Shown piece after piece: positions 1-43,633 of a stretch of 43,633 bases of DNA. Location of the stretch: contig WRJQ01000011.1 in assembly GCA_009778485.1 (NCBI GenBank), positions 1 through 43,633 on the forward strand. Reading direction: 5' to 3'. The notes below the pieces were generated by a model. That model saw nothing but the letters and a program-made list of their open reading frames with translations. It had not been told where the DNA came from and did no database searches. A program made the position numbers and the translations under genes. Numbering within the stretch: the first letter of the stretch is position 1; the number at the start of each line of letters is the position of its first letter. Source of the stretch: Oscillospiraceae bacterium. GTDB taxonomy: Bacteria; Bacillota; Clostridia; Oscillospirales; Oscillospiraceae.

Positions 1-57
1 CCCGCACCCCGTCCCCCCCGTCCCCCCACCCCCAAACCCCTGACGCCGCAACGCTTC

Positions 58-86
58 AGGTTGAGTCTCATTTTGAGACTCAACCT
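58..86. repeat. Perfect inverted repeat in left-edge intergenic DNA
   Basis: Two 13-base arms (58-70 and 74-86, core TTGAGTCTCA/TGAGACTCAA) enclose a TTT loop. No T-run follows on either strand, so it is a weak terminator candidate. It may close a gene lying left of the window. The first 150 bases are otherwise C-rich, and I see no gene in 1-203. Confidence 0.6.
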
Positions 87-237
87 CCCTATACCAGCAA
101 GAACACCCACTCCCCACCGCCCCTCCAACCACGCATCCCCCACCAAAAAACACCCTACAAACAAGTAACACCGCGAAACTATTGCTACAGAAATATTTCT
201 TCAATGTTTCATGTATATTACATTGTTGAAAAACCAC

Positions 238-266
238 TTGACGAAGCAAAACACCTGTGCTATGAT
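238..266 (+). promoter_or_regulatory. Sigma-A promoter of the SLH protein gene
   Basis: A -35 box TTGACG (238-243) and a -10 box TATGAT (261-266) are separated by exactly 17 bases. The promoter lies inside the longest possible ORF, which opens at 204. This supports the downstream start at 339. Confidence 0.8.
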
Positions 267-338
267 TCACGCGTAAAAAGGGGGCGTCCGTCCCCCCAAA
301 CGATTCCCTACAAGGGAACAATTTTAAGGAGGAAAAAC

Positions 339-2972
339 ATGAAGACAGCGAAAAAACTCTTGTGTCTGCTTCTGGTCATGTCCTTGTGTGTCGGGCTAAT
401 GTCGTTCGCCGCTGCGAAAGACGCCGCCGACTACACCGACATCGATGATGTAGACGAAGCCGCACTCGAAGCCCTTTACGTCATGACAGGGCTCGGGATT
501 ACCCAGGGCTTCCCGGAAGGCAACTTCGGTCCTAAGGGTCAGTTCACCCGTGCGCAGGCCGCGAAGATTATAGCGTGGCTGCTCCTTGGCGAAACAGCCG
601 ATAAGCTGCCGCTTGGTTCCACACAGTTCAGCGATGTTCAAGCCGATCATTACGCGAGTGGCTACATCACCTACTGCGTTGCGAATGGTATCATCGTCGG
701 TTATCCGGATGGCACTTTCGGCCCTGACAACCTCGTGACGACAGCTCAGTTCTGCGTAATGCTGCTTCGCGCCCTTGGCTACGGCCTTAACGGCGAGTAC
801 ACAGGCGATGCATGGGCTATGAATGCCTACATCGACGCATACGACTTGGGAATCTTCACACTCGACGTCAACTTTACAGAAGGTGCAACGCGCGAGCAGG
901 TCGTAGTCTATGCGTTCAACGCTTTGCTAAGCTACACAAAGACAGAGATAGTCAAGACAACGTTCTACAAAGTGACAGCTGGCCCCGCGTTCAGCACAAC
1001 AAATACCACGGTTAGCGGACAGGACAAGTATACCGTTGAAGTAATGAACGTTATTGCTGGGGTCATCGCTGAGAACACCAGCTTCACTTCTAGGCAAGCA
1101 GCTGTTGATGCTGTGGTAAAGGCCATCACCGATGCAAAGGCTGGTGCAACTCCAGCAATAAGCCAACCTACAGCGGACGCTGTATTCATGGCACACTACG
1201 CAGTTGATGAGTTTACGACAGAAAAAGAGGAAGCCGTTGACTCACTTGCCAAAACCGTATTCGGACTCGAACTGGATGATGACCCCGATGACCTCGGACG
1301 CCCCTCAATTGTCTGGCTCTACAAAGGTGCCCCGATATTCAAGGGCAAAGGCAGCGACCCCGTTGAAACCTTTGAAAAGAGCTTCACCCAATCTGACCTC
1401 TATAAGGTTATCAACAAGGAAGGCGACATTGACGCGACTTGGAATGCCGCAAGCGGTCAGACACCTGAGACTGCCACACTAACATCACTGAGGACAGGAA
1501 CCGCACCAGCAAACGCAGCTGGGAATATCGGTTACGGTGTCATAACAGAAATCTACAAAGTAGGCCTCAACTACAAGGCAGTCGTAATCGAGCCCAGCTT
1601 TGCAAAAGTTGCTGATGTTAAAGCAACAGCAGCAACAGCAACGAAGGGCGCGTTTACGAAGTACACAGTTGGCTCACAGGATGGCGACGTGTTCACGTCA
1701 CACGTTGACGAAGCGTTTGAACCTGACACAGCAGCTCTGAGTGGTACTATAGCGAAAGGCGACTTCGTATTGTACTACAAGGGAGCGAAAGTCCTTTACA
1801 TTGAGGCAGTTGAAACCATAGAAGGGGCTATCTCCTCAGTTACTAGCGGCGGAGTAATTACGCTCGGTGGTAACGCTACAAGGGTTGCTAAAGCTGGATC
1901 GTATACAGCTACAGTATCTAAAGATTCCAAGTCTTTCTATGTAGACAGCTTTGGCTATATCCTCGCTGAAGTCTCACCCGCAGCACCGCCAATCCCGATT
2001 GTATTGGTATTGAAGCAGTATAATCGCAGTGAACTTATAGACGGGGCAGTAGTAACCAAGTATTTTGCAGATGTTGTTGACTTGAGTGGGACTGTCATTC
2101 AGGCCCCGTTGAAAGCTGCCCTAGCATCAACTGGTGTGATAGGCGAAGTTCTCGAGTACGATATTGATGGCGATGGATTCTACTCATTTGCAACGATTTC
2201 CACATCGAAAGCCATTCTCAACACAGGCACTATCACTACAATCACTCGTGGCGACACATCACTTCTCACGGCAGGTCCAGTACAGCGAGTTGGCAATTCT
2301 ACTTTGTTTGTAGTTGCAGACTATAAGGGCTCAGATGCGACTGGAACTGTTACTAAGTATAATGGTGTTAACGCGGTTCCATCCTTCGGAAGTTCTACTT
2401 CTCCACTAGCGGCAACAAAGGCAGTAAGCATTACTGACCCGCCACTGACTGCCGCGCTCGTAGCCGATGTAGTGTTTGTTTACGACAATGTGACTCCTGC
2501 TGCCATATCCCGCTATGTGTTCTCTCTTGGTACATGGAATCTCGATGAGGATGGCTATGCGATTGACGTTGTCATCGGCGGTGAGAAAGATACCATTGTG
2601 GCGAAAACCACTACTCAAAGAGATGCCTTAATTGGCACGACTAACGCAAATAAGCTCTACGCATCTATCGATACCTCGACTTCGCCGTGGACAATCACAC
2701 CTGCTTCCGGAGGAATTACTGGAACTGGTGCGGTGGTCTCGAATAGTGGCGGCATACTGTTTAATGGCGCTACCTACGTGGAAGACATTGAGGATGATGC
2801 CGTAGTGTACACCTTCAATATCCCAGCAGCAGGCCCGACAACGTATGGAACATCTGATGCTGCTGACCTCGAACCTGTTACTCTTGGTGCAAAAGATGCT
2901 ATATACTATGTGACGGCTCCTGGTGGCGGTGGCATCGTAGCTATCTACATCGTGATTGACAATCGTCCATAA
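339..2972 (+). CDS. S-layer-type protein with three N-terminal SLH domains
   Basis: This is an 877-residue secreted cell-surface protein, probably an S-layer or S-layer-associated subunit. The ATG at 339 is chosen because AAGGAGG lies just upstream, a promoter lies at 238-266, and a signal peptide follows at once (MKTAKK, then a hydrophobic stretch to about residue 26 ending AAA). Three SLH repeats follow at about residues 34-82, 97-145 and 155-197, with the usual FPEGNFGP and YPDGTFGP signatures. SLH domains bind pyruvylated secondary wall polymer in the peptidoglycan layer. The remaining ~680 residues are Thr/Ser/Ala/Val-rich, beta-strand-like and almost Cys-free, and I recognise no named domain there. 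The gene is monocistronic, with its own promoter and a strong terminator. The dedicated strong promoter fits an abundant product, but that is inference. Confidence 0.9.
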   Translation: MKTAKKLLCLLLVMSLCVGLMSFAAAKDAADYTDIDDVDEAALEALYVMTGLGITQGFPEGNFGPKGQFTRAQAAKIIAWLLLGETADKLPLGSTQFSDVQADHYASGYITYCVANGIIVGYPDGTFGPDNLVTTAQFCVMLLRALGYGLNGEYTGDAWAMNAYIDAYDLGIFTLDVNFTEGATREQVVVYAFNALLSYTKTEIVKTTFYKVTAGPAFSTTNTTVSGQDKYTVEVMNVIAGVIAENTSFTSRQAAVDAVVKAITDAKAGATPAISQPTADAVFMAHYAVDEFTTEKEEAVDSLAKTVFGLELDDDPDDLGRPSIVWLYKGAPIFKGKGSDPVETFEKSFTQSDLYKVINKEGDIDATWNAASGQTPETATLTSLRTGTAPANAAGNIGYGVITEIYKVGLNYKAVVIEPSFAKVADVKATAATATKGAFTKYTVGSQDGDVFTSHVDEAFEPDTAALSGTIAKGDFVLYYKGAKVLYIEAVETIEGAISSVTSGGVITLGGNATRVAKAGSYTATVSKDSKSFYVDSFGYILAEVSPAAPPIPIVLVLKQYNRSELIDGAVVTKYFADVVDLSGTVIQAPLKAALASTGVIGEVLEYDIDGDGFYSFATISTSKAILNTGTITTITRGDTSLLTAGPVQRVGNSTLFVVADYKGSDATGTVTKYNGVNAVPSFGSSTSPLAATKAVSITDPPLTAALVADVVFVYDNVTPAAISRYVFSLGTWNLDEDGYAIDVVIGGEKDTIVAKTTTQRDALIGTTNANKLYASIDTSTSPWTITPASGGITGTGAVVSNSGGILFNGATYVEDIEDDAVVYTFNIPAAGPTTYGTSDAADLEPVTLGAKDAIYYVTAPGGGGIVAIYIVIDNRP

Positions 2973-3010
2973 GGTTACCCAGCAAAAGGTTACCCAGCTA
3001 CCACACAAGC

Positions 3011-3045
3011 AAAACAAGACCCCCCCACCCGGGGGGTCTTGTTTT
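3011..3045 (+). terminator. Strong intrinsic terminator after the SLH gene
   Basis: A 15-bp stem (3011-3025 with 3031-3045) contains AAAACAAGA and a C6/G6 block. The right arm ends in GTTTT. The A-rich left arm means it could also terminate minus-strand transcripts. Confidence 0.9.
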
Positions 3046-3510
3046 GTGCATATTTCCTCGCCTCCGTAGGGGCGGACGACCTCGGCCGCTCGAACTCCCG
3101 TCCATCGTCCCTCGCGCGCGTTTGCACCCCAAAGCACTATCGCTACAACACAACCGCATTATCATGCGCTTTCGCTCTGCTCTCGCGTCAGCCGACCCGG
3201 GGAGCGTGTACGTCAGGTATAGTATCTGACCTGTTCGAGGTGGTAACGTAGTCACCGAATGCCGCACCGCGCCGCCCCTCACTCCGACTAGAAGCCAAGT
3301 TCACAAGATAAAGGGACGGTTCTCTTGTCCTGCTTCAAGAGGTGAAATTGCAATCGCCGAATCCCGCGCCGCCCCTCCCTACGACAAACAGGTAAGTTCG
3401 ACTCTCCCACGCCCACCCACCCCGGGGCGACGCTCGTGCCGACCTCCTTGAAGACGGCAGCAATACTCTCACCTTCCAGGATGGAACAACAACTGTCTCA
3501 GGATGGAATC
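3046..3510. other. Gene-free stretch with decayed repeat fragments
   Basis: No convincing gene is present. The stretch holds a dispersed repeat at 3063-3098 that recurs inverted at 28317-28352. It also holds a degenerate pair of related segments around 3255-3275 and 3355-3378 (shared core CCGAAT-CCGC-CCGCGCCGCCCCTC), and one copy of the AAGGGGACGGTTCTCTTGT-type hairpin at about 3303-3331. The ORFs here are short, overlap on all frames and have no ribosome-binding sites. It looks like a graveyard of small repeats. Confidence 0.55.
3063..3098. repeat. Dispersed repeat, GTAGGGGCGGACG family, copy 1
   Basis: The core CCGTAGGGGCGGACG, followed by CCTCGGCCG and CGAACTC, matches the reverse complement of 28317-28352 with only a few differences. 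CCGCCC/GGGCGG-type arms allow a short hairpin. Such short palindromic units are scattered between genes in many Clostridia. Confidence 0.6.
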
Positions 3511-3539
3511 TTGACACCCCAACGCGAAAGTGCTATATT
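3511..3539 (+). promoter_or_regulatory. Near-consensus sigma-A promoter of the decayed Rpn gene
   Basis: A perfect -35 box TTGACA (3511-3516), a 17-base spacer and a -10 box TATATT (3534-3539). It lies 36 bases upstream of a GTG start with a GGAGGT ribosome-binding site. The promoter is intact although the gene it serves is broken. Confidence 0.75.
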
Positions 3540-3575
3540 GTCACTAGAATCCTTGGTGAGCAACGGAGGTGCGCC

Positions 3576-4242
3576 GTGAGCAAAGTCAATCGCAACTACA
3601 AGGCGAGCGTTTTCACGCACTTGTTCGCGGAGCCGGAGATGGAGCGTGGGTTATACAACGCTTTCTCGCCTGTGAAGCAGCATCCCGACGCCGGAGTTCT
3701 ACGTACTCTACAATGGTAAAAAAGACTTCCCTGAGCAGGTGACGTACCGCTTGTCGGAATCGTTCGCAAAGCTTCCCGGTAGCACCAGTCCCCTCGAACT
3801 CGTTGTCACAGCGTACAATATCAACCCCGGTCACAACGAGGACATAGTACGGAAGGACGAGAATCTGCACGGATACGTGACTTTTGTGTCAAAAGCGCGC
3901 ACCTACGAGCAGTCCGGCATGGAGTTTACGAAAGCGGTGGAGCGCGCAATCAAGGAGTGCATAGACGAAGACATACTGAAAGAGTTCTTGGAAGACAACG
4001 CGTCGGAGGTGTTTAACATGCTGGTTCAGGAATGGGATTGGGATAAGTACTGGGAAACTGTTGCGAGGAACAGCAAAGAAGAAGAGAGCCAGAAATGGCA
4101 GGCGGCGCTTGCTGGCAAGGACGCGGCGCTTGCTGGCAAGGACGCGGCGCTTGCCGGCAAGGACGCGGCGCTTGCCGAGCAGGCTGCTGAGATAGCAGCA
4201 CTTAAGGCTCTGCTCGAAAGTGGAGCCAAGCCGAAGCAGTAG
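3576..4242 (+). pseudogene. Decayed Rpn / PD-(D/E)XK nuclease-family transposase
   Basis: The N-terminal piece opens at GTG 3576 after GGAGGT and reads SKVNRNYKASVFTHLF, the typical start of the Rpn-like nuclease family. About 35 codons later the frame breaks. The family's middle motif IPTPEFYVLYNG is found in another frame at about 3685-3720, and it runs on into the open frame that ends at 4242 (NPGHNED, YVTFVSKAR, AIKECIDEDILKEFLE). The nuclease core between the two pieces is missing, roughly 70-100 residues judged from memory of the family. The event is therefore a deletion with frameshift. The tail from about residue 118 of the downstream frame carries AALAGKD heptad repeats. An internal ATG at 3739 could still yield a 167-residue fragment without a nuclease site. 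Confidence 0.75.
4102..4176 (+). repeat. 21-bp in-frame tandem repeat
   Basis: Three full units (4102-4122, 4123-4143, 4144-4164) and one partial unit encode AALAGKD heptads in the C-terminal coiled-coil-like tail of the Rpn remnant. The unit length is a multiple of three, so copy-number change keeps the frame. Confidence 0.85.
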
Positions 4243-4269
4243 GAATATGAAAGAAAGGGCACGACTATA

Positions 4270-4914
4270 ATGAACGTAACAGAAGCTATTGCGAAAAGGA
4301 GCTCGATCAGGGCGTATAAGCCGGATCCCGTAGCAAAAGAGACGATTATGGAGATCCTCGAAAAGGCCGCTCGCACACCGTCTTGGGCGAATACGCAGCC
4401 ATGGACGGTATTCGTCGCCTCCGGCGCGACGCTGGAGCGCATCAAGGCTGCATACGCCGATAACTACAAGAGCGCCGTCAAGACGGCAACGGATATTCCG
4501 CGCCCTGCGGAATGGCCGCAGGCCGCGAAGGAAAGGACTATGGGCCTGCGCCCGGACATGCTGCGCGACTGCGGCGAGGACGCGGATAAGTTCGGCGAGC
4601 TGAACCAGAGGATGTTCGACGCTCCTATGGTCGTTTTTCTCTGCCTGGATAAGATGTATTCTTCATGGTCGCTCTACGATCTCGGCGCTTACGCGCAGAG
4701 CGTATGCCTGCTCGCGCAGGAGCAGGGGATTTCGACCATTCCCGCGATTACGTCGGTTTCCTACCCCGAGGCGCTGCGCCGTGAGTTGAGCATACCTGAC
4801 AACTTGAACGTAGCCATCGGCATCCCTATGGGTTACGCCGACGAGAGCAACAGGATAAACAATTTCCACAGCGCGAGGAGCCCGCTGTCCGAAACTGTGT
4901 TCTACCACGGCTGA
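4270..4914 (+). CDS. Nitroreductase-family FMN oxidoreductase
   Basis: This 214-residue protein has the usual length of the nitroreductase fold, a homodimeric flavoenzyme that binds FMN and reduces substrates with NAD(P)H. The N-terminal KRSSIRAYKPDPV is the family's FMN-phosphate-binding arginine motif (RSxRxY/F). TPSWANTQPWTVFV at about residues 37-50 is the second flavin-contact segment. The C-terminal part has AIGIPMGY, matching the conserved strand before the closing helix. It starts 27 bases after the Rpn remnant with a weak GAAAGAAAGGG ribosome-binding site, so it may be transcribed from the Rpn promoter. The physiological substrate cannot be read from the sequence. A transcript-ending hairpin region follows at 4915-5003. 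Confidence 0.88.
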   Translation: MNVTEAIAKRSSIRAYKPDPVAKETIMEILEKAARTPSWANTQPWTVFVASGATLERIKAAYADNYKSAVKTATDIPRPAEWPQAAKERTMGLRPDMLRDCGEDADKFGELNQRMFDAPMVVFLCLDKMYSSWSLYDLGAYAQSVCLLAQEQGISTIPAITSVSYPEALRRELSIPDNLNVAIGIPMGYADESNRINNFHSARSPLSETVFYHG

Positions 4915-4949
4915 GCAACACAAGGGGACGGTTCTCTTGTGCTGTTTTT
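4915..4949 (+). repeat. Dispersed hairpin repeat ACAAGGGGACGGTTCTCTTGT, copy 2
   Basis: The CACAAG/CTTGTG arms flank GGGACGGTTCT, and five Ts follow. It sits directly after the nitroreductase stop and can act as a terminator. Related copies lie at about 3303-3331 and 32645-32690. Confidence 0.65.
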
Positions 4950-4971
4950 GGCGGGCACAAGGCAAGGGGAC

Positions 4972-5003
4972 ACAACACAGGGGGGATTCTCCTGTGTTGT
5001 TTT
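4972..5003 (+). terminator. Intrinsic terminator after nitroreductase
   Basis: A perfect 10-bp stem ACAACACAGG / CCTGTGTTGT (4972-4981 with 4991-5000) is followed by TTT. It stands in tandem with the hairpin repeat just upstream. Confidence 0.7.
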
Positions 5004-5126
5004 CAACACTATGAAAACCGGAGAAAACGACGATAATATTAATAGATGGCAACTGTAAAAAACGCTTGTCGCTGGTTTGTTCACAATTTGTTTACAAATT
5101 TGGTGAATACTATGTAGAAACGGCTA

Positions 5127-5157
5127 TTGACCTTCAAGCCACTTGAAGCTTTATAAT
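5127..5157 (+). promoter_or_regulatory. Promoter with a palindrome inside the spacer
   Basis: A -35 box TTGACC (5127-5132) and a perfect -10 box TATAAT (5152-5157) are 19 bases apart. The spacer holds the perfect palindrome TTCAAG-CCA-CTTGAA (5133-5147), placed where a repressor or a MerR-type activator would bind. MerR-family promoters typically have a 19-bp spacer with the operator inside it. No such regulator is seen nearby. Confidence 0.5.
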
Positions 5158-5189
5158 GAACTCAACAGATTATGAAATGAGGTAACCAA

Positions 5190-5255
5190 ATGAAAAACAG
5201 AAAGACAGTCAGACGAAACAGGACGAGGACCGCTTTCTACCAATTATACGACTAA
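5190..5255 (+). CDS. Possible 21-residue basic peptide
   Basis: ATG at 5190 follows GAGGT by a few bases and lies 33 bases after the TATAAT box at 5152-5157. It encodes a 21-residue peptide with eight Arg/Lys in its first 13 residues (MKNRKTVRRNRTRT), then an aromatic tail. It could be a leader peptide, the remnant of a longer gene, or chance. I recognise no family. Confidence 0.25.
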   Translation: MKNRKTVRRNRTRTAFYQLYD

Positions 5256-5480
5256 ACTGCGACTCGAACGATGTATAATGTGGTATAGCATGGGCATAGA
5301 TATACACAAGACAGGAGGTTGCGCATTGGCGTAGGTAAAGAAAGCTTTACATTTCAGGGATTTGGAGGTATTATGTAACAAACAATCAAGGCGATTCATG
5401 CTCTTTTTGAGAGACAGGTTTATAATGAGGGCATCAACAGACAGAAACAGACGAAAACAGTATTTTGGAGGATTTGATAA
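5256..5480 (+). other. Leader region of the LPQTG protein gene
   Basis: No gene of normal length is present. The region contains TATAAT-like boxes at 5274-5279 and 5421-5426 without good -35 partners. An AGGAGG site at about 5313-5318 precedes a 19-codon TTG ORF (5319-5378). Inside that, GGAGG at 5364 precedes an immediate ATG-TAA start-stop pair (5373-5378). The true ribosome-binding site of the next gene, GGAGG, is at 5467-5471. The pattern suggests a long 5' leader or decayed leader copies. Confidence 0.35.
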
Positions 5481-7433
5481 ATGAAACGAAGAATGAAGAA
5501 AAAAACCCTGGCATTGGCAGTCGTTCTCACCATGGCGCTGTCGATGCTTCCGGCGCTGCAGTTCACGGCGAGCGCGTACGATATTGGCGATATAGTACCG
5601 ATGAAGATGAGCAACGCCGGTTTCCACTGCACAACGTTTGGAGGTAACCCGAGAGTCTGGACAGATGGTTCTCGGACGATGCCAGCAGGCAGCGACATAT
5701 ACTCTGACGGCACCTACTATTTCGCCTACGTCGGCGTGGGTTCCAGCGGTAACTTAATATGGGAGCTGGTGGGGAAGTATGAACCTACCTCCACGGTATT
5801 CATCAATGGTCATCCCGATTGGCCAGTAAAGTACGTAAAGATTATATGCCCGAACACACAAGGCAAGAACTCTTGCCTTTGTCACGAATGGTACTCGTAC
5901 AGCAATATGAGTGGCGTGATTTCCGGCGGTTTAATCGGCGAGGTCGATGGTACGAACATTCAACTTAATCATGGAGAAGTCGGCGGTAACTTCGGAGGGC
6001 TCAACAACACAGTTCGATTCCAAAAATATGTCAACTCAGTCGGCACCGCTCCCCGTGCAAATGAAACCTTTGGGTTCGCGGTCTTTGCTGAAGGAAGCAA
6101 AGCAACAATAACCTCATTGATCCCCGACGAGATTGTCAGGGAGAGCAACTCCACGTATGCTCTGAAGTTTAATATGTATCCCAACTTCCTACCCGTTGGC
6201 AGGTATTATGTAAAGGAAATCGATAGTGGTGGTTACAATGCAAATGTTACGGAACTATACTTCGAGATCAAAGCAGCCAGCGGCGGGGGATTGACTGACG
6301 CAATCTGGGTCGACGGTCCCAACTACTTCCTCAATACTAAGGATGATGGTGGCGCCGGTGGGGGTGGCATCGGTGGGGGCGATCCCGGCGATACTGATTT
6401 CGGCAGCCTCATGCTAACGAAAAAGGTAACGAACACGACGACAAGCCAAGAGTTTAAGTTCACTGTGACTTTCAGTCTAGGCGACGAGGCTGATGAGACG
6501 GATCTGGAATATATCGAGCTTTCGATTGATGGAGGCCTAGGGGTTTTATTCGAAAACGGTAGCACATTTATGCTTGAGCATGACCAGACCGCTGAGTTCC
6601 TCTTTATCCCGCCGGGCGCGACCTACGAGATTACCGAAGAAAGCGTAACGAACTACTCGACCAGTTGGAACAACGATGGTGCCATTGAATCAGGCATGAC
6701 CGTCACGGGCACTGTGGACGAAACAGAGGCAATAAATGTCGTCTGCACCAACAGCTACTCAGCACCGTATGTCCCCCCTTCCACTCCTCCGGAGAAGCCT
6801 CCGGTGGAGGGCGACGACGATGCCGATGATGACGACGACGGCGATGGCGACGTTCTCCCGATCGAGAACGACGATGACGACGATGGCGACGCGGACGACG
6901 ACGATGATGGCGATGGCGACGTTATCCCCGGAGAGGGCGACGACGACAATGACGGCGACGGCGATGCGGACGATGATAACGACGCAGATGACGATGACGA
7001 CGATGACGACGACGGCGGCAGAAGGCGTCCGCAGGTAGTTTTCGAAGACGGCGACGGGCCGGAGAATTACCCCGAGATTGACTTCGGCAAGCGGCAGGCC
7101 AATCCGGACACCCCCGGCGGCTCAGACCACAGCGCTCCGCCTGTGCCGACAATCCCCGGCAACAAGCTGACTCCGCAATATGGCGAGGATGGCGAGCTTA
7201 TCTTCGTCGAGTTCGATGAAGACGATGTGCCTCTTGGCGCCTGGGGCTGGGACGACGATGAATGGGTCTTCGACGACTGGGCTGTGCCGCTAGGCGATTT
7301 TGAGCTGCCGCAGACGGGTATCTGGGGTGCGTGGCTCTGGCTGCTGCCTATCGGCCTTATCCTGACCGGCTTCGGAGCTGTGGTTCTCCTGAAGAGGAAG
7401 TTCGCGCTGGCTGTGAAAAAAGCGAAGCACTGA
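5481..7433 (+). CDS. LPQTG-anchored surface protein with Asp-rich stalk
   Basis: This 650-residue protein is built for covalent attachment to peptidoglycan by sortase. The ATG at 5481 has GGAGG ten bases upstream. Residues 1-33 form a signal peptide (MKRRMKKK, then a hydrophobic core ending ASA). Residues ~34-265 are an unrecognised, probably beta-rich domain, followed by a Gly linker. Residues ~315-425 (SLMLTKKVTN, YEITEES, CTNSY) resemble the prealbumin-like/Cna-B type DUF5979 stalk domain seen in clostridial adhesins. Residues ~435-515 are very acidic, mostly Asp runs. The C-terminus has LPQTG at residue 609, a membrane span and KRK, which is the full sorting signal. No sortase gene lies in the window. 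The product is probably an adhesin or pilin-like surface protein. Confidence 0.88.
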   Translation: MKRRMKKKTLALAVVLTMALSMLPALQFTASAYDIGDIVPMKMSNAGFHCTTFGGNPRVWTDGSRTMPAGSDIYSDGTYYFAYVGVGSSGNLIWELVGKYEPTSTVFINGHPDWPVKYVKIICPNTQGKNSCLCHEWYSYSNMSGVISGGLIGEVDGTNIQLNHGEVGGNFGGLNNTVRFQKYVNSVGTAPRANETFGFAVFAEGSKATITSLIPDEIVRESNSTYALKFNMYPNFLPVGRYYVKEIDSGGYNANVTELYFEIKAASGGGLTDAIWVDGPNYFLNTKDDGGAGGGGIGGGDPGDTDFGSLMLTKKVTNTTTSQEFKFTVTFSLGDEADETDLEYIELSIDGGLGVLFENGSTFMLEHDQTAEFLFIPPGATYEITEESVTNYSTSWNNDGAIESGMTVTGTVDETEAINVVCTNSYSAPYVPPSTPPEKPPVEGDDDADDDDDGDGDVLPIENDDDDDGDADDDDDGDGDVIPGEGDDDNDGDGDADDDNDADDDDDDDDDGGRRRPQVVFEDGDGPENYPEIDFGKRQANPDTPGGSDHSAPPVPTIPGNKLTPQYGEDGELIFVEFDEDDVPLGAWGWDDDEWVFDDWAVPLGDFELPQTGIWGAWLWLLPIGLILTGFGAVVLLKRKFALAVKKAKH

Positions 7434-7494
7434 GGCGCTCTTCCCACCCGCCCGCGAGTCGCACCGACTGCTCCAACCTATACCAAAGCGCGAC

Positions 7495-7535
7495 AAAACC
7501 CAGCATCTGGGCATATGCCCGGGTAGCTGGGTTTT
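7495..7535. terminator. Bidirectional terminator between convergent genes
   Basis: The outer stem AAAACCCAGC / GCTGGGTTTT (7495-7504 with 7526-7535) encloses an inner palindrome built on GGGCATATGCCC. It ends the LPQTG gene on the plus strand and the 23-kb minus-strand gene run from the other side. Confidence 0.85.
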
Positions 7536-7590
7536 CAGTCGAGCGGGAAGCAGAGGGCAAGGTTGGGTGCTGCCGGGGTGGCGTCGGTTG

Positions 7591-9963
7591 TTACTTTATT
7601 ATCGTGTAGTAGTTATACAGTATCTGCGCGGCTTCTGCGCGGGTGAGGGTGTTGTTCGGGTTGTACCTGTTCGCTGTGTCGCCGTGGAGCAGATCCCATT
7701 GGTACGCTTTCTCGACGGCTCCGCTATACTCGCCCGGCACGCTCGCGTAGTCCGACGGGCGGGAGTCGACGCGTTTTACTGCCCAGCGCGGGTTGAAGCG
7801 TTCTATGTAACGCGTCATCAGCAGCGCTGCCTGGGCGCGGGTCACGGCCGCAGTCGGCTGGAGCCCGTCGCTCTCGGATAGCACGCCCTCTGCCATCGCG
7901 GCGTCAATGTAGGGGGCAAACCAATCAGTGGAGTAGGGGTTTTCCATGCGCCCGTACTGCGTGCGCATCAACATAGCTATTAGCTCGGCGACCGTGAGGG
8001 TTCCGTACGGGTTGAACCTATCGTCGCCCACGCCCTGGATTATGCCGCCGGACGCCACTGAGTCGACAGCGCTGCCGAACCAGTCGTCACTCCTGACGTC
8101 GCTGAACCTTCTCCTGCCGTGCGCGGCGCTGCCGGGCATCGGAGTCTCAGAGGGCGCGTTGACTATCGGCACCAGAAGCTCTTCGCCATCTTCTGTATAT
8201 ACTGTCATATTGCCGTGCGCGGCGCCTGCGATTTCAAGCGAGTATGCGATGTCTACGGATATGTAGTCGCCTTCAGGCAGCAGGTTGACTGTGTAGGAAT
8301 CGGCATCGTCCGATACCGTTATGGCGACAGGTTCGTCGGTATAGGCGACGACCATGTAGTCGCCGGCGGGCAGCCAGTATGCTGTGAACGGCTGAGCGTC
8401 TTCCATGAACTCAGAGTACGGCGCAGCCTCAATCTTCACGGCTTCAGGCAGGTAGTCGACGTCCACGCCGCCGGAGGTATATACTTTGGCGTCTTCCGAC
8501 GCGATTGACAGGAAGACCCTGCCGTATGTGGGCTTCGCTTCCCCGTCGAGCACTTGCTGCAGCCTTATGTAGCCGAGCCGGGTTATGTTGATAGTATTTC
8601 CGCCATACTTATAATTACAGGAGTACGAGCCGTTGGAGTGGGCTGTGAAGTATACGTTCTCGTTGCCGGGCTGGTTGCAGTCGTAGACATATATCCTGGT
8701 GTCTGCACCTACTTGCTCAACCTTGTACGGCACTACTGCGTGGCAGTAGTCGCGGCTCCCGGCCTTCGCGTCGATGTAGAAGATTATCGGGTCTTCTCCT
8801 GTTTTCGCGAAGTTCTCGCAGGCTGCTATCAGCGAGGCGCGGCTGAATATGGGGTGCGGCACTCCGTCGAGGTACCACGATATCTGCGCCTTCTCAATCA
8901 GTTGCGTGACGCGGTGGGTCGAGGATTTCGGCGCGGAGATAGCGTATGTCGTGGAGCCACCGAATGACACGGGGTCCAGGTTTTTGTTGTAGAACTTGGT
9001 CGATGTCACGGAGAAGCCGAAGCAGCTTCCGCCCCAGAGGTTCTGTCCGAACTGTTTGTACAGGGCTGTGCCTCTTTGCTGGCCATAGACTTCGATCCAG
9101 AGCTGCTGAGGCGTTTTGTAGCTTGCTGAAAGGCCGAGGTCGGTTCTGGAGTTTGTGAAGGAGTAGCCGTCCGTCCTGGGCTTGAAGAGTGGCTTTTCGG
9201 GCGGCTTTATCTCGTACATCGCGAGGATTAGTACGTCAGCCGTGATGGAGTTGAACGGGCGGTCCCAGCCTTTGAAGTCGTAGCCTTCGCGCTTAGGGTC
9301 GGGCGGGGCTTGCGCGGCTTCGCCTTCTTTGACGACTTGCGTCTTCAGCGTTGTGCCGTCCCAGTCGCAGAATATTACTGTGAACTCCTTGTCGGGGTCG
9401 GGATCAGGATCCGGGTCTGGGTCGGGGTCGGGATCCGGGTCGGGGTCGGGGTTCGCTTTGAGGTCGCGGTATCTGTATTGCGTTTCGTACCTGTTGCTCG
9501 ATATGAACCAGGAGAGGTCTTTGCCCGTAATGACATAGGCCGTTTTGTTGCCGCGGTTATACGCTATTTGCGTCTGGCCTTCGAAGTATTGCGTCACTGT
9601 CGCCCCGACTGCGTATTTTTTCGCTTTCTCGATCTGGTCGAGCGTCGCTGTCGAGGTGGAATGGTGTTCGCCGTAACTTACGCGGGCTTTGTATGCCGAG
9701 TAGTTGCCGTTGATGCTGAAGTTGCGTATTTCGCGGTAGTATGGCGAGGCTGCTGTTTGCGTTTGGTACCAGACGAGGTTGTAGCCGATGTGTACTTCTT
9801 TCGTTTCCACTTGTCTGGTGGCCGATGCTGTCGCTTTTGTCTTTGACCAGTCCGACCAGGGTCCCCATTGTTCTGCGGCGGATGCTGTTCCGATTGCGGG
9901 TGTGATCGTGCTTATGCACAGGAGCAGCGCGAGCAGCATCGTCAGAGCTTTTTTCGGGTTCAT
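7591..9963 (-). CDS. SLH-anchored cysteine-peptidase-like surface protein
   Basis: This 790-residue secreted protein is the last gene of the minus-strand cluster. AAGGAGG precedes the ATG at 9963. Domains in order are: signal peptide (1-30); a W-rich region with WGPWSDWS, common in clostridial surface proteins; a (DP)n linker at about 172-191; a Listeria-Bacteroides (InlB B-type) repeat at about 193-252; a catalytic-looking domain at about 280-500; and three SLH repeats at about 620-790. The middle domain has GGSCFGFSVT (Cys314), YCHAVVPYKV (His408) and VYDCNQPG (Asp428/Asn430). This order and spacing is what papain- or C39-like cysteine peptidases use. The triad is my inference, and no named family is certain. 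The product should sit on the outside of the wall through the SLH domains. It starts 22 bases after the lipase gene, so they are probably co-transcribed. Confidence 0.8.
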   Translation of the reverse strand: MNPKKALTMLLALLLCISTITPAIGTASAAEQWGPWSDWSKTKATASATRQVETKEVHIGYNLVWYQTQTAASPYYREIRNFSINGNYSAYKARVSYGEHHSTSTATLDQIEKAKKYAVGATVTQYFEGQTQIAYNRGNKTAYVITGKDLSWFISSNRYETQYRYRDLKANPDPDPDPDPDPDPDPDPDPDKEFTVIFCDWDGTTLKTQVVKEGEAAQAPPDPKREGYDFKGWDRPFNSITADVLILAMYEIKPPEKPLFKPRTDGYSFTNSRTDLGLSASYKTPQQLWIEVYGQQRGTALYKQFGQNLWGGSCFGFSVTSTKFYNKNLDPVSFGGSTTYAISAPKSSTHRVTQLIEKAQISWYLDGVPHPIFSRASLIAACENFAKTGEDPIIFYIDAKAGSRDYCHAVVPYKVEQVGADTRIYVYDCNQPGNENVYFTAHSNGSYSCNYKYGGNTINITRLGYIRLQQVLDGEAKPTYGRVFLSIASEDAKVYTSGGVDVDYLPEAVKIEAAPYSEFMEDAQPFTAYWLPAGDYMVVAYTDEPVAITVSDDADSYTVNLLPEGDYISVDIAYSLEIAGAAHGNMTVYTEDGEELLVPIVNAPSETPMPGSAAHGRRRFSDVRSDDWFGSAVDSVASGGIIQGVGDDRFNPYGTLTVAELIAMLMRTQYGRMENPYSTDWFAPYIDAAMAEGVLSESDGLQPTAAVTRAQAALLMTRYIERFNPRWAVKRVDSRPSDYASVPGEYSGAVEKAYQWDLLHGDTANRYNPNNTLTRAEAAQILYNYYTIIK

Positions 9964-9985
9964 GTGATGGCCTCCTTTGGTGTGA

Positions 9986-12900
9986 TTAGCCCAGGCGGAT
10001 AGTGCAGTTTTCGTTTGCGAGTTTGAGTACGGAGCCGGGCTGCACTGTTATCGCTTCGCCTTTCGGCAGCATGTAGTCGCCGAGGAATGTTCCGTTGCTG
10101 GATGAGTCTGTTACTGTGTAGACATTTGCGGCAGGATTGTACGTGACCGTGCAGTGCATTCGGCTGACGTGCGTGTAGTCGTCAGGGAACGGCACGCGTG
10201 ATAGCGAGCCTTTTCCGAGGTAGAGTGTTTCGTTCTCGTTCAGGATTATCACTCTGCCCCCGGCGGATCCTGTCAGGATGCTGACCGACCCCCTTTGCGC
10301 GGCTTGCCCGGACGGCAGGCCTGCGCTGCCGTAACCGTAAGAGCCTGCGCCCCCGTATGCATCCGGGTAGGCGTTGCGGTCTGGCCGGGAGGCGCCGTTG
10401 CCTGTGTACGAGTCCGATCCATCGGGCTGGTACGCATAGCGATCGCTCCCCGCTTGGTAGCCGCTAAAATCAGGCGTTGCGCCGGCTGCCGCTTTGCTCT
10501 TCTTCTGCGAGTAGATTATCACGGCGGCTATGAGGCCTCCCGCGATCAGTATTATCGGGACCACGACGACGGGGTTTCCCCCTCCGCCTTGCGAGCTGCC
10601 CGGCGGTATCGACGGCAGGCTCGGCGCCCACGGCTCGCGGGGTGGGCTGGTCGGGGCGACGGTTCCTGTGCTTTGCGTGAATCGGGCCGTCAGCGAGGCG
10701 TCGGAGCGCACGCAGAGCTTGTATGTCAGCTCCGAGGTTATCAGAGCAGCGTCTTTGTACCAGCCGAGGAAGTCCGCGCCTTCAAGCGGGAAGGCTTCCA
10801 TTACCGTAAACGAGCCCGTCTTGAACTTGCCCGCGCCTACGGCTCCGCCGGAGCCTTCGACTTTCACGTCGACGCTGAATGTCTCAATCGCGGCTTCTTT
10901 CAAGTCGTCGTCGGGAGCTATTCTGCCTTGCGAGCCTCTTAGTTCATAGACTGTTTCCTCTTCGGCGGGGCTGACTGCCCCCAGCGTGGATGTGAACTCC
11001 GCGCCCGCCGTTACCGGCACGTCGTAGTAGTTGACCAGCCTTACGTTGCCGCCGGCGTCACGGCTGTATTCCGCTACCGAGTATGTCATCGTGCCTGTGT
11101 CGGTTCCTGTGATTTTTATCGTATACCCCTCTTCCGCAGGCAGGTAGACTGCTTTTTGCCCATCGCCGTCGTATGTCAGGAGTATGCCGCTATCTCCGTT
11201 GAGTTCCGGGATGTCGTCTTCGATCTTGCCGAGCAATTTCCCTTGCGCGTCGTAGACTTCAAGGTCGACCGGGCAGTCGATGTGAATGACCCTGTAGTAT
11301 ACGGGGTTGCGCCTTGCTACGCCGCCGAAGTAGTCGGCCGGGAGGGCGCGCATCCAGGCTAGGTAGAGTTCCGGGTAGTGGCCTTGCATCAGCGCTTTCT
11401 GGTTTGCTTCGACCTGCTTTTTCGACGCGTCCTGCGAGACGTCTTTGAGCAGGAAGTCGAGGGAGTTTTGCTTTATTGCTATCTTTGGGTCGCTGTCTGC
11501 CGGGACTATCGAGACGAGAGTGCTCGCCACGAGGCCGCCGAAGGCCGCTTGCCACAGCCATTCGTTTACCACAATGCCGGCTATCGGGCCCGAAAATGCG
11601 CTCGCTGCTGCCGCGAGGTCGAATGTCCCGGCTTCCGAGAGGCTTTTCACGAGGCCGTCCTGATATTCTTTGACGTAGTTGTCCCTGTTTTCAAATACTG
11701 TATCGAACAGCACCGGGCATAGCGCCTGGTCGAAGAATATATTCAGGGGTATATCTTTATTCGGGTAGGGGCCGACGTCGTATATCGCTCCGGGCGGCCA
11801 CCTGAAGTCCGGGCCGAAGTTGCCTTTGTGGTACCTGAAGCTGTTTATGAGGTACCAGTTCGCGTTGAGCCCGGAGAGCACGGACGAGCTGCCTGTGAAC
11901 TGCGCGAGCATATCTTTCTCGAGGGTTTTGAATGTATAGCCTTCTTTCGTGTAGTATGTCGCGGGGATGAACTGCGTTTTGCCGTATTTGCTGTATCCCC
12001 AGGATTCCGGCGCGACTCGCGGCACTATGTCGTTCGGGTTGACTATGTTGAAGATGTTCGGATATTCCGAGCTGTTTTCGGAGCTTTTTATCGGTCTTCC
12101 GTTGACCGGCTTTTTCGAGTTGTTGGGGGTCGCGAAGCAGTAGGCGAATATCTCCTGGCGCTTGATTTCCCATGAGGTGACGTCTGTGTAGGCGACTGTG
12201 TCTCCGCTCATGCGCAGCCTGCCGATTTTATAGGGCGATGAGGTCGTCTTGTCTACGAGTTCGGCCGCGAACAGGTTCGCTACTGCGGCGGCTCTGCTGT
12301 ATCCGGTGATCCAGAGTTTTACCTTTGTCTCGCTGCGCAGGCCTGTGCTGTCGAGGTAGGAGGAGAAGTACTCCATGAGGCTGTCTTTGGCTATTTCGAA
12401 GCCTTCGTGTATGTCGCCGGAGCCTATCTTGAAGTCGCCGCCCCATTCCGCCTTATACTCCCCGCCCCGTATCGCGATTGCGATGAGTTCGTAGTCGCCG
12501 TCGCTGCAGGTTATGGTCTTGTGGCCGAACACTGCTGCTATCGAGTCCGCCGTTGGGGTCGGGCGGTAGTTCTCGGCGTGGACGTCTTCGAAGCCCAGGC
12601 CGCGTTTGCCGGGGTCGTCGGCGTCTGTCGGGTTTTTCAGTAGGGATATGACGTTCGCGGCTTGCTCTTCGTCGGTCGCGTAGGGGACGTCTTTGCCGCT
12701 GTTGTCTTTCTTGCGGTTCACGCCGAATGCCGCCATCGCGAGTTCTAGCGACATTGTCGCGAGGTCATGGTCGTATGTCGCGGCTGAATGGTTGAACATA
12801 TCGTCGTAGTAGAGGAACTCTTCGGTCTGCATCTTCCCTTCGCTTGCGTAGCGGAAGAAGCCTTTTACGTCGGGTTTGACGATTTCTTTTGCGGCTTCGC

Positions 12901-13675
12901 CAATTTCATATATAAGGTCTTCGGGGTTTTCCGCGTCATAGGATCCTCTGTTTTGTATATCGTACATGACTTGCTTGGCGAACTTGAATGATTCGGGCTG
13001 CTGGTCGAGGTTCGTGAAGCAGCTCAGCGTGTAGATGTTGTATCCGGCGTTTTTCAGCCGTTGCGCTGTCGTGTAGACGACGTTGGCGTGGGCGTATACT
13101 TTTATGCCGGTGGCCAGCACGTAGTATTCCTGGTAGTAGCTGTACTCCGAGGCTGAGTAGCGGCCGTCGTCCGCGCTTTCGCCCGCTGCGGGCAGGCAGC
13201 CTGAGAAGAAGAGGATGTTGCGGATCATGTGTGTTTGCTCGACGTTTTGCAGCAGCGAGTCTGCCAGCACCAGCGCTTCGTTGAAGTTGGAGAAGCCTGA
13301 GGATGAGCCGCTGTTGCCTTCGGGTATGCCTCGTATCGCGTTGCTGATTGTCCTGATGTCGTCCGTGAAGCCTATTTCGACGCGCGCTGTGCTGGTGCAG
13401 GTTACGAGCGCGACGTAGTTAGTGCCTTCGGCGCCCAGGACTTCGTCGACGAATTTCAGCGCTGCTTGTTTCACGTTTTCGAGGGGTGATCCGACTGTCA
13501 CGGAGTTGTAGAAGCCGGTGGATATGGAGTATGGGCCGGTTGTGTCGAGCACGAGCACGGTGTAGCGCGTGACTTGGGACGCGGTTCGCGCGGCTGTGGC
13601 GTTTTGGCCGGTCACGGGCGCGAGCGTGATGATGAGCAGTAGCGCTATCGCGGCTGTGAGGATCCTCTTTTTCAT
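9986..13675 (-). CDS. VWA-lipase-transmembrane-FHA fusion protein
   Basis: This 1229-residue protein has an unusual architecture. A signal peptide (1-29) is followed by a von Willebrand A-like domain (about 36-260) whose metal site reads DTTGP, so the last MIDAS serine is replaced. A class-3 lipase domain (about 380-800) has the nucleophile elbow GYSRAAA (Ser460), a NPNDIVPRV acid segment and a GHYPELYLAW histidine segment. A beta-rich region with an InlB-like repeat comes next, then one membrane helix (about 1055-1075, followed by KKSK) and a C-terminal FHA domain (about 1132-1229, with HVSRMHC and SSNGTF). The lipase is therefore predicted outside the membrane and the phospho-threonine reader inside. 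FHA binding could connect kinase state to lipase activity or localisation; this is inference. The neighbours are a PASTA kinase upstream and the SLH protein downstream, with gaps under 40 bases. Confidence 0.85.
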   Translation of the reverse strand: MKKRILTAAIALLLIITLAPVTGQNATAARTASQVTRYTVLVLDTTGPYSISTGFYNSVTVGSPLENVKQAALKFVDEVLGAEGTNYVALVTCTSTARVEIGFTDDIRTISNAIRGIPEGNSGSSSGFSNFNEALVLADSLLQNVEQTHMIRNILFFSGCLPAAGESADDGRYSASEYSYYQEYYVLATGIKVYAHANVVYTTAQRLKNAGYNIYTLSCFTNLDQQPESFKFAKQVMYDIQNRGSYDAENPEDLIYEIGEAAKEIVKPDVKGFFRYASEGKMQTEEFLYYDDMFNHSAATYDHDLATMSLELAMAAFGVNRKKDNSGKDVPYATDEEQAANVISLLKNPTDADDPGKRGLGFEDVHAENYRPTPTADSIAAVFGHKTITCSDGDYELIAIAIRGGEYKAEWGGDFKIGSGDIHEGFEIAKDSLMEYFSSYLDSTGLRSETKVKLWITGYSRAAAVANLFAAELVDKTTSSPYKIGRLRMSGDTVAYTDVTSWEIKRQEIFAYCFATPNNSKKPVNGRPIKSSENSSEYPNIFNIVNPNDIVPRVAPESWGYSKYGKTQFIPATYYTKEGYTFKTLEKDMLAQFTGSSSVLSGLNANWYLINSFRYHKGNFGPDFRWPPGAIYDVGPYPNKDIPLNIFFDQALCPVLFDTVFENRDNYVKEYQDGLVKSLSEAGTFDLAAAASAFSGPIAGIVVNEWLWQAAFGGLVASTLVSIVPADSDPKIAIKQNSLDFLLKDVSQDASKKQVEANQKALMQGHYPELYLAWMRALPADYFGGVARRNPVYYRVIHIDCPVDLEVYDAQGKLLGKIEDDIPELNGDSGILLTYDGDGQKAVYLPAEEGYTIKITGTDTGTMTYSVAEYSRDAGGNVRLVNYYDVPVTAGAEFTSTLGAVSPAEEETVYELRGSQGRIAPDDDLKEAAIETFSVDVKVEGSGGAVGAGKFKTGSFTVMEAFPLEGADFLGWYKDAALITSELTYKLCVRSDASLTARFTQSTGTVAPTSPPREPWAPSLPSIPPGSSQGGGGNPVVVVPIILIAGGLIAAVIIYSQKKSKAAAGATPDFSGYQAGSDRYAYQPDGSDSYTGNGASRPDRNAYPDAYGGAGSYGYGSAGLPSGQAAQRGSVSILTGSAGGRVIILNENETLYLGKGSLSRVPFPDDYTHVSRMHCTVTYNPAANVYTVTDSSSNGTFLGDYMLPKGEAITVQPGSVLKLANENCTIRLG

Positions 13676-13714
13676 GGCGTTGTTTCCTTTGTGAGTTGTT
13701 TAGGGGGGGGTGCT

Positions 13715-16700
13715 CTACCCTCCGGGGGCGGGTTCTATTACTGCGTAGTAGACCAGGAGGGTGTCGCCTGTCGTGAACTCGATCAGTATGGAGTATGTGC
13801 CTGAGACTTCCGGGACTGTGTAGGGCGATATCGCCCTTATGAGGCTCGACGGGTAGAGCTCCACGCCTGTCTTGTTACTGGCGTACCTCACCTGGAAGCT
13901 GAAGCCCGTTAGGTCTATGGTCTCCCCGGGGAGGTATACGGTTTTATTGGGCTGCGTATTTATGCCGGTGACTCTCGACACTTCGTCGGTCTCGACCGTA
14001 ATCCTGCAGGTAGCTGTTTTCGTCGGGTCGGCTTTGCTGGCGGCGGTCAATGTCGCGACGCCGTTCGCCCTGGCGAGGAAGAGGCCTTCGTCCGTCACCT
14101 GGACTATGCTCGAATCGCTGGAGGTCCATGTGACCGAGTCATCCGGAGGCTTTACCGTAACGGCGCAGGAGTCGCTTTTCGCCCTGTCGTCCTTGCTTGT
14201 CGCTGTGACTGTCACCGCGCTGCCGCTGCCGGAGACGTTCACGGTCGCGGTTATCCTCGCGCTCATGCCTATATCGACGGTCGCGGAGGTGCTGCTCAGG
14301 CTGATTGAGGTCACGTGCGGCACGTCCGCTTTGACGAGCCCGGTTTGCGATACTGTCACGCCGGTTCCGCTGACTGTCCATGTCACTGCGTCGTTCGCCT
14401 GCATGCCGCCTATCAAAGCGTTGAGCTGGTAGGACTGGCCGCCGTCGAGGGTGAGCGTTTTGTTATCGAGCGTCACGCTGATCTCTGTCACGGTTACGGA
14501 GCATGTGGCTGTCTTGCCGTTCGGCGTTCTCGCCGTGATCGTGGCGCGGCCTTCGCTGACGCCCGTGACCTGGCCGCTCGAGTTCACCGTGGCGACCGAG
14601 GTGTTGCTCGACGTCCAGACTATGCCGTTGCGGCTTGCGTTCGAGGGAGTGAGCGCAATGGTTATCTGGGAAGACTTGCCTTTACCTACTATGAGGCTCG
14701 GCGGGGTCAGTTCGATGCTGTCTATCTTGTCCGGGTCGCGCCCTTTGCTTACCGTCAGGTACACGGTTTCGTTCCTGTTGACTACCATTCCGCCCGGCGG
14801 GTTTTGCGAGATCACGTTGTCCCTGGGTACGATATCGTCGAAGGCTTCGACTATCGAGTAGCTGAGACCGGCGTTCGTAATGGCTGTCGTCGCGTTCTGC
14901 CTGCTAATGCCCGTGACGTGCGGGACTGTGGCTGTCTGTTTGCCGGCGCTTATCGTCAGGGTTACTGTGTCGCCTGCTCTTGCGGAGGTGTTTGCTGCGG
15001 GGTACTGCTTTATGACATGCCCGCTCGGTACTGTGTCGCTATATTCGTTCGGGGATAAATTTACATTGAACCCCTGGCCGCGCAGGGCGTTTTCGGCCGC
15101 TGCCTGCGTCATGCCCGCTACGTTCGGCACGGTGCGGGGTGGTGGGCCGCTGCTGACGGTGAGGGTCGCGGTCGTGCCTTTGGAGTGCGTCGTGCCTGCG
15201 GCGGGGTACTGGGAGATCACGTTGCCCTGCGGCACTGTGCTGCTCTCGGCATAGCTTACGCTGGACTGGAATCCGGCGTTCCCCACTTCGCTGCGCGCTC
15301 TGCTTTCGTTCATGCCGACTACGTTCGGCATGCTGATAAGGGTCTCTGCGGGGCCGCTGCTGACGGTCAGCACCACCGCGGCGCCTTTGTTGACTTGCGT
15401 GTTGAATGGTATGCTTTGCTTCGTCACCGTCCCGGCGGGCGAGGAGCTGTTCTCGTGGTCCACGGTCACGGAGATGCCTTTCGAGGATAGCTCGGCGCGG
15501 GCCGCGGCTTCGCTCATGCCTACTACATTGGGCATCGGGAAGCTTTCGCCGCCCTCGCTTACTGTCAGGCGCACTGTGTCGCCGGGCCTGACGCGGGTGT
15601 ACGCTGCGGGTTGCTGCGTGATGACGAGCCCGGCTCTGACATCGTCGTTCTTCACAAGCTCCACCTCGACTTTGAGGCCTTTGCCTTCGAGGAGGGTTAC
15701 CGCCGCCGTTCTTTCTTCATACACGACGTCGTCGAGCTCGAATATATTCTCACCGAGCGATACGGTGAGCTGAATCGTGCTGCCTGTCAGCAGCATCGTG
15801 CCGGCGGGGGCGCTCTGCCACATTACGACGTCTTTATCGTATTCGTCGCTGTATTCCCAGGCTTGTATCGAGAAGACGAAGCCTTCGGTTTGCATCAGGG
15901 TCTGCGCGGCGCGGTACGCCATGCCGACGAAGAGCGGTACTTCCCTGGGGACTTCCTCGATATCTTCGTTCGGGTCTATGCCCATGGATACTGTCAGTTC
16001 CACGGTCGATCCTACCTGCACCCTGTCCCCTGCTTCCACGCTTTGCGCTATTACGGTATTGGCGGCGAACACGCGGCTGTAGTCGAAGTCGATGATCACG
16101 TCGAGATTAAGCGCTTCGAGCGCTTCTACCGCTTCGCCGACGTTGAGGCCCGATACTTCGGGGAGCACTACGGTTTCGGCGCCGGCGCTTATGGTCAGGT
16201 TGACCATCGTGTATTCAGCGACGTAGTAGCCGGGGTCTACGTCCTGGGCGAGTATCATCCCCGCCGCTATCCTGTCGGAGTTCTCCCTTCGTGCGACCAT
16301 GTGGTTGAGCCTGGCGTCGTCCAGGCGTCTTTCGCCTTCGTCGAGCGTATTATTCACTATCGACGGGACGGTCACCATGCCTTCGATTGGCTCAATCCCC
16401 CTACCGGGCTCCTTACGCAGGTCGATTACGCCGGTCGCGAACAGTATGCCGATGACTATGACGGTGAGGGCTGAGGCGGTTGCTGTGATTTTCGTCCACA
16501 GCGGCCACTTCAGCACGTCGATTTTCTTGATCCTGCCCTGCCTGCGCGGCACGATGTCCTCGGACGTAAGTTCTGCTTCGAACGTTGCCATATCGGGTGT
16601 CCTGTCTTCTATGCGCACGTTGAGGGCGTTGAGGATTGCGGTCTCGTGGTTCTCGTCTATGTCTTTGACGAAGGCGGAGAGCGGCTTGAGCACGTCTTTT

Positions 16701-17530
16701 TGCTTGCTTTCGTAGTAGGCTCTGCGCTCGAGCGCCTCGGGCAGCGTCGAGCCGGTTATCATGCGGTAGAGCGTCGCGCCGACGGCGTATACGTCTGTGT
16801 GGGGGCCCTGGTCTCCCCTGCTGCGGTATTGCTCTTCCGGTGAGTAGCCGGGTTTTATCATTACGGTCAGGCTGCGCGTGAGGGCGGTCGTGGCGAAGCG
16901 CGCCGCGCCGAAGTCTATCAGCTTTACCTGGCCGTCTTTTGTCAGAAATATGTTGTCGGGGGCTATGTCGCGGTGGATAACGCCCTGCTCGTGTATGAGT
17001 TGCAGGGATTTGATGATGGGCATTATCATTTCAATGGCTCTTTCGGGGGGTACCATGTTCTCGCGTTTGAGCAGTTCGGCGAGGGTCTCCCCTTCGAGGC
17101 ATTCCATTATTATGTAGGCTGTGTTGTTGTCTTTGAAGCTGTCGTAGATTTTTACTATGCCGTCCATGCTGTGGAATTTTGCGAGGCGCTGGGCTTCTTC
17201 GACGAATTTGTCGAGGCCTTCGGTGAATTGTTCTTCTTTGACGCCGTTGAATACTGTCACCTGCGTCTGTCCCGGCACGCGGGTCGAGAACTCGCTGGGG
17301 AGGTATTCTTTTATGGCGACTTTTTGTTCCAGCAGGGCGTCCCAGCCTATGTATGTGACGCCGAATCCGCCGAAGCCGAGCACTCTGCCGACTATGTAGC
17401 GGCCTCCCATGATGGTTCCGGGTTCCATTTGCAGGGCTTCTACGGCTTTGGCGCCTTCCACGTAGCCGCAGTGCGGGCATACGCTGAATTCTTCGCTGTA
17501 GTGTTCCATGCATCCAAGGCAGATTTTCAT
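13715..17530 (-). CDS. Transmembrane Ser/Thr kinase with PASTA and Ig-like domains
   Basis: The 1271-residue product starts at the ATG at 17530 (AGAGGA upstream). An in-frame extension to 17635 has no ribosome-binding site. A zinc ribbon (Cys4, 7, 18, 21) precedes a complete kinase domain: LGFGGFG loop at 52-57, VAIK Lys74, HRD 186-188, Asn193, DFG 206-208. One membrane helix lies at about 345-368. Outside are eight PASTA repeats (about 380-950; four retain PNVVGM or a close variant), which bind muropeptides or lipid II in PrkC/PknB kinases. They are followed by Big_2-type Ig-like domains and a terminal Big_3-like domain. PASTA kinases normally end after 3-5 PASTA units, so this ectodomain is about twice as long as usual. 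The protein is probably a wall-state sensor that phosphorylates the FHA proteins of the cluster. It is not the conserved prkC-type locus, because no cell-division or translation genes flank it. Confidence 0.9.
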   Translation of the reverse strand: MKICLGCMEHYSEEFSVCPHCGYVEGAKAVEALQMEPGTIMGGRYIVGRVLGFGGFGVTYIGWDALLEQKVAIKEYLPSEFSTRVPGQTQVTVFNGVKEEQFTEGLDKFVEEAQRLAKFHSMDGIVKIYDSFKDNNTAYIIMECLEGETLAELLKRENMVPPERAIEMIMPIIKSLQLIHEQGVIHRDIAPDNIFLTKDGQVKLIDFGAARFATTALTRSLTVMIKPGYSPEEQYRSRGDQGPHTDVYAVGATLYRMITGSTLPEALERRAYYESKQKDVLKPLSAFVKDIDENHETAILNALNVRIEDRTPDMATFEAELTSEDIVPRRQGRIKKIDVLKWPLWTKITATASALTVIVIGILFATGVIDLRKEPGRGIEPIEGMVTVPSIVNNTLDEGERRLDDARLNHMVARRENSDRIAAGMILAQDVDPGYYVAEYTMVNLTISAGAETVVLPEVSGLNVGEAVEALEALNLDVIIDFDYSRVFAANTVIAQSVEAGDRVQVGSTVELTVSMGIDPNEDIEEVPREVPLFVGMAYRAAQTLMQTEGFVFSIQAWEYSDEYDKDVVMWQSAPAGTMLLTGSTIQLTVSLGENIFELDDVVYEERTAAVTLLEGKGLKVEVELVKNDDVRAGLVITQQPAAYTRVRPGDTVRLTVSEGGESFPMPNVVGMSEAAARAELSSKGISVTVDHENSSSPAGTVTKQSIPFNTQVNKGAAVVLTVSSGPAETLISMPNVVGMNESRARSEVGNAGFQSSVSYAESSTVPQGNVISQYPAAGTTHSKGTTATLTVSSGPPPRTVPNVAGMTQAAAENALRGQGFNVNLSPNEYSDTVPSGHVIKQYPAANTSARAGDTVTLTISAGKQTATVPHVTGISRQNATTAITNAGLSYSIVEAFDDIVPRDNVISQNPPGGMVVNRNETVYLTVSKGRDPDKIDSIELTPPSLIVGKGKSSQITIALTPSNASRNGIVWTSSNTSVATVNSSGQVTGVSEGRATITARTPNGKTATCSVTVTEISVTLDNKTLTLDGGQSYQLNALIGGMQANDAVTWTVSGTGVTVSQTGLVKADVPHVTSISLSSTSATVDIGMSARITATVNVSGSGSAVTVTATSKDDRAKSDSCAVTVKPPDDSVTWTSSDSSIVQVTDEGLFLARANGVATLTAASKADPTKTATCRITVETDEVSRVTGINTQPNKTVYLPGETIDLTGFSFQVRYASNKTGVELYPSSLIRAISPYTVPEVSGTYSILIEFTTGDTLLVYYAVIEPAPGG

Positions 17531-17592
17531 AACATATCCTCTGGTTGGTAGGTTGGGGCAACTGGTTGTGTGGCGAGGGTGAGACAACCCCC

Positions 17593-17632
17593 GGCGCCCT
17601 TTGGGCGCCACCCCCTTCATAAGCGAAGGGGG
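17593..17632. repeat. Two adjacent perfect hairpins between kinase genes
   Basis: GGCGCCC-TTT-GGGCGCC (17593-17609) is followed directly by CCCCCTTC-ATAAGC-GAAGGGGG (17611-17632). Both lie in the gap between two co-oriented kinase genes. Neither has a T-run on the minus strand, so RNA processing, stabilisation or a dispersed repeat is more likely than termination. Confidence 0.7.
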
Positions 17633-17641
17633 CATGGGGCG

Positions 17642-19606
17642 CTAAGACATTACGTAGTTTTCCAAGTTGATGAAGAATCCGTCGAAGTCGTTGTATATCT
17701 CGCAGTACATGTTTAGGAGGTTCCTGTTGATTGGCAGCACTCCGCCCCTGGCACGCATGTATAGATGGTTTTGCGCCTTGTCGCCGAGCATGAACCGCAG
17801 GAGGATCTCCGCCGCCGCGAGTTCGTTTTCCGGGGCGCTGCTGATGCTCCACATATCCGTGAGGGTGCCTGGGACTATGCGGCTGTCGACGCGCAGGAGC
17901 CTGTAGAATCCCGCCATCTCGTCCCTGATTTCAAAGTAATCCGAAGTGTCGGAAAGGTAGGCGGAGGCGCCGTCCAGGAGGAACAGCGCTTTCGCGCCTT
18001 CTTGCTCGGCGGCGTAGATGTAGGGCCCGTAGACGTCCACATAGGCTGCCGCTTTGCCTTCTTCGACTACCAGCCCGCCGGTGTCCATCGTGGCGGAGTC
18101 CATGAGCGCTGCTATGTCCGATATGCTGTCCTCGCCGCGGTCATAGAGCGTCTTATTCAGGTATATCACCGGCGCGTAGAAGCCGAGCGGGACGCGGTCC
18201 CTATCCGGGAAATAGTAGTTGTAGTTCTCCATGAAGCAGTAGTCGCTTGTTTCAAGCTGCTCCAGCGCGGGACTGAGGTCCATGGCGTATTCCATAACTG
18301 CGGGCGGCAGGCCGGTCGACCGGAAGAGCGTGGGCATCCTGCCTTCCCTCGCGGCCGCCAGGAGTTCGGCGGCGTATATCTCGTCCGGGAAGGCTTTTAC
18401 TTCGATGCTCACATTGGGTATTGCTTTGTTGAAATCGCCTATGACCAAGCTGATGGCTTCGTCCATCATCGCGGCTTCCGCTTCGCTTGAGTATGAGTAC
18501 CACAGCGTTATGTCCGCGTCGCGCACCTTCTGGCCCTGGATGTTCATCCAGACTATCGCGGCTGCCGCGAGGATCACTATGAGCGAGGCGAAGACGGTCG
18601 CAAGGCGTTTTTGCTTGCGCCTTTTCTTCTCTTTGGCGACGGGCAGGACTTTCTTTTCGTTGTTGAGCGCTTTGCGGAAGTCCGCGACGCTCAGGAAGCG
18701 CATGTGCCTGTCTATCGCCATTGCTTTCATTATGGTATTGCTGATCTGCTCAGGTACGCCGGGGTTTATTTCCGCCGGGGGCGGCAGCGTGTCCTCTATG
18801 CGCCTGTTGGTCGATTCTTCCGGTTTGTCGCCGGTGACCATCAGGTACAGCGTCGAGCCGAGCGCGTATATGTCCGTCCAGGGGCCTTGCAGGTTCACGC
18901 TTTCATACTGCTCGGGGGGCGCGAAGCCGGGTTTGAGGATTATCGTCATCTGCCTGTCTTCGTTGGGGTAGAAGCGCGCGGCTCCGAAGTCGATGAGTTT
19001 TATGACGTTGTTCGAGCAGATGAAGATGTTGTCAGGGCTGATGTCCCTGTGCACTATGCCGGATGCGTGGATGTCCTGCAGGGCCGAGCATACGTGCCCG
19101 ATTATGTCGAGGCTGGTGCGCAGGTCGAGGACGCTGGTTTTAAGGAAGGCGCTGAGCGTGATGCCGTCGAGGTATTCCATGACTATATACGCTGTGGCGT
19201 TTTCCTCGAAATATTCGAAGACGTTTATTATGTTCCTGTGGGTGCTGAATTTTGCCATGCTTTTCGCTTCGTCCAGGAAGCGGGTGAGCCAGTGGTCGTA
19301 CTCTTCTTTTCTGTTGCGGGTGAAAAGGAGTACTTCTTTCGAGCCCGGCGCGCGGTTGACGAGTCCGCTGGGATAGTATTCTTTTATCGCGAGCACTGTT
19401 TCCAGCCTCGTGTCCCATACTTTGTACGTTATCCCGAATCCTCCCGCGCCCAGCACCTGGCCGACTATGTAGCGGTTGTTCAGGGTTTGGCCGGGGTAGA
19501 TGTAGTACGGTTCTTTCGCCGGTTCCCCGGGTACGTGCCCGCAGGCGGGGCATACGCCGTACTCCTGTTCGTACATTTCAAAGCAATACTCGCACCGCTT
19601 TTGCAA
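17642..19606 (-). CDS. Ser/Thr kinase fused to an extracellular solute-binding domain
   Basis: This 654-residue protein starts at TTG 19606 (AAAGGGG upstream). A zinc ribbon (Cys5, 8, 19, 22) is followed by an intact kinase domain: LGAGGFG loop, LAIK Lys75, HRD 186-188, Asn193, DFG 206-208. A basic stretch and one membrane helix come next (about 335-354). Residues 364-654 resemble an extracellular solute-binding protein of family 1, as used by ABC importers. ITLWYSYSSE opens the domain, FNKAIPNVSIEV follows, and VPLGFYAPVIYLNKTLYD is the typical hinge segment. A binding protein in place of PASTA repeats suggests direct sensing of a small solute. No ABC permease or ATPase lies nearby, which favours sensing over transport. 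Ligand and substrates are unknown. The kinase resembles the other two active kinases of the cluster, so they probably arose by duplication. Confidence 0.88.
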   Translation of the reverse strand: MQKRCEYCFEMYEQEYGVCPACGHVPGEPAKEPYYIYPGQTLNNRYIVGQVLGAGGFGITYKVWDTRLETVLAIKEYYPSGLVNRAPGSKEVLLFTRNRKEEYDHWLTRFLDEAKSMAKFSTHRNIINVFEYFEENATAYIVMEYLDGITLSAFLKTSVLDLRTSLDIIGHVCSALQDIHASGIVHRDISPDNIFICSNNVIKLIDFGAARFYPNEDRQMTIILKPGFAPPEQYESVNLQGPWTDIYALGSTLYLMVTGDKPEESTNRRIEDTLPPPAEINPGVPEQISNTIMKAMAIDRHMRFLSVADFRKALNNEKKVLPVAKEKKRRKQKRLATVFASLIVILAAAAIVWMNIQGQKVRDADITLWYSYSSEAEAAMMDEAISLVIGDFNKAIPNVSIEVKAFPDEIYAAELLAAAREGRMPTLFRSTGLPPAVMEYAMDLSPALEQLETSDYCFMENYNYYFPDRDRVPLGFYAPVIYLNKTLYDRGEDSISDIAALMDSATMDTGGLVVEEGKAAAYVDVYGPYIYAAEQEGAKALFLLDGASAYLSDTSDYFEIRDEMAGFYRLLRVDSRIVPGTLTDMWSISSAPENELAAAEILLRFMLGDKAQNHLYMRARGGVLPINRNLLNMYCEIYNDFDGFFINLENYVMS

Positions 19607-19626
19607 CTTTCAACACCCCTTTGTTT

Positions 19627-19733
19627 AGTTAGGAGTTTGGAGTTAGGAGTTAGGAGTTGTGTTTCTTTAGAGCATCCGGTTCGTCCGCGCAGCGGACACA
19701 GTAACTCCTAACTCCTAACTATTAACTAACTAA
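19627..19733. repeat. Heptanucleotide repeats forming a large inverted repeat
   Basis: Left arm units of the type AGTTAGG (19627-19660) and right arm units of the type AACTCCT (19701-19733) are complementary and flank GTCCGCGCAGCGGAC. The whole can fold into one long hairpin just upstream of the solute-binding kinase gene. Direct heptamer copies occur at 24115-24163, 26635-26674 and 35523-35574. Confidence 0.75.
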
Positions 19734-19735
19734 TT

Positions 19736-20872
19736 TCAGCCCAGGCGGAAGCTGACGCTCGAGCTGCCCAGCTTTATCGTCGCGCCGCGCATGAGCGTGA
19801 CGGACATGTTCGAGGGCATGCGGCTGCCGTCTTCGCGGAATGTGCCGTTTGTCGAGTAGTCCGTAACTATGTATGAGCCATCTTGCGGGTTGTATCTGAT
19901 GCCGCAGTGCCTGCGGCTGACCCTGTCGGCGTCCTGGTCAATTATGACGTGGGCCATCGCGGCGTCACGGCCGAGGATGATCTCTTCGCCCTGCGGCACG
20001 TCGATGATGGCGTTGCGGTACATGCCTGTGATGCCTGTGATGACGCCGCCCCTTGGGGGCGCGAATCCCGGCTGCGGGCCCATCTGCGGGCCTTGCGGGT
20101 AACCGCCGGGTTGCTGATATGGCTGCTGCTGCGGCGGGTAGGGCTGCGGCGCGGGGTAGCCCTGGGGGCCGGGGTAGCCTTGAGGCGCGTTTCCTGCAGG
20201 TTGCATTGCTCTGCCTCCCATTTGGTAGTTGCCCGAGAACGCGATGATGTAGTTGATTATCGTCTCGACGATTCCGCCGCCGGGGATGAAGATGTGCATC
20301 GCGAACAGCGGGGTTATGTTGAAGGCTTTATAGAGTTTCTTGTAGTATACGAAGCGGAAGGCGAGGCCGACGCACAGGTAGAGGAATACTACCGTCGCGA
20401 AGACCGTCCAGCCGGCCGGCATGCCGGGTATCGAGAAGCACATGATCATCATAACGAACCATATAAGCAGGAACGCCAGCCTGTCGGAGAAGAGGAATAC
20501 GAGCGCTGTTATGATGAACGCCAATAGGAACGGGATTTCAAGGAAGATGCATGACAGGATGATGATTAGCGAGTAGAACATATAGTCTGTCCAGCAGAAC
20601 AGTTTCGCGTCCGCTTCGCCAAGGATCCTGTACCTGTAGGCTGCTTGGGCGCAGGGGATGAAGGGCATCCAGTTGTACTTTGCGGACAGGCCGGCTTTGC
20701 GGCCCATGCACAGGAGCGTGTAGCCGCGCATGAAGTACACTACCGCGACTATCACCACCATGATGATGAGCAGGAACACGCCGAGGAAGCTCATGCCGTT
20801 GAATATCGAGAAGGCGTCGTCGAAGGGGTTGGAGTATCCAAAGGGATCGAAGTCATAAAATGGGTTGTACAT
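19736..20872 (-). CDS. Multi-spanning membrane protein with C-terminal FHA domain
   Basis: This 378-residue protein has AGGAGG before the ATG at 20872. Hydrophobic segments lie at about residues 27-48, 97-128 (possibly two helices), 131-148, 155-175 and 186-212. A Pro/Gln/Gly-rich linker (about 225-275, PQGYPGPQGYP type) is followed by an FHA domain at about 285-378 with LGRD, VSRRHC and STNGTF, all the core phospho-threonine-binding positions. The membrane part resembles small DUF805/DUF5684-like proteins (GRKAGLSAKYNWMPFIP), but I am not certain of the family. It probably serves as a membrane dock that recruits phosphorylated partners. It lies between a zinc-ribbon FHA gene and the solute-binding kinase gene, all on the same strand. 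Confidence 0.82.
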   Translation of the reverse strand: MYNPFYDFDPFGYSNPFDDAFSIFNGMSFLGVFLLIIMVVIVAVVYFMRGYTLLCMGRKAGLSAKYNWMPFIPCAQAAYRYRILGEADAKLFCWTDYMFYSLIIILSCIFLEIPFLLAFIITALVFLFSDRLAFLLIWFVMMIMCFSIPGMPAGWTVFATVVFLYLCVGLAFRFVYYKKLYKAFNITPLFAMHIFIPGGGIVETIINYIIAFSGNYQMGGRAMQPAGNAPQGYPGPQGYPAPQPYPPQQQPYQQPGGYPQGPQMGPQPGFAPPRGGVITGITGMYRNAIIDVPQGEEIILGRDAAMAHVIIDQDADRVSRRHCGIRYNPQDGSYIVTDYSTNGTFREDGSRMPSNMSVTLMRGATIKLGSSSVSFRLG

Positions 20873-20983
20873 TGTGATTCCTCCTGGTTTTTTTGGGTTG
20901 TGGGGCGGAGCCCCGCGTTGGATTACTTGGCTTGCGCGTTGGGTCTCGCTGTGGAGTTCCCGGGGGGAGACCCGGGTGGTCCC

Positions 20984-21007
20984 GGGGGATTCCTTGGGGG
21001 ATTCCTT
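20984..21007. repeat. GC-rich 12-bp tandem repeat and CCCGGG cluster
   Basis: GGGGGATTCCTT is repeated twice in tandem, next to several CCCGGG palindromes (20940-20990). It fills the 200-base gap between the membrane FHA gene and the zinc-ribbon FHA gene. I see no gene in this gap. Confidence 0.6.
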
Positions 21008-21052
21008 GGGGGGGGCGAACTCGTTATGTCTCTATTCTTCCGTCTCGAGCAG

Positions 21053-21093
21053 ATGCAGTCGACAGGCGGCTAGGGTTCGATTCCCGACTGCAT
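21053..21093. repeat. Hairpin containing a tRNA T-arm-like sequence
   Basis: The perfect 9-bp arms ATGCAGTCG / CGACTGCAT (21053-21061, 21085-21093) enclose GGGTTCGATTCCC, which resembles a tRNA T-loop. It overlaps the end of the zinc-ribbon FHA gene and supplies its last residues. There is no full cloverleaf. A similar fragment, GTTCGAGTCCCGCTCCCC, lies at about 22749-22766. Confidence 0.5.
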
Positions 21094-21711
21094 ATCCCAA
21101 TGGAATGCGTCCGTGCAGCACGGGAAGAACATCAGTTTCGTGGCTCCGACTGTTATGATGTCGTTTTGCTCAAGCTCCATCGTGTTGAGCACGAGCTGGC
21201 CGTTGAGGTAGCATAGTTCCCTGGCTTCGCCGGGCTGTGTCATGAATTTGTGGGTCTGCGGGTCGTATACGACTATGGCGTGCTTTTCTCTCGATACGCT
21301 GTTGTCGCCTGTGATCGCGACGTCCATGTTCGCCGACCTGCCGATGAAGTTGCGCCCGGATTTGAGTTTGAAGTCTTCGCCTCTGTGGGCTCCTTCCACG
21401 CATACGAGCCAGCCTACAACGGGTTCGGTGCCTATGGCTTTGTTGTAGTAGCTCACCGTGACGCCTTCCGCGGCTTGCGGCGGGGGCGGCGCGGTCGCGC
21501 TGGACATCGCGTTTTTCGCCGCGCTTTCCAGTGAGGGCGGCTGGCCCGCTGTAATCGCTTCCGGCGCGAGGGGCATTGTGACGCCGTCGTTTCGCTCGTG
21601 CGCCACCGTTACTACGCTGCTCGGCCTGCCGGCCGACGACGCGCAGTGCGGGCATTGGGCGAATCTGTCAAGGTCGAAGAAATGCCCGTTGTTGCAACGC
21701 GTAAGGTTCAT
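21070..21711 (-). CDS. Zinc-ribbon FHA adaptor protein
   Basis: This 213-residue cytoplasmic protein has no signal or membrane segment. AAAGGAG precedes the ATG at 21711. An N-terminal half-ribbon has Cys6, His10, Cys20 and Cys23 (CxNGHxFD, then CPHC). A Pro/Ala-rich linker follows, then VVGWLVCVEG and an FHA domain (about 108-200) with GRNFIGRS, VSREKH and the YLNG motif. It closely resembles the 26042-26611 product, so the two are paralogues. The last eight residues (MQSGIEP region) extend past the paralogue's end and come from the hairpin at 21053-21093. The protein is probably a soluble phospho-threonine reader or kinase substrate. It lies 25 bases downstream of the PP2C gene. Confidence 0.85.
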   Translation of the reverse strand: MNLTRCNNGHFFDLDRFAQCPHCASSAGRPSSVVTVAHERNDGVTMPLAPEAITAGQPPSLESAAKNAMSSATAPPPPQAAEGVTVSYYNKAIGTEPVVGWLVCVEGAHRGEDFKLKSGRNFIGRSANMDVAITGDNSVSREKHAIVVYDPQTHKFMTQPGEARELCYLNGQLVLNTMELEQNDIITVGATKLMFFPCCTDAFHWDMQSGIEP

Positions 21712-21736
21712 GCTGATACACTCCTTTATTATATTA

Positions 21737-22681
21737 CTAATTGCTTACATACCGTATTAGTACTACCGTGGTGTTGTCTTTCGCGTTCATGTCTATATCT
21801 ATGGATGTGCGGATCAGTTGCCTCGCTATGTCTACAAGGCTGCCGGGGCTGTTGAATACCAGTTTGCCGATTTCGGCGTCGCTCAGCGATTTGTTGAGGC
21901 CGTCGCTGCAAAGCAGGATCACGTCGCCGTTCTCGAGGTGGAATGGTTCTGAGTTGGCGTCGATCAAGTCGGCGCGCCCGGAGCCTATGAAGCTGATGAG
22001 CGCTTCCCTGTCGGGGTGCGTGTCCGCTTCCACGACTGTGATTTCGCCCGCGTCCGCTTTTTCCATCAGTTGCAAATGATAGTTGTGGTCGCGAGTGACT
22101 TGCACTATCTCGCCCGCTCTGAGCAGGTAGACTCTGCTGTCGCCTACCGAGCACCAGTACAGCCTGTCCTCTACGACCACCGCGGCTACCAGGGTCGTCC
22201 CTGTGACTCCGTCGCCGAACCTGCCCGCGAGCATCCGATCCATCTTGCGGATATTTTCTTTAAAGAACTCCGCTATCTCCGTTTCTTGCGCCAGCGCGCC
22301 GAGTTCTTTGCTCAGTTCGTCGACTACTATGCTGCTCGCTTCCCCGCCGCGTTCCATGCCGCCCATTCCGTCGCACAGGATTCCGAAGACTCCGGTGCTG
22401 TCCCCGCGGCGGGCGCTCGCGGAGTTCGAGACGTAGTAGGCGTCCTGCTGGTACTCGCGCGTGCCCTGGTGCGTTTCGCCGGCGGTGATGTAGTGTATTG
22501 CGTCTTCCGAGGCGTCGCTGAGCTGCGCGAAGCTCATCGGCTGCGCGGCCTGCGCGGCGCCCGGCGTCATGGCCGGTCCAAGCCGGAGCGTGGCTCCGCT
22601 GTCCCTCGTCACTCTGCGCGGCGCCAGGGAGATCGTTACTATCTTTTTTCCTTTCGGGGCTTTCTGCTTTGTTTTCGCCAT
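21737..22681 (-). CDS. PP2C-family protein phosphatase (first of two)
   Basis: This 314-residue protein has a basic, low-complexity N-terminal extension of about 60 residues. The PPM/PP2C catalytic domain follows, with its metal-binding motifs in order: REYQQDAYY, GILCDGMGG, TGTTLVAAVV, SVGDSRVYLL, LLCSDGLNK and AKDNTTVVLI. These enzymes use two Mn or Mg ions to hydrolyse phospho-Ser/Thr. There is no membrane segment, so it acts in the cytoplasm, presumably reversing phosphorylation by the kinases of the cluster. The N-terminal extension (KTKQKAPKGKK) is absent from the second PP2C at 28409-29122 and may target it. The gene lies 91 bases downstream of the soluble kinase-FHA gene. Confidence 0.93.
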   Translation of the reverse strand: MAKTKQKAPKGKKIVTISLAPRRVTRDSGATLRLGPAMTPGAAQAAQPMSFAQLSDASEDAIHYITAGETHQGTREYQQDAYYVSNSASARRGDSTGVFGILCDGMGGMERGGEASSIVVDELSKELGALAQETEIAEFFKENIRKMDRMLAGRFGDGVTGTTLVAAVVVEDRLYWCSVGDSRVYLLRAGEIVQVTRDHNYHLQLMEKADAGEITVVEADTHPDREALISFIGSGRADLIDANSEPFHLENGDVILLCSDGLNKSLSDAEIGKLVFNSPGSLVDIARQLIRTSIDIDMNAKDNTTVVLIRYVSN

Positions 22682-22772
22682 TATCCGACCATCTCTTTCG
22701 TTAGGAGCCTTGCTCGGGGGTTTCGGCTGGTAAGGGGGGGCGTGTCGAGTTCGAGTCCCGCTCCCCTAGGCG

Positions 22773-24095
22773 TCATTCGAGGCCTACTTTGATCATGTAT
22801 TCGGGCGAGTACAGGTAGAAGCGGCTTTCGGGGGCGACCGCGCGATAGGCGCCGTGTTCGTATCTGTGCCCCGCGTCGCTGAATGTCCCGTGGGATGAGA
22901 TGTCCATCAGGTAGAAGCAGCCGGCTTTGCGCTCGAAGCGGATTATGCAGTGCGTCCTGCTTATGTTCGGGTCGTTCAGGATTATATTGCATTGCCCTGT
23001 GGAGCGGCCGACGATTATGTCCATGTTGCCGGGTATCGCCCATTTGTAGCCTTTGAACCTTCCGCCGTCCACGAGGAGATATGGGTTCCCGTGCGTTTCA
23101 TGCGCTATCGGTTTTTCGATTTTCGGGGCGTTGACCTCCGCCTGGACGACGCTGAAGAAGTTGTCGATCGTCGGGAACCTTTCTTTCGGGTTCAGGCGCA
23201 GGGCGACGTCTATCACGTCGGATATCGCGGGGCTCATCGCGGGGACTATGCCTGTCAGGGGCGGCACGGGCATCCCGCTGAGCCTGGCGTGCGCTTCGGG
23301 GATTGTCGTGCCTGAGCTGAGGTAGTAGAATGTCGCGGCGAGGGCGTATATGTCTGTCCAGGGGCCCTGGTCGCCGCTGCTTGAGTATTGCTCGGGCGGC
23401 GCGAAGCCCGGCCTGAAGATGACGGATAGCCCGCTGCTTTTTTCGCTGACGAAGCTGCGCGTCGCTCCGAAGTCTATGAGTTTTACCTGCCCGGCGCGGG
23501 TTATGAAGATGTTGTCCGGGCTGACGTCCCTGTGGAGGAAGCCGCGTTGGTGGACGTCGTGCAACGCGCTTGTGACGTATAGCAGTATTTCTATCGCCAG
23601 GTTGTACGGGAGGCAGGAGCCGAAGCTTTTCGCGAGGCCTCTGGCTGTCACTCCGTCGAGGTATTCCATCGCGAAGTAGGCGGTTCCGTTCTCCCTGAAG
23701 GAGTGGTATACCTGGACTATGTGAGGGTTGCCGGAGAATCTTTTCAGCGTGTCCGCTTCTCCGATGAACCTTTCTACGCCGTGGTCGAACAGTTCCTTGC
23801 CGGAGCCGCACAGTACCGTCGAGTCTGAGCCGCGCGAGGCGAGCGTCGAGGGGAAGTATTCTTTTATCGCGCAGATTTTGCCTGTCGCGGTGCTTTTCGC
23901 GAGGTAGGTTATGCCAAAGCCTCCGACGCCGAGCACGCGGCCGACGATGTATTGTTTGTTGAGCTGGCTTCCGGGCGGGAGGACTATCGCTTTTTCGGGG
24001 ATTTCGATGGCGTTGTATCCGCACACGCCGCATTTGCCGCCTGCGAAGGACGTTTGGAAGCAGTTCGGGCATAGGTTGTGATATATGGCGGCCAT
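22773..24095 (-). CDS. Soluble Ser/Thr kinase with C-terminal FHA domain
   Basis: This 440-residue protein has AAGGGGA before the ATG at 24095. A zinc ribbon (Cys9, 12, 22, 25) is followed by a kinase domain with LGVGGFG, Lys78 in AIKEY, HRD 188-190, Asn195 and DFG 208-210. No membrane helix exists. The FHA domain (about 340-440) has VGRS at 362-365, ISRTHC around 378-383 and SSHGTF in place of the usual SSNGTF, so one binding-loop residue differs. Joining writer and reader in one chain suggests self-scaffolding or processive phosphorylation of FHA-bound partners. It is the only active kinase of the cluster without an extracellular part. It may act as a shared or amplifying kinase, which is inference. 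Confidence 0.92.
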   Translation of the reverse strand: MAAIYHNLCPNCFQTSFAGGKCGVCGYNAIEIPEKAIVLPPGSQLNKQYIVGRVLGVGGFGITYLAKSTATGKICAIKEYFPSTLASRGSDSTVLCGSGKELFDHGVERFIGEADTLKRFSGNPHIVQVYHSFRENGTAYFAMEYLDGVTARGLAKSFGSCLPYNLAIEILLYVTSALHDVHQRGFLHRDVSPDNIFITRAGQVKLIDFGATRSFVSEKSSGLSVIFRPGFAPPEQYSSSGDQGPWTDIYALAATFYYLSSGTTIPEAHARLSGMPVPPLTGIVPAMSPAISDVIDVALRLNPKERFPTIDNFFSVVQAEVNAPKIEKPIAHETHGNPYLLVDGGRFKGYKWAIPGNMDIIVGRSTGQCNIILNDPNISRTHCIIRFERKAGCFYLMDISSHGTFSDAGHRYEHGAYRAVAPESRFYLYSPEYMIKVGLE

Positions 24096-24114
24096 CGGTC
24101 TTCCCCTTTCGGTT

Positions 24115-24163
24115 TAGTTGCGAGTTACGAGTTGCGAGTTGCGAGTTGCGAGTTACGAGTTGT
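24115..24163. repeat. Heptanucleotide tandem repeat (GAGTTAC/GAGTTGC)
   Basis: About six tandem units of GAGTTRC fill the gap between the VWA-FHA gene and the kinase-FHA gene. The period is 7, so it is non-coding by design. Confidence 0.85.
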
Positions 24164-24173
24164 GGTAGATTGC

Positions 24174-26051
24174 TCAGCCGTAGAAGACGAATTTTTCGTT
24201 GCCTGCCGTGATGACGTCGTTGCCGTTCAGTTTCCTCTTGCCCGCGAGCGGGACGCCGTTGAGGTAGGTGCCGTTCGTCGAGTTCAGGTCTGATATGAAG
24301 AACCCGTCCGCGTCCGCTTCTATCACGAAGTGCTGCCGCGACAGTTTGCCGTCGTCAAAGCTCAGGTTGTTTATCTGCTCGGAGCGGCCTACGAAGAAGC
24401 TGCCGTATATGTCGAGGTCGATTTTATTCGCGTTGCCGGCCATGTCGGTGACGACAAGGGTGGCGCGGGCGCTGTCCGGCGTCGTGAAGTGGTGCTTGAA
24501 TTCCACGGCGTCGCCGAAGCCGATTTTGCCGTCGACCTGCACTACGCCTCTGTGTTTTTTGATCGTGAATATAAGCACCAGGGCCAGCGCGGCGACTGCC
24601 AGTATGATGAGCAGCAGCACAAGCCACCAGTAGTCGTCGATGAAGCTGCGCGGCGCCTCGATTTGTATTATGGGCGGCTCGCTCTCCTGCGAGCTGCCGG
24701 GGCTGCTTTGTCCGGGCCCTTCGGGTTGCTGCGGGCTGTTGTATGTATTGCCGGTTGGCGCGGGCGTCTCTTCGGGGGGCGTGCGGCCTTTGAACTCGAA
24801 GTTATACTGCCCGATGATCGGGTTCTTTTCCATGGAGACGTCCGTGATGTTGTTCATTCTCAGCGTGTATTCGCCTGTATACGGCACTCCGTCGAAGGTT
24901 ATGACGGCGGTGTTTGTGCCCGGGTCATACGAGACGCTCTGTATCGCCAGGGCCTTGCCGCTTTCGTCCGTTACGATGTAGTTGTCTTTTATATCTGCCC
25001 CCTGCAGACGTTTGCTGAAGACCACCATAAACTCCTGCTCCCCTGTCTGCGTCGGGTCGAATGTGACCCAGGGGGCGTCGTAATCCGGGATTGAGGAGTC
25101 GAGCATCACAGGCATCGACGATGTCATACTCCCGCCTACCCGGTTGACGGTGAGCTGCAGCGTGTGTTCCTTGAAGTCGATGAGGTTGTTATCCGCGCGC
25201 AGGCGGGCGACTTGGACGCGGTCGAGTTTGTCGATGTATGCCCGAAATGTCTCGTCGAGGTTTTGCGGCGTCACGGCGGCGAACTGGCCTTTGCTGCGCC
25301 GCGCGAGTTCCCCGAGAGCGTCCAGCGCGGCTTTTGCCGACGCTGTCGTGCCGAAGTTGCTGAAGCCGAATGTGTATATGGGGGCTGTGCTTTCGGTTAC
25401 TGTGTCTATGATCTCGCTGCTTGTGTGCCCTCCGCCGTCTGTGTCGTCCAGGCCGTCTGAGAACAGGATCGCGACGCTTCTGTCGGGCAGGTTGGGCGAC
25501 TTGTTCTCGGCGATAGCCAGCAGCGTGAGTATTCCGTCGTAGAATCTTGTGTTGCGGTCCCTTCTGTGCAGCGTGTCGATTTTCTCGAGGGCTTCTATTT
25601 TGCTTTCGCCTCCGTGCAGGAGTATGTTCACTTCTTCACCGAAGGTGAGCAGTATCATGCGGTCGCGCATCGGCATCGTTTCGCGGAACTCTTTGAGGCT
25701 GTTCTTTATCGCGTTCGTCTGCGCCTGCTGCATGGAGCCGGAGACGTCGACTGCGAAGATGTAGCGTGTGCCTTTGTCGTATTCCGTCACGTTTTCCACG
25801 TTGAGCGGAGCGCCGTCCAGCGTGGCTGTCAGCTCGCCTGCTCTGACCGGAGCTGGGGCTTCGGCGTTGTCGGCGTTATTGTCGATCAGGAACATGACGT
25901 CTATTTCCGGCATGTTCACGGTAGCGCGCTCGAAGCGCAGCGTCGCGGCGTTTGCGGCGGTCGCTGTCGTCGTCATGCCTGCGAGCATGGCTGCCGCGAG
26001 CAGCAGCGCGGTCAGCAGCGCCAGTCCTCTTGCATGCTTCTTCACAGCCAT
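24174..26051 (-). CDS. VWA-transmembrane-FHA protein
   Basis: This 625-residue protein has AAGGAGG before the ATG at 26051. A signal peptide or signal anchor (about 10-35) is followed by a von Willebrand A domain (about 95-285) with an intact metal site: DVSGSM at 102-107, then ILFSDGLDD. A Big_5-like domain (about 340-430: WVTFDPTQTG, TVSYDPG-like turn, YTLRMNNI) comes next, then a Pro/Ser linker, one membrane helix (about 470-495) and a C-terminal FHA domain with VGRS, LSRQHF and STNGTY. The adhesion-type domain is predicted outside and the phospho-reader inside, the same layout as the lipase protein. It overlaps the upstream zinc-ribbon FHA gene by 10 bases, so the two are translationally coupled. 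It probably transmits surface contact or assembly state to the kinase circuit. Confidence 0.9.
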   Translation of the reverse strand: MAVKKHARGLALLTALLLAAAMLAGMTTTATAANAATLRFERATVNMPEIDVMFLIDNNADNAEAPAPVRAGELTATLDGAPLNVENVTEYDKGTRYIFAVDVSGSMQQAQTNAIKNSLKEFRETMPMRDRMILLTFGEEVNILLHGGESKIEALEKIDTLHRRDRNTRFYDGILTLLAIAENKSPNLPDRSVAILFSDGLDDTDGGGHTSSEIIDTVTESTAPIYTFGFSNFGTTASAKAALDALGELARRSKGQFAAVTPQNLDETFRAYIDKLDRVQVARLRADNNLIDFKEHTLQLTVNRVGGSMTSSMPVMLDSSIPDYDAPWVTFDPTQTGEQEFMVVFSKRLQGADIKDNYIVTDESGKALAIQSVSYDPGTNTAVITFDGVPYTGEYTLRMNNITDVSMEKNPIIGQYNFEFKGRTPPEETPAPTGNTYNSPQQPEGPGQSSPGSSQESEPPIIQIEAPRSFIDDYWWLVLLLIILAVAALALVLIFTIKKHRGVVQVDGKIGFGDAVEFKHHFTTPDSARATLVVTDMAGNANKIDLDIYGSFFVGRSEQINNLSFDDGKLSRQHFVIEADADGFFISDLNSTNGTYLNGVPLAGKRKLNGNDVITAGNEKFVFYG

Positions 26052-26611
26052 TTTCTGTCCTCCTTGCAGTAGGGGATGAATACCATTTCGGCGTTTCCCA
26101 GGCGGATTGTGTCGCCTTCGGCGAGTTTGGAGGCTCCGGTGAGCAGGGTTCCGTTGAGGTATGTGTTCGTGCCTTCGCCTTGCGCTATGTAGTACGCGGC
26201 GTTCGCGGGGTCGTATAGTATCGAGCAGTGGTTTTCGCGGGATATTTCTTCGTCGTCAGCCAGGGCGACGTCCATTTTTATCGAGCGGCCGATGAAGTTG
26301 CGGCCTGTGTGCAGCCTGTAGTCCCTGCCTCTTTCGCTGCCGCTTTGCCCTACGAGCCAGCCGACGACCGGGTCGGCTTGCATTTTCGATGTGAATATGC
26401 CTACGGTCACGTCGTCTTTGGCGCCTGTCGTGATGCGGCGGCTGCGTTCTTGCGGTTTTGTGCCGCTGATTTGCGGTTCGCGCATCGCCACGGTTTTGGG
26501 GTCTTCGCCTTTGCTGACGGGCGTGGCTGCGGCGTTGCCTTCGCAGTGCGGGCAGGCCGGGTATTTCAGGTCGTCGAAGTAATGTCCGTTGGGGCACTTT
26601 TTTATGGCCAT
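26042..26611 (-). CDS. Zinc-ribbon FHA adaptor protein (paralogue)
   Basis: This 189-residue soluble protein has an N-terminal half-ribbon with Cys6, His10, Cys20 and Cys23 (KKCPNGHYFDD, CPHC), exactly the spacing of the 21070-21711 product. A linker with Thr-rich stretches follows (KTVAMREP, RRITTG), which are possible kinase targets. The C-terminal FHA domain has GRNFIGRS, ISRENH and YLNG. The stop lies inside the start of the VWA-FHA gene (10-base overlap), so the pair should be made together and may form a complex. AAAGGTTGG upstream serves as ribosome-binding site. Confidence 0.88.
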   Translation of the reverse strand: MAIKKCPNGHYFDDLKYPACPHCEGNAAATPVSKGEDPKTVAMREPQISGTKPQERSRRITTGAKDDVTVGIFTSKMQADPVVGWLVGQSGSERGRDYRLHTGRNFIGRSIKMDVALADDEEISRENHCSILYDPANAAYYIAQGEGTNTYLNGTLLTGASKLAEGDTIRLGNAEMVFIPYCKEDRKWL

Positions 26612-26634
26612 GGGTCACACCAACCTTTGGGTTT

Positions 26635-26674
26635 AGTTAGTAGTTACGAGTTGCGAGTTACGAGTTGCGAGTTA
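26635..26674. repeat. Heptanucleotide tandem repeat (GAGTTAC/GAGTTGC)
   Basis: Alternating GAGTTGC and GAGTTAC units fill the gap between the pseudokinase gene and the zinc-ribbon FHA gene. It is the same family as 24115-24163. Confidence 0.85.
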
Positions 26675-26680
26675 GGGGGT

Positions 26681-28186
<1,506 letters not shown>

Positions 28187-28238
28187 AGAGTTTTCCTCCT
28201 TGCGCTTTTTGTGCCGATACGTTTTTGTTTCTGTGGCG

Positions 28239-28306
28239 ATGATAGCAGATTTCCACGTTGCGTGCATGTTTATGTCATTTTTGGACGTTTTTTTGACATT
28301 TTTGGA
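28239..28306 (-). promoter_or_regulatory. Candidate activator-dependent promoter with 21-bp-spaced direct repeats
   Basis: On the minus strand, TCCAAAAATGTCA (28306-28294) and TCCAAAAATGACA (28285-28273) are 13-base direct repeats, 12 of 13 identical, with a 21-base period. They are followed by a poor -35 region (28267-28262) and a -10 box TATCAT (28244-28239). Two sites one double helical turn apart just upstream of a weak -35 box is how LytTR-type regulators bind. Such a regulator is encoded at 29133-29864. The motif itself does not match the classical LytTR consensus closely. Confidence 0.45.
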
Positions 28307-28316
28307 TATGGGGCGG

Positions 28317-28424
28317 GAGTTCGGGCGGCCGAGGACGTCCGCCCCTACGGCGGGGACGGGGGAGCGTGGCTCACAGCGCTGCAAGGAGGGCGGCCACAAG
28401 GGTCGCCTCTACGGGGCGAACACG
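28317..28424. repeat. Two dispersed hairpin repeats after the PP2C gene
   Basis: The first unit, 28317-28352 (GGGCGG, loop, CCGCCC, then CTACGG), is the inverted copy of 3063-3098. The second, about 28390-28424, holds GGGCGGCCACAAGGGTCGCC followed by CTACGG, and reaches into the last codons of the PP2C gene. Both may end or stabilise the upstream transcript. Confidence 0.55.
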
Positions 28425-29122
28425 GCGATTGCCGAGTAGTTATCCATGTCCCTGCCTTTTCCGTTATCCTTTACATCCTGTTCCATCAGTTCGAGCCATT
28501 TTTCCGGCGTGGGGGCTTTTTTCAGGTGGCGCTGCATCTGTTTTTCCGTAATCAGTTCCCAGAACCCATCGCTGCACAGCAGGTATCTGTCGCCCGGCTC
28601 TATGGCGTCTTCGTCCGACAGCTCAAATCGCGGGCTCTCCCATTCGACGCCCATGACCCGCAGCAGCCTGTTGCGGTCCTCATGGTAGCGGATCGCTTTT
28701 TCCTTGATTTCTCCCGACAGCACCAGCATTTGCGGCACGCTGTGGTCCAGCGTCCTCGCGGCGAACTTCCCGGCGGCGAACCTGTATACTCGCGAGTCGC
28801 CAATATGCCCCCAGCTTACTTTGCCGTTATCGGCGAGCAGGAGCGCGAGCGTGGTTTTCATCTCCTCGGGCGCTCTCTCCTTGCGTTGCTGCTCCATGAG
28901 CCGCTCCTGCGCCTGCGTGAAGCACTCGTCGAGCCCGCCTCCGTTTTTGAACACTTCAGCGCATACGGCGGTCACGAGCTGCGAGGCGTCTTCGCCCCTT
29001 CCGTGCCCGCCCAGGCCGTCCGCAAGGGCAAAGAGTATGCGTCCGCCTTCTTTTTCAATGAGAACGCTGTCTTCGTTGATCTCGCGGCTGCCTACGTTCG
29101 TTATCTGCGCGAACGATATCAT
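28409..29122 (-). CDS. PP2C-family protein phosphatase (second)
   Basis: This compact 237-residue PPM/PP2C phosphatase is little more than the catalytic core. Metal motifs in order are NEDSVLI, FALADGLGGHG, HIGDSRVYRF, LLCSDGFWE and MDNYSAIAV. AAGGGTGAT lies nine bases before the ATG at 29122. The C-terminus (AVFAP) coincides with a dispersed repeat, so the last few residues may have been altered by it. It starts 10 bases after the LytTR gene ends, so it belongs with the regulator and amidohydrolase as the promoter-proximal trio. It is diverged from the 21737-22681 phosphatase in length and sequence, so the two probably act on different substrates. Confidence 0.92.
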   Translation of the reverse strand: MISFAQITNVGSREINEDSVLIEKEGGRILFALADGLGGHGRGEDASQLVTAVCAEVFKNGGGLDECFTQAQERLMEQQRKERAPEEMKTTLALLLADNGKVSWGHIGDSRVYRFAAGKFAARTLDHSVPQMLVLSGEIKEKAIRYHEDRNRLLRVMGVEWESPRFELSDEDAIEPGDRYLLCSDGFWELITEKQMQRHLKKAPTPEKWLELMEQDVKDNGKGRDMDNYSAIAVFAP

Positions 29123-29132
29123 TAAGTATTAA

Positions 29133-29864
29133 TCACCCTTCCGTGCCGTTCTCGGCGTACTCGTCGTAGTTGCCTTCAAAGGCTTTGTATGCGCTCTGGT
29201 AGTATCGTTTGCTGATCGGGACGACCTGCCCCGATTCAAGCGTCGCGTCCGTTTTCGTCATGCGCCTGATCCGCTCCGGGTTGACCAGAAAGCTTTGGTG
29301 CGTCCTTATGAGCTTGCCTTCGCACAGTTGCTCAATGTCGTCCAGTTTCGCGTAGCATTCCAGGCTGCTGTCGCCCATGACGAGTGATATTTTGCGCTTG
29401 GAGCTCTCGACAAAGTCGATGTGGCGCATATTGAGTTTCTGGCGGCATCCGTTCGTCGTTATGATCAGATATTTAGATACCGTGTCCTCCCGCTCGCGCA
29501 TATAGCGGTTGATCTCGGCCGACAGGCTCGACGTCGAAACCGGCTTTGTGAGGTAGCCGAACGCTTTGTATTTGTAGCCTTCGTAGACGTATTCTTCGTG
29601 CCGGGTTATGAAGATGATGTCTGTGGCGACATCGTTTTCGCGGATTGTCCCGGCTACCGCAAGGCCGTCCGCTCCGGGCATCTCGATGTCGAGCAGTATG
29701 AGGTCGAACGCGAACAGCCCGTCAGCGATGCGGTCGATGACTTCCGCGCCGTCCGCGAATACTTCGATCATGAGGTCGTCTTGCTCGAACAGGATGTTCG
29801 ACACGGCGTTTTGGATTTCTTTGCGGTGTTCCTGGTTGTCGTCGCATACAGCGATCTTCAGCAT
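29133..29864 (-). CDS. LytTR-family response regulator (orphan)
   Basis: The 243-residue protein has a receiver domain (1-120) with the acidic pair Asp8-Asp9, phospho-acceptor Asp59 in LILLDIEMPG, and the Lys of the LTKP motif. A LytTR DNA-binding domain (about 140-235: HIDFVESSKRK, LIRTHQSFLVNP, VVPISKRYY) follows. AgrA/LytR-type regulators bind paired direct repeats and switch on surface or secretion genes. No histidine kinase is encoded in the window, so the partner is elsewhere, or the Ser/Thr kinases themselves may act on it. The gene lies 11 bases after the amidohydrolase and 10 bases before the PP2C gene. A possible target site is at 28273-28306. Confidence 0.93.
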   Translation of the reverse strand: MLKIAVCDDNQEHRKEIQNAVSNILFEQDDLMIEVFADGAEVIDRIADGLFAFDLILLDIEMPGADGLAVAGTIRENDVATDIIFITRHEEYVYEGYKYKAFGYLTKPVSTSSLSAEINRYMREREDTVSKYLIITTNGCRQKLNMRHIDFVESSKRKISLVMGDSSLECYAKLDDIEQLCEGKLIRTHQSFLVNPERIRRMTKTDATLESGQVVPISKRYYQSAYKAFEGNYDEYAENGTEG

Positions 29865-29875
29865 TTACGGTTCAC

Positions 29876-30691
29876 TCACATTCCCGATAATCCGTAGATA
29901 CGGCAGGCGTTGTTGTAGTAGAAGTCTTCGAGGTTCTCTTCGGGTATGATGTGCTCGAACAGGCGGAGGTAGTCTGCGAAGCCTGTTAGGGGCCAGTCTG
30001 TGCCGAACATGAACTTTTCATAGTTTTCTACATACGCTATCCAGGTTTTTAGTTGCTCGACATAGCCGCTTTGTTTCTTCAGGTAGCTTTCGACGTCGAG
30101 TTTTCCCGCTATCAGCCCGGAGAGGTCCACGGCGACGTTGTTGTTTTTTTCAACTACGGCGGCTGCGTCCATGAGCCAGGGGTTGCCGAAGTGGCACATC
30201 ACGAACTGTACTTCGGGGTGCGCTACGGCTATGTTGTCCATCTGCATCGGGTGGCAGTATTTGAGCAGCGCCCTGGGATGGGCTGTCACGCCCATGTGGA
30301 CGGCTACGGGCTTTTTGTATTTTTGCGCGAGTTCGTAGAAGGGTGTGTAGACCGGGTCGTCCAGGTCGTATGGCGTGTATCCGGCGTATATTTTCAGCCC
30401 GACGCATTGCTGCAGGGCGAGGTGCTTCTCTGCCATTTCGACGCTTTTGTCAATTTTGTCGTCGTCCAGCGCGTTGTGCCCGACTCCGGCACAGTAGCTC
30501 ATAAAGTCAGGGTAGCTGATTGTCTCGCCGTCCATCCCGAGGTTGCTCATGACTACGGCGCGGACTATGCCAAGCTGTGCGAATGTTTCACGCAGTTGGT
30601 GTTCTGTGTTGTCGTACCCTGCTTCTTTGGCGAGGTCGTCGAAGTGCGGGCGTCCGACCCAGTAGTGTATGTGAGCGTCGATTTTTTTCAT
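29876..30691 (-). CDS. Amidohydrolase-family (TIM-barrel) metal hydrolase
   Basis: This 271-residue protein has the amidohydrolase_2 layout. KIDAHIHYW near the N-terminus carries the HxH metal pair, VMCHFGNPW holds a further histidine (about residue 165), and FGTDWPL near the C-terminus holds the metal-binding or catalytic aspartate. Members hydrolyse or decarboxylate small cyclic or aromatic acids and amides; the substrate here cannot be read. The ribosome-binding site is weak (GCAGTGAAC). It is the first gene after the near-perfect minus-strand promoter at 30754-30782 and only 11 bases from the LytTR gene. It might make or remove a small signal, but a chance neighbour is equally possible. 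Confidence 0.85.
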   Translation of the reverse strand: MKKIDAHIHYWVGRPHFDDLAKEAGYDNTEHQLRETFAQLGIVRAVVMSNLGMDGETISYPDFMSYCAGVGHNALDDDKIDKSVEMAEKHLALQQCVGLKIYAGYTPYDLDDPVYTPFYELAQKYKKPVAVHMGVTAHPRALLKYCHPMQMDNIAVAHPEVQFVMCHFGNPWLMDAAAVVEKNNNVAVDLSGLIAGKLDVESYLKKQSGYVEQLKTWIAYVENYEKFMFGTDWPLTGFADYLRLFEHIIPEENLEDFYYNNACRIYGLSGM

Positions 30692-30753
30692 TTGTTCACT
30701 GCGGCTTCAGGCGGAAGCCTCCTCCTCGTGGTTTTCGCGCTTGCTTTTCAGCA

Positions 30754-30782
30754 AGTATAATACCAAGAGGGCTGACTGTCAA
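30754..30782 (-). promoter_or_regulatory. Strong promoter at the head of the minus-strand cluster
   Basis: On the minus strand, a perfect TTGACA (30782-30777), a 17-base spacer and TATACT (30759-30754). It points at the amidohydrolase and could drive the whole 14-gene run down to 7591. Confidence 0.85.
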
Positions 30783-30841
30783 TAATTCTGATGCTTGTTC
30801 AGGTACCCACTACCTCCAGGCGTTATATTTCAGTTGTGAGC

Positions 30842-30870
30842 TTGCATTAATCGATGGGCTTTAATATAAT
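30842..30870 (+). promoter_or_regulatory. Promoter of the transglutaminase-SLH gene
   Basis: TTGCAT (30842-30847), a 17-base spacer and a perfect TATAAT (30865-30870). It is divergent from the promoter at 30754-30782, with about 60 bases between the -35 boxes. Confidence 0.8.
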
Positions 30871-30948
30871 GATGCTGTTCAGAGGAATCACCAGTTGACG
30901 GAGCTGCTTGGCGCAGCCCCTGAGACAGTTGTAACAGATGGGGGGATT

Positions 30949-32634
30949 ATGCGCATGATTAAGAAATTTTTGAGACTCGCGCCTTTTTTAGCGCTGCTGC
31001 TTACGCTGCTGCCTGCGGCTGCTTTTGCAGGCGGTTCGCCGCCGGCGAACTACGCGCATAATCTGAGCGTGTACAGCGATAGTGAGAAAAAAAGCGACGT
31101 TATTTTCCTGACTCGTAACGGAGTGACGAAGTTTACCGGCGAGCTGCTCGACCTGGCTCTTTCCATAACGGGCGGTTTGTCCGGAGACTACGAAAAGGCG
31201 AGGGCTGTCCACGACTGGGTATGCGGGAATATCTGGCTCGACGCAAAGGCTGTAGACGACGGCGGCGATTTATCAATATTGCTCAGGGACAGGCGGGGCG
31301 TCTGCGGGCAGTTCGCCTCCTTGACCGAGGCGCTGCTGCGAGCCTCCGGAGTTCCTGCCCTGACCGTCTCGGGGAATGTGCCTGCAGAAGGCCACGCATG
31401 GACTGAGGTCTATGCCGACGGCAGGTGGGTAATCATCGACACGACATGGGACTGCAGAAACTATTATGAAGACGGGGTGTATTTGGAGAAGCAACCGCCG
31501 AATGATGTGTATTTTGATGTTTCGCTGGAATATATCTCGCATACTCATCTGATTAACACTTACGTCGACGGAAAGTATTACAAGAACGCAATCAGGGAGA
31601 TCTCGCTGCCCGAGGGTATGGCGAAGGTCGAAGATTATATGTTGTACGAATGCGCCAAGCTGAGGACGGTGGTTATTCCCGGCAGCGTGACAAGTATCGG
31701 CAACTTCGCGTTCATGTTTTGCCCGAGCCTGCGGAGCGTGGTTATCCCGGGCAGCGTGAAGAGCATCGGAGCGGTTTCTTTTTGCACGGCCGATCCGCCG
31801 GACTATGTCCACTACGCCATTCCCGGGATGACTTTCTACGGCGCCATCGGTTCCGCCGCATGGGACTACGCGCAGGAATGGGGCATTCCTTTCGTTGCGG
31901 GTTTGCCTCCTGATGATGACGGCGACGCTGATGCCGACGCGGACGCGGATGCTGATGCTGATGCTGATGCTGACGGAGACGATGACGGCGGCGATGACGA
32001 TGCGGATGAGGATGAGGATGCTCACATGCCCGGTATGGATAATTTCGTTATCGCCAACTCCTACTCCAGGGGGCAGTTCACGGATGTTGATGAGGCTTTG
32101 TGGTATGGTTTTGACGAGCAGAAGGCGGTCGCGCTGGCATACGAGTACGGCGTCATGCTGGGCATCGACGACGCGCTTTTCCGCCCGGGCGGCAGGGTTA
32201 CTTTAGCTCAGGCGATTACGATGGCAGCGAGGGTGCATTGTATTTACTTCACGGGCGGGGAGGAGTTCATCCAGAGGATCCCATGGTTCGAAGTCTATGT
32301 GGACTATGCGGTAGATAACGATATTATTTCCTCGCGCGACTTTTCCGACTATGAGCGCGATGCCACCCGCGCCGAGATGGCGTATATCTTCTCGCGCGCT
32401 TTGCCGCCTGAGGAGTTTGCGCCGCTCAACACAGTATTGGCCTTGCCCGACGTGACGGGCGGTACCGCTTACAGCGGCAGCATTGTCAAGCTTTATGAAG
32501 CGGGCGTTGTGTTCGGCAGCGACGACGCAGGGTCGTTCAACCCGGAGAACCCGGTCAGCCGCGCCGAGGCGGCGGCGATTATCAGCCGGGTGATTCTCCC
32601 GCACACGAGGTTCCGCGGCAGGACCTTCGGATAG
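30949..32634 (+). CDS. Transglutaminase-like, LRR and SLH surface protein
   Basis: The 561-residue product is read from ATG 30949 (GGGGGA just upstream). A TTG start at 30895 is possible but has no ribosome-binding site. A signal peptide (1-28, ending AFA) is followed by a transglutaminase-like domain (about 75-200) with the catalytic triad Cys119 (GVCGQF), His149 (GHAWTEV) and Asp164 (IIDTTWD). Two BspA-type leucine-rich repeats (VVIPGSVTSIG, VVIPGSVKSIG) follow at about 235-285. An Asp-Ala-rich linker of about 40 residues and SLH-type repeats (about 375-555) anchor it to the wall. Bacterial enzymes of this fold act as proteases, amidases or crosslinkers on surface proteins or peptidoglycan. 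The SLH motifs are less canonical than in the protein at 339-2972. Confidence 0.85.
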   Translation: MRMIKKFLRLAPFLALLLTLLPAAAFAGGSPPANYAHNLSVYSDSEKKSDVIFLTRNGVTKFTGELLDLALSITGGLSGDYEKARAVHDWVCGNIWLDAKAVDDGGDLSILLRDRRGVCGQFASLTEALLRASGVPALTVSGNVPAEGHAWTEVYADGRWVIIDTTWDCRNYYEDGVYLEKQPPNDVYFDVSLEYISHTHLINTYVDGKYYKNAIREISLPEGMAKVEDYMLYECAKLRTVVIPGSVTSIGNFAFMFCPSLRSVVIPGSVKSIGAVSFCTADPPDYVHYAIPGMTFYGAIGSAAWDYAQEWGIPFVAGLPPDDDGDADADADADADADADADGDDDGGDDDADEDEDAHMPGMDNFVIANSYSRGQFTDVDEALWYGFDEQKAVALAYEYGVMLGIDDALFRPGGRVTLAQAITMAARVHCIYFTGGEEFIQRIPWFEVYVDYAVDNDIISSRDFSDYERDATRAEMAYIFSRALPPEEFAPLNTVLALPDVTGGTAYSGSIVKLYEAGVVFGSDDAGSFNPENPVSRAEAAAIISRVILPHTRFRGRTFG

Positions 32635-32644
32635 CACAAGGGTA

Positions 32645-32690
32645 GCACAAGGGGACGGCAACAACACAAGAGAACCGTCCTTGTGCTGTT
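32645..32690 (+). terminator. Hairpin repeat (ACAAGGGGACGG family), copy 3, acting as terminator
   Basis: The arms GCACAAGGGGACGG (32645-32658) and CCGTCCTTGTGC (32675-32686) pair with a two-base bulge, just after the SLH protein stop. It is the same family as 4915-4949, with an extra internal copy in the loop. Confidence 0.65.
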
Positions 32691-32699
32691 GCGTTCTTC

Positions 32700-32728
32700 T
32701 TGCAAATCGCGCGCGCTTGATGTATACT
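32700..32728 (+). promoter_or_regulatory. Promoter of the aldo/keto reductase gene
   Basis: TTGCAA (32700-32705), a 17-base spacer and TATACT (32723-32728). It lies 43 bases before the start codon. Confidence 0.65.
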
Positions 32729-32770
32729 CATGTACAATACAATTTTTATTCTATTAGGAGGTTTTATTTG

Positions 32771-33925
32771 GTGAAAGAATACTTTGGCAAACCGATAAAA
32801 AAACTGGGGTTCGGCTTCATGCGGCTCCCCACGCTGCCGGGCAAACCGGAGAGCGAGATCGACTACGAACTGGTCAAAAAGATGGTAGACCTCTACATGG
32901 AACGCGGGTTCACCTACTACGACACTGCCTACGGCTACCACAGCGGCAAGTCCGAGGAGGCGATCCGCATAGCGGTGTCCGAGCGTTACGACCGCGACAA
33001 GTTCCAGGTCACGACGAAGCTGCCCGTCAGGGAGATGCTCACGCAGGACGACTTGAAGCAAATGACCCAGACTTCTCTGGATCGCGCAGGGTTGGAGTAT
33101 TTCGACCTCTATTTCCTCCACGGCATCGGCAGGGGTCTCGAGATGCTCGACAAGACCGGGGCATGGGACTACTGGAGGAGCGTCAAGGACACGGGCAAGG
33201 CGAAGAACATCGGCTTCAGCTTCCACGGTGATGCGGATACCTTAAACAAGATCCTGGACGAACATGGCAAGGACGTCGATATCGTCCAGCTTCAGATCAA
33301 CTATCTGGACTGGGAGGATAAGGAAGTCCAGTCCAAGAAATGCTACGACGCTTGCGTCGCCCATGGCGTCGGCGTCATCGTCATGGAGCCTGTCAAGGGC
33401 GGTTCGCTGGCGAACTTCACGCCGGAGGTCCAGTCGATTTTCAAGAAGGCGAATCCCGATGTGTCTATCGCTTCGTGGGCGCTCCGTTTCCCGATGGCGC
33501 TGGATGGAGTCGTCACCGTGCTTTCCGGCATGTCCGATTTGGAGCAGGTCGACGACAACACGAAGACTGCGGATAACATGGGCGCTTTGAGCGACGCCGA
33601 GATGAAGGTCATCGCCGAGGCGATGGAAGAGCTGGCAAAGATTCCGACTATCCCTTGCACGCAGTGCCGTTACTGCGTGGACGACTGTCCGCAGAAGATC
33701 AACACGCCCGGTATCCTGCGGCTTATGAACGACTACACGAAGTATCAGAACCTGCCCGGTTCCAGGCGCGGCTACGGCATGGTCACGGGCGGTATGTGGG
33801 GCAACACTCCGGCTAAGTCGAGCGATTGCGTCGCCTGCGGCGTGTGCGAGCTGCGCTGCCCGCAGAAGATCGATATCATCGAGAAGCACAAGGAGGCTGT
33901 CGCCCTTTTCGAAGCGGGCGAGTAA
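32771..33925 (+). CDS. Aldo/keto reductase with C-terminal 4Fe-4S domain
   Basis: The 384-residue product starts at GTG 32771, nine bases after AGGAGG. The TTG one codon earlier is also possible. The (beta/alpha)8 reductase part has GFGFMRLP, the catalytic Asp/Tyr pair in DTAYGYHSGKSEE, Lys in VTTKLP and His in FLHGIGRG. The C-terminal 110 residues carry two cysteine clusters: CTQCRYCVDDCP and CVACGVCELRCP. This ferredoxin-type extension marks the anaerobe-specific AKR subgroup, which may take electrons from ferredoxin. The substrate is unknown. It has its own promoter and terminator. Confidence 0.92.
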   Translation: MKEYFGKPIKKLGFGFMRLPTLPGKPESEIDYELVKKMVDLYMERGFTYYDTAYGYHSGKSEEAIRIAVSERYDRDKFQVTTKLPVREMLTQDDLKQMTQTSLDRAGLEYFDLYFLHGIGRGLEMLDKTGAWDYWRSVKDTGKAKNIGFSFHGDADTLNKILDEHGKDVDIVQLQINYLDWEDKEVQSKKCYDACVAHGVGVIVMEPVKGGSLANFTPEVQSIFKKANPDVSIASWALRFPMALDGVVTVLSGMSDLEQVDDNTKTADNMGALSDAEMKVIAEAMEELAKIPTIPCTQCRYCVDDCPQKINTPGILRLMNDYTKYQNLPGSRRGYGMVTGGMWGNTPAKSSDCVACGVCELRCPQKIDIIEKHKEAVALFEAGE

Positions 33926-33943
33926 TAGTTTTCTGTCTCGAGC

Positions 33944-33978
33944 AAGGAGCTGCGCGTATAAACCGTGCGGCTCCTTTT
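33944..33978 (+). terminator. Intrinsic terminator after aldo/keto reductase
   Basis: AAGGAGC (33944-33950) pairs with GCTCCTT (33969-33975), and TTT follows. The stem continues with GC pairs at its base. Confidence 0.7.
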
Positions 33979-34020
33979 CTCCGGCAAATTTACCCGGCAA
34001 ATTTCGCTGCTCGCAACCTA

Positions 34021-34049
34021 TTGCGGAGCGGCGTTATTCGTGTTATACT
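34021..34049 (+). promoter_or_regulatory. Extended -10 promoter of the MATE gene
   Basis: TTGCGG (34021-34026), a 17-base spacer and TATACT (34044-34049), with a TG one base upstream of the -10 box (TGTTATACT). Confidence 0.65.
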
Positions 34050-34080
34050 GCAAGAAAAATAATGCAGATTGAGAGTAAGA

Positions 34081-35529
34081 ATGAATGATTTAACGGAGGG
34101 ACCGATACTTTCTAAAGTATTGCGGTTCGCGCTGCCTCTTATGGCGGCTAATCTAGTCAACCAGCTTTATAATGTAGTAGACACGATTATCGTCGGTTAT
34201 GCCATCGGAGACTACGGAATAGCTGCAGTCGGGATCAGTTTCCCGATTATGATGCTGTTCAACGCGCTCTTTATGGGCGTCTCCATGGGCGGCAGCATCA
34301 TTATATCGCAGATGTACGGGGCTAAGAACTTCGAACGTCTGAACAAGGCGGTCAACTCGACCGTTTTTCTTGCTCTTATGATGGGCCTCGTGATAACCGG
34401 CATCGGGCTGACGCTGTCGCGCCCGCTGCTCAGGCTCCTTAACACCCCGCAGGAGATCATCGGAGGCGCTTCACTCTATTTGATGATCATCTTCGGAGGG
34501 ACGTGCGGGAACCTTTTCTTTAACCTCGGCTCGGGCATAATCCGCGGCATGGGCGACAGCAAGTGGCCGCTTTACGCGATCATTACCTCCACTTGCATAA
34601 ATATTTGCCTCGACACCTTGTTTACCCTCATACTCAGGATGGGCGTGGCCGGCGTCGCTATTGCCACACTGATAGCGCAGTTCTCTTCAGGCATCATCCT
34701 GATGTTGAGGATCAACAGGGGCGGGTACAGCATGAAAATCAGCCCCGCACAGGTCATAAAGCCGGACAGTTTCATCCTGAAGAACATCGTGCGCCTTGGC
34801 TTGCCGAGCGGTTTGCAGGGTATGGCTATGTCTCTCGGCGGTCTTATCATGCAGAGGTTCGGTAATTCTTTCGGAGCAGAGTTCGTGACGGCGAACGCAG
34901 TTATCCAGCGGGTTGACGGGTTCGCTATCATGCCTCTCATGGGGCTGGGCATGGCTATGACTACTTTCTCCGGCCAGAATATTGGCGCGGGGAATCCCAA
35001 GCGCGCCCAGAAGGGTATCTATGTGACTCTTGCGACTATTTTGACCATCGCTGCGTTCCTTGGCGTCGTGATGTGGTTCGCGGGAGGGGCTATAATCAGT
35101 ATCTTCAGTGTGTCTGACCACGTGATGGAGATGGGTAAGCGAGGTATTCGGATCATCTGTTTCTTCTATGCTTTCATGGGTATGGATCACTGCATCGCCG
35201 GAGCGATGCGCGGGGCGGGGGCTGCCATACGGCCTGTGATTAACAGCTTCATCGCGCAGATCTGCCGCCTCACGCTTACTTTCGCTCTGGCGATTGTCCC
35301 ACTCGACAGGGCTATCAGGGTCGCTGTGGAGTCCGGTGAGTACGCCTCTGCCGATCTGGCGAGGGCTGCGGGCGTCGGAACCGAGTGGTATTACAGAGTG
35401 TATTACGCTATGGCACTCGGCATGGTCATCGGCGCTGTGCTCAACTTCCTCTACTTCAAGTTTGGCAACTGGCAGGACAAGGGGCTCGAGCAGCGGCGGC
35501 TTCGCGCGGAAGCGGCTAAGAGTAGTTAG
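34081..35529 (+). CDS. MATE-family multidrug/sodium antiporter
   Basis: The 482-residue product from ATG 34081 has about twelve membrane helices in two related halves. MNDLTEGPILSKVLRFALP, then NLVNQLYNVVDTIIVG, is the classic MATE opening (DinF/NorM-like clostridial group). The second half repeats the pattern at LPSGLQGMAMSLGGLIMQRF. MATE proteins export organic cations and drugs in exchange for Na+ or H+. A TTG at 34069 would add four residues. The gene is monocistronic, closed by the terminator at 35591-35626. The substrate cannot be predicted. Confidence 0.93.
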   Translation: MNDLTEGPILSKVLRFALPLMAANLVNQLYNVVDTIIVGYAIGDYGIAAVGISFPIMMLFNALFMGVSMGGSIIISQMYGAKNFERLNKAVNSTVFLALMMGLVITGIGLTLSRPLLRLLNTPQEIIGGASLYLMIIFGGTCGNLFFNLGSGIIRGMGDSKWPLYAIITSTCINICLDTLFTLILRMGVAGVAIATLIAQFSSGIILMLRINRGGYSMKISPAQVIKPDSFILKNIVRLGLPSGLQGMAMSLGGLIMQRFGNSFGAEFVTANAVIQRVDGFAIMPLMGLGMAMTTFSGQNIGAGNPKRAQKGIYVTLATILTIAAFLGVVMWFAGGAIISIFSVSDHVMEMGKRGIRIICFFYAFMGMDHCIAGAMRGAGAAIRPVINSFIAQICRLTLTFALAIVPLDRAIRVAVESGEYASADLARAAGVGTEWYYRVYYAMALGMVIGAVLNFLYFKFGNWQDKGLEQRRLRAEAAKSS

Positions 35530-35574
35530 TTACGAGTTACGAGTTACGAGTTGCGAGTTGCGAGTTAGTGTTAG
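35523..35574. repeat. Heptanucleotide tandem repeat after the MATE gene
   Basis: GAGTTAC, GAGTTAC, GAGTTGC, GAGTTGC and a GAGTTAG ending stand in tandem, starting inside the MATE stop region. TACTAAC-type units at 35631-35656 form a loose inverted partner on the other side of the terminator. Confidence 0.85.
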
Positions 35575-35590
35575 TGTTCAGCATTATGGC

Positions 35591-35626
35591 AAGCGAAAAC
35601 TGCCTGGAAACAGGCAGTTTTCACTT
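35591..35626. terminator. Bidirectional terminator between MATE and ferredoxin genes
   Basis: A perfect 11-bp stem AAAACTGCCTG / CAGGCAGTTTT (35596-35606 with 35611-35621) with a GAAA tetraloop extends by further pairs to 35591-35626. It serves both convergent genes. Confidence 0.9.
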
Positions 35627-35661
35627 GCATAACTACTAACTACTAACTACTAACTAACAAG

Positions 35662-36003
35662 CTACTTGTTCCCCGAGGGTGGGGTGGTGTTCGGCGGGAG
35701 CGGGTTCTTCATGCCTACGCGGTACTCTTTCCCTGTCTCTTTGCGCACCCATATCGTCGACAGACGCTGTTTCGCGGGGGCAACGAGCGTCAGCGCGTCT
35801 TTCGGGCACTCTTCGACGCAGCCGCCGCAGAACCAGCATTCTTCGGCGTAGATGACGATCGGCTCTTTGCCCTTTTCAGGGTTCGGGATCATAACGTCGT
35901 TCGGGCAAACGTTCACGCAGGAGTTGCAGCCGACGCATTTGGCTTTGTCGAACTCCAGGACTTTGCACGGCCCCGACTGGCTTGGCATTGAATAAGCGTT
36001 CAT
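35662..36003 (-). CDS. Dicluster 4Fe-4S ferredoxin, partner of the flavoprotein
   Basis: This 113-residue protein has two CxxCxxCxxxCP motifs: CVGCNSCVNVCP (about residues 23-34) and CWFCGGCVEECP (about 56-67). A 40-residue tail (STIWVRKETGKEYRVG) is longer than in free ferredoxins. AAGGAGA precedes the ATG. It lies 35 bases downstream of the FAD-oxidoreductase gene. The pairing of a flavoprotein with a dicluster iron-sulfur subunit with extended tail resembles the AprA-AprB arrangement of adenylylsulfate reductase and its relatives. It probably delivers electrons to the flavoprotein. Confidence 0.88.
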   Translation of the reverse strand: MNAYSMPSQSGPCKVLEFDKAKCVGCNSCVNVCPNDVMIPNPEKGKEPIVIYAEECWFCGGCVEECPKDALTLVAPAKQRLSTIWVRKETGKEYRVGMKNPLPPNTTPPSGNK

Positions 36004-36038
36004 TGATGTGTTATCTCCTTTCCTTTTCCAACACTTCT

Positions 36039-38033
36039 TTATACTTCTGCGTAGCGCTTGTAGTTTTCTTCAAGCGTCGGCGCGTAAGGTTCCTGCAGGT
36101 AGTAGCGCAGCGGTACGAAGCGCGCTACTGCTTTTTCGCCCTCCAGATGGATCGGGTTCCAGCTCCCGGAGGTATCTTCTTCTTTGAGGTCGGTGCGTTT
36201 GAAGCCCAGCCTTGGCACATTGCCTGTCCTTGCTTTCGCCGCTTCGAAGTATGCGACGCCGAGTTCCGCTGCCGACATGGCTTCGACAGCGCGGGCAAGT
36301 TCATGCGGGTTGTTCACGTACATGCGCTCGCCCTCGGTTTCGATCAGATCCTTCATCCTGCGTATGCCAAGGTCGAGCGTGTGAAGAGTCCTGTATTCGC
36401 CGTTGTAATCCTGCATGATCCTTACAACCGCGTAGTTGAACTCCTTCCAGCCGATATCGCCGCCGGCTGTGTTGACGGGCGCGTATACCTTTGCCTTTAT
36501 CGCCGCGATTTGCCCCGCGTCCGGTTCCACCGCTTCGCTCTTCAGCGCGAATACGGCGGCCTGCCTGCCTGCATAGCGCCCTGTTGTGTGCGCTTCTCCG
36601 TGGCAGCCCGAACCCGGGAGCGGGCCGTCGCCGGAGGCGAAGAGCCCCGGCAGCGAGGTCATAAGCCGCCAATCGACCAGGTATCCGCCGCCGCCGCCTC
36701 TCCAGTTTGCGGGCGTGCTCTGCGCTCCGGGCCAGGAACCGCCGAGCAGCATCGGCGCTTCGTACACGGCGACCGGGTACTGCAGCATATCCTTTGCGGG
36801 GTCGAAGCCCCAGGCGGTAAGGTTCTCGTATATCGGTACGCGGCACTTGCCTTCATGCGCGAGCATCAGCCCGAATATGAGCCGCCTCGAGCTTTCGCTC
36901 AGCGTCGTCATGTCGGTGTAGAAAGGCTGCTGCAGTTCGCCGGCCATGACTTTGTCCCAGAGGCCCGGCTCTGTGTGCGTGATTCTGTATTTCTGTTTAT
37001 ATCCGTTATCGAGGCCGATGCCATGCCCGATTATGAAGGAGTCCTCTTCGACAGGTTTGAAGATGTCTTCCTCCTCGGTAATAAGCCTGCCGTCGGCGTA
37101 GGCATAGTGGATCTTCTTGCCGTCTTTATCGACGTTGTTTACGCCTTGATATGTGTTGTTGTCATTGCCTGTGCTGTAGGGGGCGTAGCCCATGCCTGAC
37201 AGTCCGGCTCTGCCGAAGCCTTCCAGCCTGATGAGTTCCGCTCCCGCGAGCCAGCCGATCGAGACGCCCAGCGCTGAGTGGTTCAGGTCGGCCATGGCCT
37301 GGCTTTGCGTGAGTTCCGGCGCGAAAGCGCCCACTCTGCCGACGCCGCCTGTGGATATGACGACGGCTTTGGCTTTGAAGATGAAGAACTCGCCTGTCCT
37401 GTCGTTGATGCCTGTCGCGCCGATGACCCGCGCGCCTTGTTTGCCGCCTTCTGTCAGCAGGGAGGTGACGCAGGTGCGGTCGTAGATCTGCACGCCGATC
37501 CGGCGGGCTTCGTTTGCTACGCAGGGTTTGATGTTGTACCCGTAGATACGCAGGCAGTGTTTGTTCTCGAGGTCGTAGGCAAACAGGAGCTTCGTTTCAT
37601 CGTCGCGGAATATGCTGCCTTTGAACTCGTCGTCTTCGTCCCTGATTTGCACGCCCATCTGTTCGGCTTCGAGCAGCGTGTCCCAGCCTTCCATGCCTAC
37701 TATGTAGCGTGCCAGGCCGTATGTGTATCCGTCCGAGGTGTCCATCGCGGCTTCGGAATACATTTCAGGTGTGACTTTCGAGCATGGGTTGCGTACGGCT
37801 CCGTGCCAGTGGTCGACGCCGGCGCCTCCCGAGCCGCTGCGTTTCGAGAATCCGCGATCCATCAGGGCTACCGTCGCGCCTTTTTGCTTTGCGGAGATTG
37901 CCGCGCGGCAGCCTGATACGCCGCCGCCGACGATAAGCACGTCGGTCTCGACTATGTTTTCTTTCCCGTAGTTGACTTCGTAGGGCCACGCGGGTACTTT
38001 TCCGGTTGCGTTGACGTACTCGTGGAAATTCAT
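36039..38033 (-). CDS. FAD-dependent oxidoreductase of the fumarate/APS reductase superfamily
   Basis: The 664-residue product starts at ATG 38033, right after AAAGGAGGAAAACC. An extension to 38132 lies across the promoter and is rejected. The dinucleotide-binding fold VLIVGGGVSGCRAA (about residues 31-44) is followed by SGSGGAGVDHWHGAV, which resembles the APS reductase alpha/FrdA active-site region. Near the C-terminus PGLFASGDGPLPG is the second FAD-contact segment. There is no heme-binding or Tat signal, so it is cytoplasmic. Enzymes of this group reduce fumarate, urocanate, adenylylsulfate or other enoates and oxyacids. No sulfate-assimilation genes flank it, so I do not call it AprA. 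It forms an operon with the downstream ferredoxin gene. Confidence 0.87.
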   Translation of the reverse strand: MNFHEYVNATGKVPAWPYEVNYGKENIVETDVLIVGGGVSGCRAAISAKQKGATVALMDRGFSKRSGSGGAGVDHWHGAVRNPCSKVTPEMYSEAAMDTSDGYTYGLARYIVGMEGWDTLLEAEQMGVQIRDEDDEFKGSIFRDDETKLLFAYDLENKHCLRIYGYNIKPCVANEARRIGVQIYDRTCVTSLLTEGGKQGARVIGATGINDRTGEFFIFKAKAVVISTGGVGRVGAFAPELTQSQAMADLNHSALGVSIGWLAGAELIRLEGFGRAGLSGMGYAPYSTGNDNNTYQGVNNVDKDGKKIHYAYADGRLITEEEDIFKPVEEDSFIIGHGIGLDNGYKQKYRITHTEPGLWDKVMAGELQQPFYTDMTTLSESSRRLIFGLMLAHEGKCRVPIYENLTAWGFDPAKDMLQYPVAVYEAPMLLGGSWPGAQSTPANWRGGGGGYLVDWRLMTSLPGLFASGDGPLPGSGCHGEAHTTGRYAGRQAAVFALKSEAVEPDAGQIAAIKAKVYAPVNTAGGDIGWKEFNYAVVRIMQDYNGEYRTLHTLDLGIRRMKDLIETEGERMYVNNPHELARAVEAMSAAELGVAYFEAAKARTGNVPRLGFKRTDLKEEDTSGSWNPIHLEGEKAVARFVPLRYYLQEPYAPTLEENYKRYAEV

Positions 38034-38122
38034 GGTTTTCCTCCTTTGCTTATTTGTGGTGTCTGTTCGGGCGCCCGATGTCTTCATGCGGTTCCCGGAC
38101 AGTTGCTTTTCGCGTTTTTTTG

Positions 38123-38151
38123 ATTCTACCATGAATAGCTCGCAATGGCAA
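38123..38151 (-). promoter_or_regulatory. Promoter of the flavoprotein-ferredoxin operon
   Basis: On the minus strand, TTGCCA (38151-38146), a 17-base spacer and TAGAAT (38128-38123). It is divergent from the promoter at 38162-38190. Confidence 0.65.
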
Positions 38152-38161
38152 CTTATAATAC

Positions 38162-38190
38162 TTGCATGAGTTCACGCAGAGTGGTACAAT
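38162..38190 (+). promoter_or_regulatory. Promoter towards the DUF362 gene
   Basis: TTGCAT (38162-38167), a 17-base spacer and TACAAT (38185-38190). The -10 box lies inside the left arm of the large inverted repeat at 38172-38346. Confidence 0.55.
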
Positions 38191-38346
38191 TGTAAATACT
38201 CAGTGCCACCTTAGTTCGGCCGTTACATCACGTTCCTTTCGCTCGAATGCGCATCCATGCGCATACTCGCGCGCTCCGGCATCCATGCCTCGTGATTGCA
38301 ACGACCTCACCGAGGCACTGAATAGTATCTTACAATTCCACCGTGA
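38172..38346 (+). other. Highly structured 175-bp inverted-repeat element
   Basis: This fills the 320-base gap between the divergent flavoprotein and DUF362 genes. The outer arms are TCACG + GTGG-AATTGTAA-ATACT-CAGTGCC (38172-38207, with small insertions) and its complement at 38314-38346. Inside are the pairs TCGG/CCGA (38216-38219, 38310-38313) and CGTT..ATCACG/CGTGAT..AACG (38221-38232, 38291-38303). At the tip are two perfect hairpins, ATGCGCAT-CC-ATGCGCAT (38247-38264) and GGCAT-CC-ATGCC (38278-38289). The nested pairing suggests a structured RNA leader, a small RNA, or a MITE-like element with imperfect terminal repeats. The right arm ends at the ribosome-binding site of the next gene. 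Confidence 0.6.
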
Positions 38347-38355
38347 GGTGATCAA

Positions 38356-39414
38356 GTGTCAACAATCGAATCCAGGGTCTTCGTCGCCCGCTGTGAGGAG
38401 TATGAGCATACCGCTCAGGCGGTTGCCCGCGTTCTGGAAGCTTTCGGCGGCGCGGAGGGTATACTCGCAGGCAGGCGTAAAGTGCTGGTCAAGCCGAACA
38501 TCATCCTGCCCCGCGACCCGGACGATGCAGCGACGACCCATCCGGCAGTCGTCGAGGCTGTGTGCGCCGCTTTTGTGGAAGCTGGTGCGGAGGTTTCTGT
38601 CATTGACTCGACCGGCGGGCCTCATACAAAGCCGACTTTGAGGCTGCTCTACGGGAAAACCGGCATCAAGAAGGCGGTGGAGCGCAGCGGGGCTTCATTG
38701 TCGTTCGATACCTCATCGAGGAGCGTTGAGATACCGGACGGGCGCGCCGTCAAGCGCCTCGAGCTTCTCTCGCCTGTCCTGGACGCGGAGCTGGTCATTT
38801 CTGTCGCCAAGGCAAAGACGCACGGCTTTATGGCTATGACGGGCTGCACGAAGAATATGTTCGGCTGCATTCCGGGGCTTGGGAAGCCGAACCAGCACAG
38901 GAAGCATCCGAAGCGTAAGGATTTCGCGGCGATGCTCGTCGATCTGTGCCAGACGGTCGCACCGGGATTCAGCATCCTGGACGGCGTCGTCGGTATGGAG
39001 GGCGCGGGCCCGACCGGCGGAGACCCTAAGCGGCTCAATGTGATTCTGGGCGGGTTTTCGTCCTACGCGGTCGATGTGGCGCAATGTTATCTTATGGGTT
39101 TGCGCCTGGACAGTATTTATACTATCCATGAGGCCGCTTCGCGCGGCATTTCTCCTGATGACCCCGGTCAACTTGAATGGCTCGGGGATGACCCGGAGCC
39201 GCTTCGAAGCAACTTCAGGCCTGCTATTAAGCATAAGGACGACTCTCCTCCAAGTATTCTCGACAACTGCATAGGCTGCGGCGATTGCGCTTCTGTTTGC
39301 CCGCAACGCTGCATCGCTATCGAGGGGGGCGCCGCTGTTGTAAACGCGCGGGATTGCATCCGTTGTTACTGCTGTCACGAGTTTTGCCCCCAGAAGGCGA
39401 TTGCGCTGGGGTGA
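38356..39414 (+). CDS. DUF362 protein with C-terminal 4Fe-4S domain
   Basis: The 352-residue product starts at GTG 38356 with GAGGTGATC upstream. Residues 1-285 are a DUF362 domain: [11 protein letters not shown] near the N-terminus, [30 protein letters not shown] and the central [14 protein letters not shown] are its hallmarks. Residues ~295-350 hold two clusters, [12 protein letters not shown] and [15 protein letters not shown]362-ferredoxin fusions are frequent in anaerobes and are thought to work in electron transfer or metal-centre handling, but no reaction is established as far as I know. Expression may be controlled by the structured element immediately upstream. The gene is probably co-transcribed with the zinc-ribbon protein 20 bases downstream. 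Confidence 0.9.
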
Positions 39415-39434
39415 GTGAATATGGAGGGTATTTT

Positions 39435-40997
39435 ATGCACTGCACAAATTGCGGAACTCTACTAAATGAGGGAGCTTTGTATTGCACCACTTGCGGGGGT
39501 GCAGTCGCTAACGGCCCTGCCCCGCAGAGCGCCCCGCCTTCTCAAGTATATCAGCAACCTGCCGATGCGGGGTACCCACCACAGCAGTATGCCGAACCGG
39601 GGTATCAGCAGCAGCAGTACGCCGAACCGGGGTACCCGCAGCAGCAGTACGCCGAACCGGGATACCCGCAGCAGCAGTATGCTGATGCGGGGTACCCGCA
39701 GCAGCAGTATGCCGAACCGGGGTACCCGCAGCAGCAGTACGCCGAACCGGGGTACCCGCAGCAGCAGTACGCCGAACCGAGATACCCGCAGCAGCAGTAT
39801 GCCGAACCGGGATACCCGCAGCAGCAGTATGCCGAACCGGGGTACCCGCAGCAGCAGTACGCCGAACCGGGATACCCGCAGCAGCAGCAGCAGCAGCAGC
39901 AGCAGTACGCCGCTCCACTGAGCGCGGCACAGGCGCCGACTGCGCAACAGGGCGGAAAAAGCTCAAAGGGGATCCTGATAATCGCCGCGTCTGTGATTTT
40001 TGTCGCGATTGCCGCGGTACTCATCTACACTATTTTCATAAGAAAGTCGGTTGACGACTCCGACGGATGGTCTTTGGGAAGTATGTTCAAAGATCCCGCA
40101 GACAGCACGGCGAGCAATGAACCCGGCTATGGCTCTGCGACGAGTACCGGTGAGCAGGAGTCGCCGCCAAGCGCTGCCGCTTCGGCGCAGGTGTCGGAGA
40201 CAATCCCGCCGCCTGCTACACCGTCAGACACACCGTCAGATACGCCGTCTGAATCCGCTGCTCCGACGGAGTCGTCCCCTACGCCCGAGGCCTCCCAGAC
40301 TCCGGAAACCCAGCCCGGGGTATTCCCTTACTCGTATAAGGCATACAACAACAGCTACTCGTTCACAGGTTATGAGATCGGGGAGGATGAACACGGCAAC
40401 ACCGAGATCATTCTCAGCGGTGGAGGCTATCAGGTTATTTCCTTCAGAAACGGCAACTGGGCGATACCTGCTTCCTGCAAGGCTGAGGCTGACGGCAAGG
40501 TGTATCAACCTGAGTATGTCGGCGTGAACAATATGTCTATATTCTTCACGTTCAACACCTCGTTTTCTCCTGATAGCTTCACGATATCGAACGGCGATAC
40601 GGGCGAGGTTATGATCGTGGTCGACGTCGTAAGCGGCGTATCGAGCGCTCCTGCGGATTCAGGCCCGGCGCAGGGCGGGCAGGAGGTGTTCGCCGCGTTT
40701 ATCGGGGACTGGGAAGGCTCGGTGGATGACATCTGGCTCGCATTCAGCATTTACCCGGATGGTACCGGCACATATACTTTTGAGCAAAGCGGCTATTCAG
40801 AAAGCTTTGATTTCGTCCTTGAGGCCGATACGCGTGAGTTTTTCGTTCTTGTGCCGAACCTCAACAGCCTCGGTATATCAAGCATCGAGGGCGTATACAC
40901 CTTCTCCGAGGTCACGCAAGTGTTGACGCTCGACGTCACGACTACTTTTACCACCGGCCGCGTCTTCGAGTATTCGGTGCCTTGCTATAGAATATAG
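39435..40997 (+). CDS. Zinc-ribbon membrane protein with ten-residue repeats
   Basis: The 520-residue product starts at ATG 39435 after GGAGGG. A zinc ribbon with CTNCGTLL and CTTCGGAV (Cys3, 6, 17, 20) opens the protein. Residues ~46-161 are ten [10 protein letters not shown]-type repeats and a poly-Gln extension. A membrane helix follows at about 178-200 ([22 protein letters not shown]), then a Ser/Pro/Thr-rich linker and two unrecognised, probably beta-rich outer domains. There is no signal peptide, so the N-terminus with ribbon and repeats should be cytoplasmic. The layout (cytoplasmic zinc ribbon, one helix, outer sensor-like part) matches the kinases of the central cluster without a kinase domain. 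The stop overlaps the convergent GNAT gene by 13 bases. Confidence 0.85.
39570..39917 (+). repeat. 30-bp in-frame tandem repeat ([10 protein letters not shown])n
   Basis: Ten full units of 30 bases run from 39570 to 39869. An eleventh unit is expanded by a CAG run encoding nine glutamines. Minor variants ([16 protein letters not shown]) show the array is moderately old. Confidence 0.92.
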
Positions 40998-41482
40998 AGC
41001 GCTTCTCCGGATAGCCTGTATGTCGTCCAGTCCTCCATCGGCTTTGCTCCCAGGGACTCGTAGAACCTGATGCTCGGGGTATTCCAATCAAGGCACGACC
41101 ATTCCAGGCGGCCGCAGCCCCGGCTCACGGTTATCCGCGCCAGTTCCTTGATTAGGGCTGTGCCTATCCCCCTCCCTCTGTACTGCGGCACGACGTACAT
41201 ATCTTCCAGATAGATACCGGCGCGTCCAAGGAATGTGGAGAAGTTATGGAAGAAGAGCGCGAACCCGACTTCCTGCCCATTGGCTTCCGCGATCAGCGCT
41301 TCTGCGGTATGTTTCTCGAACAGCCACATCGCAAGCAGTTCTTCCGTCGCCACAACTTCGCTTCCCAAGCGTTCGTATTCGGCCAGTTCGCGGATAAGGC
41401 GCAGCAGCAGGGCGCAGTCTTCGCGCTGCGCGTAGCGCAGGGTCGTTCCTTCGCTGTTTTTATTGGCGTTTGGCATAACCAT
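40985..41482 (-). CDS. GNAT acetyltransferase, diamine-acetyltransferase-like
   Basis: This 165-residue protein has the GNAT fold. Motif A reads [19 protein letters not shown], with the QxxGxG-type acetyl-CoA pyrophosphate loop in its variant form RGRGIG. The C-terminal [11 protein letters not shown] resembles the ending of spermidine/spermine or thialysine acetyltransferases (SSAT-like), as does the order ELAEYERL near the N-terminus. It probably acetylates a small amine; the substrate is not proven. The ATG at 41482 or 41476 is possible, and neither has a strong ribosome-binding site. Its last 13 bases overlap the end of the opposite-strand gene, so there is no terminator between them. Confidence 0.9.
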
Positions 41483-41582
41483 TCATTCCAATCACTCTTT
41501 GTTTCGGCGTTCCGGGCGGCGATGCCGGGGGTATCCCGGGCGTGCTCGGGCGTGCTACAGACGTTATGCAAGCGCAATTCGC

Positions 41583-41611
41583 TTGACAGAGCCTGTTTCA
41601 CGTGCTATATT
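41583..41611 (+). promoter_or_regulatory. Promoter of tRNA-Lys
   Basis: A perfect TTGACA (41583-41588), a 17-base spacer and TATATT (41606-41611), 75 bases upstream of the tRNA. Confidence 0.75.
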
Positions 41612-41686
41612 ACCACAAACAGTCGTCAGACGCCATTGTTGCCGCGTTGCGCGGCCGTGAGTTTGCCGGATTAATCGCGGTCATGT

Positions 41687-41762
41687 GACCCGCTAGCTCA
41701 GTCGGCAGAGCACCTGCCTTTTAAGCAGGGTGTCCGGAGTTCGAATCTCCGGCGGGTCACCA
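41687..41762 (+). tRNA. tRNA-Lys (anticodon TTT), CCA encoded
   Basis: The acceptor stem GACCCGC pairs with GCGGGTC (41687-41693, 41752-41758). D-arm GCTCAGTCGGCAGAGC, anticodon stem CCTGC/GCAGG with loop CTTTTAA, and T-arm CCGGAGTTCGAATCTCCGG complete the cloverleaf. Discriminator A is followed by encoded CCA (41760-41762). The 3' end is the probable attachment site of the mobile element that begins directly downstream. Confidence 0.97.
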
Positions 41763-43261
41763 ACGACTAACTTAGGCGAACTCTGATGATTCATGCTATC
41801 ATCAGGGTTTCCTTTTTTATTGACAGCTTCACTGATCTCGTCGAAATCAACGCAGATCTCGCCGTCCTTGTAGTTGAGTATTATCAGCATTTTATCATCG
41901 TAAACGTAGACGCTGTTCAGAAAAACGTCGATCAACCGCTGCTTCTGTTCTGTGTCGTTGAGATTGGTTTTTGCGAATTTGCCGATCCAAAACTTGATTT
42001 GCTCCTTGCTCAGTACAGGACGCTCAATGCGTTCTTTAGCGATATTGATTTCAATTTCTTCCTTTTCTTGCTCCAACTTCAAGAGCGTTTCTTTTGTAGT
42101 AGCAGTAATGATCCCTTGCTTGATCGCGTTCATTACGTTGTCTATTTCCCGCTCGATTTGAGCGAGTTGCTTTTCAAGCGCAGGCAGGGCGGTGCTGTTG
42201 TGCGCCTGTAAATCAAAGCAGGTATCGACAATCCGATCAACAATCAGTTTATCGTCAAGGATACGCATTATATACTCCAGTACGGTGGTTTCCACGAACG
42301 CTTTATTTGTGCGCTTCTTAGCGCATGTTCTCTTGCTTTTTGCGGCGTGGCATTGATAATACCTATGCGTCGCACCGGTTTCGCTCGTGCCGCTGACGCC
42401 ATTCATAGAGCTGCCACAGAGCCCGCAGAAGATTTTTCCGGTAAGGATGTATTTATCCTCAACAGGCTTGAAGCGTGAAGGCGATCGTTTGTTCGCGCTC
42501 AATAGCTTCTGGCATTTCTCAAATGTGTCGGCGTCCACAAGTGGCGTAAAAGCATTTTCAATAACGGTATCCTTGAACCTGTACTCGCCCAAGTAGCGGC
42601 GGTTCTTAAGCAGGTTTACTACGAAACTATAGGTCGGCGCTTTACCCCGCGCGGTTTCCAAACCTTGCGCTCTTAGTGAGTTGAGTATGCTTTTTGAGTT
42701 TTCGCCGCCTGCGTAGCGGTGAAATATATCAGCTACAACCAAAGCTCTTTCCGGGTCAGGCTGGAAGTGTTTATCCTCGTCGATGTAGTACCCGAACGTC
42801 GGATTGCCACCGTTGAATTTACCTTTGAGCGTGTTTTCGGTCATACCCCTGCTGACTTTCATGGAGAGGTCTTTCAGGTAATAGACAGAGAAGCCTTCGA
42901 AGATACTTTCCATAAGTTGACCTTCCGGGCTGTCGTCTATCGGCTCTGTCGCGGAAACAACGCTGACGCCATTCTTCTTGAGGATATTCTTGTAATAAAC
43001 GCTGTCATATTTATCGCGTGAGAAGCGGTCGATTTTCCAGACGATAACGACGTCGAAATTCTTCTGCTTGCTGTCGGAAATCATCTGCATAAACTCAGGA
43101 CGATTATCCGCCTTTTTGCCTGAGATCGCTCTATCTGCATAGGTCTTTATTACCGTAAAACCTTTACGCTGTGCAAACTCAGAGCACTCGCGCAACTGCC
43201 CCTCAATGCTTTCCTCGCGCTGGGCGCTGTCGCTGTAGCGTGCGTAGATAACAGACCTCAT
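41693..43261 (-). CDS. Large serine recombinase (integrase), tail antisense to tRNA-Lys
   Basis: This 522-residue protein has three parts. The resolvase catalytic domain (1-145) has YARYSDSAQ with nucleophile Ser10, and KIDRFSRD. The recombinase domain follows (about 165-270), with FGYYIDED and LLKNRRYLGEYRF. A zinc ribbon (CGLCGSSM, then two Cys) precedes a coiled coil (about 345-430). It integrates and excises the element by site-specific recombination. The ORF continues past the element boundary, and its last 23 or so residues (GDPPEIRTPDTLLKRQ region) are the reverse complement of tRNA-Lys. So the stop codon is supplied by host DNA after insertion. Its start overlaps the XRE repressor gene by four bases (translational coupling). 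Base composition is visibly more AT-rich than to the left. Confidence 0.95.
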   Translation of the reverse strand: MRSVIYARYSDSAQREESIEGQLRECSEFAQRKGFTVIKTYADRAISGKKADNRPEFMQMISDSKQKNFDVVIVWKIDRFSRDKYDSVYYKNILKKNGVSVVSATEPIDDSPEGQLMESIFEGFSVYYLKDLSMKVSRGMTENTLKGKFNGGNPTFGYYIDEDKHFQPDPERALVVADIFHRYAGGENSKSILNSLRAQGLETARGKAPTYSFVVNLLKNRRYLGEYRFKDTVIENAFTPLVDADTFEKCQKLLSANKRSPSRFKPVEDKYILTGKIFCGLCGSSMNGVSGTSETGATHRYYQCHAAKSKRTCAKKRTNKAFVETTVLEYIMRILDDKLIVDRIVDTCFDLQAHNSTALPALEKQLAQIEREIDNVMNAIKQGIITATTKETLLKLEQEKEEIEINIAKERIERPVLSKEQIKFWIGKFAKTNLNDTEQKQRLIDVFLNSVYVYDDKMLIILNYKDGEICVDFDEISEAVNKKGNPDDSMNHQSSPKLVVGDPPEIRTPDTLLKRQVLCRLS

Positions 43262-43633
43262 TTTTCATCACCGCCGATCATCTGAAACAGGGTTTCTTTC
43301 AATCTTCCGTACATGGGGGAATCAGGGTCGAAGCACATTTCGATAAACTGCTTTAGCTCTTGTTTATTCTCAATTTTATCTGTCAATATTTTCGGCTGAA
43401 ATTCGTACAATTTCCCCTGCGGGTCGTCAGCCCTGCCAAAGATATAATCCAGTGATACGTCAAAGTAATCCGCGAAACGGACCATGTTTTCAAAGGAAGG
43501 TGAGGATTGTCCGTATTCATAGCGGTAAATACTTGACTGCGGAACTCCCAATAACTCACCGATTTTGGTTTGAGGTAGATTCATGCCTTCCCTCAACTGC
43601 TTCATTCTCTTAGCAACGATTTCCATATTAAAG
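41763..43633. mobile_element. Left end of an integrative element in tRNA-Lys
   Basis: Everything right of the tRNA 3' end belongs to an integrated element. A large serine recombinase is transcribed towards the tRNA, a coupled XRE-type regulator stands before it, and the composition shifts to more A+T. The other end, the second attachment site and the cargo lie outside the window. Confidence 0.85.
43258..43626 (-). CDS. XRE-family HTH regulator of the element
   Basis: This 122-residue protein has a Cro/C1-type helix-turn-helix at residues 5-60: MKQLREGMNLPQTKIGELL, then VPQSSIYRYEYGQSSPSFENM and FDVSLDYIFGR, the family's standard ending. A C-terminal acidic helix (about 85-122) may serve in dimerisation. 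It overlaps the recombinase start by four bases (ATGA type), so both are made from one transcript. It is probably the repressor controlling integration and excision. Only seven bases upstream are visible, so its promoter is outside the window. Confidence 0.92.
   Translation of the reverse strand: MEIVAKRMKQLREGMNLPQTKIGELLGVPQSSIYRYEYGQSSPSFENMVRFADYFDVSLDYIFGRADDPQGKLYEFQPKILTDKIENKQELKQFIEMCFDPDSPMYGRLKETLFQMIGGDEK

Follow-up and report, generated by a model that had tools for sequence, protein, structure and literature searches.

A run of 14 genes on one strand of a contig from an Oscillospiraceae bacterium (C11, WRJQ01000011.1; the whole stretch of 43,633 nt analysed is referred to as the window) encodes kinases, a pseudokinase, FHA proteins and phosphatases beside secreted and surface proteins. 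This raises the question whether these genes belong to a secretion system, serve general cell-wall homeostasis, or form a signalling unit of their own. Genes are named below by their lower coordinate.

Gene organization

The 14 co-oriented genes occupied nt 7591–30691 of the minus strand, every ORF being present where the preliminary description had placed it. Genes had been called with a simple longest-ORF script; the most likely starts were nt 17530 for 13715 (ORF opening at 17635) and nt 28186, a GTG, for 26681 (ORF opening at 28399), each preceded by a purine-rich Shine-Dalgarno-like sequence. With these starts corrected, intergenic gaps ranged from -10 to 222 bases, in keeping with the mostly short gaps and single overlap noted earlier. 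Ahead of the whole run lay a sigma-70-like promoter, TTGACA-17-TATACT (nt 30782–30754, minus strand), a consensus-only prediction that matched at 11 of 12 positions, in line with the near-perfect promoter noted earlier; it was the best of 7 promoter-like sites, a number that was unremarkable since shuffled sequences gave 3.9 ± 2.2. A consensus scan found no minus-strand terminator-like site in the gaps within the cluster and predicted, from consensus only, a terminator-like hairpin on the same strand just past the last gene (nt 7425–7440). An operon-like layout of the run is supported.

The first gene, 29876 (29876–30691), encoded an amidohydrolase (Amidohydro_2, Pfam), possibly a passenger; Amidohydro_2 was absent from the recurrent neighbour clusters shown for the 80 related loci described below. 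The last gene, 7591 (7591–9963), encoded a secreted SLH-anchored surface protein with 3 SLH stretches (Pfam), and both genes look like passengers. The product of the second gene, 29133 (29133–29864), was a LytTR-type response regulator (Pfam); in 9 of the 80 loci, a member of one LytTR-like cluster, grouped by blastp, lay no more than 250 bases from an EssC, WXG100 or module gene.

Predicted kinases and their partners

Pkinase domains (Pfam) were found in 13715 (13715–17530), 17642 (17642–19606) and 22773 (22773–24095), with a weak match of 40 bits in 26681 (26681–28186); all four products had a zinc ribbon. Alignment with other kinase domains (228 in all) showed that the first three kept the K, HRD-Asp and DFG-Asp residues, whereas N, S and G replaced them in 26681, which places it among bacterial pseudokinases. 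This membrane protein had an acidic, DA/DT-rich outer tail, and its AF2 model was a kinase fold (pLDDT 82), with PpkA as the best PDB fold match. The Ser/Thr kinase 13715 was followed by a transmembrane segment (TM), 8 PASTA stretches and Big_2 (Pfam), scored 712.7 against a cut-off of 450 for PknB_PASTA_kin (NCBIfam), and was the only product to combine a complete kinase, a TM and extracellular PASTA repeats. In the Ser/Thr kinase 17642, a TM separated the inner kinase from an outer SBP_bac_8 domain (Pfam, AF2, Foldseek, hydropathy); judged from its AF2 model (pLDDT 93), whose Foldseek matches were sugar- and dinucleotide-binding solute-binding proteins (SBPs), this ectodomain (residues 353–654) is predicted to have a MalE-like SBP fold. 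From their domains, the membrane kinases look able to sense sugars or the cell wall. The third Ser/Thr kinase, 22773, was fused to an FHA domain, had no TM by hydropathy, and grouped with other FHA-kinases in the kinase tree.

At least one catalytic residue was missing in 25 of the 228 aligned kinase domains; excluding L076, L097, L144 and L048, which were partial or did not belong to the module, left 21. A single origin of these pseudokinases was rejected, as FastTree spread them over 7 clades, and in a quick IQ-TREE run of 74 rows the pseudokinase state needed 4 changes, at least 3 of them forced by starred branches. The window pseudokinase formed a long branch of unsure placement, its nearest rows being PASTA kinases.

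Six of the 14 products had an FHA domain scoring above the Pfam cut-off: 9986 (9986–13675), a secreted protein with VWA, lipase class 3 (Lipase_3), TM and cytoplasmic FHA parts; 19736 (19736–20872), a polytopic membrane protein with FHA at its C-terminus; the zinc-ribbon FHA (ZnFHA) adaptors 21070 (21070–21711) and 26042 (26042–26611), the latter overlapping the next gene by 10 bases; the kinase 22773; and 24174 (24174–26051), with signal peptide, VWA, TM and cytoplasmic FHA. VWA was confined to 9986 and 24174 (Pfam), topologies being taken from hydropathy and the adaptors also from alignment. The canonical phosphothreonine residues, which we take to be R, S, H and N, were all kept in only 19736 and 24174; relative to this assumed set, 9986 had K for R, 22773 had H for N, and both ZnFHA adaptors had an insertion within the SxxH motif and no NGT. 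PP2C phosphatases were encoded by 21737 (21737–22681; phosphatase A) and 28409 (28409–29122; phosphatase B), the latter retaining what we take to be the PP2C Asp motifs. The inventory given earlier of three kinases, a pseudokinase, six FHA proteins and two PP2C enzymes was therefore borne out by Pfam and the catalytic-residue alignment, as were its VWA, lipase, solute-binding, PASTA and SLH modules by Pfam.

A phage-defence kinase was rejected as a reading on a PADLOC search of 10 of the 14 proteins: the matches of the three kinases, to PD-T4-6, MAD6 and further kinase models, covered the kinase domain, PDC-M21C was matched weakly by one PP2C, and six of the 10 proteins had no match.

Conservation in related genomes

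The check proposed in the preliminary description, a search for conserved synteny, was run on 80 related loci fetched with a kinase-SBP profile, in which kinases are hence present by construction. At least two kinases, PP2C and FHA were combined in 40 of them; PP2C occurred in 53, an FHA protein in 56, ZnFHA in 44, VWA-FHA in 21 and an FHA-kinase in 18. All recognized genes were co-oriented within their locus (472/472). The window shared an eight-gene order, PP2C-ZnFHA-VWA/FHA-kinase-PP2C-ZnFHA-TM/FHA-kinase, with four loci (L111, L112, L113, from the cultured Butyribacter intestini, and L125), departing from it by its pseudokinase behind the first PP2C, and the shorter order ZnFHA-VWA/FHA-kinase-PP2C was found in 10 of the 80. 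The genes thus did not occur separately in relatives without a shared neighbourhood, and order and co-orientation indicate that the cluster is not a chance neighbourhood. That envelope genes with separate transcription have simply come together here, as gaps of up to 222 bases and the passenger-like amidohydrolase and SLH genes might suggest, is very improbable in view of this conservation.

The ZnFHA marker was found in 36 of the 394 genomes of the order sample. Within the genus (19 genomes), the full cluster was not found in another genome, and 24174 was matched in 3, the window genome included; one congener, G014, had six adjacent module genes on a contig whose truncation left a seventh incomplete.

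Linkage to secretion loci

The window contains the membrane kinase, PPM phosphatase and FHA component of the type VII secretion (T7SS) variants T7SSe and T7SSc–T7SSj. EssC was absent from the locus and FtsK_SpoIIIE from the 24 ORFs scanned; the single EssC match of the genome (64.5% complete) was an FHA-containing equivalog on another contig, C56. Of six WXG100 matches, five also lay on C56, one, below cut-off, was on C51, and none was on C11. Thus, the earlier statement that a secretion ATPase and WXG100 proteins are lacking held for the window and failed for the genome, and the cluster as a T7SS member was rejected because its locus has neither EssC nor WXG100. EssB/YukC (PF10140) was not found in this 64.5% complete genome, a B. 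subtilis control being matched; of 15 genomes searched, one had it (G002, beside an EssC gene on C17).

Among relatives, the core module and EssC shared one locus in the congeners G008 and G010, and the two were also physically joined in G177, G290 and G394. EssC adjoined the module in 8 of the 80 loci, 7 of which had WXG100 genes, none being recognized in L082; L080, on a 12-kb contig, had WXG100 genes without EssC. In the 21 genomes behind the VWA-FHA loci, searched at E 1e-100, EssC was unmatched in 16, on another contig in 4, and adjacent in 1, L091, where a long-form module was immediately followed by the genes for EssC (1660 residues) and four WXG100 proteins; the window form is therefore not always free of T7SS. 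VWA-FHA and EssC coincided in 1 of 21 loci, with about 2.1 expected. Of 10 distinct sampled genomes having both the ZnFHA and EssC markers, 5 carried the two no more than 15 kb apart on a single contig (random placement in 2 Mb, 1.8e-7). Association by genome was modest (5 observed and 1.4 expected in 119 genomes, p 0.005; 6 and 2.6 in 394, p 0.038; both uncorrected for relatedness); the two order searches each covered 394 genomes under shared handles, presumably the same sample. On the kinase-SBP tree, 6 changes separated T7SS-linked from other rows, starred branches requiring 4 or more of these, and the T7 label was modestly clustered (18 of 500 shuffles equally low). In this tree, 21 of 51 rows were unlabelled (flank under 5 kb or cut contig), L066 was left out as the same record as L051, and "alone" denotes nothing recognized within about 10 kb; EssC and Tad probes were drawn from few reference sequences.

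One alternative is that the cluster is a detached regulatory arm of the C56 T7SS that phosphorylates EssC or its partners and gates WXG100 secretion remotely. The presence of the C56 genes in the same genome, with a tetranucleotide make-up close to that of the window (r 0.945), the joined loci of G008 and G010, and the long-form module directly before EssC in L091 agree with this. However, it seems unlikely: the lack of an EssC match in 16 of the 21 VWA-FHA genomes favours a stand-alone cluster, G014 has a sister module and no EssC match (86% complete), and the FHA domain of the C56 EssC has S where we expect the key R. The earlier term "self-contained" fits the window form, for which standing alone appears, from the loci compared, to be the usual state among the genomes examined. 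As a description of every case it was rejected, since EssC and WXG100 lie elsewhere in the genome, on C56, and in some relatives the module adjoins EssC; it is one of several states.

A general role in Tad control was also rejected, linkage being seen in only G102 (CpaF and ZnFHA both on C18), G024 (Tad-type genes adjoining the module, T2SSE-family ATPases on other contigs) and L105 (CpaF at 2515–3351 of a contig which, at 96,450 bases, is as long as the L105 record). Eighteen of 37 further module genomes had a T2SSE-family ATPase, none near ZnFHA, many contigs being short; in G177 the two were on one contig, more than 600 kb apart.

Possible role of the cluster

PASTA ectodomains are known muropeptide sensors, and 13715 passed the PknB_PASTA_kin cut-off; the cluster might be an expanded PrkC/PrpC set (PASTA kinase and phosphatase) for general cell-wall homeostasis, with no dedicated apparatus. 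This is improbable, since a separate kinase next to a PP2C gene (C9, 5602–8416), the best Pkinase match of the genome, fits the housekeeping pair, and the module, unlike such a pair, is patchy in distribution and carries VWA, SBP and FHA parts.

The explanation we favour, and consider probable, is that Clostridia have a portable cassette for phospho-signalling at the envelope and that the cluster is a stand-alone copy of it, whose genes recur co-oriented and are linked to EssC/WXG100 loci in some relatives and to Tad loci rarely. It looks reusable rather than a one-off, because related gene sets are found repeatedly in gut Clostridia, in most cases with no secretion locus alongside and in some cases with one. 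From the domains we infer that the membrane kinases would be activated by a ligand bound to the MalE-like ectodomain or by muropeptide at the PASTA repeats, and would phosphorylate membrane partners on threonine, the pseudokinase being a likely scaffold or substrate. FHA modules, either soluble (the ZnFHA adaptors and the FHA-kinase) or on the cytoplasmic ends of VWA proteins, would dock to these marks and so link the inside state to the outer VWA and lipase domains, and the two PP2C enzymes would reset phosphorylation. The most likely output of the window form is the VWA-FHA proteins, whereas secretion would be what this core gates in relatives linked to a T7SS. The observations of the preliminary description are thus confirmed, and its interpretation is partly supported.

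More tentatively, and with appreciable doubt, the sensor-kinase/pseudokinase/FHA/PP2C cassette may be a general phospho-plug-in repeatedly coupled to and uncoupled from envelope machines (T7SSe-like secretion and occasionally Tad pili), and the long form with VWA-TM-FHA may itself be a surface apparatus, so far undescribed, that is switched by phosphorylation and follows a logic like that of inside-out receptor signalling.

Such a cassette would bring sensors, erasers and readers together in one defined set, and through the MalE-like ectodomain its SBP kinase would act as a receptor that turns sugar directly into threonine phosphorylation. No description of it was found in the literature searched, which lay mostly outside subscription papers and preprints, and a marker present in 36 of 394 genomes would represent a sizeable signalling repertoire. 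Since the cassette is found both where a secretion system is present and where none is, its signalling can be investigated independently of the machine; that threonine phosphorylation might control T7SS variants is mentioned as a possibility still to be decided in the available part of a recent article (PMC11217815).

Similarity to known phosphorylation systems

The writer, reader and eraser logic of the cluster is that of the T6SS PpkA-Fha-PppA threonine phosphorylation pathway, with its kinase, FHA reader and PP2C eraser, and the pseudokinase model best matches PpkA; Pfam recognized no T6SS genes among the 24 window ORFs, TagH reaching 19.5–38.7 bits against a cut-off of 120. With the PrkC/StkP-PrpC pair, the window has a PASTA-ectodomain kinase and PP2C in common, and adds a zinc-ribbon N-terminus, a Big_2 tail, extra kinases, and FHA and VWA partners. 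Like EssB/YukC of T7SSb, 26681 is a pseudokinase that crosses the membrane once and has lost all three motifs, but replacement of EssB by it was rejected, as it had no YukC Pfam match and YukC was outside its top 50 fold matches. The GAP1-N2 conflict systems, described in the available part of PMC7159879 as actinobacteria-restricted and GTPase-centred, also have zinc-ribbon kinase, PP2C and VWA genes side by side; no GTPase of this kind was recognized by Pfam among the 24 window ORFs.

T7SSe and the variants T7SSc–T7SSj were described by Garrett, Higginson and Palmer (2024; PMC11217815). As far as the available part of that article goes, one kinase is given per system where any is named, no word beginning with PASTA occurs in the main text, neither an SBP kinase nor a zinc-ribbon FHA or VWA-TM-FHA protein is mentioned in the variant sections, and TscE, which has a VWA domain, is described as cytoplasmic. 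By its account of T7SSe, L069 and L089 resemble this system in having EssC, WXG100, DUF6382-FHA and a secreted Ig-like (Big_2) protein, L069 also having YukD (Pfam), whereas the window has neither EssC nor WXG100. What the window shares with T7SSc–T7SSj, on the same account (PMC11217815), is a membrane Ser/Thr kinase, a PPM (PP2C) phosphatase and, with some of them, an FHA protein.

Organization of the cluster

All 14 ORFs between 7591 and 30691 were on the minus strand, and ORF and domain calls bore out the gene and domain counts of the preliminary description. In transcription order, they encoded an amidohydrolase, a LytTR regulator, PP2C-B, a zinc-ribbon pseudokinase (26681, named like the others by lower coordinate), zinc-ribbon FHA 2, a VWA-TM-FHA protein (24174), a zinc-ribbon kinase-FHA, PP2C-A, zinc-ribbon FHA 1, a polytopic TM-FHA protein (19736), a zinc-ribbon kinase-TM-SBP, a zinc-ribbon kinase-TM-PASTA-Big_2, a VWA-lipase-TM-FHA protein (9986-13675), and an SLH surface protein (7591-9963). 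The starts of two genes were shifted inward, to 17530 and 28186, each preceded by a Shine-Dalgarno-like sequence, leaving intergenic gaps of -10 to 222 bases. Consensus scans, which give predicted sites and not evidence of transcription, placed a promoter at 30782-30754 (11 of 12 consensus matches) and one minus-strand terminator-like site beyond the cluster end, with no such site on that strand inside any cluster gap. Just past the cluster, 5481-7433 encoded a surface protein that combines DUF7601 and an Asp-rich stretch with an LPQTG-type sorting signal at its C-terminus. The window corresponds to C11, one of the 82 contigs of a 1.69-Mb draft genome that is 64.5% complete.

Predicted kinases, FHA proteins, phosphatases and ectodomains

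The three window kinases kept K, HRD-Asp and DFG-Asp when aligned with 227 other kinase domains, whereas 26681 had none of the three in the same alignment of 228. The cytoplasmic part of 26681 was nevertheless modelled as a kinase fold (AlphaFold2, mean pLDDT 82), with PpkA and PknB as best PDB matches. The canonical FHA residues were all present in 19736 and 24174; the other four FHA domains deviated at one or more of these positions. Both PP2Cs had intact Asp motifs. Since the ectodomain model of the kinase-SBP (mean pLDDT 93.1) matched MalE-like sugar-binding proteins and a dinucleotide-binding protein, with query TM-scores of 0.60-0.73 among the 50 matches listed, its ligand is likely a carbohydrate or similar small molecule. 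In the single protein of 9986-13675, a Lipase_3 domain sits between the outer VWA and the inner FHA; its likely nucleophile motif is GYSRA instead of GHSxG. The SLH protein carried a central GGSCFGFS...HAVVP...YDCN pattern resembling a papain- or transglutaminase-type Cys/His site, in a region with no Pfam or PDB sequence match.

Recurrence of the module

A kinase-SBP profile scanned against 84,980 species genomes gave at least 578 confirmed stretches, and gene strings of the best 80 loci were assembled from longest-ORF calls combined with profile hits. Two or more kinases were present in 64 of these 80, any FHA in 56, PP2C in 53 (at least two in 33), zinc-ribbon FHA, kinase-SBP and kinase-PASTA in 44 each, VWA-FHA in 21 and FHA-kinase in 18; all 472 recognised genes were co-oriented within their loci. 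Except for the pseudokinase behind the first PP2C, the window order PP2C-ZnFHA-VWA/FHA-kinase-PP2C-ZnFHA-TM/FHA-kinase recurred in L111, L112, L113 (Butyribacter intestini) and L125, and the inner order ZnFHA-VWA/FHA-kinase-PP2C in 10 of the 80, including Hungatella effluvii (L078) and Lachnospiraceae A2 (L107). In the congener G014, genes for kinase-PASTA, kinase-SBP, two TM-FHA proteins, zinc-ribbon FHA and PP2C had the same order as in the window, followed by one end of a kinase-FHA gene, where the contig breaks off. Zinc-ribbon FHA occurred in 15 of 119 relatives and, across the order, in 36 of 394 genomes, a patchy distribution of the kind that an accessory cassette should show. Zinc-ribbon kinases were also seen in the Bryobacterales loci L135 (with VWA-FHA), L140 and L144; parts of the module therefore extend outside Clostridia.

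At least one catalytic residue was missing in 25 of the 228 kinase domains, and removal of four partial or unrelated rows left 21 pseudokinases, including that of the window. Since 19 of the 80 best loci had one (directly after kinase-SBP in 12 of the 19), a dead kinase is a frequent part of the module, perhaps acquired by more than one route: on a 74-row tree the label required four changes, at least three of these forced by starred branches (those used to count forced changes). The window pseudokinase lies instead between PP2C-B and zinc-ribbon FHA 2, and on the tree it sat on a long branch whose nearest rows were PASTA kinases.

Link to type VII secretion

The preliminary description had noted no secretion ATPase or WXG100 protein, which held for the window but not for the genome. 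Contig C56 (10,040 bases) encoded EssC above the TIGR03928 cut-off (1077.5 versus 778.4), five tandem WXG100 genes behind it, and a YukD-sized ORF of 84 residues without a Pfam match. C56 is probably from the same organism, because its tetranucleotide make-up (r 0.945) and GC (0.578 versus 0.562) match those of the window. An Ala/Thr-rich ORF follows the WXG100 genes (together L007:7340-10039, L007 being on C56) and runs off the contig, and ExbB/MotA and ExbD genes adjoin the locus on the opposite strand (L007:139-964).

Direct linkage was found elsewhere. In the congeners G010 (C22) and G008 (C77), EssC and WXG100-like ORFs formed one co-oriented run with PP2C-B, kinase-PASTA, PP2C-A, zinc-ribbon FHA and kinase-SBP; EssC also lay beside the module in L069 (EssC end only), L077, L082, L089, L108, L119 and L130, and in G177, G290 and G394 the zinc-ribbon FHA and EssC markers shared a strand and were separated by about 8 to 12 kb. 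The genome-level association of these markers was modest; physical adjacency, in 5 of 10 distinct sampled genomes having both, was far above random placement. G010 has a second module copy on C25 (L048-L049), with no EssC recognised within the stretch read, and with the T7SS-linked copy (C22, L055-L056) it makes a natural pair for comparing the two states. On C22, L055:11209-12387 encodes a candidate T7SS effector. Its N-terminal part is lipase-like (Mbeg1-like; GHSQGG) and a stretch at its C-terminus resembles the N-terminus of the adjacent L055:9816, an arrangement described for T7SS lipases as "reverse".

The long form, with a VWA-FHA protein, is usually without EssC, since 16 of the 21 genomes behind VWA-FHA loci had no EssC match at E 1e-100 and four of the five positive ones had it on a different contig from the module. 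The exception was L091, with EssC and four WXG100 genes directly behind the module. This stretch, L153:1328-10176 (G461:C38), encodes a 1660-residue EssC and is the sole adjoining T7SS among the 21. EssB/YukC was matched in one of 15 genomes searched (G002, beside EssC on C17) and in none of the other 14, so the module-linked systems among those searched do not look like T7SSb.

A careful tree, with 51 kinase-SBP proteins labelled by context, placed that of G014 as sister of the window protein (100/99), followed by Tad-linked G024 (96/95). Their starred 20-row clade held 6 T7-linked, 2 Tad-linked, 4 alone (nothing recognised within about 10 kb) and 8 unlabelled rows. T7-linked versus other required six changes over the tree, at least four forced by starred branches; each may be a gain or a loss, directions that this tree cannot tell apart. 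Tad linkage, seen in G102, G024 and L105 and in none of 37 further module genomes, is rare and not a general feature of the module.

Proposed working and comparison with known systems

The SBP and PASTA ectodomains would act as sensors outside and the kinases as writers on the inner side. FHA adaptors might then recruit zinc-ribbon proteins, as well as the kinase-FHA, to membrane partners once these are phosphorylated, cytoplasmic FHA tails could tie VWA surface proteins to phosphorylation state, and the two PP2C enzymes would reset it. The LytTR gene upstream of the module genes suggests transcriptional control; among the 80 best loci, 9 had a LytTR-like gene no more than 250 bases from a gene of the module, EssC or WXG100.

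Kinase/FHA/PP2C logic is known from T6SS. It is also known from T7SSc-j, according to the available text of PMC11217815. The pseudokinase may serve as a scaffold, by analogy with EssB and MviN in the available part of PMC12599244. A literature search returned no description of the stand-alone long form, the MalE-like SBP kinase, VWA-TM-FHA proteins, the recurring pseudokinase, or switching between free-standing and T7SS-linked states. The parts listed for T7SSe in the text available from PMC11217815 include DUF6382-FHA, a secreted Big_2 protein and YukD. Of these, the first two were encoded in both L069 and L089, and a Pfam YukD gene in L069; beyond the components named in that text, both loci have zinc-ribbon FHA, kinase-SBP, kinase-PASTA and a second PP2C.
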